A stretch of DNA of 64,000 nt from Tetradesmus obliquus (Eukaryota; Chlorophyta; Chlorophyceae; Sphaeropleales; Scenedesmaceae). This document shows, piece after piece, positions 1 to 64,000 of the stretch (positions are counted from its first letter, which is position 1; each line of letters opens with the position of its first letter). A program made the translations under genes and the position numbers. The notes below the pieces were generated by a model. It was not told the DNA's origin, searched no databases, and was given only the letters and a program-made list of their open reading frames with translations. The DNA is taken from contig CP126193.1 of the NCBI GenBank assembly GCA_030272155.1, forward strand, positions 2,108,001 through 2,172,000. The letters are read 5' to 3'.

Positions 1-948
1 CAGCGTTGAGTACCAGACAACAGCTGCCACCAGCACACACGCATGATGCTGCTGCCATGCATCTCCATGCACAGCTTGCAGAACTGCAAACCAACCAGTG
101 CCTGATAGGAGATTGCACCATGTTTGCCACCTGCATGATGCTTGTCATCGTAACCAAGTCATAACAATGTATAAATCAGCAGCTGTCGTTACCTGGGGGT
201 TGCCTGTCTTGGGCGGCGGGTGCTGCATGCCCTTGTACTTTGGCAGGTATGGTGCAATGGCATCCAGGCTCCACTTGTCCCCGAGGCCCGCAATGAGCTG
301 CGGGTCCATCGTCTTGTAGGCGCCGATGTACGCGTCAGAGTCCAGCTGCAGCAGCAGGCCCGGCATGCATTAAATGTGTGTTCAATGTGTGAGAGCCGGT
401 GGTGGATTTGTGTTCAGTGTTTGAGGCGCCGATGTACGCGTCAGAGCCCAGCTGCAGCAGCAGGCATGGCATGAGTTCAAGGTGTGAGAGCAGGTGGTTC
501 ACAGGTGTGAGGCGCCGATTTGGGCGTCAGAGTCCAGCTGCAGGTAACAACAACATGAGTTTTGGTACCCAAAGAGTACATTGGATATGTGTCAGGAGCA
601 GGTGGGTGTTCTTGTGCAGGTGCATAACTATACTGTAACTGTCCTGTAACTATCCTCCCTAAAACATAAGATGCAGAGAGTAGAGCAGCAGGCATGGTGA
701 GCATGGCAGAAGCAAGTCCACCATTGTTGCTGCTGGCAGACAGCGACACAGCAGCCACACAACACAGCACTGTCAGCAGCCACACCCCTAGGCCTCACCA
801 GGCAGGGGAAGAACTCGGGATCCGAGCCAGTGGGTATGTCTAGGTTGAGGTCGCTGAACTTGAACTGCACGCGGATGGCGTTGAAGCCCAGCAGCTTGAT
901 GCGGTGCACGATGGCCGCAAAATCGTTCGTCAGCCGCCGCTTGCCCCT

Positions 949-982
<34 letters not shown>

Positions 983-1737
983 GTGGTGACAGGTGAGTAG
1001 TAGCCACATGCGGTGCATGAAGGCCGCAAAGTCGTGCGTGAGCCGCCGCTTGCCGATGCAGGACAATGTGTGTGACAGCAAACAGATGCATCAGCACATG
1101 TTTGCAGGTCAGTGTGACAGCAGGCACACAATGACACGCCACACAAGGGAGTGGCAGCAATGCAGTGCCTGCCAGCTGTGCGGCGCAGCTGCCCTTCGTT
1201 GTTGGTTGCTAACATCTGCTGTTGAAATGCAGATGTGCCAAGCAATGCTCCTCCCTCAGCTCCTGCACAACTGCCACATTCATTCAACCCCGCATGCTGC
1301 ACGCAGCTGTCCCTCACCAGTAGGAGATGTTCAGTGCGCGCTGCCCTGCCTCCCCAACAGCAGGCGACCACTGCTTCTCCCACAGGTTCCCATAAGGCGG
1401 AATATCGCCATCTTGGGGGCAGGGTGGGTCGCTGTATGTAGTGTTGTCATCACAAAAGGCCCATTGGCCATCAAAATTGAATGACCCCACGCTCCAGCCA
1501 AACCAGTTCACGCCTCGTAGCACTGCGGGGCTGCCGGATTGCTGCTCTACGAGCTTGCCGCCAGGGGCGAGCTTCAGCGCCGGCGGCACCTGCAAACAAT
1601 AACCACAGGCATTGCATTGCACCGCTGTGTTATGTATGTTAATAAGATGCATGGTGTGGGCAGACGGCAGTGGTGACTTCTTTCATGCAACCCACACCCA
1701 GCTGCACCTCTGACACGCTGGCCAAAGGCACAACCCG

Positions 1738-1775
<38 letters not shown>

Positions 1776-2217
1776 TACATTTCAAGCTGCTGCATATTAA
1801 CAGAGCAAGCTGCTGCTGCAGTGCCCACCTTGCTGGTGCCAGCTGGCGAGGACCATGGGCTGGGGCAGGCCATTGGTACGCGGGTCTTGTTCCAGCCGTG
1901 CCTGCAGGTGCACGCGTCCGCTGGCATTGCCCTGGGAGGGTACTGCAGGATCTCCTTGTCAGCATCAACTGCGGCAAGCAGCAGGGACAGTGGAGTTATG
2001 ATAGCACGTCTGAATGGGGACAGCCAGCTACAGAGCTTGTGTCAGCTGTGCGGCCAAACATATGGCGCAAACGCTGCTGCTGCTGTGAGTGTGTCGTGTC
2101 ATGTGGTGCGGTGCCTGCAGGCAGCACAGTGATGCAGCAGCTGGCTGGCAACTGTAACACCTGCTGCTGTCTGCTGCAGCTGGATTGCTGTGTGCTGCAA
2201 TCAACCAGCGGCCTCTG

Positions 2218-2260
<43 letters not shown>

Positions 2261-2358
2261 AGTCACTCCCCCATTCGGTGACAATTGCTGATTGTCCCGT
2301 GGCCACTGCCAGCCATCACAGGGTTCAGCTACGACCAACCCCTAGGCATTGGTCTACC

Positions 2359-2397
<39 letters not shown>

Positions 2398-2917
2398 CCA
2401 CACTCACCTGGCGGCTGGTCCTGCACATTCACTTGGCACGTCCACTTCCTGAACAGATTTGAATACGGCTGGCAGCTGTGGCCATTGGGGCAGCAGAATC
2501 CCCTCCATGGCCCAAACTGATCACACGTGTCATGCTGGTAGCAGTCAAAGCCTGCTCCACCACACTGCGCGCCAACATCTAGCTTGTAAGAGCAGTTGCC
2601 CTTTGATTCCTCCTCATAACTGTACACTAGCTCCTCTTTGTTTACACTCTGGCAGCTGTATCCTGTTATGCTGCCTGTGTCACCGCTGCAGGCGTAACCG
2701 GGTGTGCAGCAGCCCTTCACAAAAGGTGACGGCACCGGCAAGCACCATGCATTGGGTTTGAACATGATGTTGCAGCCCGGCTGCACATATGGGATGGTTT
2801 TGGAGCCAAATAATGAGAACGCTGGTGTTAGTATTGGCTGCTGCTGTGCTGCTGGGTTAGCACCTGCAGGAAGCAGGAAGGGCAGCAGGGCAGAGGCAGC
2901 TGGTGGGTGACGTGTCA

Positions 2918-2959
<42 letters not shown>

Positions 2960-3383
2960 CGCAGAGTACACACGCAGTGCTTGTTTGGCCCGCTGTTTAA
3001 GAACGCTGAAAGATGTTGCCCATGTCATCTACCTCGTTTTAAAGCCATGCACCATGCTTCGCCACTGTCATCCATATGCTATGTATGTGTGCAGCATGCA
3101 TGACAAGGAGCAGAATGCGCATGCCAGATGAGACCGTGTTGCTGAACAGCAGGCTCAGTACACACTGCAGCTCGGCACACATCATAGTACTGGACGCCTT
3201 CTTCAGATGAACCAATGGGGATTGTGCAGCTGCTGCAATTTGGTGCCAGGTGACAATGCTGCAATGACTGCTGGCAAGACTGCCAGCAATTGCTGCTGCC
3301 ACACGCTCGTGCTCACCTAGCGCGCCAGAGCTCATCAATACGATTATGTAAAGCAGCAACACGGGCCATGGTATGGGCCACAT
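1..3383 (-). CDS. Secreted GH5-type endoglucanase with Cys-rich module (3' end outside window)
   Basis: Predicted beta-1,4-glucan hydrolase secreted from the cell. The first exon (3383-3317) encodes a signal peptide beginning MWPIPWPVLLLYIIVL and ends at a GTGAGC donor. A later exon ending at 2408 carries a Cys-rich module (QCGGAGFDCYQHDTC, then CCPNGHSC) reminiscent of cellulose-binding or granulin-like knots. Exon 1589-1318 has RGVNWFGW, the classic start of a GH5 catalytic barrel, and PPYGNLW. Exon 946-799 has LLGFNAIRVQFKFSDLN, the usual second GH5 block. Exon 345-193 encodes a further conserved-looking stretch (LDSDAYIGAYKTMDPQL). The catalytic glutamates must lie past position 1. The exon between 3316 and about 2900, and any exon near 1990-1840, are uncertain. 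Echo copies of the 345 and 946 exon starts lie at about 424-545 and 993-1060. Family call is firm; exact substrate is not. Confidence 0.78.
424..545 (-). repeat. Two echoes of the start of the GH5 exon at 345
   Basis: The segment around 424-460 repeats the acceptor and first codons (LDSDAYIGA) of the exon beginning at 345. A third, more diverged copy sits at about 508-542. Both are direct copies in the upstream intron. They contain the CAG acceptor and the first 20-30 coding bases, then lose similarity. Confidence 0.7.
993..1060 (-). repeat. Echo of the GH5 exon that starts at 946
   Basis: Read on the minus strand, this stretch repeats the acceptor and first residues of exon 946-799 (GKRRLTHDFAAFMHRM against GKRRLTNDFAAIVHRI). 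It lies just upstream of the real exon, separated by a CAG/CTG run at about 950-980. It is unlikely to be used as an exon because the reading frame is not continued. Confidence 0.7.
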
Positions 3384-4581
3384 GGTCTGCTGTGGCACCT
3401 TCTGGGTTCCACCTCGCTGCAGCAGCGAAGCACAAGCCCCCGACTCCTGCGGAGCTGCTGCGCTCCTTGAGGTGTTATATTGTCTACAGTTCATTCATTT
3501 GAAGGCTACGACTCTGCCTGATGAAGCAAAGTTCAGAGTCACTCCAGCAGCCCTCGGCTCAAAGTGACTGGGGTAAATAGCTGGTTGAGAGATTGAAAGC
3601 GATGGGATCAAGGACTGTAGTGGTCAAGCAGTGTAAGTCTGGGAGTGCCTGCGAGTTCTGCTGTGCAACTCTGGTGCGCGCCAGGACTTGTTACTTCAGC
3701 CAAGGGAGCTTAATGCTGGTGAATGACACGCCTTTGGAACACCCAACAGTACTTGGCATCTCTGTGCAGGCCGATCTATGTCGGGTGCAAAGATATCTGC
3801 GGCTCGGCTCTGCAAAAGACATCCAGCTGGGCAGCTCCGCCCTGATTAGTCTGCACATGCCACTGCACGTAAACCTTACTCGAACAACATGTTGTGACTC
3901 GCAATCATTGTGTACCACGGCAAATGGCTCACACTCGCAACTTCACTTCACCCTGTGATGGGCGAGACGAAGCACTGGCAAGGATTTTTGCCACAGAGCC
4001 GATTCTTGATTGGTGCAGATCCACCAGCGATGGCACATTTTATGCCATTGAAACGTAAAAGGAGGCACCAGTGCCAGCCTTGCAGCCTGCCCTCAGCAGC
4101 TTGCTGCGTCAGCATGCACCCTGCTGCAACACCGCCACTGGTGCACCACTGGCAGTCAGCAGACTGGCAGCAGTCAGCCAGCAGATAGCTGGAGACGCTC
4201 AACTGCTGCGCCTGCAGCGCACCGCAGTCAATTGCCGGCGAATCTCACTCAGCAAGGCCCACTGTCACACTCTGCAGCTGCGAAAGGTAGCATGGCAATA
4301 GCATGCACGCACTGGCCAGCACCACAGCCGCACCCAACCAGCAGCTGCTGCCACTGCTACTGCAGCAGCACCAATTGACCTTCACCCCAGCAGCCGCTGT
4401 AGCACCATCGTGTCTCGCCTGCGGCTTTCCATTGTTGTCACTGTGGCGCACGGTTGTTACTACAGGTGCAGTTGCTGGCATGCATCCTTCTGTCACCCAT
4501 GGCAGCAATAGAGCGTCCTCCCTGCCAGTCTCCAATGTGGTCACTGTGGCACCCAATCGTCAGTAACCAACTGCAACCATT
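3384..4581. other. Spacer between GH5 gene and PAP gene, no firm gene
   Basis: This region should hold the GH5 promoter and the PAP 3' flank. An uninterrupted 121-codon plus-strand frame (3593-3958) and a Cys-rich minus-strand frame (4202-3948) are present. Neither matches a family I recognise and neither has clear splice partners. They may be chance frames or parts of an unseen gene. Confidence 0.4.
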
Positions 4582-5612
4582 TCATTCAGGCAACCGCTGC
4601 AGCACCAGCGTGTCTCGCCTGCTGTTCTCCATCACTCGAATGCCTTGCTGTAGCGCCACGCAGTCAGTCCAGCCGCCTCCCTTGATGAACAGCGGCAGGC
4701 TCAGCTGCAGCCCCAGCAGCCGCAGCAGCAGCTTGTCAAAGCTGTAGTAGATCCTGCAGGGCAGATGGGACACATAGGCAGGTGTAGAGAAGTTTTTCAA
4801 AGACTTGGGTTTTCATGAAAGCAAAAGTTTTCATGAATGCACTGCTATGGTGGATGGCAAGTGCAGAATATGTGAAAAGTGCCTGCAGCAGTCGCTTGCT
4901 CTGCCGCAGCCGATGTGTGCTGTCTCCAGTCCTTGGCAAGGACATCAAGAAGCACAAGCGGACATAGTGCTGCAACAGCTGCTGCTTGGTGGCGATACAG
5001 CCGCTGTTTGGTACACTTGCGTGCAGCAGCTGCGCTGCAACAATCAGGAGCTTATAGCAGCCCACAATGCTGCAGCTCACCTTGTTGAGTTGAGCACTGT
5101 GAGGGGCCCTGAGGCCTGCAGCTGAAGCCCAAGCAGCGCAAAGGCTATGGTGTTGGTGACACGCTTGCCCCTGCAGCAGCGCCACACACACCACAACAAG
5201 GTCATGCGGCTGGTTCAATGGCCGAGTTGAGCAGCAGAGGGATTACTGCCAATAATTGCTTCTATGTGGAGCAGCACCGTCCTGGTACCGGGGCTAGGTA
5301 TGTAAAATGCTGCCCAGCAACTGCACTTCATCTGCAAAAGTCAACGCGCATTTGTCTTACCAAAAGAGCTTCTACACATACACCTGCCAGACTCTGAAAT
5401 TGAGTGTCGGACACCAATCAGCCAACGCATGGCCGATATGATGCCCTTCCCACTGGTAACAACAACAACAAAACTCACGGCAGGTCAATGTGCTGCTGTA
5501 TGTCCCGCACGCCGATGCCTAGCAGCTGCCCCTTCACCAGCGCATGCACGCTGGCCTCAGTCGTCCACAGCAGCCGCCAGCTACCAGACAGCGCGCCAGC
5601 AGTAGGGTCGTC

Positions 5613-5647
<35 letters not shown>

Positions 5648-6357
5648 CTGGCGCTGCTGCTTGTTCCTGCTTCAGCTGCTGTACTAGTTGCAGGACCTGT
5701 GAGGAGCATGGCCCAGAGGCAAAAGGCATCACTCTAAATGAAAGTTTCTTGCGCAGCGCTGTTCACTGCGGTCCCAGTGAGCGTGGTGGCAGTAAGTCAG
5801 CAGCACTGCAGACAGCATGCAGACAGCAGCACTGCACGCACGCAACTCATATGCTACATATGAGCGTACGAGCATGCTTGCACACCTGTTGACCCATAAT
5901 TTTGCACACTGCACATCAACAAGCAACGATCAAGCCACCTCAAGGGTGCAGGTTGAGGTGGAATGCTCATGTTTCACTGGTGCAGCTCTACTAGTTGCAA
6001 GATGGTCGAGTGCTGCCTGGCAGGTGACGCACCTGGCTCCTCTGCTGCTCTGTGCTGGCTGCGCCAAACTTCTGCCCCTCTGTGCTGGTCACTAGCTGTG
6101 GTATGAGAGTGCTGCAAGAGAGCACAGAATAGACCAGTTTACTTGCCGTGCAAGTGATGCAGCACTGGCAGTAGGAACAGCAGTAGCAGCATGTTCAGAG
6201 CAGCAGCAGTGGCAGCAGCAGTACAGTGAGCTTCTGCACACCTGCATTCACTGCTGCGGGGCACAGTAGCGGAACATTTGGCAAATGCGTTTGTTTTCCT
6301 GTGAGCAGGGCACCGCACAAGCACAACGCTGCTGGCTGTGATTGGCAGGGCTTTCAT
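4582..6357 (-). CDS. Plastid-lipid-associated (PAP/fibrillin) domain protein
   Basis: Predicted plastid protein of the PAP/fibrillin family, whose members bind lipids at thylakoids and plastoglobules. The proposed start at 6357 opens a basic, Ser/Ala-rich leader (MKALPITASSVVLVRCPAHR) typical of a transit peptide; this exon ends at a GTGTGC donor after 6242. An exon ending at 5479 contains LSGSWRLLWTTEASVHALVK, the family's diagnostic opening strand, preceded by a heptad-like LVQQLKQEQ and a Ser run. The last exon (4753-4582) reads IYYSFDKLLLRLLGLQLSLP and closes with a short conserved-looking tail and stop. Exons between 6242 and 5700 and between 5478 and 4754 are not resolved. It is a short, single-domain member; which fibrillin group it belongs to cannot be judged here. 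Confidence 0.7.
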
Positions 6358-7197
6358 GTTGCTGCAATGGTCTATGCCCAGCGCCGAGCCCAGTTGAGGC
6401 CCTTTAAAAACACGAAACAAAGCAAATCGGTCTGCGATGGGGGCCGTGGTGTTGGAAGTACCTCTTGTCACAGCATTAGTCATGGCGAAGGTCACGTCGT
6501 CCAATCGCCTGTGAAGAAAACACGGCAGCAGCGCAGCTGCTCGAGACATACCTTATGTCTTGCCTTCGCATCAAGTTCAGTCACAGTGTGCCGATCTCAC
6601 GTACTGGCGGTTCCGAAAGCACTTCGCACACACCGACAGCAGGAATCGTCCAAAGGGAAGCCAAGCAGCTGAGGGTATGGATGATCACGGCGAAATAGCT
6701 GAGCTGATGCAGGTGGGACTGCTCGGACAAGCTGGCTAGCCTTGTTGAAGCACATGAGCGCCTGCAGCAGCAGTAGCATTGCTGCAATTGCAAGCAGCAT
6801 GTGCACCGGTTCATAATCTCACATGGCAGCAAAGTGCAACGTGTGCGAAGCATGTGTTACTCCGCTTTGCTTGATTTGACGTGTAGCGAGATTGCAGATG
6901 TGCAGCAGCAAGGTGATTCCTAAAAAGCAGTGCGCATTGTGAAGCACATGCAGTGGCACCGGACCCCATGTGTGAATGCACCACGCACATGACAATGCCT
7001 TGTGCACATGTACTGCTGATAATGAGATAATTGATGCAGGATGACTGGCGGGGCATGCCGCATGCAGATGCACCTGTACACACCTGCCTGGCTTGCCCAC
7101 ACACCACTCCAATGCGTGCAGCCCTGCTGCCACCAGGCAAAACCTAAGAATAACACGTGCTTCCTGCTTGAAAACCTCCGTTTGGCTGCCCCCTGCA
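6358..7197. promoter_or_regulatory. Divergent intergenic region between PAP gene and RTCB
   Basis: The two flanking genes point away from each other, so these ~840 bp probably hold both promoters, plus the 5' UTR and any first exon of RTCB that I could not identify. I see no convincing TATA box or known motif. Confidence 0.4.
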
Positions 7198-7506
7198 GCT
7201 GGCCAAGCTGGGCCGCGGCAAGCAGCAGCAGCAGCAGCAGCATGCTGATCCTGACAGCGACGATGGAGCAGCAGCAGCAGCATCTCAAGACGCGCGCTCT
7301 GACGACAATGACAGCTATGACGACGCTTATGACGACTGTGTGGTTGGTGGGGGCAGCGCGGCTGCAGCAGCCAGCAAGTTCATGCAAGCCAGCAACAGCA
7401 AGAAAGCCCGCAGGAAAGCCCGCCAGGCTGCAGCAGTAGCACATGCAGTCAGTGGAGCAGCACCAGGCAGCACTGGCAGCACAGGTAGTGCTGGAAAAGC
7501 ACGCCA

Positions 7507-7540
<34 letters not shown>

Positions 7541-10500
7541 CCTGCAGGGCCGGAGGATGAAGGGGATACTGTTGCTGGCCCCAGCAGCACAGAGGAGCGC
7601 AAGCATGAGCGCAAGCAGCAGCACGCCAAGGCGGCGGCGGCTGCAGCAGCTGGCACACCATCTGGGGTTGGTGCGGCTGGCGCCAGCAGCAGCAGCAGCA
7701 GCGGTGGTGGTGGCATTGCTGATGGTGTGATGACTGAAGAGGAGCAGCAGCTGCTGAAGCATGCACTGACGCAAATCAGCGAGCTGAAGCAGATTGCTCC
7801 ATTCACATTCGAGATCAAGCAGGGTAAGTGCTTGATGCGTTGTGATTGTTGTGTTCTGCACATCTCGTGGTGGTATGCCGGACAGCTATGGGCTAGGCGA
7901 GCAGTACTTTTGGTGCATCATCTGACAGCGGACGTGCATGCGATTGTGCTGCGCTGCCTGCTGCCACACACCATAAGTGCAGCTGCTCAATGCTGCCTTC
8001 AACGTGCTCAGCAGGCACAACCTGGCAATACCCTGCTGTGCAGGCAGCACGTGCGGCATGGCTGTGCCTGCTGCTGCATCCGGTGGTGCTGTCTCCAGCA
8101 AGCTTCACTATGCACTGCCTGCATCTCACCACACTTGCCTCATCACAAACCTTGCTGGCTAACCGCAGGCAGCACGCGCGGCATGGCTGTGCCTGCGCCC
8201 TTATTTGCCAGCCCGCTGCTTGCTGCCACACAACACAAGTACACACAAGTGCAGCTGCTCGTTGCGTCTTTTAAAGGTATGGTCATGCACTGCTTGCTTT
8301 AACTAACGCCTTTCCAATTGCGGTGCAGGCAGCACGCGCGGCATGGCTGTGCCTGCGCGCTTCTTTGCCAGCCCGCTGCTGCTGGACATGGTGGTGAGGG
8401 AGGCGCAGGCCTCGGGGGGTGGCGGCGGTGGCGGCTTCACCGCATCACTGCAGCAGCTGGCCAATGTGGCCACGCTGCCAGGCATCGTCGGTGAGCTTGT
8501 GAGCTTGCAATGTGTGATCAGAGTTTGGTCGTCAGGGAGGCGCAGGCCTCGGGGGGTGGCGGCGGTGGCGGCGGCTTCACCGCTTCGCTGCAGCAGCTGG
8601 CAAATGTGGCCACACTGCCAGGCATTGTGGGTGAGTTTGTGTAGTTTGGGCGTTTAGTGATGGCAGGGGTGGTGGCGGCGGCTTCACCGCGTCGCTGCAG
8701 CAGCTGGCCAACGTGGCCACACTGCCAGGCATTGTGGGTGAGTTTGTGTAGTTTGGGCGTTTAGTGATGGCAGGGGTGGCGGCGGCGGCTTCACCGCGTC
8801 GCTGCAGCAGCTGGCCAACGTGGCCACACTGCCAGGCATTGTGGGTGAGTTTGTGTAGTTTGGGCGTTTAGTGATGGCAGGGGTGGCGGCGGCGGCTTCA
8901 CCGCGTCGCTGCAGCAGCTGGCCAACGTGGCCACACTGCCAGGCATTGTGGGTGAGTTTGTGTAGTTTGGGCGTTTAGTGATGGCAGGGGTGGCGGCGGC
9001 GGCTTCACCGCGTCGCTGCAGCAGCTGGCCAACGTGGCCACACTGCCAGGCATTGTGGGTGAGGAACCTGGTGGATTTGGTGTTTGTTGGAAACAAGTGA
9101 GTCTGCGCGCTAGATAGGTTGAGGAGTGTTCCAGCTAGATAGGTTGAGGAGTGTTCCAGCTGCAAGAGCTGCAAGATGCATTGCCAGCATTGCAGCAATC
9201 CAAGTTCCCTTGTCACAGCACGACAGCAGAAGTGTCAACTCCGCCAGCGGCAGCTGCCGCTGCTGCTGCAGCGGCAGAGGCAGAGGCTTCACCGCCCCGC
9301 TGCAGCAGCAGCAGCCGGACATCGCGGCTGTGCTGGCAGGCATTGTGAGCGAGCTGAGCTTGGGGTCGAATGCATGTGACTCCCTTGGCCGCGCAAGTGC
9401 TCATCAGCGCAAGACTGCCAGGTCCGTGACAGATGCTGCGCTAGGGTCTCCTGGTACAGCGTTGTTTGAAGGTGTGTGCATGAGCTTTCAATGTATGAGA
9501 TTGTCCGTGTACATGCTGCTGCAGGTGCCTCAAGCGGCATGCCGGACCTGCACTCTGGCTACGGCTTTGCAAGTCTGTCAGCCATGCAAGTACTCAGCAG
9601 CCCCAAACACCCACCTGCATAACACATGCTGCTGCAGGTGCGTCAATCGGCATGCCTGACCTACACTCGGGTTATGGCTTTGCCATCGGCAACGTGTGTG
9701 CAGTGGACATGGAGGGTGGCAGCGGCGTGGTGTCACCGGGCGGTGTGGGCTTTGACATCAACTGCGGCGTCCGCCTGCTGCGCAGCAGCCTGAACATTGA
9801 GGACCTCTTTCCTGTGAGGGACAAGCTGGCTGATGTGCTGTTCAAAGGTGCGCAAATCATGCATTGAAGCGCTATTGAGGTGCGCAGATCATGCTATGAC
9901 GTGCAGCAGCTCCCAGGTGTGTGTTTAAGTTTGATTTCTGCAGCTGCAGGGACCCGACGGCCGCAACCATGTTGTCATTAATGACACAGGGAAGGCATGC
10001 TGCCTGGTTTAACATTTACAATCTTTCGGTTGGTGGAGTTGATGGCCAAGGATGCCTGGAATGGAATTGCTAGTGCACCAGTTTGCCAGCACTGAACCTG
10101 CAACCGCCCTGCGTGTGTGTGCTTTGCGCTGCCCTGCAGCTGTGCCTGTTGGTGTGGGCAGTGAGGGCAGCCTGCGGCTGGGGGCTGCTGACATGGACAA
10201 GCTGCTGACTGGAGGCATGGCCTGGCTGGAGGAGAAAGGGATGTGCTGGCCGGAGGACCGAGAAGTGACAGAGGAGCACGTGAGTGGGATAGGTCAGGTT
10301 GGGGCAGGCGTGTCCCCTCTACACAGCTGCAGCATTGCTGCATACCAACAGGGGCTGTGCTGGTGTGAAGACAGGGAGGTGACAGGGAGGTGACAGGGAG
10401 GTGACGGGGAGGTGACAGGGAGGTGACGGGGAGGTGACAGGGAGGTGACAGAGAAGCGTGTGAGTGGAACAGACCAGCTGGCAGTTTGGCTGCTGTATTT

Positions 10501-10987
10501 GCCGGTATGGGTCCATGTTTTAAGAATTGACTGCAGCAGGGTCTGTGCTGGCTTGAGGGCAGTGAGGTCATAGAGGAGCGCGTGAGGCTGAAGGGATGGC
10601 TGACTGCAACTGGACTGCTATGCATGCTAGCTCTGGGAGGGTGCCATGTTGTGCTAGATGATTGAGCCGCAGCGCTGTTCGCAGCAATGATGTTTGCAAG
10701 CAGCCTGTTACAGGGCACTGTAGCATGGCAGGGTTGTCGCATTGTTTAGGCGGTGACGTGCAGCGCTGTCTTGGTGATGACAAAAGCGGTACTGCTGCAC
10801 GGCTACTTCCGAGAGCTGCTTCTGCTGCTGGCCGCAGGGCTGCTTCCCTGGTGCTGATGCTTCCAAGGTCTCACCATGCGCCAAGGCGCGGGGCGCTGCG
10901 CAGTGCGGCACGCTGGGCTCGGGCAACCACTACGTGGAGGTGCAGGTGCGGCGGTGTGCGGCAGCAGCAGCAGCAGCAGCAGCACCG

Positions 10988-11023
<36 letters not shown>

Positions 11024-11123
11024 GGGTGGTGGGCAATATGGTGTAGCAAACAGAAGGTGGCACCCTGCTGAGGCGCACTGTATCTGCTGCTGCTATATGC
11101 CCTGCTGCCGCTGATGGTGACAA

Positions 11124-11163
<40 letters not shown>

Positions 11164-13184
11164 GTAATCAGGTTGTGGATGAGGTGTTTGACGCTGAGGC
11201 AGCGTCAGTGATGGGGCTGGGCAAGAAGGGGACGGTGTGCATCATGATACACAGCGGCTCAAGGGGCCTGGGTCACCAGGTGAGGGACACACTGGGAGCA
11301 GTGCGGGACACACCCACAGGGCAGCGGGACACACACATGTGCTGCCAGAGCGCTGCGTTATGCCACGATATGTCCTTTTGGGTATGCATGGCTGCAGGCA
11401 AAGCAGACTCGAGCTGACTGTGTAGCCACCTGATAACCAGCAGAGGCTAGAGGCGCATGACATGCTGCAACTGTTCAACACCCGAGTGCAGCCACGCATG
11501 CGCAAGCCTGGATCTGGCGGTGCACTGCCTGCTGCTTGCACAAAACCTAGCCAACTCGGGCCTGCAGAAGCCGGTGCTGTTGCTGCTACAATCAATGCAA
11601 GCACTGCTGTATGCATGCCTCACAGGTGTGCACGGACTACCTGCCTGCTGCCGAGACCGCAATGGCCCGGGCAGCTGTTCACAGCAGTAGCCTGTGCTCC
11701 ACTATGCATTAGATCTTGTGTGCGCTGCATGCTCACAGGTGTGCACAGACTACCTGTCAGCTGCCGACCGTGCCATGGCCAAGGCAGGGCTGCGCCTGGT
11801 GGACAGGCAGCTGGCAGCAGCACCGCTCAGCAGCAGCGAGGGCAGGCACTACCTGGCAGCCATGGCGGCAGCAGCAAACTTTGCGTTTGCCAACAGGTGT
11901 GGTGGCACTGCAAGTGTGCGGCGAACCTTGCAGGCAGCTAGCTGCCTGGCCACTGCTCTTCATGACAGTTGTGCGTGTGTATCTGCAAGTTGCAGCTAGC
12001 AGCGTTGCGGAGACGCACGCTGTGTTTGGTCTGCGCTGCGCTGTGGCCCTGTTCGTTCGGCTGCCCTCACCCTCTGCGGCCTGCTGCGCGCTGAAAGCTC
12101 AGCTGGCACTGCGTGCCAACAGCACTCTTCTTGCAGTGCCATTCACTGGGTTCACTCTGTTGTGGCTCGACCCTCTCCAGTACTGCCAGGACCCACATGT
12201 AACTGCCCTCTCACGCATGACGCATGCAATGCACCTGATGCTGTGCAGGTCTCTGATGGCGGCCCAGGTGCGTGGCGCCTTCCAGGAGGTGTTCAAGTCC
12301 AGCCCCGCCAAGCTGGGCCTGCACCAGGTCTACGACGTGAGCAGCAGCAGCAGCAGCAGCAAGCAAGCAAGCAAGCAAGCAAGCAGCCATGCCTGTGATG
12401 CAGCTTGTGTGAGGGCAGCTGGAGCTGTTGCAGGATGGAGCTTTTGAGCAACGTGCTGTTGGCTGAGCACGCTGCTGCAGTGGTGCAAGGGTTGCCTACG
12501 CTGCTAGCGTAGCGACAGTTCATGCTGCTGTTTATTTGTTATGCTTTGTGCCGTGTCATGTTTCGATTCCCTGCTGGCCACACATGCTTGCAGGTGAGCC
12601 ACAACATAGCCAAGAAGGAGCTGCACACCCTGCCAGACGGCAGCCAGCGGCAGCTGCTGGTGCACAGGTGCGCAATGCGCCAACCAGATCTTTTACTGCC
12701 AGTCTGTGCCTGAATTATGTTGCCAGTGTTATGTGGTGGCTGTGTCAGCTTGTCACATGCCCCCCTGCTTTGGGAGTGCAAGATAAACCTGGGTTGCCAG
12801 TCTATCACATTCACCTTGCCTGCTGCTGCTGCTGCTGCTGCAGGAAGGGCGCCACGCGCGCCTTCCCGCCAGGCCATGCCGAGCTGCCTGCTGCATACCG
12901 CGGCATAGGCCAGCCTGTGCTGATTGGCGGCTCCATGGGCACTGCCAGCTACGTCATGACAGGCACACAGGCAAGGCTGCAGCTTTGAGGCACTGTACAG
13001 TAGTTTGCAGAGTTGACTGAGAGTGGCCACTTGTGCTTGGGCTTCTGTTTTAGCTGCCGGTGTGGCGCAGTGTGGTGTGAAGCTGAGGTGCACAGATGTT
13101 CTGTTGGTTGAATCGTACGCGGCAGCTGATGCCGTGTCGAGTGTTTGCACTGCTTCTGGGGGAAATGCTGCAACACACACACTG

Positions 13185-13248
<64 letters not shown>

Positions 13249-14146
13249 GGCTTGCAGGGTGCCATGCAGCGCTCCTTTGGCAGCACCTGCCACGGCGCGG
13301 GCCGCGCCCTCAGCCACAGCGCAGCCATGCGCGGCCTGGACAGCAAGCAGGTGCGCTGCTATCTTCAAAACCTTGCATTCTGCGCTGTGTGCACGCAGCT
13401 GCTCGGGTGCAGCAGGTGCATGCATCCCAGAACTGCCTGCAGGTGCGCTGCACTTGACAGCAAGCTTGTTGCGGTGCTGCCATGCTGCCATGCTGTGCTG
13501 CGCTGCTGCGCTGCTGCAGGTGCTGTCTCAGCTGTCTCAGCAGGGCATTGCGCTGCGCATTGCCACCAAGAAGCTGCTGCGCTGCACTCAACAGCTGTCG
13601 TGCTGGTAAGCTGTCATCTTCATGTGCTGTGCTGCTGCAGGTGCTGTCTCAGCTGTCGCAGCAGGGCATTGCGCTGCGCATTGCCACCAAGAAGCTGGCG
13701 GCGGAGGAGGCGCCCGCCAGCTACAAGGACGTCAGCCAGGTGGGGTCCATGATGGCCTGCCTGCGGCTGGTCCCACCCCATGTGTGTGCACGCGCGCTCG
13801 AGCAGCGAGCCGTGAAATGTGATAGGCACAGCCGCGTCCTGGTCACCAGGTACATGCATGCATACCTCGAGTGTGTGCGCTGGCAGGGCAATGACGCCTC
13901 TTAATGCTGTATGACCCGCGCGCATGCTGCAGATGTGCAGCCGATGTGACGGCTGTCGCATGGAACTGCTGCCGGATTGCTGATTGCAAGCAGCAGAGTA
14001 ACTGGTAGGTTCGTGCTGTCCTGCTGCACAGCTGACATGCCTGCTGCACTTTGCCTGCCTGGCTGCAGGTGATTGACACCTGCCACGCGGTGGGCATCTC
14101 CAAGAAGTGTGTGCGCCTGCGGCCCGTGATTGTGGTCAAGGGCTGA
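7198..14146 (+). CDS. RTCB: RNA-splicing ligase RtcB (HSPC117 type)
   Basis: Joins tRNA halves and other RNAs bearing 2',3'-cyclic phosphate or 3'-phosphate ends to 5'-OH ends, using Mn2+ and GTP. Exons I can place: 7198-7823, 8329-8490, 9638-9847, 10140-10279, 10838-10945, 11172-11279, 11739-11896, 12249-12336, 12594-12667, 12844-12970, 13258-13350, 13641-13739, 14069-14146; phases agree throughout. Family motifs in order: [31 protein letters not shown] (metal-binding Cys), [28 protein letters not shown], and HGAGRALSH, which holds the guanylylated His. It ends [18 protein letters not shown]. All catalytic residues are present. An N-terminal extension of about 180 residues, rich in Gln, Ala, Ser and Asp with a basic patch (KKARRKARQ), precedes the core. 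The start codon lies upstream of 7198 and was not found. One intron is GC-AG (donor GCAAGG after 12970). Confidence 0.93.
8036..8220 (+). repeat. Two echoes of the RTCB exon start at 8329
   Basis: Copies at about 8040-8075 and 8166-8215 repeat the acceptor and first codons of exon 8329-8490. The second still reads [17 protein letters not shown] against [17 protein letters not shown] in the real exon. Both are direct copies in the preceding intron. Confidence 0.75.
8414..9062 (+). repeat. Tandem array of an RTCB exon 3' edge plus donor, ~107-bp period
   Basis: The last part of exon 8329-8490 ([19 protein letters not shown], then a GTGAG donor) is followed by five further direct copies, with donor positions near 8628, 8734, 8841, 8948 and 9058. 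The last four units are nearly identical and about 107 bp apart. Against the real exon, all the differences I see over the peptide [18 protein letters not shown] are synonymous. The copies lack an in-frame acceptor, so splicing in whole would break the frame. Confidence 0.9.
9523..9590 (+). repeat. Echo of the RTCB exon start at 9638
   Basis: A CAG acceptor followed by [16 protein letters not shown] duplicates the start of the real exon ([16 protein letters not shown]) about 115 bp upstream. Of the base differences I can align, six are synonymous and one changes Ser to Ile. Similarity stops after the GFA codons. Confidence 0.85.
10955..11024 (+). repeat. CAG run just after a splice donor
   Basis: An interrupted (CAG)n run of about 60 bp lies a few bases inside the RTCB intron that begins at 10946. 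The same intron ends with a CTG run at about 11129-11160 before the acceptor at 11171. The two ends are complementary and could pair in the pre-mRNA. Confidence 0.8.
11625..11690 (+). repeat. Echo of the RTCB exon start at 11739
   Basis: A CAG acceptor followed by [16 protein letters not shown] repeats the real exon start [16 protein letters not shown] about 113 bp upstream. Unlike most echoes here, this copy has several amino-acid changes and looks older. Confidence 0.8.
12143..12222 (+). mobile_element. Degenerate copy of dispersed repeat family 1 in an RTCB intron
   Basis: Contains shortened versions of both conserved ends of the family: CTGTTGTGGCTC near 12159 and CCAGGACCCACATGTAACT near 12187. 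The middle is almost entirely missing. No target-site duplication is evident. Confidence 0.65.
13183..13247 (+). repeat. (CTG)21-type microsatellite before a splice acceptor
   Basis: A pure CTG run of about 63 bp ends ten bases before the acceptor of RTCB exon 13258-13350. On the sense strand it supplies the pyrimidine-containing tract before the AG. It is the longest pure run in the window. Confidence 0.95.
13520..13610 (+). repeat. Echo of the RTCB exon start at 13641
   Basis: Repeats the acceptor and the first ~57 coding bases of exon 13641-13739 ([18 protein letters not shown]). Over those bases I see a single difference, which is synonymous. Downstream the copy diverges (LLRC instead of LAAEE). 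Confidence 0.88.
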
Positions 14147-15600
14147 GCAGCTGCAGCCAGCCTGACCTCACCAACATGTTGATACCCATCAGCGATAGCA
14201 TCATCGCCATCGGTCAAGGGCTGAGCAGCTGCAACCAGCCTGACCTGGCACGTCAGATGCACAGACGTGTGTGCAGCTGTGGTTGAATGCCAGGGGCTTA
14301 TTGCAGCATTCTCAGGATGCCAGAGACTGTGGCAGCAGTTCAGTTGAGTTGCAGTACAGTTGGTGGTTGAATAGTACTATTGCTGCACGCTGTTGCAGTT
14401 CGGTTAACAGGTTGTGGTCAAGCGGCCCGGCGCTGTCGCAGCAGCATGTAGAGCTGACATGCCGTCATCATGCACTGGCGGAGCGTGCATGCCAATGATG
14501 GTTACTTTACCACTTTTCCTCTTCCGTACCACTTTGACTGATATAGTATTATGAGTTGCAGTAACAGACATTGCAGTGAAGCATAATGAGCGAAATATGC
14601 AGCCGGTGTGCCCCAGATATTGAATGTTTGTGAGTTTTGTAGACTTTACAATGATGGCGTCACATGCATCCAGGTGCACCGTGTATAGAGCCGTTACTGG
14701 CTTGCAGTTCCAGCTGTTCCTTGCAAATAAAAATCACATCGCAGCTACAACTAGGCAACGGCAGCAATCCAAATGAGAGAGGAAGTTACATGTGGGTCCT
14801 GGCACCATTCATTGGATGGTATGAGCCACAACAGGTTGAACACAGGTCTGAGACCAGAAAAGCAAATGCTGGCTGCTGGCATTGCCCAAACATGCCCTGT
14901 GCCTCATTATGCTGCGCACTGGCACGTAGTATCGACCAGATGGCAATGCAGTATAGTACATGTGCTTCTAATGCAGCCAGCAGCAGCTGCTGCCTTGCAA
15001 GGCAATGCTTGCGTCATACGCTCAAGCCACCAGCCAGGAATGCCAGCCACATTCTAGTGGTGCCACAGCAGCAGGTGAGGTGCTGCTGCTACAACGCAAG
15101 CCAGCATGCTGAAGCTGCCGCGCGCCCTGCCCTTGCTGCTGCTGCTGGTGCTCGTGCTGCCACCAACCTTGATGCCCTCACAGCAACCCCTTGGCTGCTG
15201 CTGGTGGTGCAGCAAGCAAACCTATCAGCCGCCCTCTGCTTTGGCAGTAGCCTTGCCTGCGGCTGCTGCTGCTGCCCTGCAAGATGCACACCTGGCAGCC
15301 TACAACACTGCTTCCCTGTTGGCCTGCCACAGAGTATGTGTGTTGCTGGCGGCCCGCCTGACAAGAGGCTGCCTGCTGCTGCTGCTGCTGCTGCTGCTGG
15401 AGTGGTACTTGCCCGCTGCAGCTCCCGACACAGCTGCACTGCATCTGGGGAGCGCAGCAGCATCACTTCAGCGCCCATGGCTTCCGCGCTGCATGCACGC
15501 AGCCGCCGCCGCCGCGGCTGCTGCTGCTCATGCCCGCTGCTGTCTCCTCCAGCTGCACGGCCGCTGCTACTGCCTGCAGTGTCGTGGAATGACACGCCAT
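14147..15600. other. Convergent spacer between RTCB and the AP2-like gene
   Basis: RTCB ends at 14146. A short direct repeat of its last codons and stop (GTCAAGGGCTGAGCAGCTGC) occurs again near 14213. A copy of dispersed family 1 lies at 14774-14862. Long minus-strand open frames at 15089-15600 are Ala/Gln/Ser-rich, follow CTG runs, and show no recognisable domain. Confidence 0.5.
14774..14862 (-). mobile_element. Short copy of dispersed repeat family 1 with 6-bp flanking repeats
   Basis: Reverse orientation relative to the long copy at 22689-23265. It keeps the left block (TTTTCTGGTCTCAGACCTG through TGTTGTGGCTCATACC on its sense strand) and the right block (GGTGCCAGGACCCACATG). Only about 11 bp lie between them. 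The direct repeat CAAATG flanks it (14770-14775 and 14863-14868), consistent with an insertion footprint. Confidence 0.75.
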
Positions 15601-15617
15601 TTTGGCCTCTAATCACC

Positions 15618-15654
<37 letters not shown>

Positions 15655-15721
15655 CTCCTGTGAAAGTACTGCTGCTGCTGTCGTCGCTGCCATTGCTGCC
15701 GTCGCTGCCTGCAAGTGCGGC

Positions 15722-15938
15722 ATCTGACAGCCGCACGCCAGGGTAGCGAGCAGCCAGCAGCGCCCCAAAGGCTGCCACCTGCTGGCTGCTGTAGATGTGC
15801 GTGGGGAAGTTGAACTTCACGATGTGCCTGGCGCGTCCCAGCTGCTGGGCTAAGCGGGCACAAATCAGCAGCACATGCGGCAGCAACAGCGTCGTCGAAC
15901 GACACTCTCAGCAGCCTGGTCGACCCTGTCACAAGAAC
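15722..15938 (-). pseudogene. Broken fifth AP2-like repeat downstream of the AP2-like gene
   Basis: Directly after the TAA stop at 15939-15941 the same frame continues as another repeat (LLRVSFDDAVAAACAADL). Then, near 15855-15862, the family pattern shifts to another frame (RLAQQLGRARHIVKFNFP, then THIYSSQQVAAFGALL). One in-frame stop and one frameshift therefore separate it from the main protein. It could instead be rescued by unseen introns, but no short intron fits. Confidence 0.65.
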
Positions 15939-16540
15939 TTACGCCCGCCAGCCTTTGCTGCTGGGATGGCAGCAAACAGGTCGCTGCTGCTGCTGCTGAT
16001 CAGCTGCACGACATGCAGCGGCTAGCTCAGGTTCTGCATCAGCTGCTGCTGTTGCAGCGACTTCCGCTGCGGACTGCGCAGTTCTGACAGCCCGCAGACA
16101 GGCAGCTGCCTCTGAGGGTGTGCTACTTGCTGCTGCTGGCTCAAACCAGGCTGGCCGCTCAAACTTCAGCAGCTGCCGCATGGCTGCCACCTGCTGCGCT
16201 GTGTAGCTGTCACTTGGCAGGTTGCCAGCCGCGCGGCCTATGGCCAGCTGTGCTAGGTCAGCAGCACACACAGCATGCAGGCGGCTGCTGACAAATTTCC
16301 TGAAGCTTTTACCTGCCCTGATAATCTGGAAACAGTACTGTTCACGTGAGCACGATACGTTCCTGCCATAAGGTGGCCCATCGGCGCTGCTGCTGTACTG
16401 CACTGCTGCCTCTGTTGCTGCAGCAGCTGCTGCTGCCTCTTTCACGGCGTCATCCGCTGCTGCTTGCAGCTCAGCCCGCTGCTGCAGACGCTCTGCTCCC
16501 TTCAATAGTTCAGCAGCAGGCAGCGCAAATAATGTGCTGC

Positions 16541-16573
<33 letters not shown>

Positions 16574-17906
16574 CCTGCTCACATGCAGCCAGCTTCATCT
16601 TGGGCCGCTTCAGGCGCAGTAGCGCTGCCATGTCTGCCACCTCCTGCTGCTGCGTGTAGATGGCTGCAGGAAAGTTGAGCGCTGCTGCTGCCTCTGCGGT
16701 CCTGCCGAATATGGCGAGGCGTGCCAGGTCAGCTGCACAGGCAGCCTGCACACCATCCTGCACAGGCATTGCATACCTTCTGCTTCCTTGCAGTATGCTG
16801 CTGTCAGTAATCCCCATTCTGCATCCATCCGTCCCGCGGATCACCCAGCTGCCGTGAGGTGGCCGCTGCTGACCATTAAACAGCGCAGCCTGTGCCGATG
16901 CCTCAGCAGCTGCTGCTATCGCAGCATCTGCAGCACGTTTGACTGCTTTCTCAGCTGATGCAGTTGACCCATCATGCGCCGCGTTGTGGGCACGCCTCAC
17001 CCGCAGCAACAGCTGCTGCCAATCTTCTACCTGCTGCTGCGTGTAGGTGTCTGCAGGAAAGTGGGTTGCGGCCGTGCCATGGCCCTGCAGGGCAAGCCGC
17101 ACCAGGTCCGCAGCACAGCACGCCTCTAGGCGGCTGCTGAAGCACCTGATTAGTGTGTTGCCTTGATGCCCGAGTTGGAAGCCCAACTGCCAAGGGTCAA
17201 CAGCCCTGCTAGCCTTGTATTGCACATACCTAACCCGTATGAGGTTTGACTCCACCTGCTGTGCTGCTGCTGGTGAAGCTAGCCGCACAGCTGCTGCTGC
17301 ATCTGCAGCAGCGCTCATTGCTGCGTGCTCTGCTGCCGCCCTGGCCGCAACCTCTGCTGCTGCGCCTGCGTCCCATGCTGCCACACGCAAGCCAGGCTGC
17401 CACTGCTGCAGCAGCGCTCCCCATGCTGCCACCTGCTGCTGCCGGTACATGCCTGGGGGGAAGTTTATGTTCCGTGGTGCCGCTTCTGAGCTGCGGAGTG
17501 CGAGCCGAATAAGATCACTGGCACAAGCTGCTTCAACAGCAGTCTCAAACTGCTTGGTGAACTTGCCAGCTGCAGTACACGTCTCAGTCATCCAAACCGT
17601 GCCAGTCCTGAAGGCCCCTTTTGGTTTTGTGTTGCTCGCATCAATTTGTTCTACTGCAGAAGGACAGGTGCATCTAGCTGCTGCCACTGCCTCTGTGACA
17701 GCTGCTTTTGCAGCGGCCCGTACTAGACTGCTGGGAGTCGCAGTACTGGGTGTAACCATTGGTCTTTTTAAGGAAAAACCAATTGACCTGCACGTTGAAC
17801 AATTCATTGACGTGATCGCCACGGAACGGGGGCAAGAAACAGGGGCACTAGCAGCAGCACTGCAGCCTAGCAGCAACAGCAGGCCAGCAGCCAGTAGCAT
17901 CAGCAC
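15939..17906 (-). CDS. Protein with four degenerate AP2/ERF-like repeats
   Basis: An uninterrupted frame of 655 codons containing four units of about 120-140 residues. Each ends with the second half of an AP2 domain pattern: (E/Q/H)A(A/V/C)CA(A/S)DL..LA(I/L), then NFP..(I/M)Y and QQQVA. Units centre roughly on residues 140, 275, 400 and 560, separated by Ala-rich helices. The first half of each unit (strands carrying the DNA-contacting Arg/Trp in real AP2 domains) is only weakly kept, for example SWVIRGTDGCRMGI. DNA binding is thus inferred, not shown. The frame's first residues look hydrophobic (LMLLAAGLLLLLGCSAAAS), but a GTGAGT donor lies just before them at about 17912. The true start may therefore be an upstream exon and the hydrophobic stretch may be intron. 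Confidence 0.55.
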
Positions 17907-17913
17907 TCACTTG

Positions 17914-18015
17914 TACCCTGACGATGACGTGTAGCCTAGATGTGCTTTAATATATTCCTCTGCTGTGGCAATGGTCAGCGGGCCAGCGCCCGAAAGCCAT
18001 CGGCACCGCGACTGT
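17914..18015 (-). CDS. Possible upstream exon of the AP2-like gene
   Basis: Minus-strand frame reading LTIATAEEYIKAHLGYTSSS and ending YK at a GTGAGT donor. A GYK-type end is what precedes the first strand of an AP2 domain. The gene's first exon and promoter would lie between here and the TPS 3' end at 18532. This is a weak call from frame and donor only. Confidence 0.3.
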
Positions 18016-18531
18016 GTCCAACGCTATCGAGCAAGATTTGAGCAACAATTGATGTGGTAATGTCGTCAGTCAATGATAACGCTAGACCAGCTGAGGCTGT
18101 GCTGTTGCCGTGCTGCATATACGTGTACGCACAGAGGAACACCTCAACCCTGGTTCAGACGAATTCAAACCAACCATGATGTTCTGGTTCAGACGAAGTC
18201 AAACCAACCTCTTTTACTCCGTATCCCGGACGATCGTTTCCTTGCTTGTGTGCGATCCACGGCCATTGCGCATGCACGCATGGCGTGCAAGTACTGAGCT
18301 ACTGTCTGCAATGCCTGCGCCTCTACGCGCTCAAAGTTCAGCTGTAAAGGTAGGTCAAGCCACACATTGCTTGCAAATTGCAATGAGCCCTCGCGTGCCG
18401 TCACAGTCTGAGTTGGGCCAGAGTGTTTTGAGGCGAAACAGCTGGTGTAACACGAAAACTAACGCTGGCGTGCCACTCCCACTGCTGTGGGTGCTGCAGC
18501 TACGTACGCGCCTAAGCACCTGAACCAGCAC

Positions 18532-18592
18532 TCAGAAGGAGTCGTTGCGTGGGGGCAGGCCCACCCCTGCCACCTTTGCCAGCAGCAGCGCC
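18532..18592 (-). repeat. Second copy of the TPS terminal exon end, with stop
   Basis: Repeats the last residues of TPS (LLAKVAGVGLPPRNDSF, then stop TGA) about 110 bp after the first copy (LLAKMAGVGLPPRNDSF, stop TAA at 18645). The single residue change is Met to Val. A CTG run separates the two. It could act as an alternative 3' end only if an acceptor upstream is used. Confidence 0.9.
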
Positions 18593-18644
18593 TGATGATC
18601 CCAGCACCGGACTGCTGCTGCGCTGCTGCTGCTGCTGCTGCTGC

Positions 18645-20352
18645 TTAGAAGGAGTCGTTGCGCGGGGGCAGGCCCACCCCTGCCATCTTTGCCAGCAGCT
18701 CCAGCACCTCGTTGGTGTCGTTCACGTAGAACTTGGCCTTGCTGGGGCGCTGGCCCACCACGCACGCAAACACCTGGCAGCAGCAGCAGCAGCACATGTC
18801 AAGGGGCTGTGTTGGATCCACAAACACCTGGGTGCATGCAGGCTTTGCAGAATCTGTGTACCTAGCATTGCCCTGTAAGACAAGAGCATTTTGTCGAAGC
18901 CAAGCAGCAGCACATGGCTGAGGCAGAGCAGCGGCCCAATCATCCACCCACAATGCCGGGGTGCAGCAGACCACCACTCCCACAGCGCTGCCAAGCTACT
19001 GGTGACGCAAGCTGTGTCACTTCAAACCAACCAGGCCCCAGTGGGGCCACCCAGTGATCACCTTGAAAATAATCAGCCACCAAACTCACCTCTGCGGGGT
19101 GCCGGGGGGTATCCGCATACTGCTCAATGGCGGTGAACATGTCCTCATCAGACCTGTCATCACCAACAGCAAGCACAAAGTCAACCGCGCCGCCAGCCAA
19201 GCCCCGCGAGCTGCCGCCAGCAGCAGCATCCGCAGCCGCCTGCTGCTGCTGTTGCTGCTGCATCTGCTGCTGGTGCACCGGCTGCCGCGGTAGCGGCGGC
19301 GGCCCGCCCGCTGCTGCTGCTGCATGTGCCGCCTGCCACTGCTGCCCGCCTGCCGGCCCGCCCATCCCTAAGCTGTGTGCTGCAACTGCTGCAGCGCCAG
19401 CGCCCGGCGGCAGGCCGTCTAGGCTACCTGCTGCTGCTGCTGCTGCCGGCTCTGGTGCTGCTGCTGCTGGTGCGCTGGTGCTGCCAGGCATGCTTGGTGC
19501 CGCCTCTCCGGTGACCAGGGGGTCGCGCTTGCAGATGAGCTCCACCAGGCTGCCCTTGGAGATGCCCTGCAGCAGTTTGTAACAGTTGTACACAGTTTTG
19601 GATGCATTACAGCATGTACGCAGCGAGGGCAGATGAGCAGCGGGCTGTATGCTTGAATCCGAGGCTTGTTCTGCACGCAGTGGTGTTGCTGTTCACACAC
19701 GCAGCAGCTGAATATCATTTACATCATTAAACAGTTTTCTATACGGCGCTCGACAGCTTTCAGCATTCCACCAGCGCAACACGCATCACACAGCATGCAT
19801 CACACAGCATGCATCACACAGCAAGCATCACACAGCAAGCACCACAATGCAACTGTCTGCTGCCCATCCAGCGCAACACGCATCACACAGCATGCATCAC
19901 ACAGCAAGCATCACACAGCATGCATCACACAGCAAGCATCACACAGCATGCATCACACAGCAAGCATCACACAGCATGCATCACACAGCAAGCATCACAC
20001 AGCATGCATCACACAGCAAGCATCACACAGCATGCATCACACAGCAAGCATCACACAGCAAGCATCACACAGCATGCATCACACAGCAAGCATCACACAG
20101 CAAGCACCACAATGCAAGCACCACAATGCAACTGTCTGCTGCCCATCCAGCGCCGTGCAACTGCAGCTTGGCCTCCACAGTGAGACACATGTACAGACTG
20201 ATGCAAAGTATGAACAAATCCTGAATCAGAACATGACAGCAGGCCCACCTGCGGCTTTGCCTCCACGATGGTGTTGCCGCTGATGACCTCGATGGGCTTG
20301 TTGCTCAGCACGTCCTCCAGGTGGTCCAGCAGCTCCTTGGCCTGCAGGGGGA

Positions 20353-20384
<32 letters not shown>

Positions 20385-20938
20385 AACAGGCACCATCAGG
20401 TTCGATGAAGGTGCCAGCACGTCCTCCAGGTGGTCCAGCAGCTCCTTGGCCTGTTGAGAGGGGAGGCAGCAGCAGCAGCAGCAGCAGTAGCAGTAGCAGC
20501 AACGCAAAGAGGAACAGGTGTCAAGTCTAACGTTCCAATGCAGTTTTGGCGCTGTGCACTTGTGATCCACAGGCGCAGTACGCGTACTAGGCTACCTCAA
20601 GCAATATGTTTCGGCACTCAATCCATTCCCGAGGCACTGAAGGCAACCCAGATGGTGTTTCGTAGCAGCACATCATATGCTGCCGCAGGCCGCACCTGCC
20701 AGTTGCCAAAGTCCGGGTCACCGTCGCCATAGTGCCACACCAGCACACTAAATTAGATGCGCCAGTCCAGCGGAATTGAACATGAAGCTTCTGCGTTCAA
20801 CCCAAATGACCTCAATGCAATATGGAAGCCGCACCTGCCAGTTGCCGAAGTCAGGGTCAGCGTCGCCGTAGTGCCACACCAGCGCTGATGCCTTCACCTC
20901 GATGTGGCTGCCGTCAGTGCACTCGCAGTACTGCAGGC

Positions 20939-20971
<33 letters not shown>

Positions 20972-23900
20972 GAAGCAAATATGCCCAAACACTTTTTGGT
21001 AGCAGAGGTTGAGTAACACAATGCCCAGCCGAGCATGGTGAGCCATCACGCACCACCGGCAAGAGAAAAACACAGAGCCAAGGCAACACCTGCTTGAGGA
21101 TGGGCAGCACCGTTGCCTGCCAACACTGGGCAGCCATCTGCACATGTTCGTCTGCAACTGGCCAGAAACACCACGTTCATCAGTGCAACCGCATGATGCC
21201 AGAAAATACACAGACACACCAAAACCGCACCAAAACACCGTACATCAGAAGGGCATCATACACCGCACCTGCTTGAGGATGGGCAGCACCATGGCCTGCC
21301 AGGAGTGGTCGGCCAGGGGGAAGCGGCTGTGCCAGCGGCGGCGCCACGGCGGCCGGATGAAGAAGCCGTGCTCAGCCGCCAGGCCCACGCCAGGCTGCGG
21401 CAGAACAGAAAGAAGAACAAAGCAGGCACACAGCAGGTTTAAAGAGTGATGACAACATGAGAGACGCACGGATGAAGAAGCCGTGCTCAGCTGCCAGACC
21501 CACGCCAGGCTGCGGCAACAACACAAGAAGGGCAGCAGCAGTGCGGCAGTTGAGAGAGATGCACGAATGCATGCCAGGCGCGCAGATGAAGAGTGCGCTC
21601 GGCTGCGGCAGCAGTTGGTGCTCAGCAACAAACCACCACCAGCCAGAAGCACGCCTCAATAAACAGCCCAACAAGCCCCCTCCGGCACCACTTCCCCTCC
21701 CCAAACCAAATCAAAAAGCACAACCCACACCAACACTCACCATGCCCTCAAATCATCCTCTCAGCTCCTGCTGGCTGCGCCAACCACACAGCCCAACACA
21801 CAGCCCAACTCCCACCTCCCCACTTCACATCTGCACAGCAAAGCCCTCTCAAGCGGCACTCACCACGCCCTCGAACCATCCTCCCAGGTCCTGCTGGCTG
21901 CGCCCGCTGATGACCAACAACCCAACACACAGCCCAAGTCCCACCTCCTCCAAGCAGCTGAGCTTCAGACTCACCACGCCCTTAAACCAGCCACACGTGT
22001 GGCCCCGACAGAAAATACCCACCTCCCAACCTCCCCTTCGCCAAACCACAAAACCCCAGCCGCACGCCGCACTCACCACGCCCTCGAACCATCCTCCCAG
22101 CTCCTGCTGGCTGTGCCGAACCAAACAGCCAAAACCACAGCCCAACTCCCCGCCTGCACCAAGCAGCAAAGCCCTCTTAACCCGCACTCACCACGCCCTC
22201 AAACCATCCGCCCAGCTCCTGCTGGCTGCGCCCGCTGATGACCCACACCTCGTTGCAGGGGTCGGCCGTGAGCCCGCCCAGCACCGCCAGCACGCTCTCA
22301 GGGGGGGCCGCGGATATGTTGCGGTGCGGGATGAGCGTGCCGTCGTAGTCCAGCAGCAGCAGGCGCCGCGTGGAGCTGCGGGCATGGCGGCACAGAGCAG
22401 CGGGTAGATGTGAGGCCATCGCAGCAGCATGTGATGAGAAGAACAGCAGGGCGCCAGTACAGGGCAGCAGCAGCACGGCAGCAGCAAAGCGGCGACTGGG
22501 GGTTGAGAACAGCAAACCGTGGAGCTGGACGCAGATGGTGTGCGGCAGGCCGGCAGGGCGGGATGAAACAGCACAGCTGTGCTCAGCAAAAAAACAGCAG
22601 GGGTAGGCCATGGGATGTGCATGCTGGCGCAAACTAGCCCGGCAGGCAGACGCGCTTTCCATTCTAAACAATGTGCAAAACATAAGCACCGCAGTAAGAC
22701 GTCTCTGGATATAACATGAGATTTGGTGCTCAAGGGTGTGCAGTGCGTTTACGGTGCTCACTCTCCTTTTCTGGTCTCAGACCTGTGTTCAACCTGTTGT
22801 GGCTCATACCTGCGGCTTATGTGCCACAACGTGTTGGCACGTTTTGGCACGTTCGTGCCGGGGCGTGGTTATGTCACGTGTGTGTGTGTGTGTGGGGGGG
22901 GGGGGGGGGCGCGGACGTAAACGGCACAGGGCAGCTCGGTGAAGTGCAGACGAGTTCGATTCCTGGGGTAAACGCTTTTCCGGGCGTGTCGCTGTAAGCC
23001 GGGATTGCGCGCGCCTGATGCGGTGAACGTGTTGAATAAGAAGTAATTGGCGTATAGCCGGTGTCTGGTGGCACGGACTTGGTTTTCTGAAGCTGCACTG
23101 GTATGTCTGTGCCGTGGGTAGATTGTGCGACACGTAACGTGTCTGGCGTGCGCAGTTGTTGGTTATAAAGTGGTGTGAATCGATAATGCAAGCAAATGTG
23201 GCCGTCGGAAGGCGGACGCAGCAGTCACTTGACGGTGCCAGGACCCACATGTAACTATCCTCTTTCATAAGCAGAAAAGCTCAGCAACACACTCCAGGCA
23301 TGCTGTGACGGCTTTGCATGCCCGGGTTGCACCTGACACAAACAGCCGTACATTTGCCGCTGTGCACCTTGACAAGATGTCAAGCATGCTGCCACAAGCG
23401 CACAGCGGCAATGTGTGGCCAGCTGCTTGAATGTGTAGCCCCAGAGGACTACTTGTGTCAGCATAATGTGTTTTGTTCAAAACTTACGTCTACGAATTTG
23501 TCCAGGGGTGAATGACTCGGGGTTGCGCGGGGTGGGTCAACCGCGAGTAAGTGAGCCCGGGCGGCTGCTGCCGTTGCTGTGCGGTGCTTTGTCCGCTGCC
23601 AGGCACCACGGGGTGAGGGGCTGGAGCAAGGAAGCACCGCGCTGAAGCTTTGTCATGCAGCTACAGCAGAAATAGCCAAGTCGATCAAACTACTGGCATG
23701 CTACGGGCATGCAAATATATACAAACACACACCACTGCGTATCAGATTTGCGTCCAGCGCAACCAGCCGGCAGGTGTCCAGGCCCAGACCCAGCCACCGA
23801 TCACACCGGTGTTACACAACATCACATGATAACAAAGTAACACACCTGCGGTAAGCCGAAATGGTGGTCGGCTCCTCCAGCTTCCTGAAATTTGCGTCCA

Positions 23901-26900
23901 GCGCCACCAGCCGGAAGGTGTCCAGGCCCAGGCCCAGGCCTGCCCGCCATCATTACCATGTTAGACAACACCCAAAACTAACAAAACAACACACCTGCGG
24001 TACGCCGCCATGGTGGCCGGCTCTTCCAGTTTCCTGAAATTCGCGTCCAGCGCCACCAGCCGGAAGGTGTCCAGGCCCAGGCCCAGGCCGTAGCACTTCA
24101 TGGCCACGTGCTGCTTGGTGGAGCGAGCCAGGTCGGCCACGTAGCTGGCTGCCCAGAACGCCACCGTGTGCTCGCTCACGTACCTGCGCGTGTGCAGGAT
24201 GGATAGGATCAAATAGGATCAAACAGGGCCAAACAGGATCGTGTAAGGTGCTGCTTGAAATAGAGGCAACGATGGAGTAGGACTGGCAGGAAACCCGCAG
24301 TCCAGCAGCTACGGGACAGGGCCAGACTATAGCTGCAACCAGAGTGCAAGAGGCCAAACCGCTGCATACACGTATCAGCAGAGCTGCAATGCACCAGCGC
24401 AGCAGCAGCAGCAGCACGCACTTCCAGTGCTTGTCGTGGCGCAGGCTGCGGTGCTCCGGCGTGGTCTTGAGGGCTGAGAACATGGCGTCAGCCACGGCGT
24501 CGATGGACCAGGGGTTGACGCGGATGGCGCCGCTCAGGCTGGGACTGCACCCCACAAACTCTGCGAGAATTGAGAGCAGCAGCAGCAGCAGCAAGCAGGA
24601 CGCATGGTCGTGCGTGAAGAGAAGGAACACTAAGAAAGCATCAGTAGTGGGGCAAACGAACATTGCATTGAGCCGGCTAGAGTTAGATACGCGCTTGCAG
24701 CAGCATTGGCTGCAAACGTGCGGTGATACTCGCATGCGCACAGCGATCAGCGACGCACGACGAGCCGCACTTCAATGCTGATGCCCCAAACTCACGTCTC
24801 AACACCTCAACAGCAGCTCACCCGACACCACCAGCATGCTGGCTGGCTTGTGCTCCGGCTCCGCCCAGCCAGGCGGGCCCTGCCTGCACACCACGTACTC
24901 GTACGGCACCAGGTTCATGCCGTCACGCGTGGCTGTCACCACCGCCACGTCAGCGACCTGCAAGCAGCAGCGGCAGCAGTGTAGTGGCAAGTGCGAACAG
25001 CAAGCACAAGAAGAGGAAGTCTGGCACCAGGTTCATGCCGTCACGCGTGGCAGTCACCACCGCCACGTCAGCCACCTGCAAGCAGCAGCAGCGGCAGCAG
25101 CAGCGCAGGTGCAAGCATGAGGCCAGCACCAGAAAGGGTGATATGGCACCAGGTTCATGCCGTCACGCGTGGCAGTAACCACCGCCACGTCAGCGACCTG
25201 CAAGCAGCAGCAGCAGCGGCAGCAGTGTAGTGGCAAGTGAGAACAGCAAGCACAAGAAGAGGAAGTCTGGCACCAGGTTCATGCCGTCACGCGTGGCAGT
25301 CACCACCGCCACGTCAGCCACCTGCAAGCAGCAGCAGCGGCAGCAGCAGCGCAGGTGCAAGTATGAGGCCAGCACCAGATAGGGTGATATGGCACCAGGT
25401 TCATGCCGTCACGCGTGGCAGTCACCACCGCCACATCAGCGACCTGGCAGCAGCAGCAGCGTGGCGGCAACTGACTACAAACGAGTGCAAGCAACCAGAT
25501 CACACAGCAATGGATCAAACATCAGATGCCGCACTGTGCAGTACGGTCGTGCAGAGGCACACGCCAACCGGCAACACTGCCTGCTGCTTGCACTGCACTC
25601 GCAACAGACAGTCGAGACGCCCATGTTTCAAGCAATCCCCAGCACTGTGCAGACGGCAATGTGCTCATTGCAGTGGCACATGCCAGTCGACAACAGCGTC
25701 TCTGCTTCATAGAAGCCACAACATTGCACTGCACAACCCACAAGCATGCTCATCCTGCAAACAACCGTGCCGCACCGTGTAGAAGGCGATGCGCTCGTGC
25801 AGCGGCACGTGCCGCTCCAGGTAGGCCACGGGGCTGTAGCCCGGGCTGCCCCAGCGCCCGTTGATGCGCGCCACCAGCGCCAGCGCAGCCTCGTGCAGCT
25901 CAGCAAGCTCCTTGCCACTGCTGCGCGGCGCGTTGGTGATCTGCAACACATGGACACAAACAGTGGAACTGATTGACTTGGTCTTGGAAGACTGGGATTT
26001 GAACAATTGTGCAGCTCAGCCAGCTCCTTGCCGCTCCTGCGCGGCGCGCTGGTGATCTGGCAGCAGCAGAAGCAGCAGCAGCATGGACATCACACAAAAC
26101 ACGGACTTGCAGCTCATATGTGGTGCACATCAACCTCTGCCGTCCATACCATGCATTGTTGCGGGGATACTGGGACACACTACTGGCCATCTGCCGGACC
26201 ATCCCTGCTGTCCCGCCCTGTCCCGCCATGCCCTCACCAGCACCGCCTTGCCGCGCCACTCCCGGTGCTCCTCCTGCGTTGGAGCTGGGACACCCAAGGA
26301 CATTGGGACACACAACTGTCCCCAACAGGATGGCCTAACCCCGTCAAACCTGACCTTGCCCCATCAAAGCTGTCCCTGTCCCACCCTGTCCCGCGCCCTC
26401 ACCTGCACCAGCACCGCCTTGCCGCGCCACTCCGGGTGCTCCTCCAGCAGCCGCTCAAAGGCCTGCAGCTTCAGCTCGATGCCTTTAAAGACATCCAGGT
26501 CGTCAACACCCAGCAGGATCTGGCAGCCCTCAAACTGGGACATCTGCAGTGTCAGCAAAGGTACAAGGAGGGTGAGGCGCATGGCATAACCCTGCTGAGA
26601 TCGAACTATGTCTACGCCCAGCAGCAGCTGGCAGCGCTCGAATTGCGTAACCTGCGGCATATGGATATGGAGGTGTAGGGGGTGTGGAGCAGCAGCAGCC
26701 GCTCAAAGGCCTGCAGCTTCAGCTCGATGCCCTTGAACACGTCAAGGTCGTCAACACCCAGCAGTATCTGGCAGCCCTCAAACTGGGACATCTGCAGGGT
26801 CGGCATAGGTACAATCAAGGAGGGTGAGGCGCATAACCCTGCTGAAATTTGAACTATGTCTACGCCCAGCAGCAGCTGGCAGCGCTCAAATTGCGAAACC

Positions 26901-29900
26901 TGCGGCATATGGAGGTGTAGGGGTTGTGGAGCAGCAGCAGCCGCTCAAAGGCCTGCAGCTTCAGCTCGATGCCCTTGAACACGTCCAGGTCGTCAACACC
27001 CAGCAGGATCTGGCAGCCCTCAAACTGAGACATCTGCAGCGTCAGCATAGGTACAATCAAGGAGGGTGAGGCACGCTGCACAACCGTGTTGGTGTCAGAC
27101 GCGTTTCACGCCCAGCAGCAGCTGGCAGACCTCAAACTGCGGCGGACACCTGCGGCAGCGGCTGTTCTGCTGACACATTACGCAAGCGATGTACCAAAAA
27201 AGACGTTGCTGCTGCTCCTGCTGCTGTTGCTGCCGCTGCTGCCTCTCACCAGCTCTCCCCTGCGCCACTTGAACTCGGGCCAGCTGAAGCCCTCCAGCAG
27301 CCGCTGAGGGTTCACGCCTGCACAGCAGCAGCGGAGCGCCAGGCCAGCACAGCACAGCACAGCACAGCACCAGGCCAGCATGGTCAGTGACTGTCTGTTG
27401 AATGTTGTATGTGTTGAGGAGGTGTGATGAGGAGGTGTGAAGCAGGGTGAATGATTTGCAGGTTGAGGACGTGGCGCTTGCGTCTGTGCACATGTGCGAT
27501 GGCTTGCCTGTGTGTTGAGGCCGGTGGTAGTGAAGCACACAATGCACAGACGCATGGCCTGCATGATGTGCTTTCATAAAAGGGCCCAGCAAGCACACAG
27601 ACTTCAGTTTGTCCCAACAAGGCCTCAGCGTGTCATGTCTCTTCACCGTGCCTGTTGTCTAGGCAGGCCTCTGCAAAGATTAAGCCTTGGTGATACAAAG
27701 TCATCAGCGGCCGTGTGGTCAGCACAGAATGACTGTACACTCCCAGCAGGTGAAGTGAGACAGACGAACAGCACGAATAGCAGTAGAACACGCAGCAGCA
27801 GCCCAACCAGCACTCACCCTGATGCAACAGATGCAACAGACACCCACGCAACCCCAACAGCAGCAGCGCATCCAGCACTCACCCATAAAGATGCAACGTA
27901 TGCAGAAGACACACATGCAAACCCAACAGCAGCAGCCATGCAGCATTCACCCATGGGCATGACCTTGATGCCCAAGGTGCCACGCCAGCGCAGACCAAAA
28001 CACAACAGATGCAAAACACATGCATATGAGTGCACAACAGCATGCCCACCCGTGGGCATGATCTTGATGCCCACTGCGCCACATGCAGATGCACGCAATA
28101 CGCAACAGCGCCACCTGCAGGGCATAATCCTGAGGCATAGCATACCATGGACGGGGCAACCCAACAACAGCGAGCCTCACCCGTGGGCATGATCTTGATG
28201 CCCACTGTGCGGCCGTAGTACTCGATGCTGATGGCGCCGCGCAGCGTCTCGTGCTCCAGGCCCAGCATGCGGCTCGCACACGACAGGAAGTGCCTCGCGT
28301 AGTCAAAGGTGTGGAAGCCTGCAGGGAGGTGGCGGCAGTGATGCATTCGTTAACAGTTGATGGGCTATTGTGGGGTGTGGTAGCAGAGAGCATGCGGGAC
28401 GCAGGACGTGAAGTGGCGCGCGTAGTCAAATGTGTGGAAGCCTGCAAGTGGCGGCGACAGCAGTTAAATGTGCCACACGGTTTATGGCGGGGTGCGAAAA
28501 CAAGAAGTGGCGCGCGTAGTCAAAGGTATGGAAGCCACCTGCACACCTCTGCCACACCTTGACGAGAATACACACGCCCTTCTGCCCCGCACCTATCAGG
28601 TCTGCGTTGAGCATGGATCGCAGCAGCTCCTCGCGCTTGGGGAAGGTGCGGAAGATCTCACTGCTGGGGAAGGGCGAGTGCAGGAACAGCCCGCAGCTGA
28701 CAAGAGGTGGGGCAGCAGCAGCAGCAGCAGCAGCAGCGCAGCAGCAGCTGTGTTGTCAGTGCCCCACGGCGGCGATGTGCACACAGGAGAAGGTTGTAGT
28801 CAAGCGGTGCAGAAGAGAGGGGTGTGCCGATACATTGCAGCAGCGGTAGCAGCTTGTGGCTCGCACCAGGCAGTCATTGCGCCACTGCTGTTGTAAGGGT
28901 GCTGACTGTGCATCTAGCCAGCAGTTTGATGGCTGTGGGGTCGTGCCATGTTCTGATGGCAGTCGCCATGTACAGTGTGTGCTGCATGCCCTGCTGCTGC
29001 TGCTGCCGCCGCACCGTATCTTGTTGAAGCGCTTGCGTAGCAGGGAGGGCAGCACCAGCAGGTGGTAGTCGTGGATCCACACGTAGTCCGTGTCACTGGC
29101 ACACTCCTCCACCACCTTCTCCATGAACGCCTGCGGCAGAAGTGATGTAACAACCAGGTTAGCAGCCAACATGTGACGGTAAAACAGTGTAACACCTCCA
29201 CCACCTTCCCATGCACGCCTGCGGCGACAGGGTGCATACATTTTGGCACTCAGTCCACAAGCCAACAATCAACACTCACGCCATCCACCAGCTTCTATAG
29301 AGCGCCGGGGGGAGCGAGCAACAGCAGCTGCCCAGCATGCCCGTGCTTGTCCTGCCAACAATGCAGTAGCACAAGCCAGATGGCAGAAAGCACAAGCACA
29401 TTATCAGCATGTGTGCAGTAGCGCCGCACCTTGTTTGCCTTGACGTATGCCTGCCACAGCTCGCTGTTGAAGCGGCCCGCGCTGCTGGGCGCCATGGGCA
29501 GCACGTAGTGGAACAGCGGCCACAGCTGCTGCTTGCAGAAGCCTGCGGCGATGACATCATGTTTGTGTACACATGTTGTTGAATATTCGAAAAAAGTGAG
29601 CTGTTGCGTGTGTTGGAAAAGCATGCAGGAGGAACGGAAGGTATGAGTGATGCACCTGACGTGCTGTGAATGGGCAGATGCATCGCATGCACACAGAGAG
29701 CGTAGCAGCAGTGTGCGGTCTCTTCTTCTTGAAAACATCCCCACAGGGCCAGCTCCAGCTGCGTTGACTCACTAGCAGCAGCCTGGTTGCAGCTGCGCTC
29801 TTGCTGCTGCCGCGAGCTTGCTGCTGCTGCTGCTGCTGCTGCGCAGCGAGGCGCGTTTCCAAGCTGCCACCAAACCAACAACACTCAGCGACCGCTGCAG

Positions 29901-30754
29901 CTGCTGCCAGATCACCAGGCTGCGCCCTACCCCAGCCTCACCCCCGTACAACTATGTAGCTGTTACCATACATCTGTGCCCTGTTGCGCCCTGCTGTTGC
30001 GCCCTGCCCCAGCCTCACCCTTATAGTACTTGTCCCGCACGTCTGGTGCGATGAAGACTGGCGCGCAGTTGTGCTGCTGCTTCAGCTGCAGGCACACCTC
30101 CTGCAGCCGCCACCACCAGCAGCAGCAGCAGCAGCAGCAGCAACAGCACAGCACGGCAGCCATAACGTGAGCCTCAGCACTGAACAAACAGCACACCCAT
30201 GCCGCACTGGGCAGACCTCAGCATGACAAAGACCAGCTACTGCTCTAAACATACTGCAGCAACTGCAACAGCAGCTACTTTCACAGGACGGGCCTGGACC
30301 TCCTGCTCATAATGTCCATGTTCGCGACTGCTATTGCTCAGCACACTGCAGCATGATCAGCAGCTGCTTTTCTTCAAATTTGCCTAGGTCTGCTGTCTTC
30401 CCCCACCCGCACCTCCTGCTCCATGACGTTCACGTCCACTACTACTGCTCAACACACTGAGATTTTGACAGCAGGTATGTCTGCGCTGCCTGGCTGCCTT
30501 ACCTCCTGCTCCATGACGTCCACGTCCACTGAGAGTGAGCCCACATAGATGACCTCAAACTCATCAGGAATGCCCTCCTGCAACAGGCATAGAAAGAGGG
30601 TGATGAGGCAGGATGGGTCAAGTTTATGACGAGTGGGTAACCGGGTGTGGCCCAGTGGGTGAGTGGGTGGGTGGAGCAGCGCTTGTAATTGTGATGAGTG
30701 GTGCTCCCTCAGCTCAGCTAGCTTGTGCATGGCTGATGTAGCAGGAGCCGCACA

Positions 30755-30792
<38 letters not shown>

Positions 30793-31968
30793 ACTCAAAT
30801 GGCTGCTGCTGCTGCATCCGCTGCTGCCACTGCTGCCGATCCTGCTGCTGCAGCTGCTGCCGCTGCTGCCGCCGCCGCTGCTGCCGCCGTCGCTGCTGCC
30901 GCCGCCGCTGCTGCAGCTGCCGCCGCCGCCGCCGCTGTTGCCGCTGCGGCTGCTGCTGCCGCTGCTGCCGCATCCCACCTTGGCCTGCGCCACGAGTGCG
31001 TCCTCATCCCACTCAAACTGCCAGCCCTCCGGCTCCCGCTTGGCGCGGATGGGCAGCACATTGGACACAATGATCAGCCTGCGCGCAAACAGCAGCACGC
31101 AGGCACGGCAGGCAGGCAGACAAGGCAGGCACTGCAAATAAGACACTAACATCAGCCAGCACATTGACAGCACGATGATCAGCCTGCGGGCGGGCACGTC
31201 CAGCACACAGCACGGCCAGGGCACAGCACGGCAGGCCAGCCAGGGCACAACAAACAGCAGGCAGGCAAGCCACATTGGACAACATGATCAGCCTGGCAGG
31301 CAGGCCAAGTGACAGAGCACAGTATATGGCAACACTACAGCAATGACACGGCCACGTCGAGCAGGCAGGCAGGTGGGTGCCCAAGGAGGGCAGCAGCAGG
31401 CGTGGAGGTGCTAGTTGCTACCTCGGGAGCGAGCAGTGCAGGCAGGTGCAGGCAGGGATTTAATTCCACAGGCACAAGACGAGAAGCTGTAGTAGTGTCG
31501 CTAGTGGGTGCAGTGATCTGTGCACGCATGTCGCGTGCGCGCACTGCAACCTGGAAAGTCATCAGGTTGCATGTTGTAGTTGGGGTGATTTGCTGAGAGT
31601 ACCCTACCTACAACATGCAACCTGATAACTTGCTGCGGCATGATCATGGTGGACAATTACTAGCCACGGTGTCACTATCCTTAAACTGTACATTGACGCC
31701 CTTGCTGTGTACGCTGCACATCTTGCTGTGCTGTCTGCTGCTGCTGACACAGCAGATGCTGCTGCAACTGAACCAAGACTGCTGCGGCCTTCAAGACAGC
31801 TCCTACCTTCAGTACTTACCTATTCTTGCCGCTGGCGCTATCCAGTGACAACGTAGACGCGCTCTGCTGGCTTTGGCCAAACCTGGTGGCCTGTGCCTGC
31901 CTGGCATCACTGAAATCAGCAGTTGCCAGCGCGGCTAGGTTGTGGTAGCTGCCTCCCATCGTCTTCAT
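18645..31968 (-). CDS. TPS: Class II trehalose-6-phosphate synthase/phosphatase
   Basis: Cytosolic plant-type bidomain protein: glucosyltransferase family 20 domain followed by a trehalose-phosphatase (HAD) domain. Twenty exons with matching phases give 939 residues. First exon 31968-31820 (MGGSYHNLAALATADF), then 31078-30979 (RLIIVSNVLPIRAK), 30577-30503, 30100-30019, 29542-29430 (GFCKQQLWPLFHYVLP), 29130-29015 (YVWIHDYHLLVLPSLLRKRF), 28696-28593, 28318-28181 (GFHTFDYARHFLSCASRML), 27317-27250, 26543-26403 (ILLGVDDLDVFKGI), 25940-25776, 24957-24822 (TATRDGMNLVPYEYVVCRQG), 24560-24422 (EFVGCSPSLSGAIRVNPW), 24183-23995, 22375-22192 (LLLLDYDGTLIP, the HAD nucleophile motif), 21394-21269, 20930-20835, 20341-20249, 19566-19090 and 18773-18645. 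HAD motif GDDRSDEDMF is intact. An ~80-residue Ala/Gln/Pro insert precedes it. Class II members in plants are often regulatory; activity cannot be judged here. Confidence 0.95.
19788..20118. repeat. 14/28-bp minisatellite in a TPS intron
   Basis: Tandem units of CATCACACAGCATG and CATCACACAGCAAG mostly alternate to give a 28-bp period. A block at about 19855-19885 interrupts the array (AATGCAACTGTCTGCTGCCC), and that block recurs after it at about 20120. Both forms of the unit are very well conserved, suggesting recent expansion. Confidence 0.95.
20397..20456 (-). repeat. Echo of TPS exon 18 start
   Basis: Repeats the acceptor end of exon 20341-20249 (AKELLDHLEDVL) in the upstream intron. 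Both copies are preceded, on the sense strand, by a CTG run and a CCTCCCC stretch. Another echo, of exon 17's donor side (20930-20835), lies at about 20690-20735. Confidence 0.8.
21090..21530 (-). repeat. Echoes on both sides of TPS exon 16
   Basis: The exon (21394-21269) has an echo of its 3' edge and donor at about 21090-21130 and an echo of its 5' edge at about 21474-21520 (PGVGLAAEHGFFIRAS). A shorter copy of the acceptor region follows near 21590-21615. The echo of the 5' edge keeps the same peptide as the exon. Confidence 0.85.
21738..22242 (-). repeat. Five copies of TPS exon 15 3' edge and donor
   Basis: The sense peptide SQQELGGWFEGVV followed by a GTGAGT donor occurs in the exon (22192-22242) and again near 22072-22115, 21859-21905 and 21738-21785, with a partial copy near 21973-21997. 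Spacing is about 100-120 bp. The copies read QQELGGWFEGVVSAA, QQDLGGWFEGVVSAA and QPAGAERMI-type decayed forms. Confidence 0.85.
22689..23265 (+). mobile_element. Long copy of dispersed repeat family 1 in a TPS intron
   Basis: About 577 bp between two CATAAGCA direct repeats (22681-22688 and 23266-23273), consistent with an 8-bp target-site duplication. It holds both blocks shared with the other copies: TTTTCTGGTCTCAGACCTG near 22757 and GGTGCCAGGACCCACATG near 23235. Between them are a (TG)n-(G)n tract at about 22880-22910 and GC-rich sequence with repeated GGCACGTT. It has no long open frame and no clear terminal inverted repeats, so it is probably non-autonomous. Confidence 0.75.
23499..23644 (+). 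mobile_element. Dispersed repeat family 2, copy A (TPS intron)
   Basis: A ~146-bp segment starting TGTCCAGGGGTGAATGAC and ending GGAAGCACCGCGCTG. Its reverse complement recurs at 40078-40223 with only scattered differences. It contains a local inverted repeat (GGGTTGCGCGG against TCAACCGCG). No target-site duplication is obvious. Confidence 0.75.
23748..23950 (-). repeat. Two echoes of TPS exon 14 3' half
   Basis: The region encoding LVALDANFRKLEEPATMAAY in exon 24183-23995 is repeated at about 23850-23945. A shorter part recurs at about 23748-23800. Both lie downstream in the intron on the sense strand. The first echo keeps its donor-side sequence (ACACCTGCGGTA on the plus strand). Confidence 0.85.
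24901..25447 (-). repeat. Five copies of TPS exon 12 5' edge and acceptor
   Basis: Besides the exon start at 24957, copies begin at about 25077, 25198, 25319 and 25446. All five read VADVAVVTATRDGMNLVP after a CAG acceptor. Six variable sites across the copies (GTC/GTG, GAC/GAT, GTG/GTT, ACA/ACT, CCG/CCA, TAC/TAT) are all synonymous. The four echoes are two ~120-bp units duplicated again as a ~245-bp dimer. Confidence 0.95.
26404..27150 (-). repeat. ~245-bp tandem array containing TPS exon 10
   Basis: Three long copies (26543, ~26790 and ~27033 as acceptor positions) each encode MSQFEGCQILLGVDDLDVF and continue to KLQAFERLL with identical residues. Between them lie three short, more diverged copies (QFERCQLLLGVD near 26650 and 26895; QFEVCQLLLGVKR near 27110). 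Only the first long copy runs on into EEHPEWRGKAVLVQ and a donor, so it is taken as the exon. Base differences among the long copies that I can align are all synonymous. Confidence 0.93.
27945..28545 (-). repeat. Echoes on both sides of TPS exon 8
   Basis: The exon's 3' edge (GIKIMPTG plus donor, real at 28181) recurs near 28045-28080 and 27950-27985. Its 5' edge (GFHTFDYARHFL, real at 28318) recurs near 28400-28445 and 28504-28540. The same exon thus has two echoes in each flanking intron. Confidence 0.88.
30296..30447 (-). repeat. Two echoes of TPS exon 3 3' edge
   Basis: The sequence around the donor of exon 30577-30503 (sense VDVDVMEQE) recurs at about 30413-30447 with few changes and at about 30296-30330 in a more decayed form. 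Both are downstream in the intron. Confidence 0.8.
30766..30970. repeat. Impure CTG/CCG-rich low-complexity block in TPS intron 2
   Basis: About 200 bp of CTG, CCG and CGC triplets with no stop codon in several frames on both strands. The long Ala, Ser, Arg or Cys frames seen here are compositional, not genes. Confidence 0.9.
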
Positions 31969-32785
31969 CTTGGCTAAGTTTTAACTAGGGCTCGTAGCAG
32001 TCGTTGAGGTGTGCGTGTCCAGTTAAAGGACCTTCACCGGTGCTGTTCTTGCCCGAAGTCAGGGGTTGAGCATCGATCAGTCACCCACACCATCCCGATC
32101 AATCATAGACACAACGAACAAGCTCTTTGCATTGCGCCTGCTCTCATATTGCCCCCGTTGGCATGGCCGGAACGCTACGTTCAGTACACAGCTCCCGCAC
32201 ACCCAATTGCTGGCCGTAAACACAGCGAACGGCTACGTGCGAAAGAGGGCAGCGTGGGAGCACGGGGTACCGTGCACTGCTGTGTCCACATCAGCAGACT
32301 GCGAATGACAAGGACAAGCGCAGGCCTTTTATAGTGTTCTTGCAATGGATCCTATGCTGCGGCGATGCCAACGAAGCGTTTCAGCCCCAATGCGCCCAAC
32401 CGGGCGTGTAGAGAAAAACTCGGACTCGGTTGCAACTTCTGCCGATGATCAAGCCCCAGACGGCAGCACCACATCCTGTGCCTCGTTACACAGCGCCAAA
32501 GCCCATCAAACTTATCTGTCTAAGCGATTCATGCAGGTTTGGCGCACGACAGGTGCATGAGTGCATCTCCCAAGGTCAAAACATTACACCTGTCAACAGT
32601 GGCTGTACAGCCCATATGAAGAAAGTTGCCGATTGCATACATTACAAGCATTTAAGCACAATGCAACATCATTTCAGCCCAGATCTGGACCATGCAGAGA
32701 ACCATGACTGTAAAGCGGATGGCGTACAGCTAACTTTTTCAACTGGAGGAATGAGCAGATGATAACCGTCCGGCTCGCTTTCGCT
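31969..32785. promoter_or_regulatory. 5' flank of TPS and 3' flank of BtuF-like gene
   Basis: About 820 bp between the TPS start and the stop codon of the next minus-strand gene. It presumably contains the TPS promoter and 5' UTR. No gene is recognised and no specific motif is claimed. Confidence 0.4.
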
Positions 32786-33417
32786 TCACTGTTGCACCTC
32801 TCCTGCTGGCGCTGCAGCAGCCCCGCAACTGCCTGTGACGCAGCAGCCGTCTCCTGCTGCTGCTGCTGCCGCTGTCTTTGGCGGCCCCTCCTGCACGCGT
32901 GTCTTCCAGCCTGGGTGCTCCTGCAGCCATTTTTCCTCTGCCGCTGCCAGCTCGCCCTGCTGGTAGAAGCGCCAGGGGAAGCCGCTGGGTATGAGCTGGT
33001 GCTGCTGGTGCAGCAGCCCCACCAGGAACTCCAGGCAGTCAACCAGGCGCGGGCCTGCACAGGAAACACGAGTCACAACGCGGGGTTTGTGCTCATACAC
33101 ACACGCTGAAGAAGCTGCACGTTGGGGCATTTGCGCAAAAGCGCTGTGCATGCAACCTAGTGAGGTGGCAACTAGACCGCCGGGCCAGCTGGCACCCTCT
33201 CACAACAAAGTGCAGCGTTGACCCGGCTTCTAAACACACACCAAGCAACACCAGTACATGCACTCTGCAAGGCCTCAACTACACTAAGGTGGTCGCTAGT
33301 TCTGAGGAGCAGCATGTCCACGCGCCTGGCCTGTTGAACATCTGGTTGCCGTCCACCAGCGCCACCCTGCCGGCCTGCACCGCCTTGAGCTGCGGCCACC
33401 AGCCACTGGCCGTCACT

Positions 33418-33453
<36 letters not shown>

Positions 33454-35671
33454 CAAACAGCAGACAGCATCAGACACCAGGTGGACGGCTGGCACCAGGG
33501 TGTACATGCAGCCGCACACACATATACGACGGCGATCATTTCTGCAGGTGAGGCACAACAGCACGTTCAAGCACAGATACAAACTGTCACATATGTCTCA
33601 GCACGCACCTGGCGGCAGCTCCTTGACTGTCTCTTCTATGTCCAGGCCGCAGGGGCAGATGATGATCCAGTCGGGGTCAAGCGCCACCAGGTCATCATTC
33701 CACACGGGCCGGGAGGGGCCCGCGCCCTTGCCGTCCCTGCCAGGGGAGCGAAAGAGTTCACAAAAGATATATAACCAGGCACACAGGGGTTGGTAGTGTT
33801 GAGTGAGCAGCAGGCTCACTACTCGGTGTGTGCATGATGATGGAGTTGGTGCAGACGAGGCTGGCGTTGCAGGTGCATGCAGTTGTATGCAGGTGAACAT
33901 GCATAGAGGTAGCTGGCTGGCAGCTGCACTTGCTGCACCCTTTTTGGCCAACAGATCCGCTGGCCGCTGTGTGCTCAGCAGTCTGTCCTCATGACAGCCG
34001 CACCTTGGTGGGTTCAGTGGGTGCTGGCCGCCTGCACACACAGTAGCACAAACACAGACACGCTGATTGAGATATGCTTGGCTGGCTGCTGTGCGTGGGA
34101 ATACTTGAAGTTGCTTCAAACCAGCATATGCTTTTCCAGTGCGTCTCAAGGCTGCCTGGCCAGCAGCATGTCTTGCTCAAAGTGCGTGCTGTTGACGAGG
34201 CGATAGCAACAACTGTCAGCACTGCAGGTCAGCGTGACAGGCCGAGCAGCTGCACAGCATTATCCAAGGTCATCATCACCACGGGGCCAGCTCCGCATGC
34301 AGACACAGCCGACCAGCTCAGTAGATTGTTGTAGAACCAGCACCCGTTGCTAACAGCTGTGACAACAGCACACCCCTCACCCACCTGCCATGTGTATCAG
34401 CTGTGGCGTCCAGTGCCCGCCAGGGAACAGTGGCTCAAACCACTCCAGGAAAGCCACCACAGGCGCTGCCACTGCCGGCTGCCGCGCCACAAACGACAGC
34501 GCAGCCTCCACACGGCCGCACAGCGCCGCTACTGCTGCTGCTGCTTGGGCTTGTAGCCCCAGCGCCTCTCCAACCACTAGAGCATCTTGCAGCACATCTT
34601 CAATGTTAAAGGGGTTGAGGGAGATTATGCGTGGGGCTGCTGCTGCTGCTGTGCCGTTGCTGCTGCTGCTGCTGCTGATCTGCATCTCCTGCACGACTTG
34701 TTCGACTAGCCGCAGGTCCACGCTGCAAACAGGCAGACACAGAGGACCAGCAGCAGCAGAAGGCACAGAGAACACCAGGAAGGATATCAGCATGCCATAT
34801 GCGGCAGACATATAACTACAAGCTTGGACTGGTCACGCACGATGCTGCACTACTGAGCGTGGCAGCAGCTACTGCAGCTCAATGCTGAGGTGCAGCAAGG
34901 ATACTCGAGGTCCCCCACCAACAGCAAAAGGCTCAGCAGGGGGGCACCAAGGCATGCGGTGTTCGCTGTAGCGTCAACAGACTGACCTGCAGACGCTGCA
35001 GAGGGACTGCGTGACGATGACGTCTGGCGCAAGCGACTTGAGCACATCAGCAAAAATGTAGTAGAGGCCATCACCTGGTGCAGGGCAGCAGCAGCGGCAC
35101 AGCAGCTTGTCACAGCTGGCAGCACATGCAGCAGTTACATCAGCTGGTTGCATACAACAGTGTTCTTATGCATGCTAGCAGTGCTAGATGTTGCCCACTG
35201 CGCAGTCAGGTGCCGCTTTGACAAGCCGCGTTCAGTAAAAAAGTTTGCCAATAGTTTCTTCCATTGGCGTCGCTGCACCTGTTGTGAGGGTGGCTGTGAC
35301 TGCATCATTCATTTGTTGGCAGCTCTCAAACTTGTTCTTGGCTGCAGTGAGTATGGGCCTGTCCTTGATGGCAGCAGGGTAGTCACACCTGCAGAGCAGC
35401 ACAAAGCACAGCTTGATGACATGCCTCACGGGAACAGTGCAGTGTGCAAGGCTGGCTATCCCTCAGAACAGAATCCATGGTGGCAGCAACAGCAGCCCAG
35501 CAGCAGCAGCAGCAGCAACAGCAGCAGATGTGCGGTGACAGCAGCCTTGCATTGGGCAGAGACAGCACCAAATTGAGCTACTCACTCGTGGCTCCTGCCC
35601 ACCAGCATGTCTGTGCCTCCAACGAGGCAAACAAGCTCTGTGGCAGAGGGAAGCAGGGACACGACCTTCAT
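32786..35671 (-). CDS. Periplasmic-binding-protein-like (BtuF/TroA fold) protein
   Basis: Resembles bacterial vitamin B12/iron-chelate binding proteins (Pfam PBP type 2), a fold also found as stand-alone proteins in algae and plants; the ligand is unknown. Eight exons: 35671-35586, 35388-35279, 35074-34987, 34722-34385, 34031-34004, 33736-33609, 33415-33326 and 33054-32786, phases matching, 378 residues. The start MKVVSLLPSATELVCLVG and GRSHECDYPAAI are the hallmark of the family's first lobe. LAPDVIVTQSLCSVC, FLEWFEPLFPGGHWTPQL, GGQHPLNPP, LDPDWIIICPCGLDIEE and VALVDGNQMFNRPGPRLVD follow in the expected order. No signal peptide precedes the first strand, so it is probably intracellular. The donor after 33326 would be GC rather than GT. 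A Ser/Ala insert sits at the fourth exon. Confidence 0.85.
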
Positions 35672-36017
35672 CTTGGCTATCCTTGAAGGTCAATGCCTCG
35701 TTGACCCAGAAAGACAATTTATGAGATGTATATTGCCGAGTTATCTCTGACAGAAATCGCTCTTCAGAGTTCAGGGCAATCTGTTTGGGTGGTAAGGCAA
35801 CACATGCAGCCGATGGCTGCTGTCGACGCTTGTCGGGCAACGCTGCACGCACTAAAAGTTTTAGAATGCTTGGCACTCCACACCGCACGTTTTTAGTCTA
35901 ACAAAAGCCCTGCTGTAACAATGTGACACCTTACAAACTTGAAACAACCCTACTTTCTGACGCTGGGCCTGGCTGAACCAGGCTAGCTCGCGTGCAGGCG
36001 CTACGCCGTCATCCTCA
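35672..36017. other. Short spacer upstream of the BtuF-like gene
   Basis: A minus-strand frame (from 35888) overlaps the proposed start of the BtuF-like gene in another phase and could be 5' UTR or an unplaced first exon. No other feature is seen. Confidence 0.35.
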
Positions 36018-36310
36018 TCACGCCCCATACTTGAGTGCCCTGCCGAGCTTGTACGCTACTTCAGGCAACAGCCTGTCAGCCAGCAACCCCAGCACACCGC
36101 TGCTGCTGCAGCACTCTGCCAGACTAAAGCGGTTGCAGCCGTCCCGCCGGATCACCCCAGGCAACCGCCGCATGCACAGCAGCGGCCGCCTTGCATCAAC
36201 AGCTATCGCTTCACCGCCTAGCTGCTGCCAGCTCTGCAGAGGCCGTAGCACAGGCCGGCCTGCAGGCAGCAAAACAACTGCAGCTCCCTGTGCTGCTGTT
36301 CCTGCTAGAC

Positions 36311-36341
<31 letters not shown>

Positions 36342-37668
36342 TTCCTGCTGGCCGTGCGTGTCTTTCTGCTGTGCTGCACCGCTGGGAAGCTCTGGTACAG
36401 GAACACCACCAGCTGCCTGCAGGAGTGGCACTGCTGCTGGCAGTGGGCCTGCTGCGCCCGGCGTTGCCACCACAGTCAGCAGCACCGTATCTTTGAATGC
36501 GCTGCTGTTGTTGAGATAGCGCAGCGTGCGGTCCAGCCACGCTAGCAGCTCCACTGCTGCTGCTACTGGGTGCGGCTCCTGCAAGTGCTGCTGCTGCTGG
36601 TCCTGAGGCCCTTGCTGCTGCTGCTGCTGCTGCTCAGTGCTGCTGCTGCTGCTGCTGGCGGCATCCAGGTGCAGCACCACCATATCCAAGCCAGCATCAG
36701 CCTGCTGCAGGCCTGCAACCATGCGTGGCAACAGGTGAGGAGAAGGAGAAGGAAAATTGTTCAGCTGGAAGAAAGGAGTCGAGTTTGAAGCAGAGCCTTT
36801 ACATGTGTATGGGTGACGTGCAGGATGGTGTGGCGGGAAGTGAAAGCTGCCCTGCTGCGCCGCCCTGCTGTCATGCTGCAAGTGTACACTATATCCTGAG
36901 AGCAGCAACAAATCAACCTACTGGACAAGCTCTGCCTGCTCAAAGCACGCAAAGAAGGTTCAGCTGGAAGGCAACATAGAGCTGCAACCAGCCATTTGAA
37001 GCTACTGCGCACACTCGTCGCACCAGGCACAGCAGCTGCATAATGTCAGCACAGCACAGCTGCACTGTTCTTTACAACAACTCACCTAGCTCTAGCAGGA
37101 TCCTCCTTGCTGCCTCTGCTGGATCAGGCAGCTGGGCCCCTCCCGCTGCTGCTGCTGCTGCTGCTGTCCTGCCGTGCCGCTGCCTCACTCCACTCCCTCC
37201 TGCAAGCACTGCAGGCAGCCCTTCCGCTGCAGCACCCTCAGCTGCTGCTGCTGCTGCTGCTTCATCTGCTTGGTCTGCTTCAAGTGCATTGCTGGCGCTG
37301 AGGCCACAAGCTGCTGCCAGCTCAGCTGCTGCGCTGCTGTTTGATGCAAAACTGGCCTGCATGCCTTTGAACCTGCAGCGGCAGCAAAGGCGTAGACGGT
37401 CATGCCATGTCATGCAAAATACCTGCGCCTGCAGCAGCCGCTGCTGGTGCTGCTGCTGCTGCTGCTGGTGATGCTGCTGCTGATGGCAGGTGTCTTGTAA
37501 TGGCATAGTGGAAAATGCAGCTACCACCGTGCTGTCGCGAGCACTGTGCCTGGCATGCACGGGTCCACAGACAGCCATGGCGAGACTGTTGCTGTGCAAG
37601 CAAATGCAGGGTCCATTGATGATTGTCACTGGCACAATATGCAGCATTTGCTCTAAAGTGATATTAGT

Positions 37669-37720
<52 letters not shown>

Positions 37721-38613
37721 ACTTATCAGCTAGGCTTCCAGGCGGATTGCTCTGCTCAAACTCCTGCGGGACAGCACAGCGCCATACACCACAATAGAAC
37801 CAGCAGCAGCGTTGAATGACAGAGGGCCGACGTCAAGGACATGTTGCCAAACCACTGGTGCCGCAGAAATGCTGCAGGCTGCAGGAATGCTGCAGGCCGC
37901 AGGAATGCTGCAGGCTGCAGCAGCTAGATGGTGTCCGGCATGGATGATGTGTTGCAGTGTGCCAGCAATGTACTGCTGCATGTGCTGTGCAGCAGATCCA
38001 GGCTGTTGCTGTTTGGGTGCTGCAGGCTGGCGTTTTACACGGCTGGCCAGCTCACCTTGTATACGTTGAGCAGCTGCGCCAGCTCCGCGCAGCAGTCTGC
38101 AGCACATGTTTGAAACAGCATCAGCAAGGCACACTTTCAGCTGTGCTCAAACAGAGCACAGCACAGCAGGCATGGCAATACTTGCTAGCTTTCTGTGGAT
38201 GTATAACTACCCAGCAACCTGCCACAAACGTGCATACGGCAAGCAGCTGCACAGCCGTCTCATTTGTGGAACCTGCATTCTTTCTGCAACCCCTTCGCAC
38301 CTGCTGCGCTTGATTCCCGCACAGTAAGCAGGCACAGGTTGCCCTGCGCTGTTGCTCGGTTCAGGTGTGGCAGGTTGCAGCTATCTAGCAGGGTTGATGG
38401 TCCAAATGACCCCCGCTGCTGCTGCTGCTGCTGCTGCTGTGGGTGTGCAAGCAGCACGCCTGACAGCACAAACATGAGGCATTTTGGGGGTGGCTCTTGC
38501 TTGGCGGCTGCCTCGTTTGCTGCTGACGTGGAGGAAGCTATATCAGTGGTCACTGGCTGCTGTACACAGTCCAGGCAGTCGCAAAATACGATACGCTGCC
38601 TTTGCTGAGGCAT
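36018..38613 (-). CDS. 458-residue protein, possibly alkaline-phosphatase superfamily
   Basis: Five exons with consistent phases: 38613-38301, 38096-38056, 37763-37723, 37372-37086 and 36712-36018. The protein starts MPQQRQRIVFCDCLDC and includes KCLMFVLSGVLLAHP, STLLDSCNLPHLNRATAQGN, AELAQLLNVYKEFEQ, LDMVVLHLDA, LAWLDRTLRYLNNSS, DTVLLTVV, and an end with LLADRLLPEVAYKLGRALKY. The pattern (buried strand plus PHLNR block; LHLDA; WLD helix; TVLLTVV strand) resembles AlkP/cofactor-independent phosphoglycerate-mutase-like proteins of plants. However, the metal ligands are not all evident, so activity is doubtful. Gln/Ser runs coded by CAG repeats interrupt it at about residues 55-65 and in the last exon. 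I am confident in the gene, less so in the family. Confidence 0.6.
37668..37719. repeat. CTG microsatellite
   Basis: A nearly pure CTG run of about 50 bp lies immediately inside the intron after the donor at 37722 of the preceding gene. On that gene's sense strand it reads CAG. Confidence 0.95.
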
Positions 38614-39038
38614 CCTGCACTGGTGCTGCTGTTGTTGCTCAGGCTGGCAGTACTGTTCCTGCCTGTGATCCTTGCTGTATCAGTCGTGACGCAAGAACCG
38701 GATGTTACGTCGCAAACAAATTGTTTTGACACGGCTGTGGCGTCGATCGGCTGCGAAGAGGACAGATCACAGCAGGTCAAGGAGCAGGTCGGAAGCCAGT
38801 GCTCTTGCTCCTTGCTGTTACTGGTGTGTGGTTAGTTAATACGTTTACAAGATTTAATTCCTTAAGTAAGTTTGATGGGTACCATCGGTCGTCAGCCTGG
38901 CGGAAACCTGTGTGTAACACTTCGACTGTTGTCTGTTCTTCTTCATCAGCAGAACGAACCGTCTTTACTGTCTCCCCTTGGCTGCTCCTCCACCATTGCA
39001 TTACTGGCGTAATAGTAAGCAGCTCGTAACCAATTACT
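38614..39038. promoter_or_regulatory. Divergent promoter region between the 458-residue gene and the GNAT gene
   Basis: About 425 bp separate two start codons on opposite strands. This is a compact candidate bidirectional promoter. No specific element is recognised. Confidence 0.45.
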
Positions 39039-40647
39039 ATGGGTCCTGCCACAGAATCTTCGTCTGGTCTGCAGCAGCAGCCACACCATGCCTGCAGCAT
39101 TCACCGCTGGCAGGCAGGCACCACACCAAGCAAGCAGCCACGCCATCACACCACTCTTGATGCATACCCTTTGCTTGCAAACTCTGAGCAGCACTTGCAG
39201 CAAATAGAGAAGCTGGAGAAGCAGCTGTTTGCCAAGAGTGACGGCTGGCGAGGTAGGCTGCAGCACAGCACAACTGGCAGCCGTGACTGTTGCGCAATTA
39301 GAGCAGCACAGGCAGCTTGCTGTCGGATACTACATTGCAGGCGCATGATATCATTCACCATTTGAGCTAAGACAGCCAAGACTCACAGTATGCGTAAGCT
39401 GCATGCACGGCGCACCTGAGTGCAAAGGGACTGCTCTTCTGGCTGGCGGAGGCATGTAGCACCAAGCAGCTGAGCATCTCAACCTTCTCTTGTGTGCCCC
39501 TCATCATTACCCACATCCTTGCAGGAAATGTGTTTACACAGGAGCTGAGCAAGCGGAACACTTTCCTGCTGTATGCACTGAGCGCAGCAGGTCATGCCCG
39601 CAATGAAGACAGTGAGGGCAAGGTACGCTTTTTTGTCCTGATGCAATGCAGAACCAGGAAACTTGACAGCCAATCAAAAACAGCTCACAGCGACAAGTGC
39701 CTATGTTCTGCTGCAGAACGGCTGCTCATCTGGTGCAAGCCGTCTTGTCTTCTTCTAACTCTTCTGTCTGGCGCGTGTTGCAGGTACATGGAACTGCCAC
39801 AGCTTCAAGGCAACACCAGCAGACTTGTCAGCAACAGCCAGCACAAAAGCAGACCGCCAACAATCCCCCGCCGCTGCCGCCGCAGCAGCAAACAGTGTTA
39901 GGCTACATCATTGTGCAAGTCAACAGCGTCACAGCGCATGTCAACAAGCTGGCAGTGGTGCCACAAGCGCAACGGCGAGGCATAGGGGCTGCACTGTTAA
40001 GGGTGAGAGCCAAACCCTTGCACCAACATGCTGATGATGGTTGTGTTGAATCTTGCAGTAGATGTACAATGCATGCACAGCGCGGTGCTTCCTTGCTCCA
40101 GCCCCTTGCCCCGTGGGGCCTGGCAGCGGACAAGGCACCGCACAGCAGCGGCAGCAGCCGCCCGGGCTCACTTACTCGCGGTTGACCCATCCCGCGCAAC
40201 CCTGAGTCATTCACCCCTGGACAACCCTGTTCCTGCCTTTGTCAAGCTTCAGCTGTTGACCTGAGTGCAAGCGATTTTGTAAAGGTGGCTTAGCGGACGT
40301 CTCTGTTGCTTCGCAGGCAACCTGCGCTGCATGAGCGCCGTGTGCTGTGCTCCACGCTGCCTCACAAAGCTTCCTATCTGCTGCTGCCTGCGCTGCATTT
40401 TGTTGAAGCGCAGGCTGCCCTGCAGATTGCGTTGCACGAGCGACGGGTGCTGTGTTCCACGCTTCATGTGGACGCCAGCAACGCGCCCGCCATCGCTTTG
40501 TATTTCAAGGCGGGCTTTGATAAGGACGGCGTCATTTCTGACTACTATGGGCCAGGCAAGCCTGCGCTGAAGCTGCTGGCGAGTTTGCAGGACTCACCCG
40601 CTGTGGCAGCGTTTGTGGGCACAGGTTCGGCAGATGCGGCGGCTTGA
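39039..40647 (+). CDS. GNAT-family N-acetyltransferase
   Basis: Transfers an acetyl group from acetyl-CoA, probably to a protein N-terminus or small amine; the substrate is not predictable. Exons 39039-39252, 39525-39622, 39784-40002 and 40426-40647 join in frame to give 250 residues. The core shows the GNAT order: EKLEKQLFAKSDGW (alpha1), LGYIIVQVNSVTAHVNKLAV (beta4), VPQAQRRGIGAALL (the Q/RxxGxG/A acetyl-CoA loop), then LHVDASNAPAIALYFKAGF (the Asn and Tyr-Phe-GF end typical of the family). The third exon begins with a Gln/Pro-rich linker. The start at 39039 is the first Met after the likely promoter and could be later. The final codons are the source of an 82-bp tandem repeat downstream. 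Confidence 0.82.
40078..40223 (-). mobile_element. Dispersed repeat family 2, copy B (GNAT intron)
   Basis: Reverse complement of the 23499-23644 segment, matching along its whole length with scattered single-base differences. It lies in the last GNAT intron. Both copies end abruptly at the same points, as expected for a discrete element. Confidence 0.75.
40316..40370 (+). repeat. Echo of the last GNAT exon
   Basis: The segment encoding LHERRVLCSTL after the acceptor at 40425 also occurs about 110 bp upstream (LHERRVLCSTLP) behind its own CAG acceptor. The peptide is identical over 11 residues; the flanks differ. Confidence 0.85.
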
Positions 40648-40925
40648 AACAGTGAAACATGGCTAGGTGGCATAAGCTGCAGCTGTGGCAGCGTTTGTGG
40701 GCACAGGTTTGGCAGATGCGGCTGTTTGAAACAATGGAACAAGGCTAGGTGGCATAAGCTGCAGCTGTGGCAGCGTTTGTGGGCACAGGTTTGGCAGATG
40801 CGGCTGTTTGAAACAATGGAACAAGGCTAGGTGGCATAAGCTGCAGCTGTGGCAGCCTTTGTGGGCACAGTTGCGGCAGATGCGGCGGCTTGACAGAAAG
40901 CGACCTGATAAGCTGGCATCAGCTG
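40601..40925 (+). repeat. 82-bp tandem repeat seeded by the GNAT stop region
   Basis: Units start with CTGTGGCAGC at 40601, 40683, 40765 and 40847, an 82-bp period. The first unit contains the last codons and stop of the GNAT gene (AAFVGTGSADAAA, stop). The next two are nearly identical to each other. The fourth and the sequence after it (to about 41000) decay. Confidence 0.92.
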
Positions 40926-42941
40926 CAGATGCGGCAGACGCGGTGTCTTGATGCAATGCGCTTCGACAAGCTGGCATAAGCTGCAGATGCAGCAGATGCA
41001 GCAGATGCGGCGGCATGGCACAATGGGATCTGGCCAGGTGGAGGCAGCTCTTAGGGTGTTGCTGGCGGCTGGTAGCCCAGTGCGTGCTGCACAGTACAAC
41101 CACAACTGCACCTGCGCTGAGCGCTGCCAGCAGGTGCGTGAATACTTTCAGCATGCAGCGGGGTTGAAGCTGCATGATGCAGTGTGACGTGGGCATGCCT
41201 GCCATAGGTTGCGTCTGTAGCAGCTGCCATCAGTGATAGCCAAGCGACAGTGCACGATGAGCTGTGAGCTGTGCTGAAGCCAATGGCAAGGGACGTGATT
41301 GGAGAGTTATGTGTGGCGTTTGGCCAGGCCTGCAACCACTGCGGCACAGTAGGCTAGCCTGCGCTTCTTATTCCTGAGATTAACAACTCTTGCACTGATC
41401 CAGAGCACTACCAGTGCTAGGTAAGATGCTGATGTGGGCTCTGCACAAACCACGCCATGACAGTGCTGTCTCCATTCTCAATTGATTGCTCACACAGCAC
41501 TTTTGGTTGCTGCCTTGCAGACTACAGACAACCCAAACCCACTGCAGCGACAGCACTGGAGTCAGATGGCACGCACATGGCAGCAGATCTCACCGGAGTG
41601 CAGCTGCACCCTTCATCTGGCTTGGTTTATGCGCTCGGCACAGCACTAACAGAAGCCGCCAGCATCAGCGGAGAGAGTGCCTGGTGCACTGTTGCAGCGC
41701 TGCAGCTGATGATGCATCAGCTGGGCACTCGCCTGGAGTGGCGTGGGTGAATCAACTTGGTGGCTTTCATCATCATGATGTTACCATCTGAGCCACATCG
41801 ACATGCTAAGATCTCAGCAAAATGTTGGGGATACCATGCAGGCAGGCGCCACTTGCATAAGAGTGCGCATACAGTTCATATGCATTTTTGTTTCAACCCT
41901 GGCGGCTCATACAATGCCCTGGAAGGACATGCCACTGCAAGCAAAGCAAAGAGGCACCATTGCCTTCTTGATGCAGTATATGCTGTCAATGCCCCAGCAG
42001 TTGTAGACAGTACATATACGCACACGGCACCATGGGGGCCAATCGTATATGCACTCCTTCAATGATATAGATGACGGCCGAGCCACGACGCAAGCATCAT
42101 GGGCTGACCCCAGCCTTGTTTGGCTCCTTCAAGGAGCCAAGTTGGCCGGTGGGCTCATGGCCCTGCTTTCAAAGTTGGTACATGGTAACCGGCAATACAT
42201 TGAGCCAAAGTGAGTACTCAACCCTTACCAGCAAGTATGTTCAAACCATTTGTTCTGAAGCACATGTACACCAGGTGTACACACACTCCTACCCAAAAGC
42301 CACTGGCAGATGGCAGCTGTAGATAATCAACGCACCAGCCTCGCACACGGCTCAGGTGCCACACAGTGCAGGCGCTGAGATGCAGCACCGTGTTGAACCC
42401 CAACAATCAACAGTCGACAGCATGGGCATGTGGCAGCTTGCAGGCAACGCTCCGCGACCTCAAGCAAAAGCCTTTGGAGATGAGTCAGATGCTGACAGCC
42501 TTCATAATCGTTTGCCAACTGCTAGCAGCCTTGTAGCCTTGTCCTGTAGGATAATAAGCACAGCACGCTACGTGGAAGCTACAACACCTGAACTAAATAT
42601 CCGGGCGTCCGGGCACAGCTGCTGTCATGATGGTGCAAGCAGCTCTGGACGTGGTTGCTGCTCAAGCTGGCTCTGCTGCTGTTGCTGCTGCTGGTCCGCC
42701 GCCAAAGATGTGCTGGTTCTGCTTCAACCTGCAGCATGAACGGGCGGCAAGCGTAGGTCAAAATGGTGTCAGGGCTACTAAAGGAGGCATGGTCACGCCT
42801 GTATCTTTTACACAGCAGAAGCAACATGCATGTAATTCTTTGGCAGTAGTGGCAAGCAATGCCAACGATGCCTGATGGTACCTCAGCAAGGACACCCACA
42901 CCACTTTTTTTTTTGAGAAGATCAAAAGGCATCTTGACCCC

Positions 42942-42981
<40 letters not shown>

Positions 42982-43027
42982 TGAGAACGACACCAACATC
43001 TGCTGTTGCTGATGATAACGATGATGC
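40926..43027. other. 2.1-kb stretch without a recognised gene
   Basis: Plus-strand frames at 41039-41187, 41457-41750 (97 codons, ending LGTRLEWRG) and 42612-42770 could be exons. The last contains PPPKMCWFCFN followed by a GTAGGT donor; a CWFC pair occurs in CWF19-type proteins, but the neighbouring residues do not fit well. No consistent gene model could be built. A CTG run lies at 42951-42980. Confidence 0.35.
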
Positions 43028-44479
43028 TCACCACTTGGGGCTGTACTCTATGTCCAGTGCATCCAGCTTGGCAGCCATGATGAAGTCAAACATGGTCAAG
43101 CCTCCGACTGCATGCGTGCACAGCACCACCTGCAGCAAACACCGCATTGAACAGAGCCAGACAGAGCCAGCAGAACACGGCAGGCCGACGCGGTGCAGTG
43201 CAGAGAGCTGTACGTGAGCAGCGGCATGGTGCATGGGCTCCCTTGGTGTTTGCTTTGATATGGTGCAGCTGCTCATGCCGCCATGTGTTGGTGACAGCTG
43301 GCGCTACTATGCACACTGACAGACGCACTCCTGCTAGCACTATCGCCGTCACAGAGAGTTCCAACTACAACTGCCATACACATGGGACAAGGCTTGTCGC
43401 TGAATCATGCGCCATGCAACAACATACGCTGCACGCATGCCATGCGCAGCAGCAGCAGCAGCAGCCGCACCTGCACGTCCCTGTAGTTGGTCAGGTGCAG
43501 GTCTGGGTGGTGACCCTCAGCCTCCGCAACCTCTGCCACCTGGTTGAAGAACCTCACGGCTGCAGCAGCAACATGAATACAGGAATGCAGCAGTACGGCG
43601 GCTTAGTGGACAGCAAAGATTGGTAGAGCTGCTGAGCTGCTGATGCCAGTGCCGCTTCAGCTGGTGTTGCTGCTGCTGCTGTTGAACATAGAATTGGCAT
43701 CAGGCTGCGCAGCATGTTCTTTGCGTCACAGAGGAGGATGCGCATCACAATAGGTTCACAACGTGGCATACTGCTGGTGGCCATGCACTGCCTCTACAAA
43801 TGCAAGCATGACAGCTGTATACTTGCTGCTGGCCCCACTTCTGCTGCTGCTGCTGTTGCTGCTGTCCCAGCCCTAAACTCTGCTCCCCATCCCCGCCGCA
43901 CCTGCCACAAAGTTTTTGGCCACGAAGCGCCTGCTGATGGAGGCCTGGTCTGCTGACAGCTGCCAGGCAGGCAGTGCAGCCATGTACTGAGGCAGCTGCT
44001 CACTAGGCACGGTAGGTGTGTCGCTGGTAGAATGTAACAGGTGCAGCATGTGGTGCAGCAGCCAGCAGCAACAGCAGCACGTTGTGTGTCAGCAGCTGCA
44101 GCAGGTTCTGGGTTATTTGGGCCCAGTAGCATGCTCTTGCTTGCATTGACACAGTACGTGCAAGGATACCTAGCGTACTGGTGCGGCACAGCTGAACTCT
44201 GGAAGCATACTAACACCCTAATGGCACCGTTGTCACAGCATGATACCACTGCTGCAACAGCTCTTGTAAGTTGAGCAATGCTCCAGCAGCTTTGCGTGAT
44301 GTGTGCACCCACCTGCTGCATCCACCCAGCAAGCTGCAGCTCTGCCCCCGCAGCTCTTCAGCACTGGCTGCCATGCTCTTGATGCTGCACAAACGTATTG
44401 GGCGCTGGCTAGTCCTCTTTGCCAAGCGGCCTACTGCTGCTGCCTGCCTTGCTGCAGTGCTGCCTACAGTCAGGAGCAT
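43028..44479 (-). CDS. Pterin-4a-carbinolamine dehydratase, organellar
   Basis: Dehydrates 4a-hydroxytetrahydrobiopterin, or an equivalent pterin/folate carbinolamine, regenerating the cofactor used by aromatic amino-acid hydroxylases. Exons 44479-44313, 44002-43902, 43559-43471 and 43129-43028 join to 152 residues. The N-terminus (MLLTVGSTAARQAAAVGRL, then Arg/Ser-rich) looks like a mitochondrial or plastid presequence. The catalytic core is textbook: FFNQVAEVAEAEGHHPDLHL followed by TNYRDVQV, then THAVGGLTMFDFIMAAKLD and the end YSPKW. The EGHHPDL histidines and the Asp are all present. Length after presequence removal (~105 residues) matches the family. The gene is in divergent orientation to the SRPBCC gene. 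Confidence 0.93.
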
Positions 44480-45383
44480 CCGTCCTCGTCAGCACACTGT
44501 TATCACAGCAGCAGGCAGCAGGGCGTGTTCTGTGGCTTAGCGTGGACAAAGATGGTGAGGATCATACACTGTGAAGCTGATTAGCTACTTTGACTGCTCG
44601 TAAAAGCTGGCAATAGTGAATGCACGTCAGCAGCACCCCTAACGCATGTGACTTGTCATAAGCCAACCAACTGACAGGATGGCTTATATTTTCTCTGCCA
44701 GTGCGTGCAGTATGTTTTCCAAGATATCATAATTTTTGTACTCACGTGTGCCGGCGCATAATCAAGTGGCAGGTTGCTCGCACGGACCAAGAAAGCCTTC
44801 CTGCAGCTGCGTAGTAGCAGGTGATCAGGGCTACCACATATCAAGGTTTCAACTTGATCGAAACGACTGCCCTGTTTGACCGAACACCCTGCTTTCGGGA
44901 GTAGTGACGCAGGAGCAGGAGCTCGGCTACGCGATGCAGGTGGGCTGTTGATGGGTTGTCCCTATTCGATCTCCAAACTCGTGGTGTTTGTACTGAGCTG
45001 TTGTTTCATACAAGTGCATGCTGCCTACGTGTCAGCTTCAATGACCTGTTTCTGACGTCCGCACCACGCAACAGCAGCACTGCTGGCTGTCTGTCCAGTG
45101 GCAGGCATAGCCTTATCGGTCCATCATATCGCATAACATGGCTCAACAGCGGTCACAGGCCACACCCATGTGACAACAGCAGCTGAAAGTCATGTGGGCA
45201 TATGCTGAAAGCTGCAGCCAGGGTTTGCAGCTGCAGCCACCTTCATTGCTACCAGCAGCACCGCACTCACTCTCCTGCAAGCGCCCACCAACCATTTCCA
45301 ACCTCACCTTACCTGTCTTGAATTGTCTGCACATCACTGAATCCTGTAAACACCAACGACAACAGCAGCAGCAGGATGTGCAG
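44480..45383. promoter_or_regulatory. Divergent region between PCD gene and SRPBCC gene
   Basis: Should hold the PCD promoter and the first exon(s) of the SRPBCC gene. A plus-strand frame ending TQEQELGYAMQ at a GTGGGC donor (about 44900-44940) is a possible exon but has no in-frame Met. Confidence 0.35.
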
Positions 45384-46489
45384 GTGCGCGGCGCACGAGG
45401 ACCCTGCGGCGAGTATGGTGCCATAGGCGTGGTGGAGCTGAAGCAGGATGCAAAGCAGGTCTTTGAGTTCATGCGGAGAGTGGAAGAGCAGCCCAGCTGG
45501 AACCCTGGAGTCAAGCTGTCACAGATTGTCAACAGGGTAGCCAACACCATCCATGTGAAGCAGGTGGGGCACCAGCTTACTGCAGCTCTCAGCAGAACTC
45601 ACGCAGCAGAAGCTCCGGCGTCAAAAAGCACACTTAGCCACCATTTCTCAGGTTTTAAGTGAAGGTGTCCTTGTAGTTTTCCTGCATCTGCAGTTGTGCA
45701 GCTAGGGTTCCTTGAGGTGCCAGGCATGCTGCGCTTCCTGTTGCTCGACACCCTTCCTAATGAATCTTCCACATCCACCTGGCATCACCTCTGCCGGCAG
45801 CAACTACTCCCCCAGAACATCAGCACTGACACTCACCTGTCCGCATGTTATTTTGCATGTCATTTTACATCAGGTGCTCAACTGGAGCTTCCTGGCCCTG
45901 CGTGGCGACTTCAACATGAACCTCGCCATGCACGAGGAGCCGCAGCAGCTGCGCATCCGCACCGAGTTGCTGCAGGGCAGCATGATGCGCCGCTTCAGCA
46001 GCAGCGTGGGCGTCACGCGCACGGGGCCAGGGGCCTGCAGGCTGACGATGGATTTATACATGCAGCCTGCGGTGCCCGTGCCTTTTGGCATCCGCGCGAT
46101 GGTGGGGCACCAGGTGAGAGGGCGAGAGGTGCAGCGGCAGGGGTGTTATATGGGCGAAGGCTCAGCAGCAGTGATGGGTCAGCAGAGATGTACGACAGGA
46201 CTGGGGCCTGGCAGGGGTGCACATGCAAGATTGTTGTCCTTGTTCTGTCCTCGCAACAGGTTCAGTGTGTTTAAGCTGGCTGGTGACTAAAGTTCATCTT
46301 GCTTGTCCAATGTTGCGGCTTGGCGTGCTGCAGGTGCGTCGGCAACTGCATGGCGTAATGGAGAAGATCAAGAGCACAGTTGAAAGCGAGCAGCCGCGGC
46401 GGAGGAGCTTTGCGGAGCGCTGCTGCGACATGTCGCTGCTGCAGGATGCGCTGCGCTCACATCCTCTGGACATCAGCGTTTGGGGCTAG
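45384..46489 (+). CDS. SRPBCC/START-like (polyketide cyclase-type) protein, C-terminal part
   Basis: Predicted hydrophobic-ligand-binding protein of the helix-grip fold; the ligand is unknown. Three exons (45384-45563, 45874-46113, 46334-46489) join in phase 0 to 191 residues. They begin VRGARGPCGEYGAIGVVELK and contain QVFEFMRRVEEQPSWNPGVK, typical of the first helices of SRPBCC proteins where the cavity entrance lies. VLNWSFLALRGDFNMNLAM, RRFSSSVGVTRTGPGACRL and PAVPVPFGIRAMVGHQVRRQ follow, then a C-terminal long helix. The 5' exon with the start codon is missing from my model. An echo or decayed copy was not found, making this gene unusually clean. Confidence 0.65.
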
Positions 46490-48983
46490 AGCGGCTTACT
46501 GTTGGCAGACATGGATGAATAGGAGTGGGATATGTAGATTTATTCCTTTTTGTGCATTTGATGTGGTGTGGTGTGATGCTTGCGCAGCAACGCAGTGGAG
46601 GTGCTGGTTGCTGCTGCTGCTGGGCCTGTTGCTGACTGTCAGCAGTAGTTGGCGGCTGAGAGGGTTGTGCAAAGGCAGCCGCGCAGCTCACGCAGTGGCT
46701 TGGTGCTGTACAGATGGTGTGCCTCTTGTGTTATTGCTTATCTTGTTGCCGCTGACTGTGTGCAGTCAAAGACTGCTGTTTGTGCAGTCAGCTGGACGGT
46801 AATTGGAAGTGACCGCTTGCATGTTGCATTTGCAGGCTGCTGGGTCACCTGCCTGGTGGCTGTTTTGACCACATTTGATTTTCCTGACGCAGGTTGTGGG
46901 GTATGTGCTGTTGGACAGCCCTAGGAAAGCATATACATTGCATCTCTCATAGCAGCATTGCAGGTTGAGGCCTGCATGCTGCGGGAGCATGCAGGAGCTT
47001 AGCTAGCAGCAGCGCTAGTGCTAGCGTCCCCCTGTTGCAGCACTGTATGCATGCATGTTAGGGCAGCAGCTACGTCTGCACTGCATGGCTTAACAATCTG
47101 CATGTTCAGCTGGTGCATTGTATGCATTCCCGTGTGCAGTATGTTGGAGGCTGGCGGCATGGCATGCTTGTGCTGAAGCCAGTGCCCTAGCGCTGCTGAT
47201 TCTTGCAGGCTGGCTTGTGCCCATGATTGAACCAACGTGTGGGTGTATGGTTTGATGTGTCTGCGTGTCCCGGCAGCTGACAGGCGTATTCATGTTGTTC
47301 CGAAGGCTGCAGTAGTACGGATGCAAATAAGCAGCACATGGCGACGGCTGCCTGAGCGCTGTTGCTGCATGCGTGTGTCTGCTTGCAGTGCAGTATGCAT
47401 ATGCATACTCACCGCTGCTGCAGTAGGCCTGCAGGAGGTCCAGGCATTGCTATTACTGCTGTGTGCATTTGCCGCACTGCATGGAGCTGTGCTGGTGCTG
47501 ACTGATGTTTGACCGGCGGAGCGAATATTCTTTCTGTGCTACTGCATGCACACAGCAATGCACCAATGTGGCTGCAACAGCGGCAGCGCCGCCAACCATG
47601 GCGGCTGACAGGTAGGCTGTTCAAAGCCTTTGGACATGTGGCTGTGCAAGCCACCTGCAACTGCTCCGGGATACCTTGTTAGCAATGTCGATTGACGTGG
47701 GGTTGTCTTGTCTGGCTGGTGCTGCAGGGACACGTGTCCCTGCACACTGCAGGTTGGCTGTTGACAGTGAGACTGCAGGTCGGCGGTGCGGGGCCCAGCT
47801 GCATGCACGTCCCTGGCACTGCGCAGTGCCAGCGTGCTGTGGCTGTGCCAGGCTGTCTGTTTGCAATCTAGGCGAGTGCCAAGTCAGCAACAAAGCCGTA
47901 GCGTTAGCTTTGTTGATTGGCACTTTCCTGGCTGTCTGCATGCTGCTTGGATGTGGCTATTCTACACGTGGCCTTCTGGCGGACTCCTGGGTCCATGTAC
48001 ACCTTGAAGCTGAGTTGTACTGTATTCTGTAACCCATGTGCGTATCCCTCCTTTACAACACGACACGAATACTGAGCTGCTAGTAGCAGCGTGTGAAGTC
48101 ATCAGCAAGGCAACCACGTGCGTCATGCATGTGGCCATGCCATGGCCAAGGCAGTGGCTGCCTGCCCTGCATACATGCAGAAGTCAACTGACTGCTCCCA
48201 AGCCGCAATCTCGGCTGGACAACAACGGCAGGCCTTGTGGGGCAGACTCTGCGCTAAAACAACAAGACTGTACGCGTGCTCAGCAGCCAAGTGCAAGGCC
48301 AGCATTGCAGCTGATGCTCAGCAAAGCGAGTGCACCACAGCCCTACACATGGCAAGCCGGCCCAGCAGCTTGATGGAAACAATATTGCTTAGATGCAACC
48401 CCACGGCCATGCTGCAACTGATTGTACAGCAGTGCAGGCTTCTGCCGCGTCTAGTAGCCCAGCCCAGCTCAGCTGCTGGCGCATCATGACCAACACATCA
48501 TGCCAACCCTAAACACGACACAGAAACTGTACACGAACAAGCAATGCCTGCGTCCATCCACACCAACAGGCGCACATACAAGCAGACACGCATGCTCAGC
48601 CAGACCAGGGATGCAGGTTGCGGCTGCCGCCTGCCTGGTGGCACCCTGGCAGCAAAACTGTGCACGGCAACGGCTGACAACACAGTGCCCTTAAAGGCTG
48701 AACTGCATGTGGTTCAACAGCCTAGTGTACCTCAGCAGCGAGCCGCCATGCAAGGTTGCAAGGCAGTCGACCGTATGCGGTTGCGCTCGCTGTGTATGAG
48801 TGGTCCAACAGCAGCTGCTGCACACATGGCATGCAAGCATACGGGCATGACCAGGCATGCATCAGGTGACAAACAGACTACGATGCAACCAGAGCAACAC
48901 TGGCACAAGGCAGCACAGCCAGCTGCACACCTGTCACACCTCACACCTGCGCAACAGTATCAGCAATCCTGCTGCAACACGCT
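46490..48983. other. 2.5-kb convergent spacer, no gene recognised
   Basis: Lies between two genes that end toward each other. Short open frames exist on both strands but none has codon or motif evidence. A plus-strand frame at 47676-48032 contains one hydrophobic segment (ALALLIGTFLAVCMLLG) and might be a small membrane protein; I do not call it a gene. Confidence 0.4.
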
Positions 48984-49110
48984 TCACTCTGCGGCCTCCT
49001 CGTCCCCAGCATCATCGCCATCTCCCTCATCAGCATCGCCAGCAGCACCTGCTGCCGCCCCGCCGCCTGCTGCCTTGTAGTCTGCCATGCAACCAGCAAC
49101 ACTTGCAGGC
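48984..49110 (-). repeat. Second copy of the SSRP1 terminal exon end, with stop
   Basis: Encodes [20 protein letters not shown] and then [14 protein letters not shown] and a stop, duplicating the SSRP1 C-terminus (stop at 49169) about 185 bp further downstream. One visible residue difference is Glu to Ala. Like the TPS case, it is an echo of a last exon placed after the stop codon. Confidence 0.9.
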
Positions 49111-49168
49111 GGCAGCACGGCGCATTCAAACCAAACTTGACTTGCAGTGCAGCAGCACACTCGATGCT

Positions 49169-52100
49169 TCACTCTGCGGCCTCCTCATCCCCAGCATCAT
49201 CGCCATCACCCTCATCAGCATCGCCAGCAGCACCTTCTGCCGCGCCGCCGCCTGCTGCCTTGTAGTCTGCCATGGCGGCAGCGTAGCGCTCCTTGTCCTT
49301 GGCTGCCTGCGCCTCGTAGGGCGCCCTGTCTTCTGCTGAGAGCTTCTTCCACTCCTCACCCAGCAGCTTGCCCACCTGCAGCAGCAGAAGTGCCATCAAA
49401 AGGTAAAGAGGTTCAGCAACGGTGAATAAGCACTTTACGGTGCCCTGTCCTCAGCCGACAGCTGCTTCCACTCCCTCGCACACCAGCTTGCCAACCCGCT
49501 ACGACACGCAACAAGTAAATCAACCACAGCAGGTTTGGCCAAAGTGCCCCGGATGAGCTGTGTAAAAGCCAGATGAGTTGTTTGAGAGCAACATGACAAC
49601 CAAAGCCAGGCACAGCGAGCCAACCGCCAGCTGTGCAGCAGCACGCAGCACCCAAACCCCCTAATGCCCCAGCACCGCACCTGCCCGAAGCGGATGCCCC
49701 GGTTCTCCGACTCAAGTCGGAGTTGATATGCTGAACACCTACCGAGTGCTGACAACATGAGCACACCAGACACAGCAACGCCAGCAGGCACCACAGCAAG
49801 CATTACAGCAACCGCCAGCTGATACAACGCCGCACCTGCCCGAAGGGGATGCCCGGGTTCTCCGTCTTGATGCGCTCCCTGTTGCTGTTGGAGAAGAACA
49901 TGAAGCCCGACAGCGCCTTCTTGGGCGCGTTGGGGTCCTTCTTCTTGCGGGGCTTGCGCGCCTTCTTGCCGTCACCCACTGCTGGTGGGGGTGATGTCGT
50001 CGTGGTGGTCAAGAGTTTTCCGCAGCAAGCAGAGGAAGCAAGCATGGCAAGGTCAGGGAGGTGCTGTGCGTGCGCTGGTGAAAGGGAACCAGTGTTGCAA
50101 TGCAGGCTCTCAAAGATTCTAAAAGGCTGTGCTGTCGAGTGGGCGACCGACATTCCGGCAGCTAGTGGGAGTGCAGTGCAGCCTCCCAATCACAGTTGCT
50201 GTACTGAGGCGTTACTAACGCATGCAACTGGTGCACACAGGTCGGCTCACCCTCGGTGCCCTCTCCAGCCTCGCCGTCTGCTGCTGCTGGCTTCTCAGCC
50301 TTCTCCTTCTTCTCCTTCTTGGGCTTCTTTTGCTGCAGCAGCCACCCACGGCAATGTAGCGCAGGTGTTGCTGAAGAGATGACAACACTCGCTGTGAAAC
50401 ACAGATGCACATCTGCTACCAAACCGTCACAGCACAAGACACCGCCCAACATGACTGTCGCTGCGCTGCGTAATGAAGCACTGTTTCAGCTGCTGACACA
50501 AGCAAAGCAACCCAACCACATGGCAGCTAACCAGCCTGCACCAATCAACACCCTGCCTGCCTCACCTTTGGCGGCTTGGCTGCTGCTGCTGCGTCGCCGT
50601 CTGCTGCATCGCCGTCTGCCTTGCGCTTCTTCTTGTTGCCCATGACTGCTGTCACATCTATGCCCTCCTCATCAACCATCTCAGCATCGCTGCTGGCGTC
50701 ATCATCACTGCAGGCAAGCAGGCAACCACGGCAGGCCAGCATGACAAGGGAAAGGTGTGCGTTATCACATCACAGCCACAAAGACAATGCACAGCAGCTG
50801 CAGTTTCACCCCGTGGCGTAGCAAGGAAGCATGTTGGCCACCACCAAACTCTTGGTTTGCATTTGCCAAAGACAGCCACAGCATTCGAATTGCAGACAGG
50901 CGACCGCATACACACATAGACACGCCAAAGCAGCCCAGCTGCAGTGCCAGCCTAGCCCAGCCACCCCCCCACCAGGCACCCAGGTCCCGCGGCTGCCGCC
51001 GCCGGGGCTTGTAGCAAACTCCCCTTCAGCAAACCCCAGCCTGCTCAGTAAGGCATGTGCCCCATGTGTATGTATAATAAGCATTGCTGAGCCAGCCGCC
51101 GCCCGCCGCACCTGCCGGCGTTCTCCTCGTCCAGTGAACCGCCGCTGCTGGCGCTCATGTCCTCGCCGCCCGCGTCAAAGTCCTCGTCCTCGTCCTCCTC
51201 GTCATCATCTGCAGCAGCAGCGGCAGCAGCAGCAGCAGCAACACCAGCCATGACCAGTGTGCAGTCATGGGATGACTGTGCGAAACCGGCCCAGTCTACG
51301 AGACAGCCAGCAAAACAACCGAGCACCCCAGCATGCGCGCACAGTGTCAGTCAACGCAGGAGCTGAACCGCCTTTGTGCACGACGCTACGCCCGCGCTGC
51401 CAGCCAAATCCAGTAATCAGCCAGCACATTGCTACTCCAGTAACCAGCCAGCACATGAAACAGCATGAGGCATGCATGCCATTACGCCAGGCAGTGGTAC
51501 AATTTGTCTTGGTTGATTAGCACGCTCGCCTGCCTCTGCACACAACAACTCCACCAAGCAGCCAGCACACTACACAGCTTCAGGCATGTCAAGCACACCA
51601 GCCAGCCGCACATATGCCAGCACACTACATAGCCTGAGGCGTGCTAGCAGACCAACCAGCCAGCCAGGCGGCAGCAGCGGCAGCAGCACTCACCGGCCTC
51701 TGCGCGCGCCGCGCGCACGCCCGCGTCCAGGTCGTCTCCCAGGTCGATGCCCACGCCTGGCCCGCGCGGGCCGTGACGGGCCTCCGCCAGGTTCTCAATC
51801 TTGATCTTGCGCGCGTTGATGAACGCAAAGAGCGGCTCCCACTCGCTGCGCTGGATGTTGCGGAACTGGTAATCCTGCAAGGCGGGATGCAGGCATGCTG
51901 ACGTTGGTTCTTGCAAAAGCAGCGGAGTCGCCGTCGCCATCGTTGTGCCACACTGTGCATGTAATATTAGCCCATCCACCAACGTCGCTCAGCCGTATGT
52001 CTTTCAACCATCACACATCATACACATTTTCAACTACACCAGGAGGGGTTGCAGTGCAGTCCACACAGCACCCTGCTTGCTGCTTGCCTTCGCAGCAGTG

Positions 52101-54228
52101 TTGACAGCACGTGTCTTAACACCAGGCTCACCATGTTGTTGGAGCGCTGCTTGATGAGCAGGTCAAAGGTGCGCACGCTGCTGCTGATGACGCCGCCGCC
52201 CTGGCGCTGGAACTCCACCGACTCGATGTCGCTGTGGTTGATGCACATGGGCGGCTTGTGCACGTAGAAGAAGGCCTTGTCCAGGGGGTACAGGAAGCCA
52301 TCGTCGGCCTTGTAGCTGCAGCGGATGGCGCAGCCGTCGCCTGTGACAAGGTTTATATACAAGGGTGAGGCAGTCATAGGGACAGTGAGCATGGCGATAC
52401 GCGTGACAACGTGTTGGCTGCATCAGCTAATTGTGGCCGCAGTCGCCTGCAGCAGTACACAGACACAGCGCTGCCATCATCAACGTGCAGCTGCAGACTG
52501 GCCTGTATGTGTTCACCCTGGTCAGCAACACATGCATGCCCAGGTCATATGCCGCTCGTAGTCGGTGTGTAAAGCCTAATGTGCAGCAGCAGCAGCCGCA
52601 GTGCAGCGCAGAGCAAAGAAACGCACCTGCGTGGTTGGTGTACGTCTCTGTCTTGGCGCGGGTAATCTTGGCTGCAGACAGCCCCCGCAGCGTGTGCGCG
52701 AACACGGTGTGCACCGGGCCGTTCATGGTGCGCTGCAGCTTGTTGCCACACTGCAGCATGATAGATCAAGAGGCAGCCAGGCGGGCCACGTGTAACATCA
52801 GCAAGAGCAGTAGCAAGTGGCTCAAGGCGATTGACAGCAGCTGCACGCCAGCTGGTGCAGCAGCGGCGCAGCTCACATGTTGTTCCTGCTGTGCAAGCGG
52901 CGTGTCGCTCACGTCGTAAATCTGGAATAGCAGCAAACATCAAACCCAACCACCGCCACTCCAATGCTGTACCTTCTCATCGTCTGTGTCTTCCCCCCAT
53001 AAATCATGCTGCGCCAGTAGCCATGCAGCAGCTGTCAGCCGCTAAGCAACAGCAGCTACGCAGCTTATGCAGCTGACGCAGCAGCACCGCGGCTCACCTT
53101 CTCGTTCTTCTGCGCGAGCGCCTCATCGCTCATGTCGAGCTCCAGCGACATCTCCTCGTCATTGTTGAACTGGCACAGCAGGTACGAGTAGTAGGTCTGG
53201 CCCTTGCGTATGGGCGGGTCCAGCCCGATGACCACCAACGTGTGGGGGGTGGAGGATTTGGGCAGGATGAAGAGCCGGGAGATGGAGGTGTAGCGGATCT
53301 TGAAGTCTTGCGTCTGCAGGTGTCATGTTGCAGCAACATACATATACAGGGAGTTACAGTCACACCGCAGGGAAGCTGGTTGTGGTGTAGCGCATCTTGA
53401 AGTCCTACGCCTGCGGGGGCGGCGGCACACACACACATGCAGTGTTTAAATTGTTTTGGCCCTTGCGGATGGGCGGGGCCAGCCTGATGACCACCAGTGT
53501 GTGTGGGGTGGAGGACTTGGGCAGGATGAAGAGCCGGCTGATGGAGGTGTAGCGGATCTTGAAGTCTTGCGTCTGCAAGCGCGCGCAAACAGCATGTGTT
53601 TGCAAGGGGAAGATAGCCGGATTCGAGCAGTTTGGGGGCTGAAACGTGTGCGCCACAGCAGCAGCCAGTAGCTGCTGAGGCGGGCAGCTGGTTGCCGTGC
53701 AACCGGGCGGCGGCGCTGACCCCTGCGATCTTGCATATCAGTGGAAGCAGTAACACAGCAATCCTGCAAGCTGCACCCAAGCTGCATCCTGCCTGCTCAG
53801 CTCAGCTCAACACGCACTGCAGCAGACCACAGCAGGAGAGCCACAGCCAGATGCACACAAGTACAACTGCACCAGCAGCACGCGTCGCCAGCTAGCCAGA
53901 GCCGCAGCGCAGCACGCCGAACAAGCACAGCCAACAGCCAGAGTCTACAACAAAGCCAGGAAGACGGCCACACCTGTCCAGAAAGCTTGTGGAAGCTGCC
54001 GTGCATCCAACGGCAAAGCCTAACAGCATAATCAACATATCAATTGTACCAGCAAGACAGCAGCAGCCGCACCTGTCCTGACAGCTTGAGGAAGCTGCCG
54101 TGCATCTCCACAGTGAAGCGGCCGCGCGGCGCGATGACAGCGACGTCAGTGAAGTCTGCGATGCTGTCGTCGCTGGTGGCCACGCCGGCATCAGTGTGCT
54201 GCAGCAGCGCATCCACCAGCGCCTGCAT

Positions 54229-54269
<41 letters not shown>

Positions 54270-57200
54270 CACGGTGCGGTGCGACACGATGACATGATCG
54301 AGGGTGCATGGCACAATATGAGAGGCCTGGCTCGAGCTTGGAGTTCATAGGGCAACACTGCTGCGTGCTGCTGTCCAGTGGACTAGTCCTGCAAGCAGCT
54401 GCACTGCGTTGTGCAGCACCAGCACTCGCATTAAACATAATGATATCAATGTGGCAAAATGCCTGCCCGCCCACGCACCTTGGCTGCGGGGATGGGGACG
54501 CCGTTGTCGTCGGTGGTGCCGCCCCAGGCCTCGTTAACAGCTGGCACATGGAAGGCCATCTCTACCAGCGTGTCCTCCCTATCATCGCGTGTGGTGTCAT
54601 CCACATGGAACTCCAGCAGCACCTCGTCCTGCAAGCAGCAAGCAGACAGCAGCGCGTTTATGTCATGACAGGTTATCAGGCGGCGACAGTGTTTGAGCGT
54701 GTGGTGTCATCCACATGGAACTCCAGCAGCACCTCGTCCTGCAAGCAGCAAGCAACAAGACGTGAAGCATGTATCTGATGCATCAGGCCATAAGCGTGTC
54801 CTGCCTAGCACCACGTGAGTGTGGTGCAAATGACTGCAGCAGCACTTCGTCCTGCAAGCAGCAAGCAGCCAACAGCGCGTTTGAAGTCAAAGCCCATAGC
54901 AAGGTCGACTATGTTTGAGCGCGTGGTGTCATCCACGTGAAACTCCAGCAGCAACTCGTCCTGCAAGCACAGGAACATGTCAGACAATAGTTTTAGTTCT
55001 GGCGCAGCTGCACACTGCCAGCGTCCTTCCCAGTGCGCCGCACCAGCCAATAATCCAGGCTGCGATGTATTATGAAGAGCTGCGACGCTTTGGCTGCTGC
55101 GACTAGCTCACTGTCAGCAACAGCAACGCCTGCTTCACTTCCCCCAATGCCTGCCACAACAAGCACTGATGCCTAGGTCAAGACGGCCGGCAGCCCCAAT
55201 GCCAGAGCATGCACCAATCCTGTGCCTGTTCTGCTAGCCCATGTACGTGCCAGCTGCTGCTGCATGCGGCACCGCATCACCACGCTCCACCACGCTCCAA
55301 CAGCAGCAGCTCGCCGCACCAACACCCTCCTCTCCTCGCACCCACCTTGGTCTGCTGCGCCTGGCTCACTTCCGGCAGCGGCAGCTCAAACATGACCTTG
55401 CTGTCCACGCTGTACACCAGGCTGCTGGCGTTCAGCTCCACCTCGCCCCAGTTGCGGCCGAAGATGGCCAGCTCCTGCGGCTTGATCGCCTGCTTCAGGC
55501 TGTCCTTGCACAGGGCTGACAGCGCATCAAGGTCCTGCAAGCAGCCAACAGCATGCCGTGCAGATTTGATTCCGTAAGGACGTCCACAAAGACCAGGGAC
55601 AGCCTGAAGTGCGAAGGTCCTGCAAGCATGCGCGCCTCTTAGCTCAGGCTGCCCCTGCAGAGCGCTGACATCGGTCGAGGGCCTCCAATGTAATCACACA
55701 TTTGCAATCCCTCCCTGGCCCTGGCCCAGGGCCGGCACCTTGTCTTTAAAGCCCAGAAAGTTGAAGGGTGCATCCGCTGCATCCAAAGGCCCGCTGCACA
55801 CTGGACATTCTTGTGCTCCGTGCCTGATATTCTTCACTGTCTGTGCTCACCTTGTCCTTTGAGCCGAGGCAGTTGATGGTGGCCCGCCTGCAACCCTAGC
55901 CCACTGCACATGAGAAGCCCCCGGTCCTTGCCACACTACATCAACAACTGAAACCATACTATTGCTTGCCCGCACCTTGTCCTTGAAGCCCAGGAAGTTG
56001 ATGGTGGGTCCGTCAGCACGCCGCACGCCCAGCAGGCAGCCGCGCGGCTGGCCCAGCCGCGTCCACACCAGCCCGCTGATGTCTGCGGGAAGAATGCGTT
56101 CGACAGACACAGAAGTTTGCAGGACATAGCCGTTACAACCATAGGCGTGCGGGAGGCAGGCATGCATGTGGCGGCCAATGACTGCTGGCACGCTAGCTGC
56201 GTCCACACCAGCCTGCTGACGTCTGCAGGGACGCATGCGTTCAGCCGACACAGGCATATGCAGGACAATATGTCGACAACAACATATGACAAGCAGACAG
56301 GCATTTGAAAACCAGACCAGCATGTGGCGGCTAATGAGTGCCGGAACCTCCAGCCGCGTACACACCAGCCTGCTGATAACTGCAGACATCAGGCCACAGA
56401 GGCTTATTATGCAACAGGCAGGCAGGCATGCAGCTGCACATGGAAGCACACAGGCAGGAAGACGCAGTGAGTGCTGGCAGGTGCAGGTAGCACGTGCAAC
56501 TTGCAGTGAGCCATATGAAGTCGCTGAACAGCGCCCCTGATGCTGCTGCTGCTACTGTTGCTGTTTGCACCATGCACTGGCCCTGCGTGTGCTGCTGCTG
56601 CTGCTGTGAATGCATGCTGCATGCAGTTGCAGCTGCCTGCTGCTGTGCGCTGCAATGACAATGCACCGTTGCTGCAAGTTTGCTGGCCTCCTGCAGCAGA
56701 GCCTCACACGCTGTGCGCAACCCGACTTGAAGCAAAAGGATAACAGCTTGCAGGTTTGGTTGGCTAAGCCGGGTGCAGTCAAGTACGGAACTGCTGGCAT
56801 GCCTTATGCAGCTGCTATGCATCTGCCAGACGGCCACATCAACAGCCCACACTTGCTGTGCTGTCCCAACCGTACTATTGCTGTTTATAAATACCGTTAT
56901 GAAAGCATGCACTCAACACTTTGTCAGCTGCTTTTGCGTATGGCAGCTATTTGTCCATGCCCATACGCTGCTGCTGCCTATCATGTGTTTCTTGAATAGC
57001 TGCCACACACAACTGCCAGACACCACAGTGGTTGGTGCTTGTCCTGCGCATTGCGGCTGCTGGATGAGCTTTTTTTCCTGCACCAAATACAACTGCACCA
57101 CATGCTGCAATGCACCACACAGGCAGCAACTTGCTACTACGCGTCTGCTGCATGTTGCCACTGCCAGCAGCAGCAATGTGAGCGCATGTGCTTACCTTCT

Positions 57201-57475
57201 TTTCTAACATCGACCACCCTACCCTGCCCATGCTCCCCTGCCCGGCGCCATACAAAGCCAGCAGGACCGACTTTCAGCGTCCCAGTCGTCTGCAAAGTAG
57301 GCATCACAAGACAGCGCACCCAGACGCATGAGCAAAGAGCCCAGCAGTACACATGCAGTGCTCTGAGCGCATACACACAGCATGCAGCTGCTGCCAGTGC
57401 AGCCTGCTGCCATGCCACCCTCACCACTGCGCCTCTGCTTCCCAACGAAATGCTGGGGTATGTTTGATCAGCCAT
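49169..57475 (-). CDS. SSRP1: FACT complex subunit SSRP1 (HMG-box histone chaperone)
   Basis: Nuclear histone chaperone that, with SPT16, loosens and rebuilds nucleosomes during transcription and replication. Fifteen exons with matching phases total 713 residues: 57475-57425, 57289-57196, 56082-55976, 55534-55346, 54628-54479, 54222-54073, 53313-53098, 52750-52627, 52340-52132, 51874-51694, 51208-51112, 50707-50566, 50332-50251, 49978-49836 and 49375-49169. Order of domains: N-terminal PH-like domain ([29 protein letters not shown]), structure-specific recognition domain ([28 protein letters not shown]), tandem PH/Rtt106-like domain ([35 protein letters not shown]), acidic stretch ([12 protein letters not shown]), Lys-rich region, and an HMG box ([34 protein letters not shown]) with an acidic tail. 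All expected parts are present. Confidence 0.96.
49436..49720 (-). repeat. Echoes of SSRP1 HMG-box exons
   Basis: About 49438-49495 repeats part of the last exon ([12 protein letters not shown]). About 49676-49720 repeats the 3' edge of exon 49978-49836 ([10 protein letters not shown] against [10 protein letters not shown]) with its donor. Both lie in the intron between the two HMG-box exons. Confidence 0.85.
53380..53573 (-). repeat. Two echoes of SSRP1 exon 7 5' edge
   Basis: A ~120-bp copy starting at 53573 reads [20 protein letters not shown] and continues to PPIRKGQ. Against the exon at 53313, about seven codon differences are synonymous and two change residues (Gly to Arg, Asp to Ala). 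A much shorter copy ([11 protein letters not shown]) begins near 53412. Each is preceded by a CAG-type acceptor. Confidence 0.9.
54228..54270. repeat. (CAG)14 microsatellite before an SSRP1 acceptor
   Basis: A pure CAG run on the plus strand, hence CTG on the gene's sense strand, ends about six bases before the acceptor of exon 54222-54073. Confidence 0.95.
54700..54965 (-). repeat. Echoes of SSRP1 exon 5 5' edge
   Basis: The segment [14 protein letters not shown] after its acceptor (exon start 54628) recurs at about 54740-54700 and 54962-54915 ([16 protein letters not shown]), with a fragment near 54852. All are direct copies in the upstream intron. Confidence 0.9.
55735..56360 (-). repeat. 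Echoes of SSRP1 exon 3 edges
   Basis: The exon's 3' edge (INFLGFKDK plus donor, real at 55976) recurs near 55850-55880 and 55735-55765. Its 5' edge ([13 protein letters not shown], real at 56082) recurs near 56190-56225 ([11 protein letters not shown]) and 56345-56380 ([12 protein letters not shown]). The 5' echoes are more diverged at the protein level than those in TPS. Confidence 0.85.
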
Positions 57476-60317
57476 TGCTGCAGACCCCCGCCCCGCTGGG
57501 GCCCTTTACAGTAGACAGCAGCTGCAAGATGGCGGTGTCCTGCTGCTTCGGCGTGTAGTGGATGGGTAGCTTCTGAATGGATGGATGGTAAAGTTCAACA
57601 AACACGACTATATAACAACTATACAAGGCTGAAGGTGCGGAGCGGAAGTGGGATCGCCCAGCACCTGTGCCTTTGCGAACCGGCTTCCAAGAACACGACA
57701 ATTTTGTGTGGATCGATGTTTATAAATGCAGCAGTACTGTTGTGCAGTAGCATGCCTGTCACTGTGGAACTGTGCAGGGTTTTAGTTCAAACTTGGAATT
57801 TGGCGGGTGCGACAGAACAAGAGGCACACACCGCCACCCGTTGCACATGCAGCAAACGTGACAGGGGTGCTCATTGTTGTGTGTTTGTCAGGGTCTTCCA
57901 CTGCGCACAAGGTTGCTGTAACCTCTTGGCGGCACTTCTGCCGCAGGACAGCAGCAAAGTTTGCATCATGTGTTGGACATGAAGGATGCTCAGCGGTGCA
58001 TCTGCAACAGTTTTACAAGCTGCAAGGCAGGACGCTGCTGTGTGCAGGTGCAGTGCTGCCTCATGAATTGGATTTGTGTCTGCCACATCAGCCGAGATGC
58101 CGACCAGCCCTGGCACCGTCACTGGCGCTGTGCTCAGGTCGATCCTGGGCGATCAGGCCTAGGGTGCAGAGTAGATAGCAGTAGACAATTGCAGCTCTGC
58201 CGCAGTGTGCCGTGAGTCAACGTTCTGCAGCACATGTCTATGTGGGCACGCGCTGCAGTGAAAGACACACCCGCATTGCAGCACTGCTGGATCCTGAGCA
58301 CGCTCCACGTGCACTCAGTGTGCCACACTGTCACAGCAAGCTTGCTCCACAACGTATGTTGAACACAGAGCAGTAATTGCAGACGTATGTAGCAGCTTGG
58401 TTCAGCACCCAGTGGCTCTTGGCCATGCTGCACGCAGCAACTTGCTGCCCGATCAGCAGCTGGTTGCCCTTAAAAAGCCACCCAGATCCTGGGCCACCCA
58501 GCCTCTGGCAGTGCCTGCCTGCAGGCAGCTGCAGCAATTGGTTGCAACCTGCCAGGGGCAGTGCCCCAATATGATGATGTACATTGATACCGACGCAGTC
58601 CTACACACCTGTGGGCGAGTGGCAGGCTGCTGCCGTCATTGTACTGGCCCAACTCGCTTGCATCATTACACGACGTCATGAAGGAAGTGCGGCGCGCTTC
58701 AAGCAAGCAAATCTGACATTGACACAGCCTGCATGCAGCCCACCGCTGGTCAACAGTAGTGCTGAGAAGCTGCTGCTGTGTTGGCACTGCATTACTGCCA
58801 GGCGGCCGGCAGTGTGTTGCCCCTGTAAACTGCAGCTGCAGTGTATCATTCTGACAGTATATATGTCTGCCGGTGGAGAACCAGCACAACCCTGGAGATT
58901 TTTTCATCCCGCCTGAAACGACGTTTAAAGTCAGACTTGGATCTGGTTGCCGGGGTTTTAGAAGAGGTGCATTGTGAATTAGGTCAACTTTGCTAACGAC
59001 ACCCAGACCTGACTTGATACTGTTTATTTGGTTGATGTGGTTCGTTTGTTCCCGGAAGTGTTGTGGCCGTATTCATCCATCATTGCATGCTGCCGCAGAA
59101 CAGCAACACAGCCTGCTGTTGCGAGCGGTTTTATTTCCTGTTACTCTTATGTCCTTTACCTGCCACCAAACATATTCAAACAGTGAATAGACACATATTC
59201 AGCAGCACGACAAACGTAGCAACATGTAGTGCTGGTTCGGACACGGGCAACGCCTGGTTGGTCAAGAACAGCAGCCTCAGCTTTCTGCCATCACAACATG
59301 TGGAAAATTATCAGCAGCAAACTAAATACTGGAAACATTAAACTAATTCGGTAGATGTCCATGACATGTCAATAAATGCCACACCCAGGGTTGTTCGCCG
59401 GCTGCTGCTGTCGTACATTTACCATGACGCATCATGCAGCACGCGTGGCACTCAAAACTTAGAATCAACCGTCTTAGCAAGTTCGTCTGCAGGTAGCACT
59501 GGTCGTGGCCGGCTGCGTGGAAAGATCCTCATAATCCTCCAGCATCCAGCATCAGCGTCAGCACGCATTTCCTGCTCCAAACGGTTTGAACCGTCGCTTC
59601 AGACTGTTGATCGCCGGGTGGCTCCGTATACACCTGTGCTGAGGGAGATCACCTGCTGGTTACCGCGCATCGCTGGTCGATCAGCCAGGTGGGCCTCGCA
59701 TCTGTGTTCTTTGCCACCTCCAAAAAGAGCCACAACCAATAGTAGATGGTGTGTGACGTGGCGCTAGCAATGCAGAGCTCCCAACACCACGTGTGCTGCG
59801 GGTGCGCCCTGCACCTGCCATGGCAGGTGACCTGCGGTACTGTGCTAGCAGCGCGCGCTGTCACGCAACGGTTGCGCGACGATCGTGACCGTGTAAAATG
59901 CAGCCACTTTTTTCACGCGCCCTAGCGGTAGCCTGCCGGAGCACACTCAGGCAGCGAGTTTCAGGTGGCAGGCGCCATCAGGCTGCAGCTGTCACGAGCC
60001 AAGCACCAGTCTGACTGCACCTGTTGACTGACTTGCTGGAAAGCCATCAGCAGCAGCATATACAAGCATGCATGCTGAACATGTGTCACTGCTTCTCTTC
60101 TACTTTGATTACTTCATTGCGTACTGTTGCAGCTGCACATGTGGGCACTTAGACCTGCTGCTGTGTGTTTTGCTGCTTGTTGTCTCTTTTGCTGCTTGCC
60201 GCATGTGCACCAGGCTGGACGCTTCCCTTGCCTGACCAGCACCTTCCTACTGTCATCCCAGCCAGCAGTGCTGAGGGCAACCCTTGACACCTGATAATTT
60301 TTATATTAAAAACACCC
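57476..60317. other. 2.8-kb divergent region upstream of SSRP1 and the secreted-protein gene
   Basis: Expected to contain both promoters. Open frames up to 145 codons occur but none carries a recognisable motif or a consistent splice structure. No tRNA or other structured RNA was recognised by eye. Confidence 0.4.
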
Positions 60318-62152
60318 ATGGCCACGGCACATCCATACAAAGTAGGTGCCTTGGATGTGCCACTGTTAGCGGCTGAGGCACTCCCTGAGCCTGAGGCTGC
60401 CCAGCCTAGCATGCCGTACAGCACAGCATTAGATGTCAGCATCAATGCAGGAGCTACTAGATACTGCTGCTGCTGCTGCTGCTGCTGTGGTCTCAATGCC
60501 GTGCTTACATGCTTGCTGCTGTGCTGCAGCTGCCAGTCAGCCCGCCACTGCACGTTGTGCGCTTGCCATCATGACACAACCACCCTACTGCCACTGCTGC
60601 CCTGCTGCTGTGTTGTGGCCTTACAGGTGCTGCTGCTGCTGGTGGCGCTACTGGCCAGCCAGGGCATGCCGGCAGTCAGTGCTGCTGACATCCGCCGCAC
60701 GGGCATTGAAGATGCTGCCGCTGCTACAGCCGCTGCGCCTGCTGCACCAGCAGGTGTGATGCGGCTTTCATGTGCGCCCCACCAACCTGCTGCTACGGCC
60801 ATGCCGTGGCTGTACACGCGTCGCCGCCGCATAGATGCAGCCAAAAGAGGAGTGAATGCCTATCAACGGCCAACAGAAAGCTTGTACCTGTCATCGCAGT
60901 GTATCCACTCAAGCGACCACTGCATGCTGAGCGGCACGCACCTGCTTGCAGATACTGGTCTCTGCACCTAAACCACTGTTCCTGCCGTTGCGCCTGCTGT
61001 GTAGCGTGCTTTGCGCCTCCCTTTGAAGGAGAAGCCACAGAGGGCGTAAACTGCTTCGAACAGCAGCTGCCAGAGGCAGGCGGCTACCCTAACGGCACAG
61101 TCTGCCGCGGCAAGTGTGCAGGTGCTGCACGCAAGGTGACAGCAGCATGCAATGACGGCTCCTGGGTGATGCAGGATGGCCCCTGCAGCGCTGCACCATC
61201 AGGTGAGAGTTCCTAAAACACAGTGTTTAGGCATAGTTGCCAGGGCAGCAGCTGGCCTGCTGCATGCAACTGCAGCATGGCAGCTGCAAGAATGCACGTA
61301 GCATGAATAACAAGCAGCTGGATGTACAGCATGTGTGGAAGAACGGTGCTGTGCAAAGCAGGCCATGGCCAGCAACATGTTGGGCCAGCAACATGTTGCA
61401 TGATCACATGCATCGTCCCCTGCACATGCACAGGAGCAACCTCTCGCATCAGCATTGATTGCGTCACGTGTTCGCTGCTGCTGCTGCTGCTGCTGTTTGC
61501 TACTGGCTCACACATGCCTCACGCATTTCCTCTGCTGCTTTATTGCATCCCTGCAAGCAGGCTGCTACGCATTGCCCTGGATAGGCTACATGGGCGTGGT
61601 CGTGAACAGCAGCAGGGTCACATCTGGCGGCAAGCTGACGCTGTACGGCCCCCATGCCAAAAGCACAGTCCTAAGCGCAGCCTGCGAGAAGGTATCCCCG
61701 GCTCGCAACATGTCCGTGACCTGCCAGGATGGGCAGTGGACGTCAGACAGCTTCTGCTGGGGGCCACAGTACTGTGAGGCACACTGTGATGGCAACTGCA
61801 GCAGCGGCATGCATTAGGCACCATGCCTGCCTGTACATGCCTTCCTCTGACATGCACTTGACATGCATTTGACACGCATTTGACCGCATGCTAGCACCTA
61901 GCCGTGCACTGAAAAGCAGCAGCTGTGAGTGCCCAACAGCAGCTGTGGTTGCCCAGGAGCCTTGCTTTAACTGCTGCACACACAGCCCAATTACTTTCCA
62001 GCATACAGGCAGTTGCTTGAAAGGCATGCCGGGGTGTCCTGCTGTGCTGAGAGCAAACCAGGCCCCCTGAAAGTACCTCACCGAGCTTGCTGTTGCACTG
62101 CCTGGCGCAGCGTGCTACAGCGGCAAGCCCTTCAAGCCTGAAAGCCTGAGAG

Positions 62153-62196
<44 letters not shown>

Positions 62197-63437
62197 ACTG
62201 CCTGGCGCAGCGTGCTATGGCAAGCCCTTCAAGCCTGAAAGGATGAACAGCAGCAGCTGCTCCAACAGCACCTACACAGCTGCCGGCAGCACTGTCACCT
62301 ACCACCTGGCTGGCACAGTGTGCACTGGGCTGTGCCTGAATGCTGCTCGCAGCCTGACCAGCGCCTGTGTTGATGGCGCTTGGAAGATGCTGGATGGCAT
62401 CTGCCAGCTGGCGCCTGCAGGTAGGCTGACTGTCCTCTGCAGCGTTCCATGATAAAGTAATTAGCAGATGTCCAGCAATTGATGGCTGACATTTCCAGTC
62501 ACACACTCAACAGTGAGCTTCAGTTGGCAAGGCTGCATGAGGCGGCTGCTGCGGGGCCGAAACGTGTTGTTTGTGCCACCTGGAAGAGCACTCAGTACAC
62601 CAGCGCAACACCTGGCGTTGATGCTATGGCGTTGATGATATAGCTTGATGGGTGACATAATCATGGTGATGATGATGACCAGCACACCACCTGGCAGCGC
62701 AAGCGTAACATCTGTATCTTTGCCCCAAGCACCAGGTCGCTGCCTGCTTGCCTCACTCCCTGTGCAGCGTGCTACAGCTCCCCTTTCGCTGATGATCCAG
62801 CAGCAGAGCGCGGCAACATAACCATCACATCAGGTGGCAAGCTCATACAGCAGGGGCCCTGGGCAAGGGGCACTGTTGCCACATCAGTGTGTGAGGGTGT
62901 CAGCCCAGCGCGTGCAGTAGCCAGCAGATGCCGCCGCGGGAGGTGGACTGTGAATGCAACCTGCTCAGGAGGTGAGCGGCTGAAAGATGGCAGGGCGGTG
63001 GCTGAGGCTTGTGACATGTTACATGTTCTACAGCATCCCTGGCTCAGAGCAGCGTGCACGGATTGAGGAAGGGGTTCATCTGTGTGCAAGGCCAGAGCGC
63101 CAGCTGGTAACACGCTTGAGTGCTTGCTCCCAGCGAAAGATTGCTGAAAGCGCCGCAGTGGCTTAGTACACCAGGCCCTACATGCTGCTCGCATATTGGA
63201 CCTGTTGCTGTTCGGCAAGCGAGCTGCTTGTGTTGTTCTGCTGCCCTGCAGCGTGCATGGCATTGCCAAAGCCAGAAGAGGCACTGCTCATTGCCTGCGA
63301 TCAGCCCGCCCCATACCCAAATGGAACACGCTGCAGCGCCAGCTGCACAGGGGTTGCCCCAGCAAAGAACATCACGGCCTCCTGCAACAGCAGCAAGTGG
63401 GAGTTTGACATGCCATGCCGTGCGCAGCCAACATCAA
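60318..63437 (+). CDS. Secreted or surface protein with repeated Cys-rich sushi-like modules
   Basis: Predicted extracellular or vesicle protein. Exon 60627-60753 encodes a hydrophobic leader (VLLLLVALLASQGMPAVSA) with a likely cleavage after AVSA. Upstream, 60318 offers an ATG (MATAHPYKVGALDVPLLAAE) in a frame not proven to join. Then come module exons 61005-61202, 61561-about 61780, 62211-62420, 62768-62971 and 63252-63437. Each starts (A/G)C(Y/F/M)..P and carries spaced Cys with GTVC..KC or SVCEGVSPA, a Trp in DG(S/Q/A)W, and a final Cys. Spacing resembles sushi/CCP domains but with an extra Cys. Most module exons are phase 1-1 and a multiple of three long, a pattern that allows modules to be duplicated without frame loss. 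The gene may continue beyond 63437. N-glycosylation sequons (NSS, NST, NMS) are frequent. Confidence 0.6.
62091..62210 (+). repeat. Module exon echo followed by CTG expansion
   Basis: The acceptor and first ~35 coding bases of exon 62211-62420 (ACYGKPFKPE) occur also at about 62097-62150 (ACYSGKPFKPE). The two copies are separated by a (CTG)12-13 run at about 62156-62195. The CTG run therefore sits inside the echo junction. Confidence 0.88.
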
Positions 63438-64000
63438 GTGAGCGCGGCTGCACCACAGCTGCACGGCAGCTGATCTGCTGCTGCTGTGACAGCAATAGCG
63501 TCCATAATTCAGTGCTGCTGCTCGCCTCAAACATGTTTACCTGTGCAGCGGCCTGGGTCATGTTTTATGTTATGAGAGAGGATAGTTACATGTGGGTCCT
63601 GGCACCATCTTGGCCCTGTGCCGTTTACGTCCGCGCACCCCCCCCCCCCCCCCCCCCCCCATATGTGACATAACCACGCCCCGGCACGAACGTGCCAAAA
63701 CGCGCCGACACGTTGTGGCACATAAGCTCCGCAGGTATGAGCCACAACAGGTTATGGCTGGCAGCATTGGCATCTCGTTGCAAGCGGGTGCCAGAGCTGC
63801 CTGCCCACAGCTGATTAGCTGCTGTTGTGACAGCAGCAGCGGCCGTGCATGCAGTGCTGACGCTTGCCTCGGACAGCGGCCTAGGGCTTAGTGCATGTTG
63901 GGGCTGGTGTCACTGGCACCTGCTTGCAAGCGGGCGCCAGAGCTGCCAGCTCACAACCAGAAACATTTGGCAGTCCCTTCCTTGAGGGCCCACGATAGTC
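63438..64000. other. End of window: duplicated segments around an inserted repeat
   Basis: Two pairs of similar segments (about 63463-63500 with 63810-63842; about 63777-63815 with 63922-63950) flank or follow the family-1 repeat copy. No further module exon is clear, so the gene may end here or continue past the window. Confidence 0.4.
63575..63750 (-). mobile_element. Copy of dispersed repeat family 1 with 6-bp flanking repeats and poly-C tract
   Basis: Reverse orientation relative to 22689-23265. It keeps both conserved blocks but lacks roughly 300 bp of the interior, and has a 22-base C run at about 63639-63660 where the long copy has a G run. The direct repeat GTTATG flanks it at 63569-63574 and 63751-63756. 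Confidence 0.78.

Follow-up and report, generated by a model that had tools for sequence, protein, structure and literature searches.

Direct partial copies of exon edges, here termed echoes, are real and widespread in the genome of the alga Tetradesmus obliquus (104.66 Mb, 17 contigs), in which approximately one in six strong exon edges is flanked by an oriented copy. This proportion is two in five in the window, that is, the whole stretch of 64,000 nucleotides analyzed here (contig C3, positions 2108001–2172000), and the public T. obliquus proteins OEZ86_002502, 002503, and 002510 are located on the same contig. It is considered moderately probable that these copies are the remains of tandem duplications of approximately 90–260 bp across a junction or a stop codon, which would be masked by splicing and would lengthen the introns. 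The lengthening of introns without transposons is seldom visible in the sequence, and the echoes of T. obliquus show one way in which it may come about. Within one genome, and between strains, it would be possible to count how often splice-masked duplications arise, how large they are, and what becomes of them.

Position, orientation, and abundance of the echoes

The introns were defined by spliced re-alignment of the annotated SSRP1, RTCB, and TPS proteins to the DNA, which yielded a set of 48 (Table 1). The TPS protein P0241 was aligned over 935 of its 947 amino acids; the stretch used ended at position 19000, and the gene continues below it. In the draft gene models, the splice consensus is CAG/GTG at the donors and TGCAG/G at the acceptors.

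When the search was anchored at the true junctions of 47 introns (SSRP1 intron 15 was left out), with a score threshold of at least 17, it recovered 27 acceptor-edge and 22 donor-edge echoes, 49 in all, against the 0.06 and 0.04 expected per set when the same edges are compared with other introns. These echoes occur in the intron next to the copied edge (27 and 22), and the neighboring introns rarely contain any (0, 2, 1, and 0). They are distributed over 28 intron sides, several of them forming local arrays, and the nearest echo on each side stands 90–258 nt from the true edge (median 122 nt), with 27 of the 28 falling within 90–250 nt. No nearest echo was found on these sides at 45–89 nt, a range that was included in the search.

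In a comparison that was not anchored, 46 of 51 exon-to-intron BLAST pairs extend to the junction. The AG or GT/GC dinucleotide is retained in 26 of the 28 nearest echoes, which is a weak excess over the approximately 22 expected from their mean identity. The copy comprises an exon edge and the splice site belonging to it; it is directly oriented and lies beside the original, as in a tandem duplication that spans a junction. Copying of a whole exon with both of its splice sites was not observed, the exon sequence past the copied part being matched after the echo in only three of the 49 cases and unmatched in 46. The echoes differ from their exon by 4–31% in 46 of the 49 cases, and an assembly error is unlikely for this reason.

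Self-comparison of the DNA recovered 70 near direct pairs (less than 1 kb apart) in seven pieces of the window and 107 in 20 loci sampled elsewhere, and not one near inverted pair (less than 1 kb) in the window or these loci. The offsets of the pairs, in the window and the sampled loci together, peak at approximately 100–140 nt and rise again near 240 nt.

Table 1. Genes re-aligned to the window and the copies of exon edges in and beside them (positions in the window; offsets in nt).
Feature	Position	Strand	Details
RTCB (tRNA-splicing ligase) gene	6677..14143	+	15 exons, 14 introns; protein P0121 re-aligned, translation identical
TPS (trehalose-phosphate synthase/phosphatase) gene	19000..31968	-	20 exons as aligned, 19 introns; protein P0241 re-aligned
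SSRP1 (FACT subunit) gene as annotated	48987..57475	-	16 exons, 15 introns; P0001 re-aligned, translation identical
RTCB intron 3, two acceptor echoes of exon start 8329	8044..8220	+	96% over 28 and 52 nt, offsets 285 and 160
RTCB intron 4, five donor echoes of exon end 8421-8490 (107-bp array)	8554..9058	+	87-89% to true edge, 93-100% mutual
RTCB intron 4, acceptor echo of 9638-9683	9525..9570	+	85%, offset 113
RTCB intron 13, acceptor echo of 13641-13697	13520..13576	+	98%, offset 121; 1 difference in 57 nt
TPS post-stop copy of last coding segment 18644-18699	18531..18586	-	95%, offset 113
TPS intron 18, acceptor echo of 20306-20341	20415..20450	-	100% over 36 nt, offset 109
TPS intron 18, donor echo of 20835-20883	20696..20744	-	92%, offset 139
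TPS intron 16, acceptor echo of 21354-21394	21469..21509	-	95%, offset 115
TPS intron 16, three donor echoes of exon end 22192	21741..22117	-	90-93%, offsets 451, 328, 115
TPS intron 15, donor echo of 23995-24089	23846..23940	-	93% over 95 nt, offset 149
TPS intron 12, four acceptor echoes of exon start 24957	25023..25443	-	95-96%, offsets 118, 240, 364, 486
TPS intron 10, five acceptor echoes of exon start 26543	26610..27145	-	74-95%, offsets 108-602
SSRP1 3' end, post-stop copy, annotated as exon	48987..49081	-	96% over 103 nt, offset 185
SSRP1 intron 6, two acceptor echoes of exon start 53313	53384..53572	-	92% over 116 nt, offset 259; 85%, offset 97
SSRP1 intron 4, acceptor echoes of exon start 54628	54697..54960	-	100% over 42 nt, offset 110; 90%, offset 332

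These results bear out an earlier note on the window, which had described the echoes as real, as keeping one exon edge with its splice site before losing similarity, and as lying some 100–250 bp from the exon. The copies that it reported just after stop codons are also found, at the ends of SSRP1 and TPS. The note had named six genes, of which RTCB, TPS, and SSRP1 hold on annotated models, and neither GH5 nor GNAT was confirmed by a Pfam search of the draft models. The other genes named are represented by self-alignment pairs only (295–351/488–543, 4370–4432/4566–4632, and an array at 40600–40937).

Beyond the window, 20 loci of 10 kb (L009–L028) were taken at fixed positions on seven contigs, rather than by random draw, and an echo was counted when it lay within 600 nt, on the intron side, of a strong exon edge (289 edges in total, from our own draft models). 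Echoes accompany 34 of the 201 strong edges in these loci, against a null of 6 in 603 around other exons, and 34 of the 88 in the window, against 4 in 264, although the genome-wide rates are rough, because of the fixed positions of the loci and the draft status of the models. At least one near direct pair occurs in 12 of the 20 loci. A paralog of TPS on contig C1 (two 3-kb loci) has near direct repeats of its own, none of them inverted. The same note had proposed a genome-wide process, rather than one specific to certain genes, and had held that a genome-wide count no higher than chance would speak against it; the count in the 20 loci, which is above the null, and the repeats of the TPS paralog support the proposal.

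The echo load differs sharply between loci, with 13 of 23 edges accompanied by an echo in the dense L022 and L027, and none of 54 in L009, L012, L013, L018, L020, and L025, of which L013, L018, and L025 have other near direct pairs. At a candidate shared intron position in the TPS paralog (L002), the exon edges are seemingly shifted by a few nucleotides, and no conclusion is drawn from it. A genome-wide search with one echo-rich stretch recovered the stretch itself, one exon of the TPS paralog, and 17 short matches of 34–61 bases, which are judged to be of low complexity.

Exon and intron halves of the copied unit

In the ungapped register, identity on the intron side of the echoes is 0.54–0.60 at nucleotides 6–10 (0.60 vs. 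0.32 in random site pairs at the acceptors, and 0.54 vs. 0.28 at the donors) and 0.27–0.48 from nucleotide 11 outward, random site pairs having an identity of 0.26–0.32 (0.26–0.29 beyond 10 nt). Similarity thus fades to little above that of random pairs, in line with the loss described previously. The share of echoes with intron-side homology varies with the test applied, from a minority to about half. Homology exceeds that of block shuffles in 27 of the 49 echoes when the splice motif is included and in 23 when 6 nt of the motif are omitted, and exceeds that of other introns in 19 (eight of the 28 nearest). Over the 40 nt next to the motif, 12 of the 49 intron halves beat 95% of the shuffles. 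Significant intron-side homology, relative to other introns, is absent from 20 of the 28 nearest echoes.

Given this homology, and given that the exon past the copied part is so rarely matched, the pattern in these cases is one of a breakpoint in the exon and another in the intron, as in a tandem duplication. The insertion of an unrelated spacer between exon and copy was also considered, and is weakened as an explanation by the homology of the spacer to the upstream intron in some of the cases.

Complete tandem units across junctions are found in TPS intron 10 (248 bp) and in RTCB intron 4 (107 bp), the echoes of the former belonging to a tandem duplication that spans the acceptor. Four copies of the RTCB array keep their intron halves at 0.97–1.00, which indicates that intron halves can last, and the fifth shares the exon half (0.93–1.00) and not the intron half (0.53–0.55). 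Two echoes of TPS intron 10 that are copies of one another have an identity of 0.82 in the intron half and 0.97 in the exon half, a divergence that could equally mean a fast turnover of indels. In SSRP1 intron 4, where a decayed copy lies between the echoes at offsets of 110 and 332, the echo 110 nt upstream matches the exon at 42 of 42 positions and its sister echo at 38 of 42, which favors conversion or refreshing from the exon.

In all 16 pairs with an exon-half identity of at least 0.93, the intron half reaches only 0.52–0.79 over 40 nt. These pairs appear to be young, and they argue against splice-masked tandem duplication in its simple form, because a young duplication of this type should keep both halves; the lower limit on the offset of the nearest echoes is a further point against it. 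Plain neutral decay is therefore insufficient to account for the drop in similarity at the junction, which needs either conversion or slippage from the exon, or a copying process that is limited to the exon edge.

The relation of the pairs to exons was compared in 197 partial and 34 complete tandem pairs, the latter derived from few arrays. Coding-like sequence makes up 0.34 of the partial pairs, 0.06 of the complete tandem pairs, and 0.07 of random segments, and the proportions that touch a draft exon are 0.80, 0.85, and 0.34, respectively. Among the partial pairs with an identity of at least 90%, 107 of 126 touch a draft exon. As the coding-like and the exon-touching measures disagree, a birth of the copies that is blind to exons is not claimed.

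A tentative alternative, on balance an unlikely one, is that each echo is a short insertion copied from a template and ended at the junction from the outset. A strand switch during repair or replication, through microhomology at splice-like motifs (TGCAG, GTGCG), would lead from the intron to the true site some 110 nt away, from which 30–100 nt of exon would be copied before the strand switched back. Such a process would account for the fading of similarity approximately 10–15 nt from the junction, even where the exon half is 95–100% identical, for the raised similarity just past the consensus, as microhomology would give, and for the enrichment of partial pairs in exons (0.80 vs. 0.34 in random segments), but it does not predict the intron-side homology of 19 of the 49 echoes, nor the complete tandem units across junctions. 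That the alga possesses a form of copying specific to exon edges, which starts at the splice consensus, proceeds 30–100 nt into the exon, and is inserted some 110 nt away in the intron, is doubtful to a slightly greater degree. If this were so, the introns would be largely fossil exon edges, and the splice motifs would be mutational hot spots that lengthen the introns.

Proposed duplication, drift, and the growth of introns

Under the preferred reading of splice-masked tandem duplication, duplications of some 90–260 bp would arise and, where they span a junction, would copy an exon edge, its splice site, and some of the intron. They would be tolerated because the spliceosome would take the outermost sites (the first donor and the last acceptor), so that the extra edge would be removed as intron and the mRNA would remain unchanged. 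Where the duplication crosses a stop codon, translation would end ahead of the extra copy. Each event would lengthen an intron or a 3' UTR, and the extra copy would subsequently drift neutrally. The exon half would stay recognizable through the selection on its partner, and probably also through repeated refreshing by conversion or slippage, with the intron half being lost. The post-stop copies of SSRP1 and TPS suggest that a duplication persists in any place where gene expression passes over the additional copy; at the 3' end of SSRP1, the upstream copy reads through to a stop of its own.

The drift of the echoes resembles that of neutral sequence. Over 391 codons of the 28 nearest echoes there are 51 synonymous and 65 nonsynonymous differences, a synonymous share of 0.44, and the share expected of a neutral copy that faces a constrained exon is 0.47, under assumed mutation weights. 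Constraint on the echoes at the protein level was considered on the basis of a synonymous excess of 120:76, which was obtained with redundant copies and is gone when a single nearest echo is taken per side (51:65).

Introns with an echo have a median length of 558 nt (n = 21), against 287 nt in those without (n = 27; p = 2e-6), a difference that alone proves little, because longer introns hold more echoes. When the largest echo offset on each side is subtracted, the residual median is 245 nt, and this return to ordinary length is a stronger point in favor of growth. The echo spans occupy 6,715 of the 22,238 nt of intron.

The earlier note had invoked tandem duplication across splice sites as the source of the echoes, and as a route to both the gain and the growth of introns. 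As a source it is probable, given the intron-side homology described above, and is not the whole story; growth is supported by the lengths of the introns, and gain is not supported by their structure. The gain of introns in action, through exonic AGGT duplications, is highly improbable, even though the consensus sequences would allow exonic duplications to be spliced, as the signature of such gains (the start of the next exon at the start of the intron, or the end of the previous exon at its end, with an offset equal to intron length) is present in 0 of the 48 introns, a count that covers recognizable cases, old gains being invisible. Selection might also retain the echoes as alternative or poison exons or as decoy splice sites; this would be in keeping with the retained dinucleotides and with the use of one echo as a 24-nt exon in the NCBI model of TPS, but the synonymous share fits a neutral copy, and this explanation is improbable, if slightly less so than intron gain. 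Chance, low-complexity repeats, or assembly error can hardly be credited at all: the window is rich in CTG/GCA repeats, and yet the nulls drawn from other introns and exons are low, near inverted pairs are lacking in the window and the sampled loci, and the copies have mostly diverged.

Known systems and public gene models

Tandem (mutually exclusive) exon duplication also places local direct copies of exons in introns, and differs from the present case in that an echo keeps a single edge and stops short within the exon. The origin of new introns by tandem duplication is outlined in PMC3443670. In a case from potato, as summarized in PMC4974935, a duplication over the 3' side of an intron and the 5' side of the following exon gave rise to a new intron, with splice signals inherited from the parental junction. 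The extent of the duplication and the origin of the signals are alike in the two systems, whereas here the extra edge would be skipped, an existing intron would grow, and many junctions are involved. The AGGT tandem duplication model (Rogers 1989; Hellsten 2011; Gao & Lynch 2009), in the account given by PMC3443670 and PMC4974935, shares with the reading proposed here an internal tandem duplication of genes that is masked by splicing, but the duplication is of exon only, with an intron length equal to the offset, which fits none of the 48 introns. Introners, according to the outline in PMC9860276, likewise bring about mass intron change in one genome, but consist of one element copied into many genes, whereas each echo copies its own neighbor. 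By titles and the beginnings of abstracts, no description of mass junction-spanning duplication that lengthens existing introns was found in a search of open-access papers.

Of the three public gene models checked, two seem to include an echo among their exons, which points to the echoes as a source of annotation error. The NCBI model of TPS (P0241) uses a 24-nt echo at 28050–28073, which results in the motif VGIKIMPT being present twice, and the Scenedesmus homolog (P0242) has it once. The donor echo of TPS intron 9, one of the 28 intron sides, copies this annotated 24-nt exon, itself an echo. The NCBI model of SSRP1 (P0001) ends in the post-stop copy, annotated as an extra exon.

Long CTG/GCA trinucleotide runs occur all over the window (e.g., 30754–31078 and 37671–37719), some of them within annotated coding sequence, as in RTCB exon 2. 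The Pfam search also matched pterin-4a-carbinolamine dehydratase and polyketide cyclase/lipid transport in the draft genes at approximately 42662–43983 and 44131–46489. It further matched PAP/fibrillin in the draft gene at 145–6779, a model that is probably a fusion with the neighboring gene.
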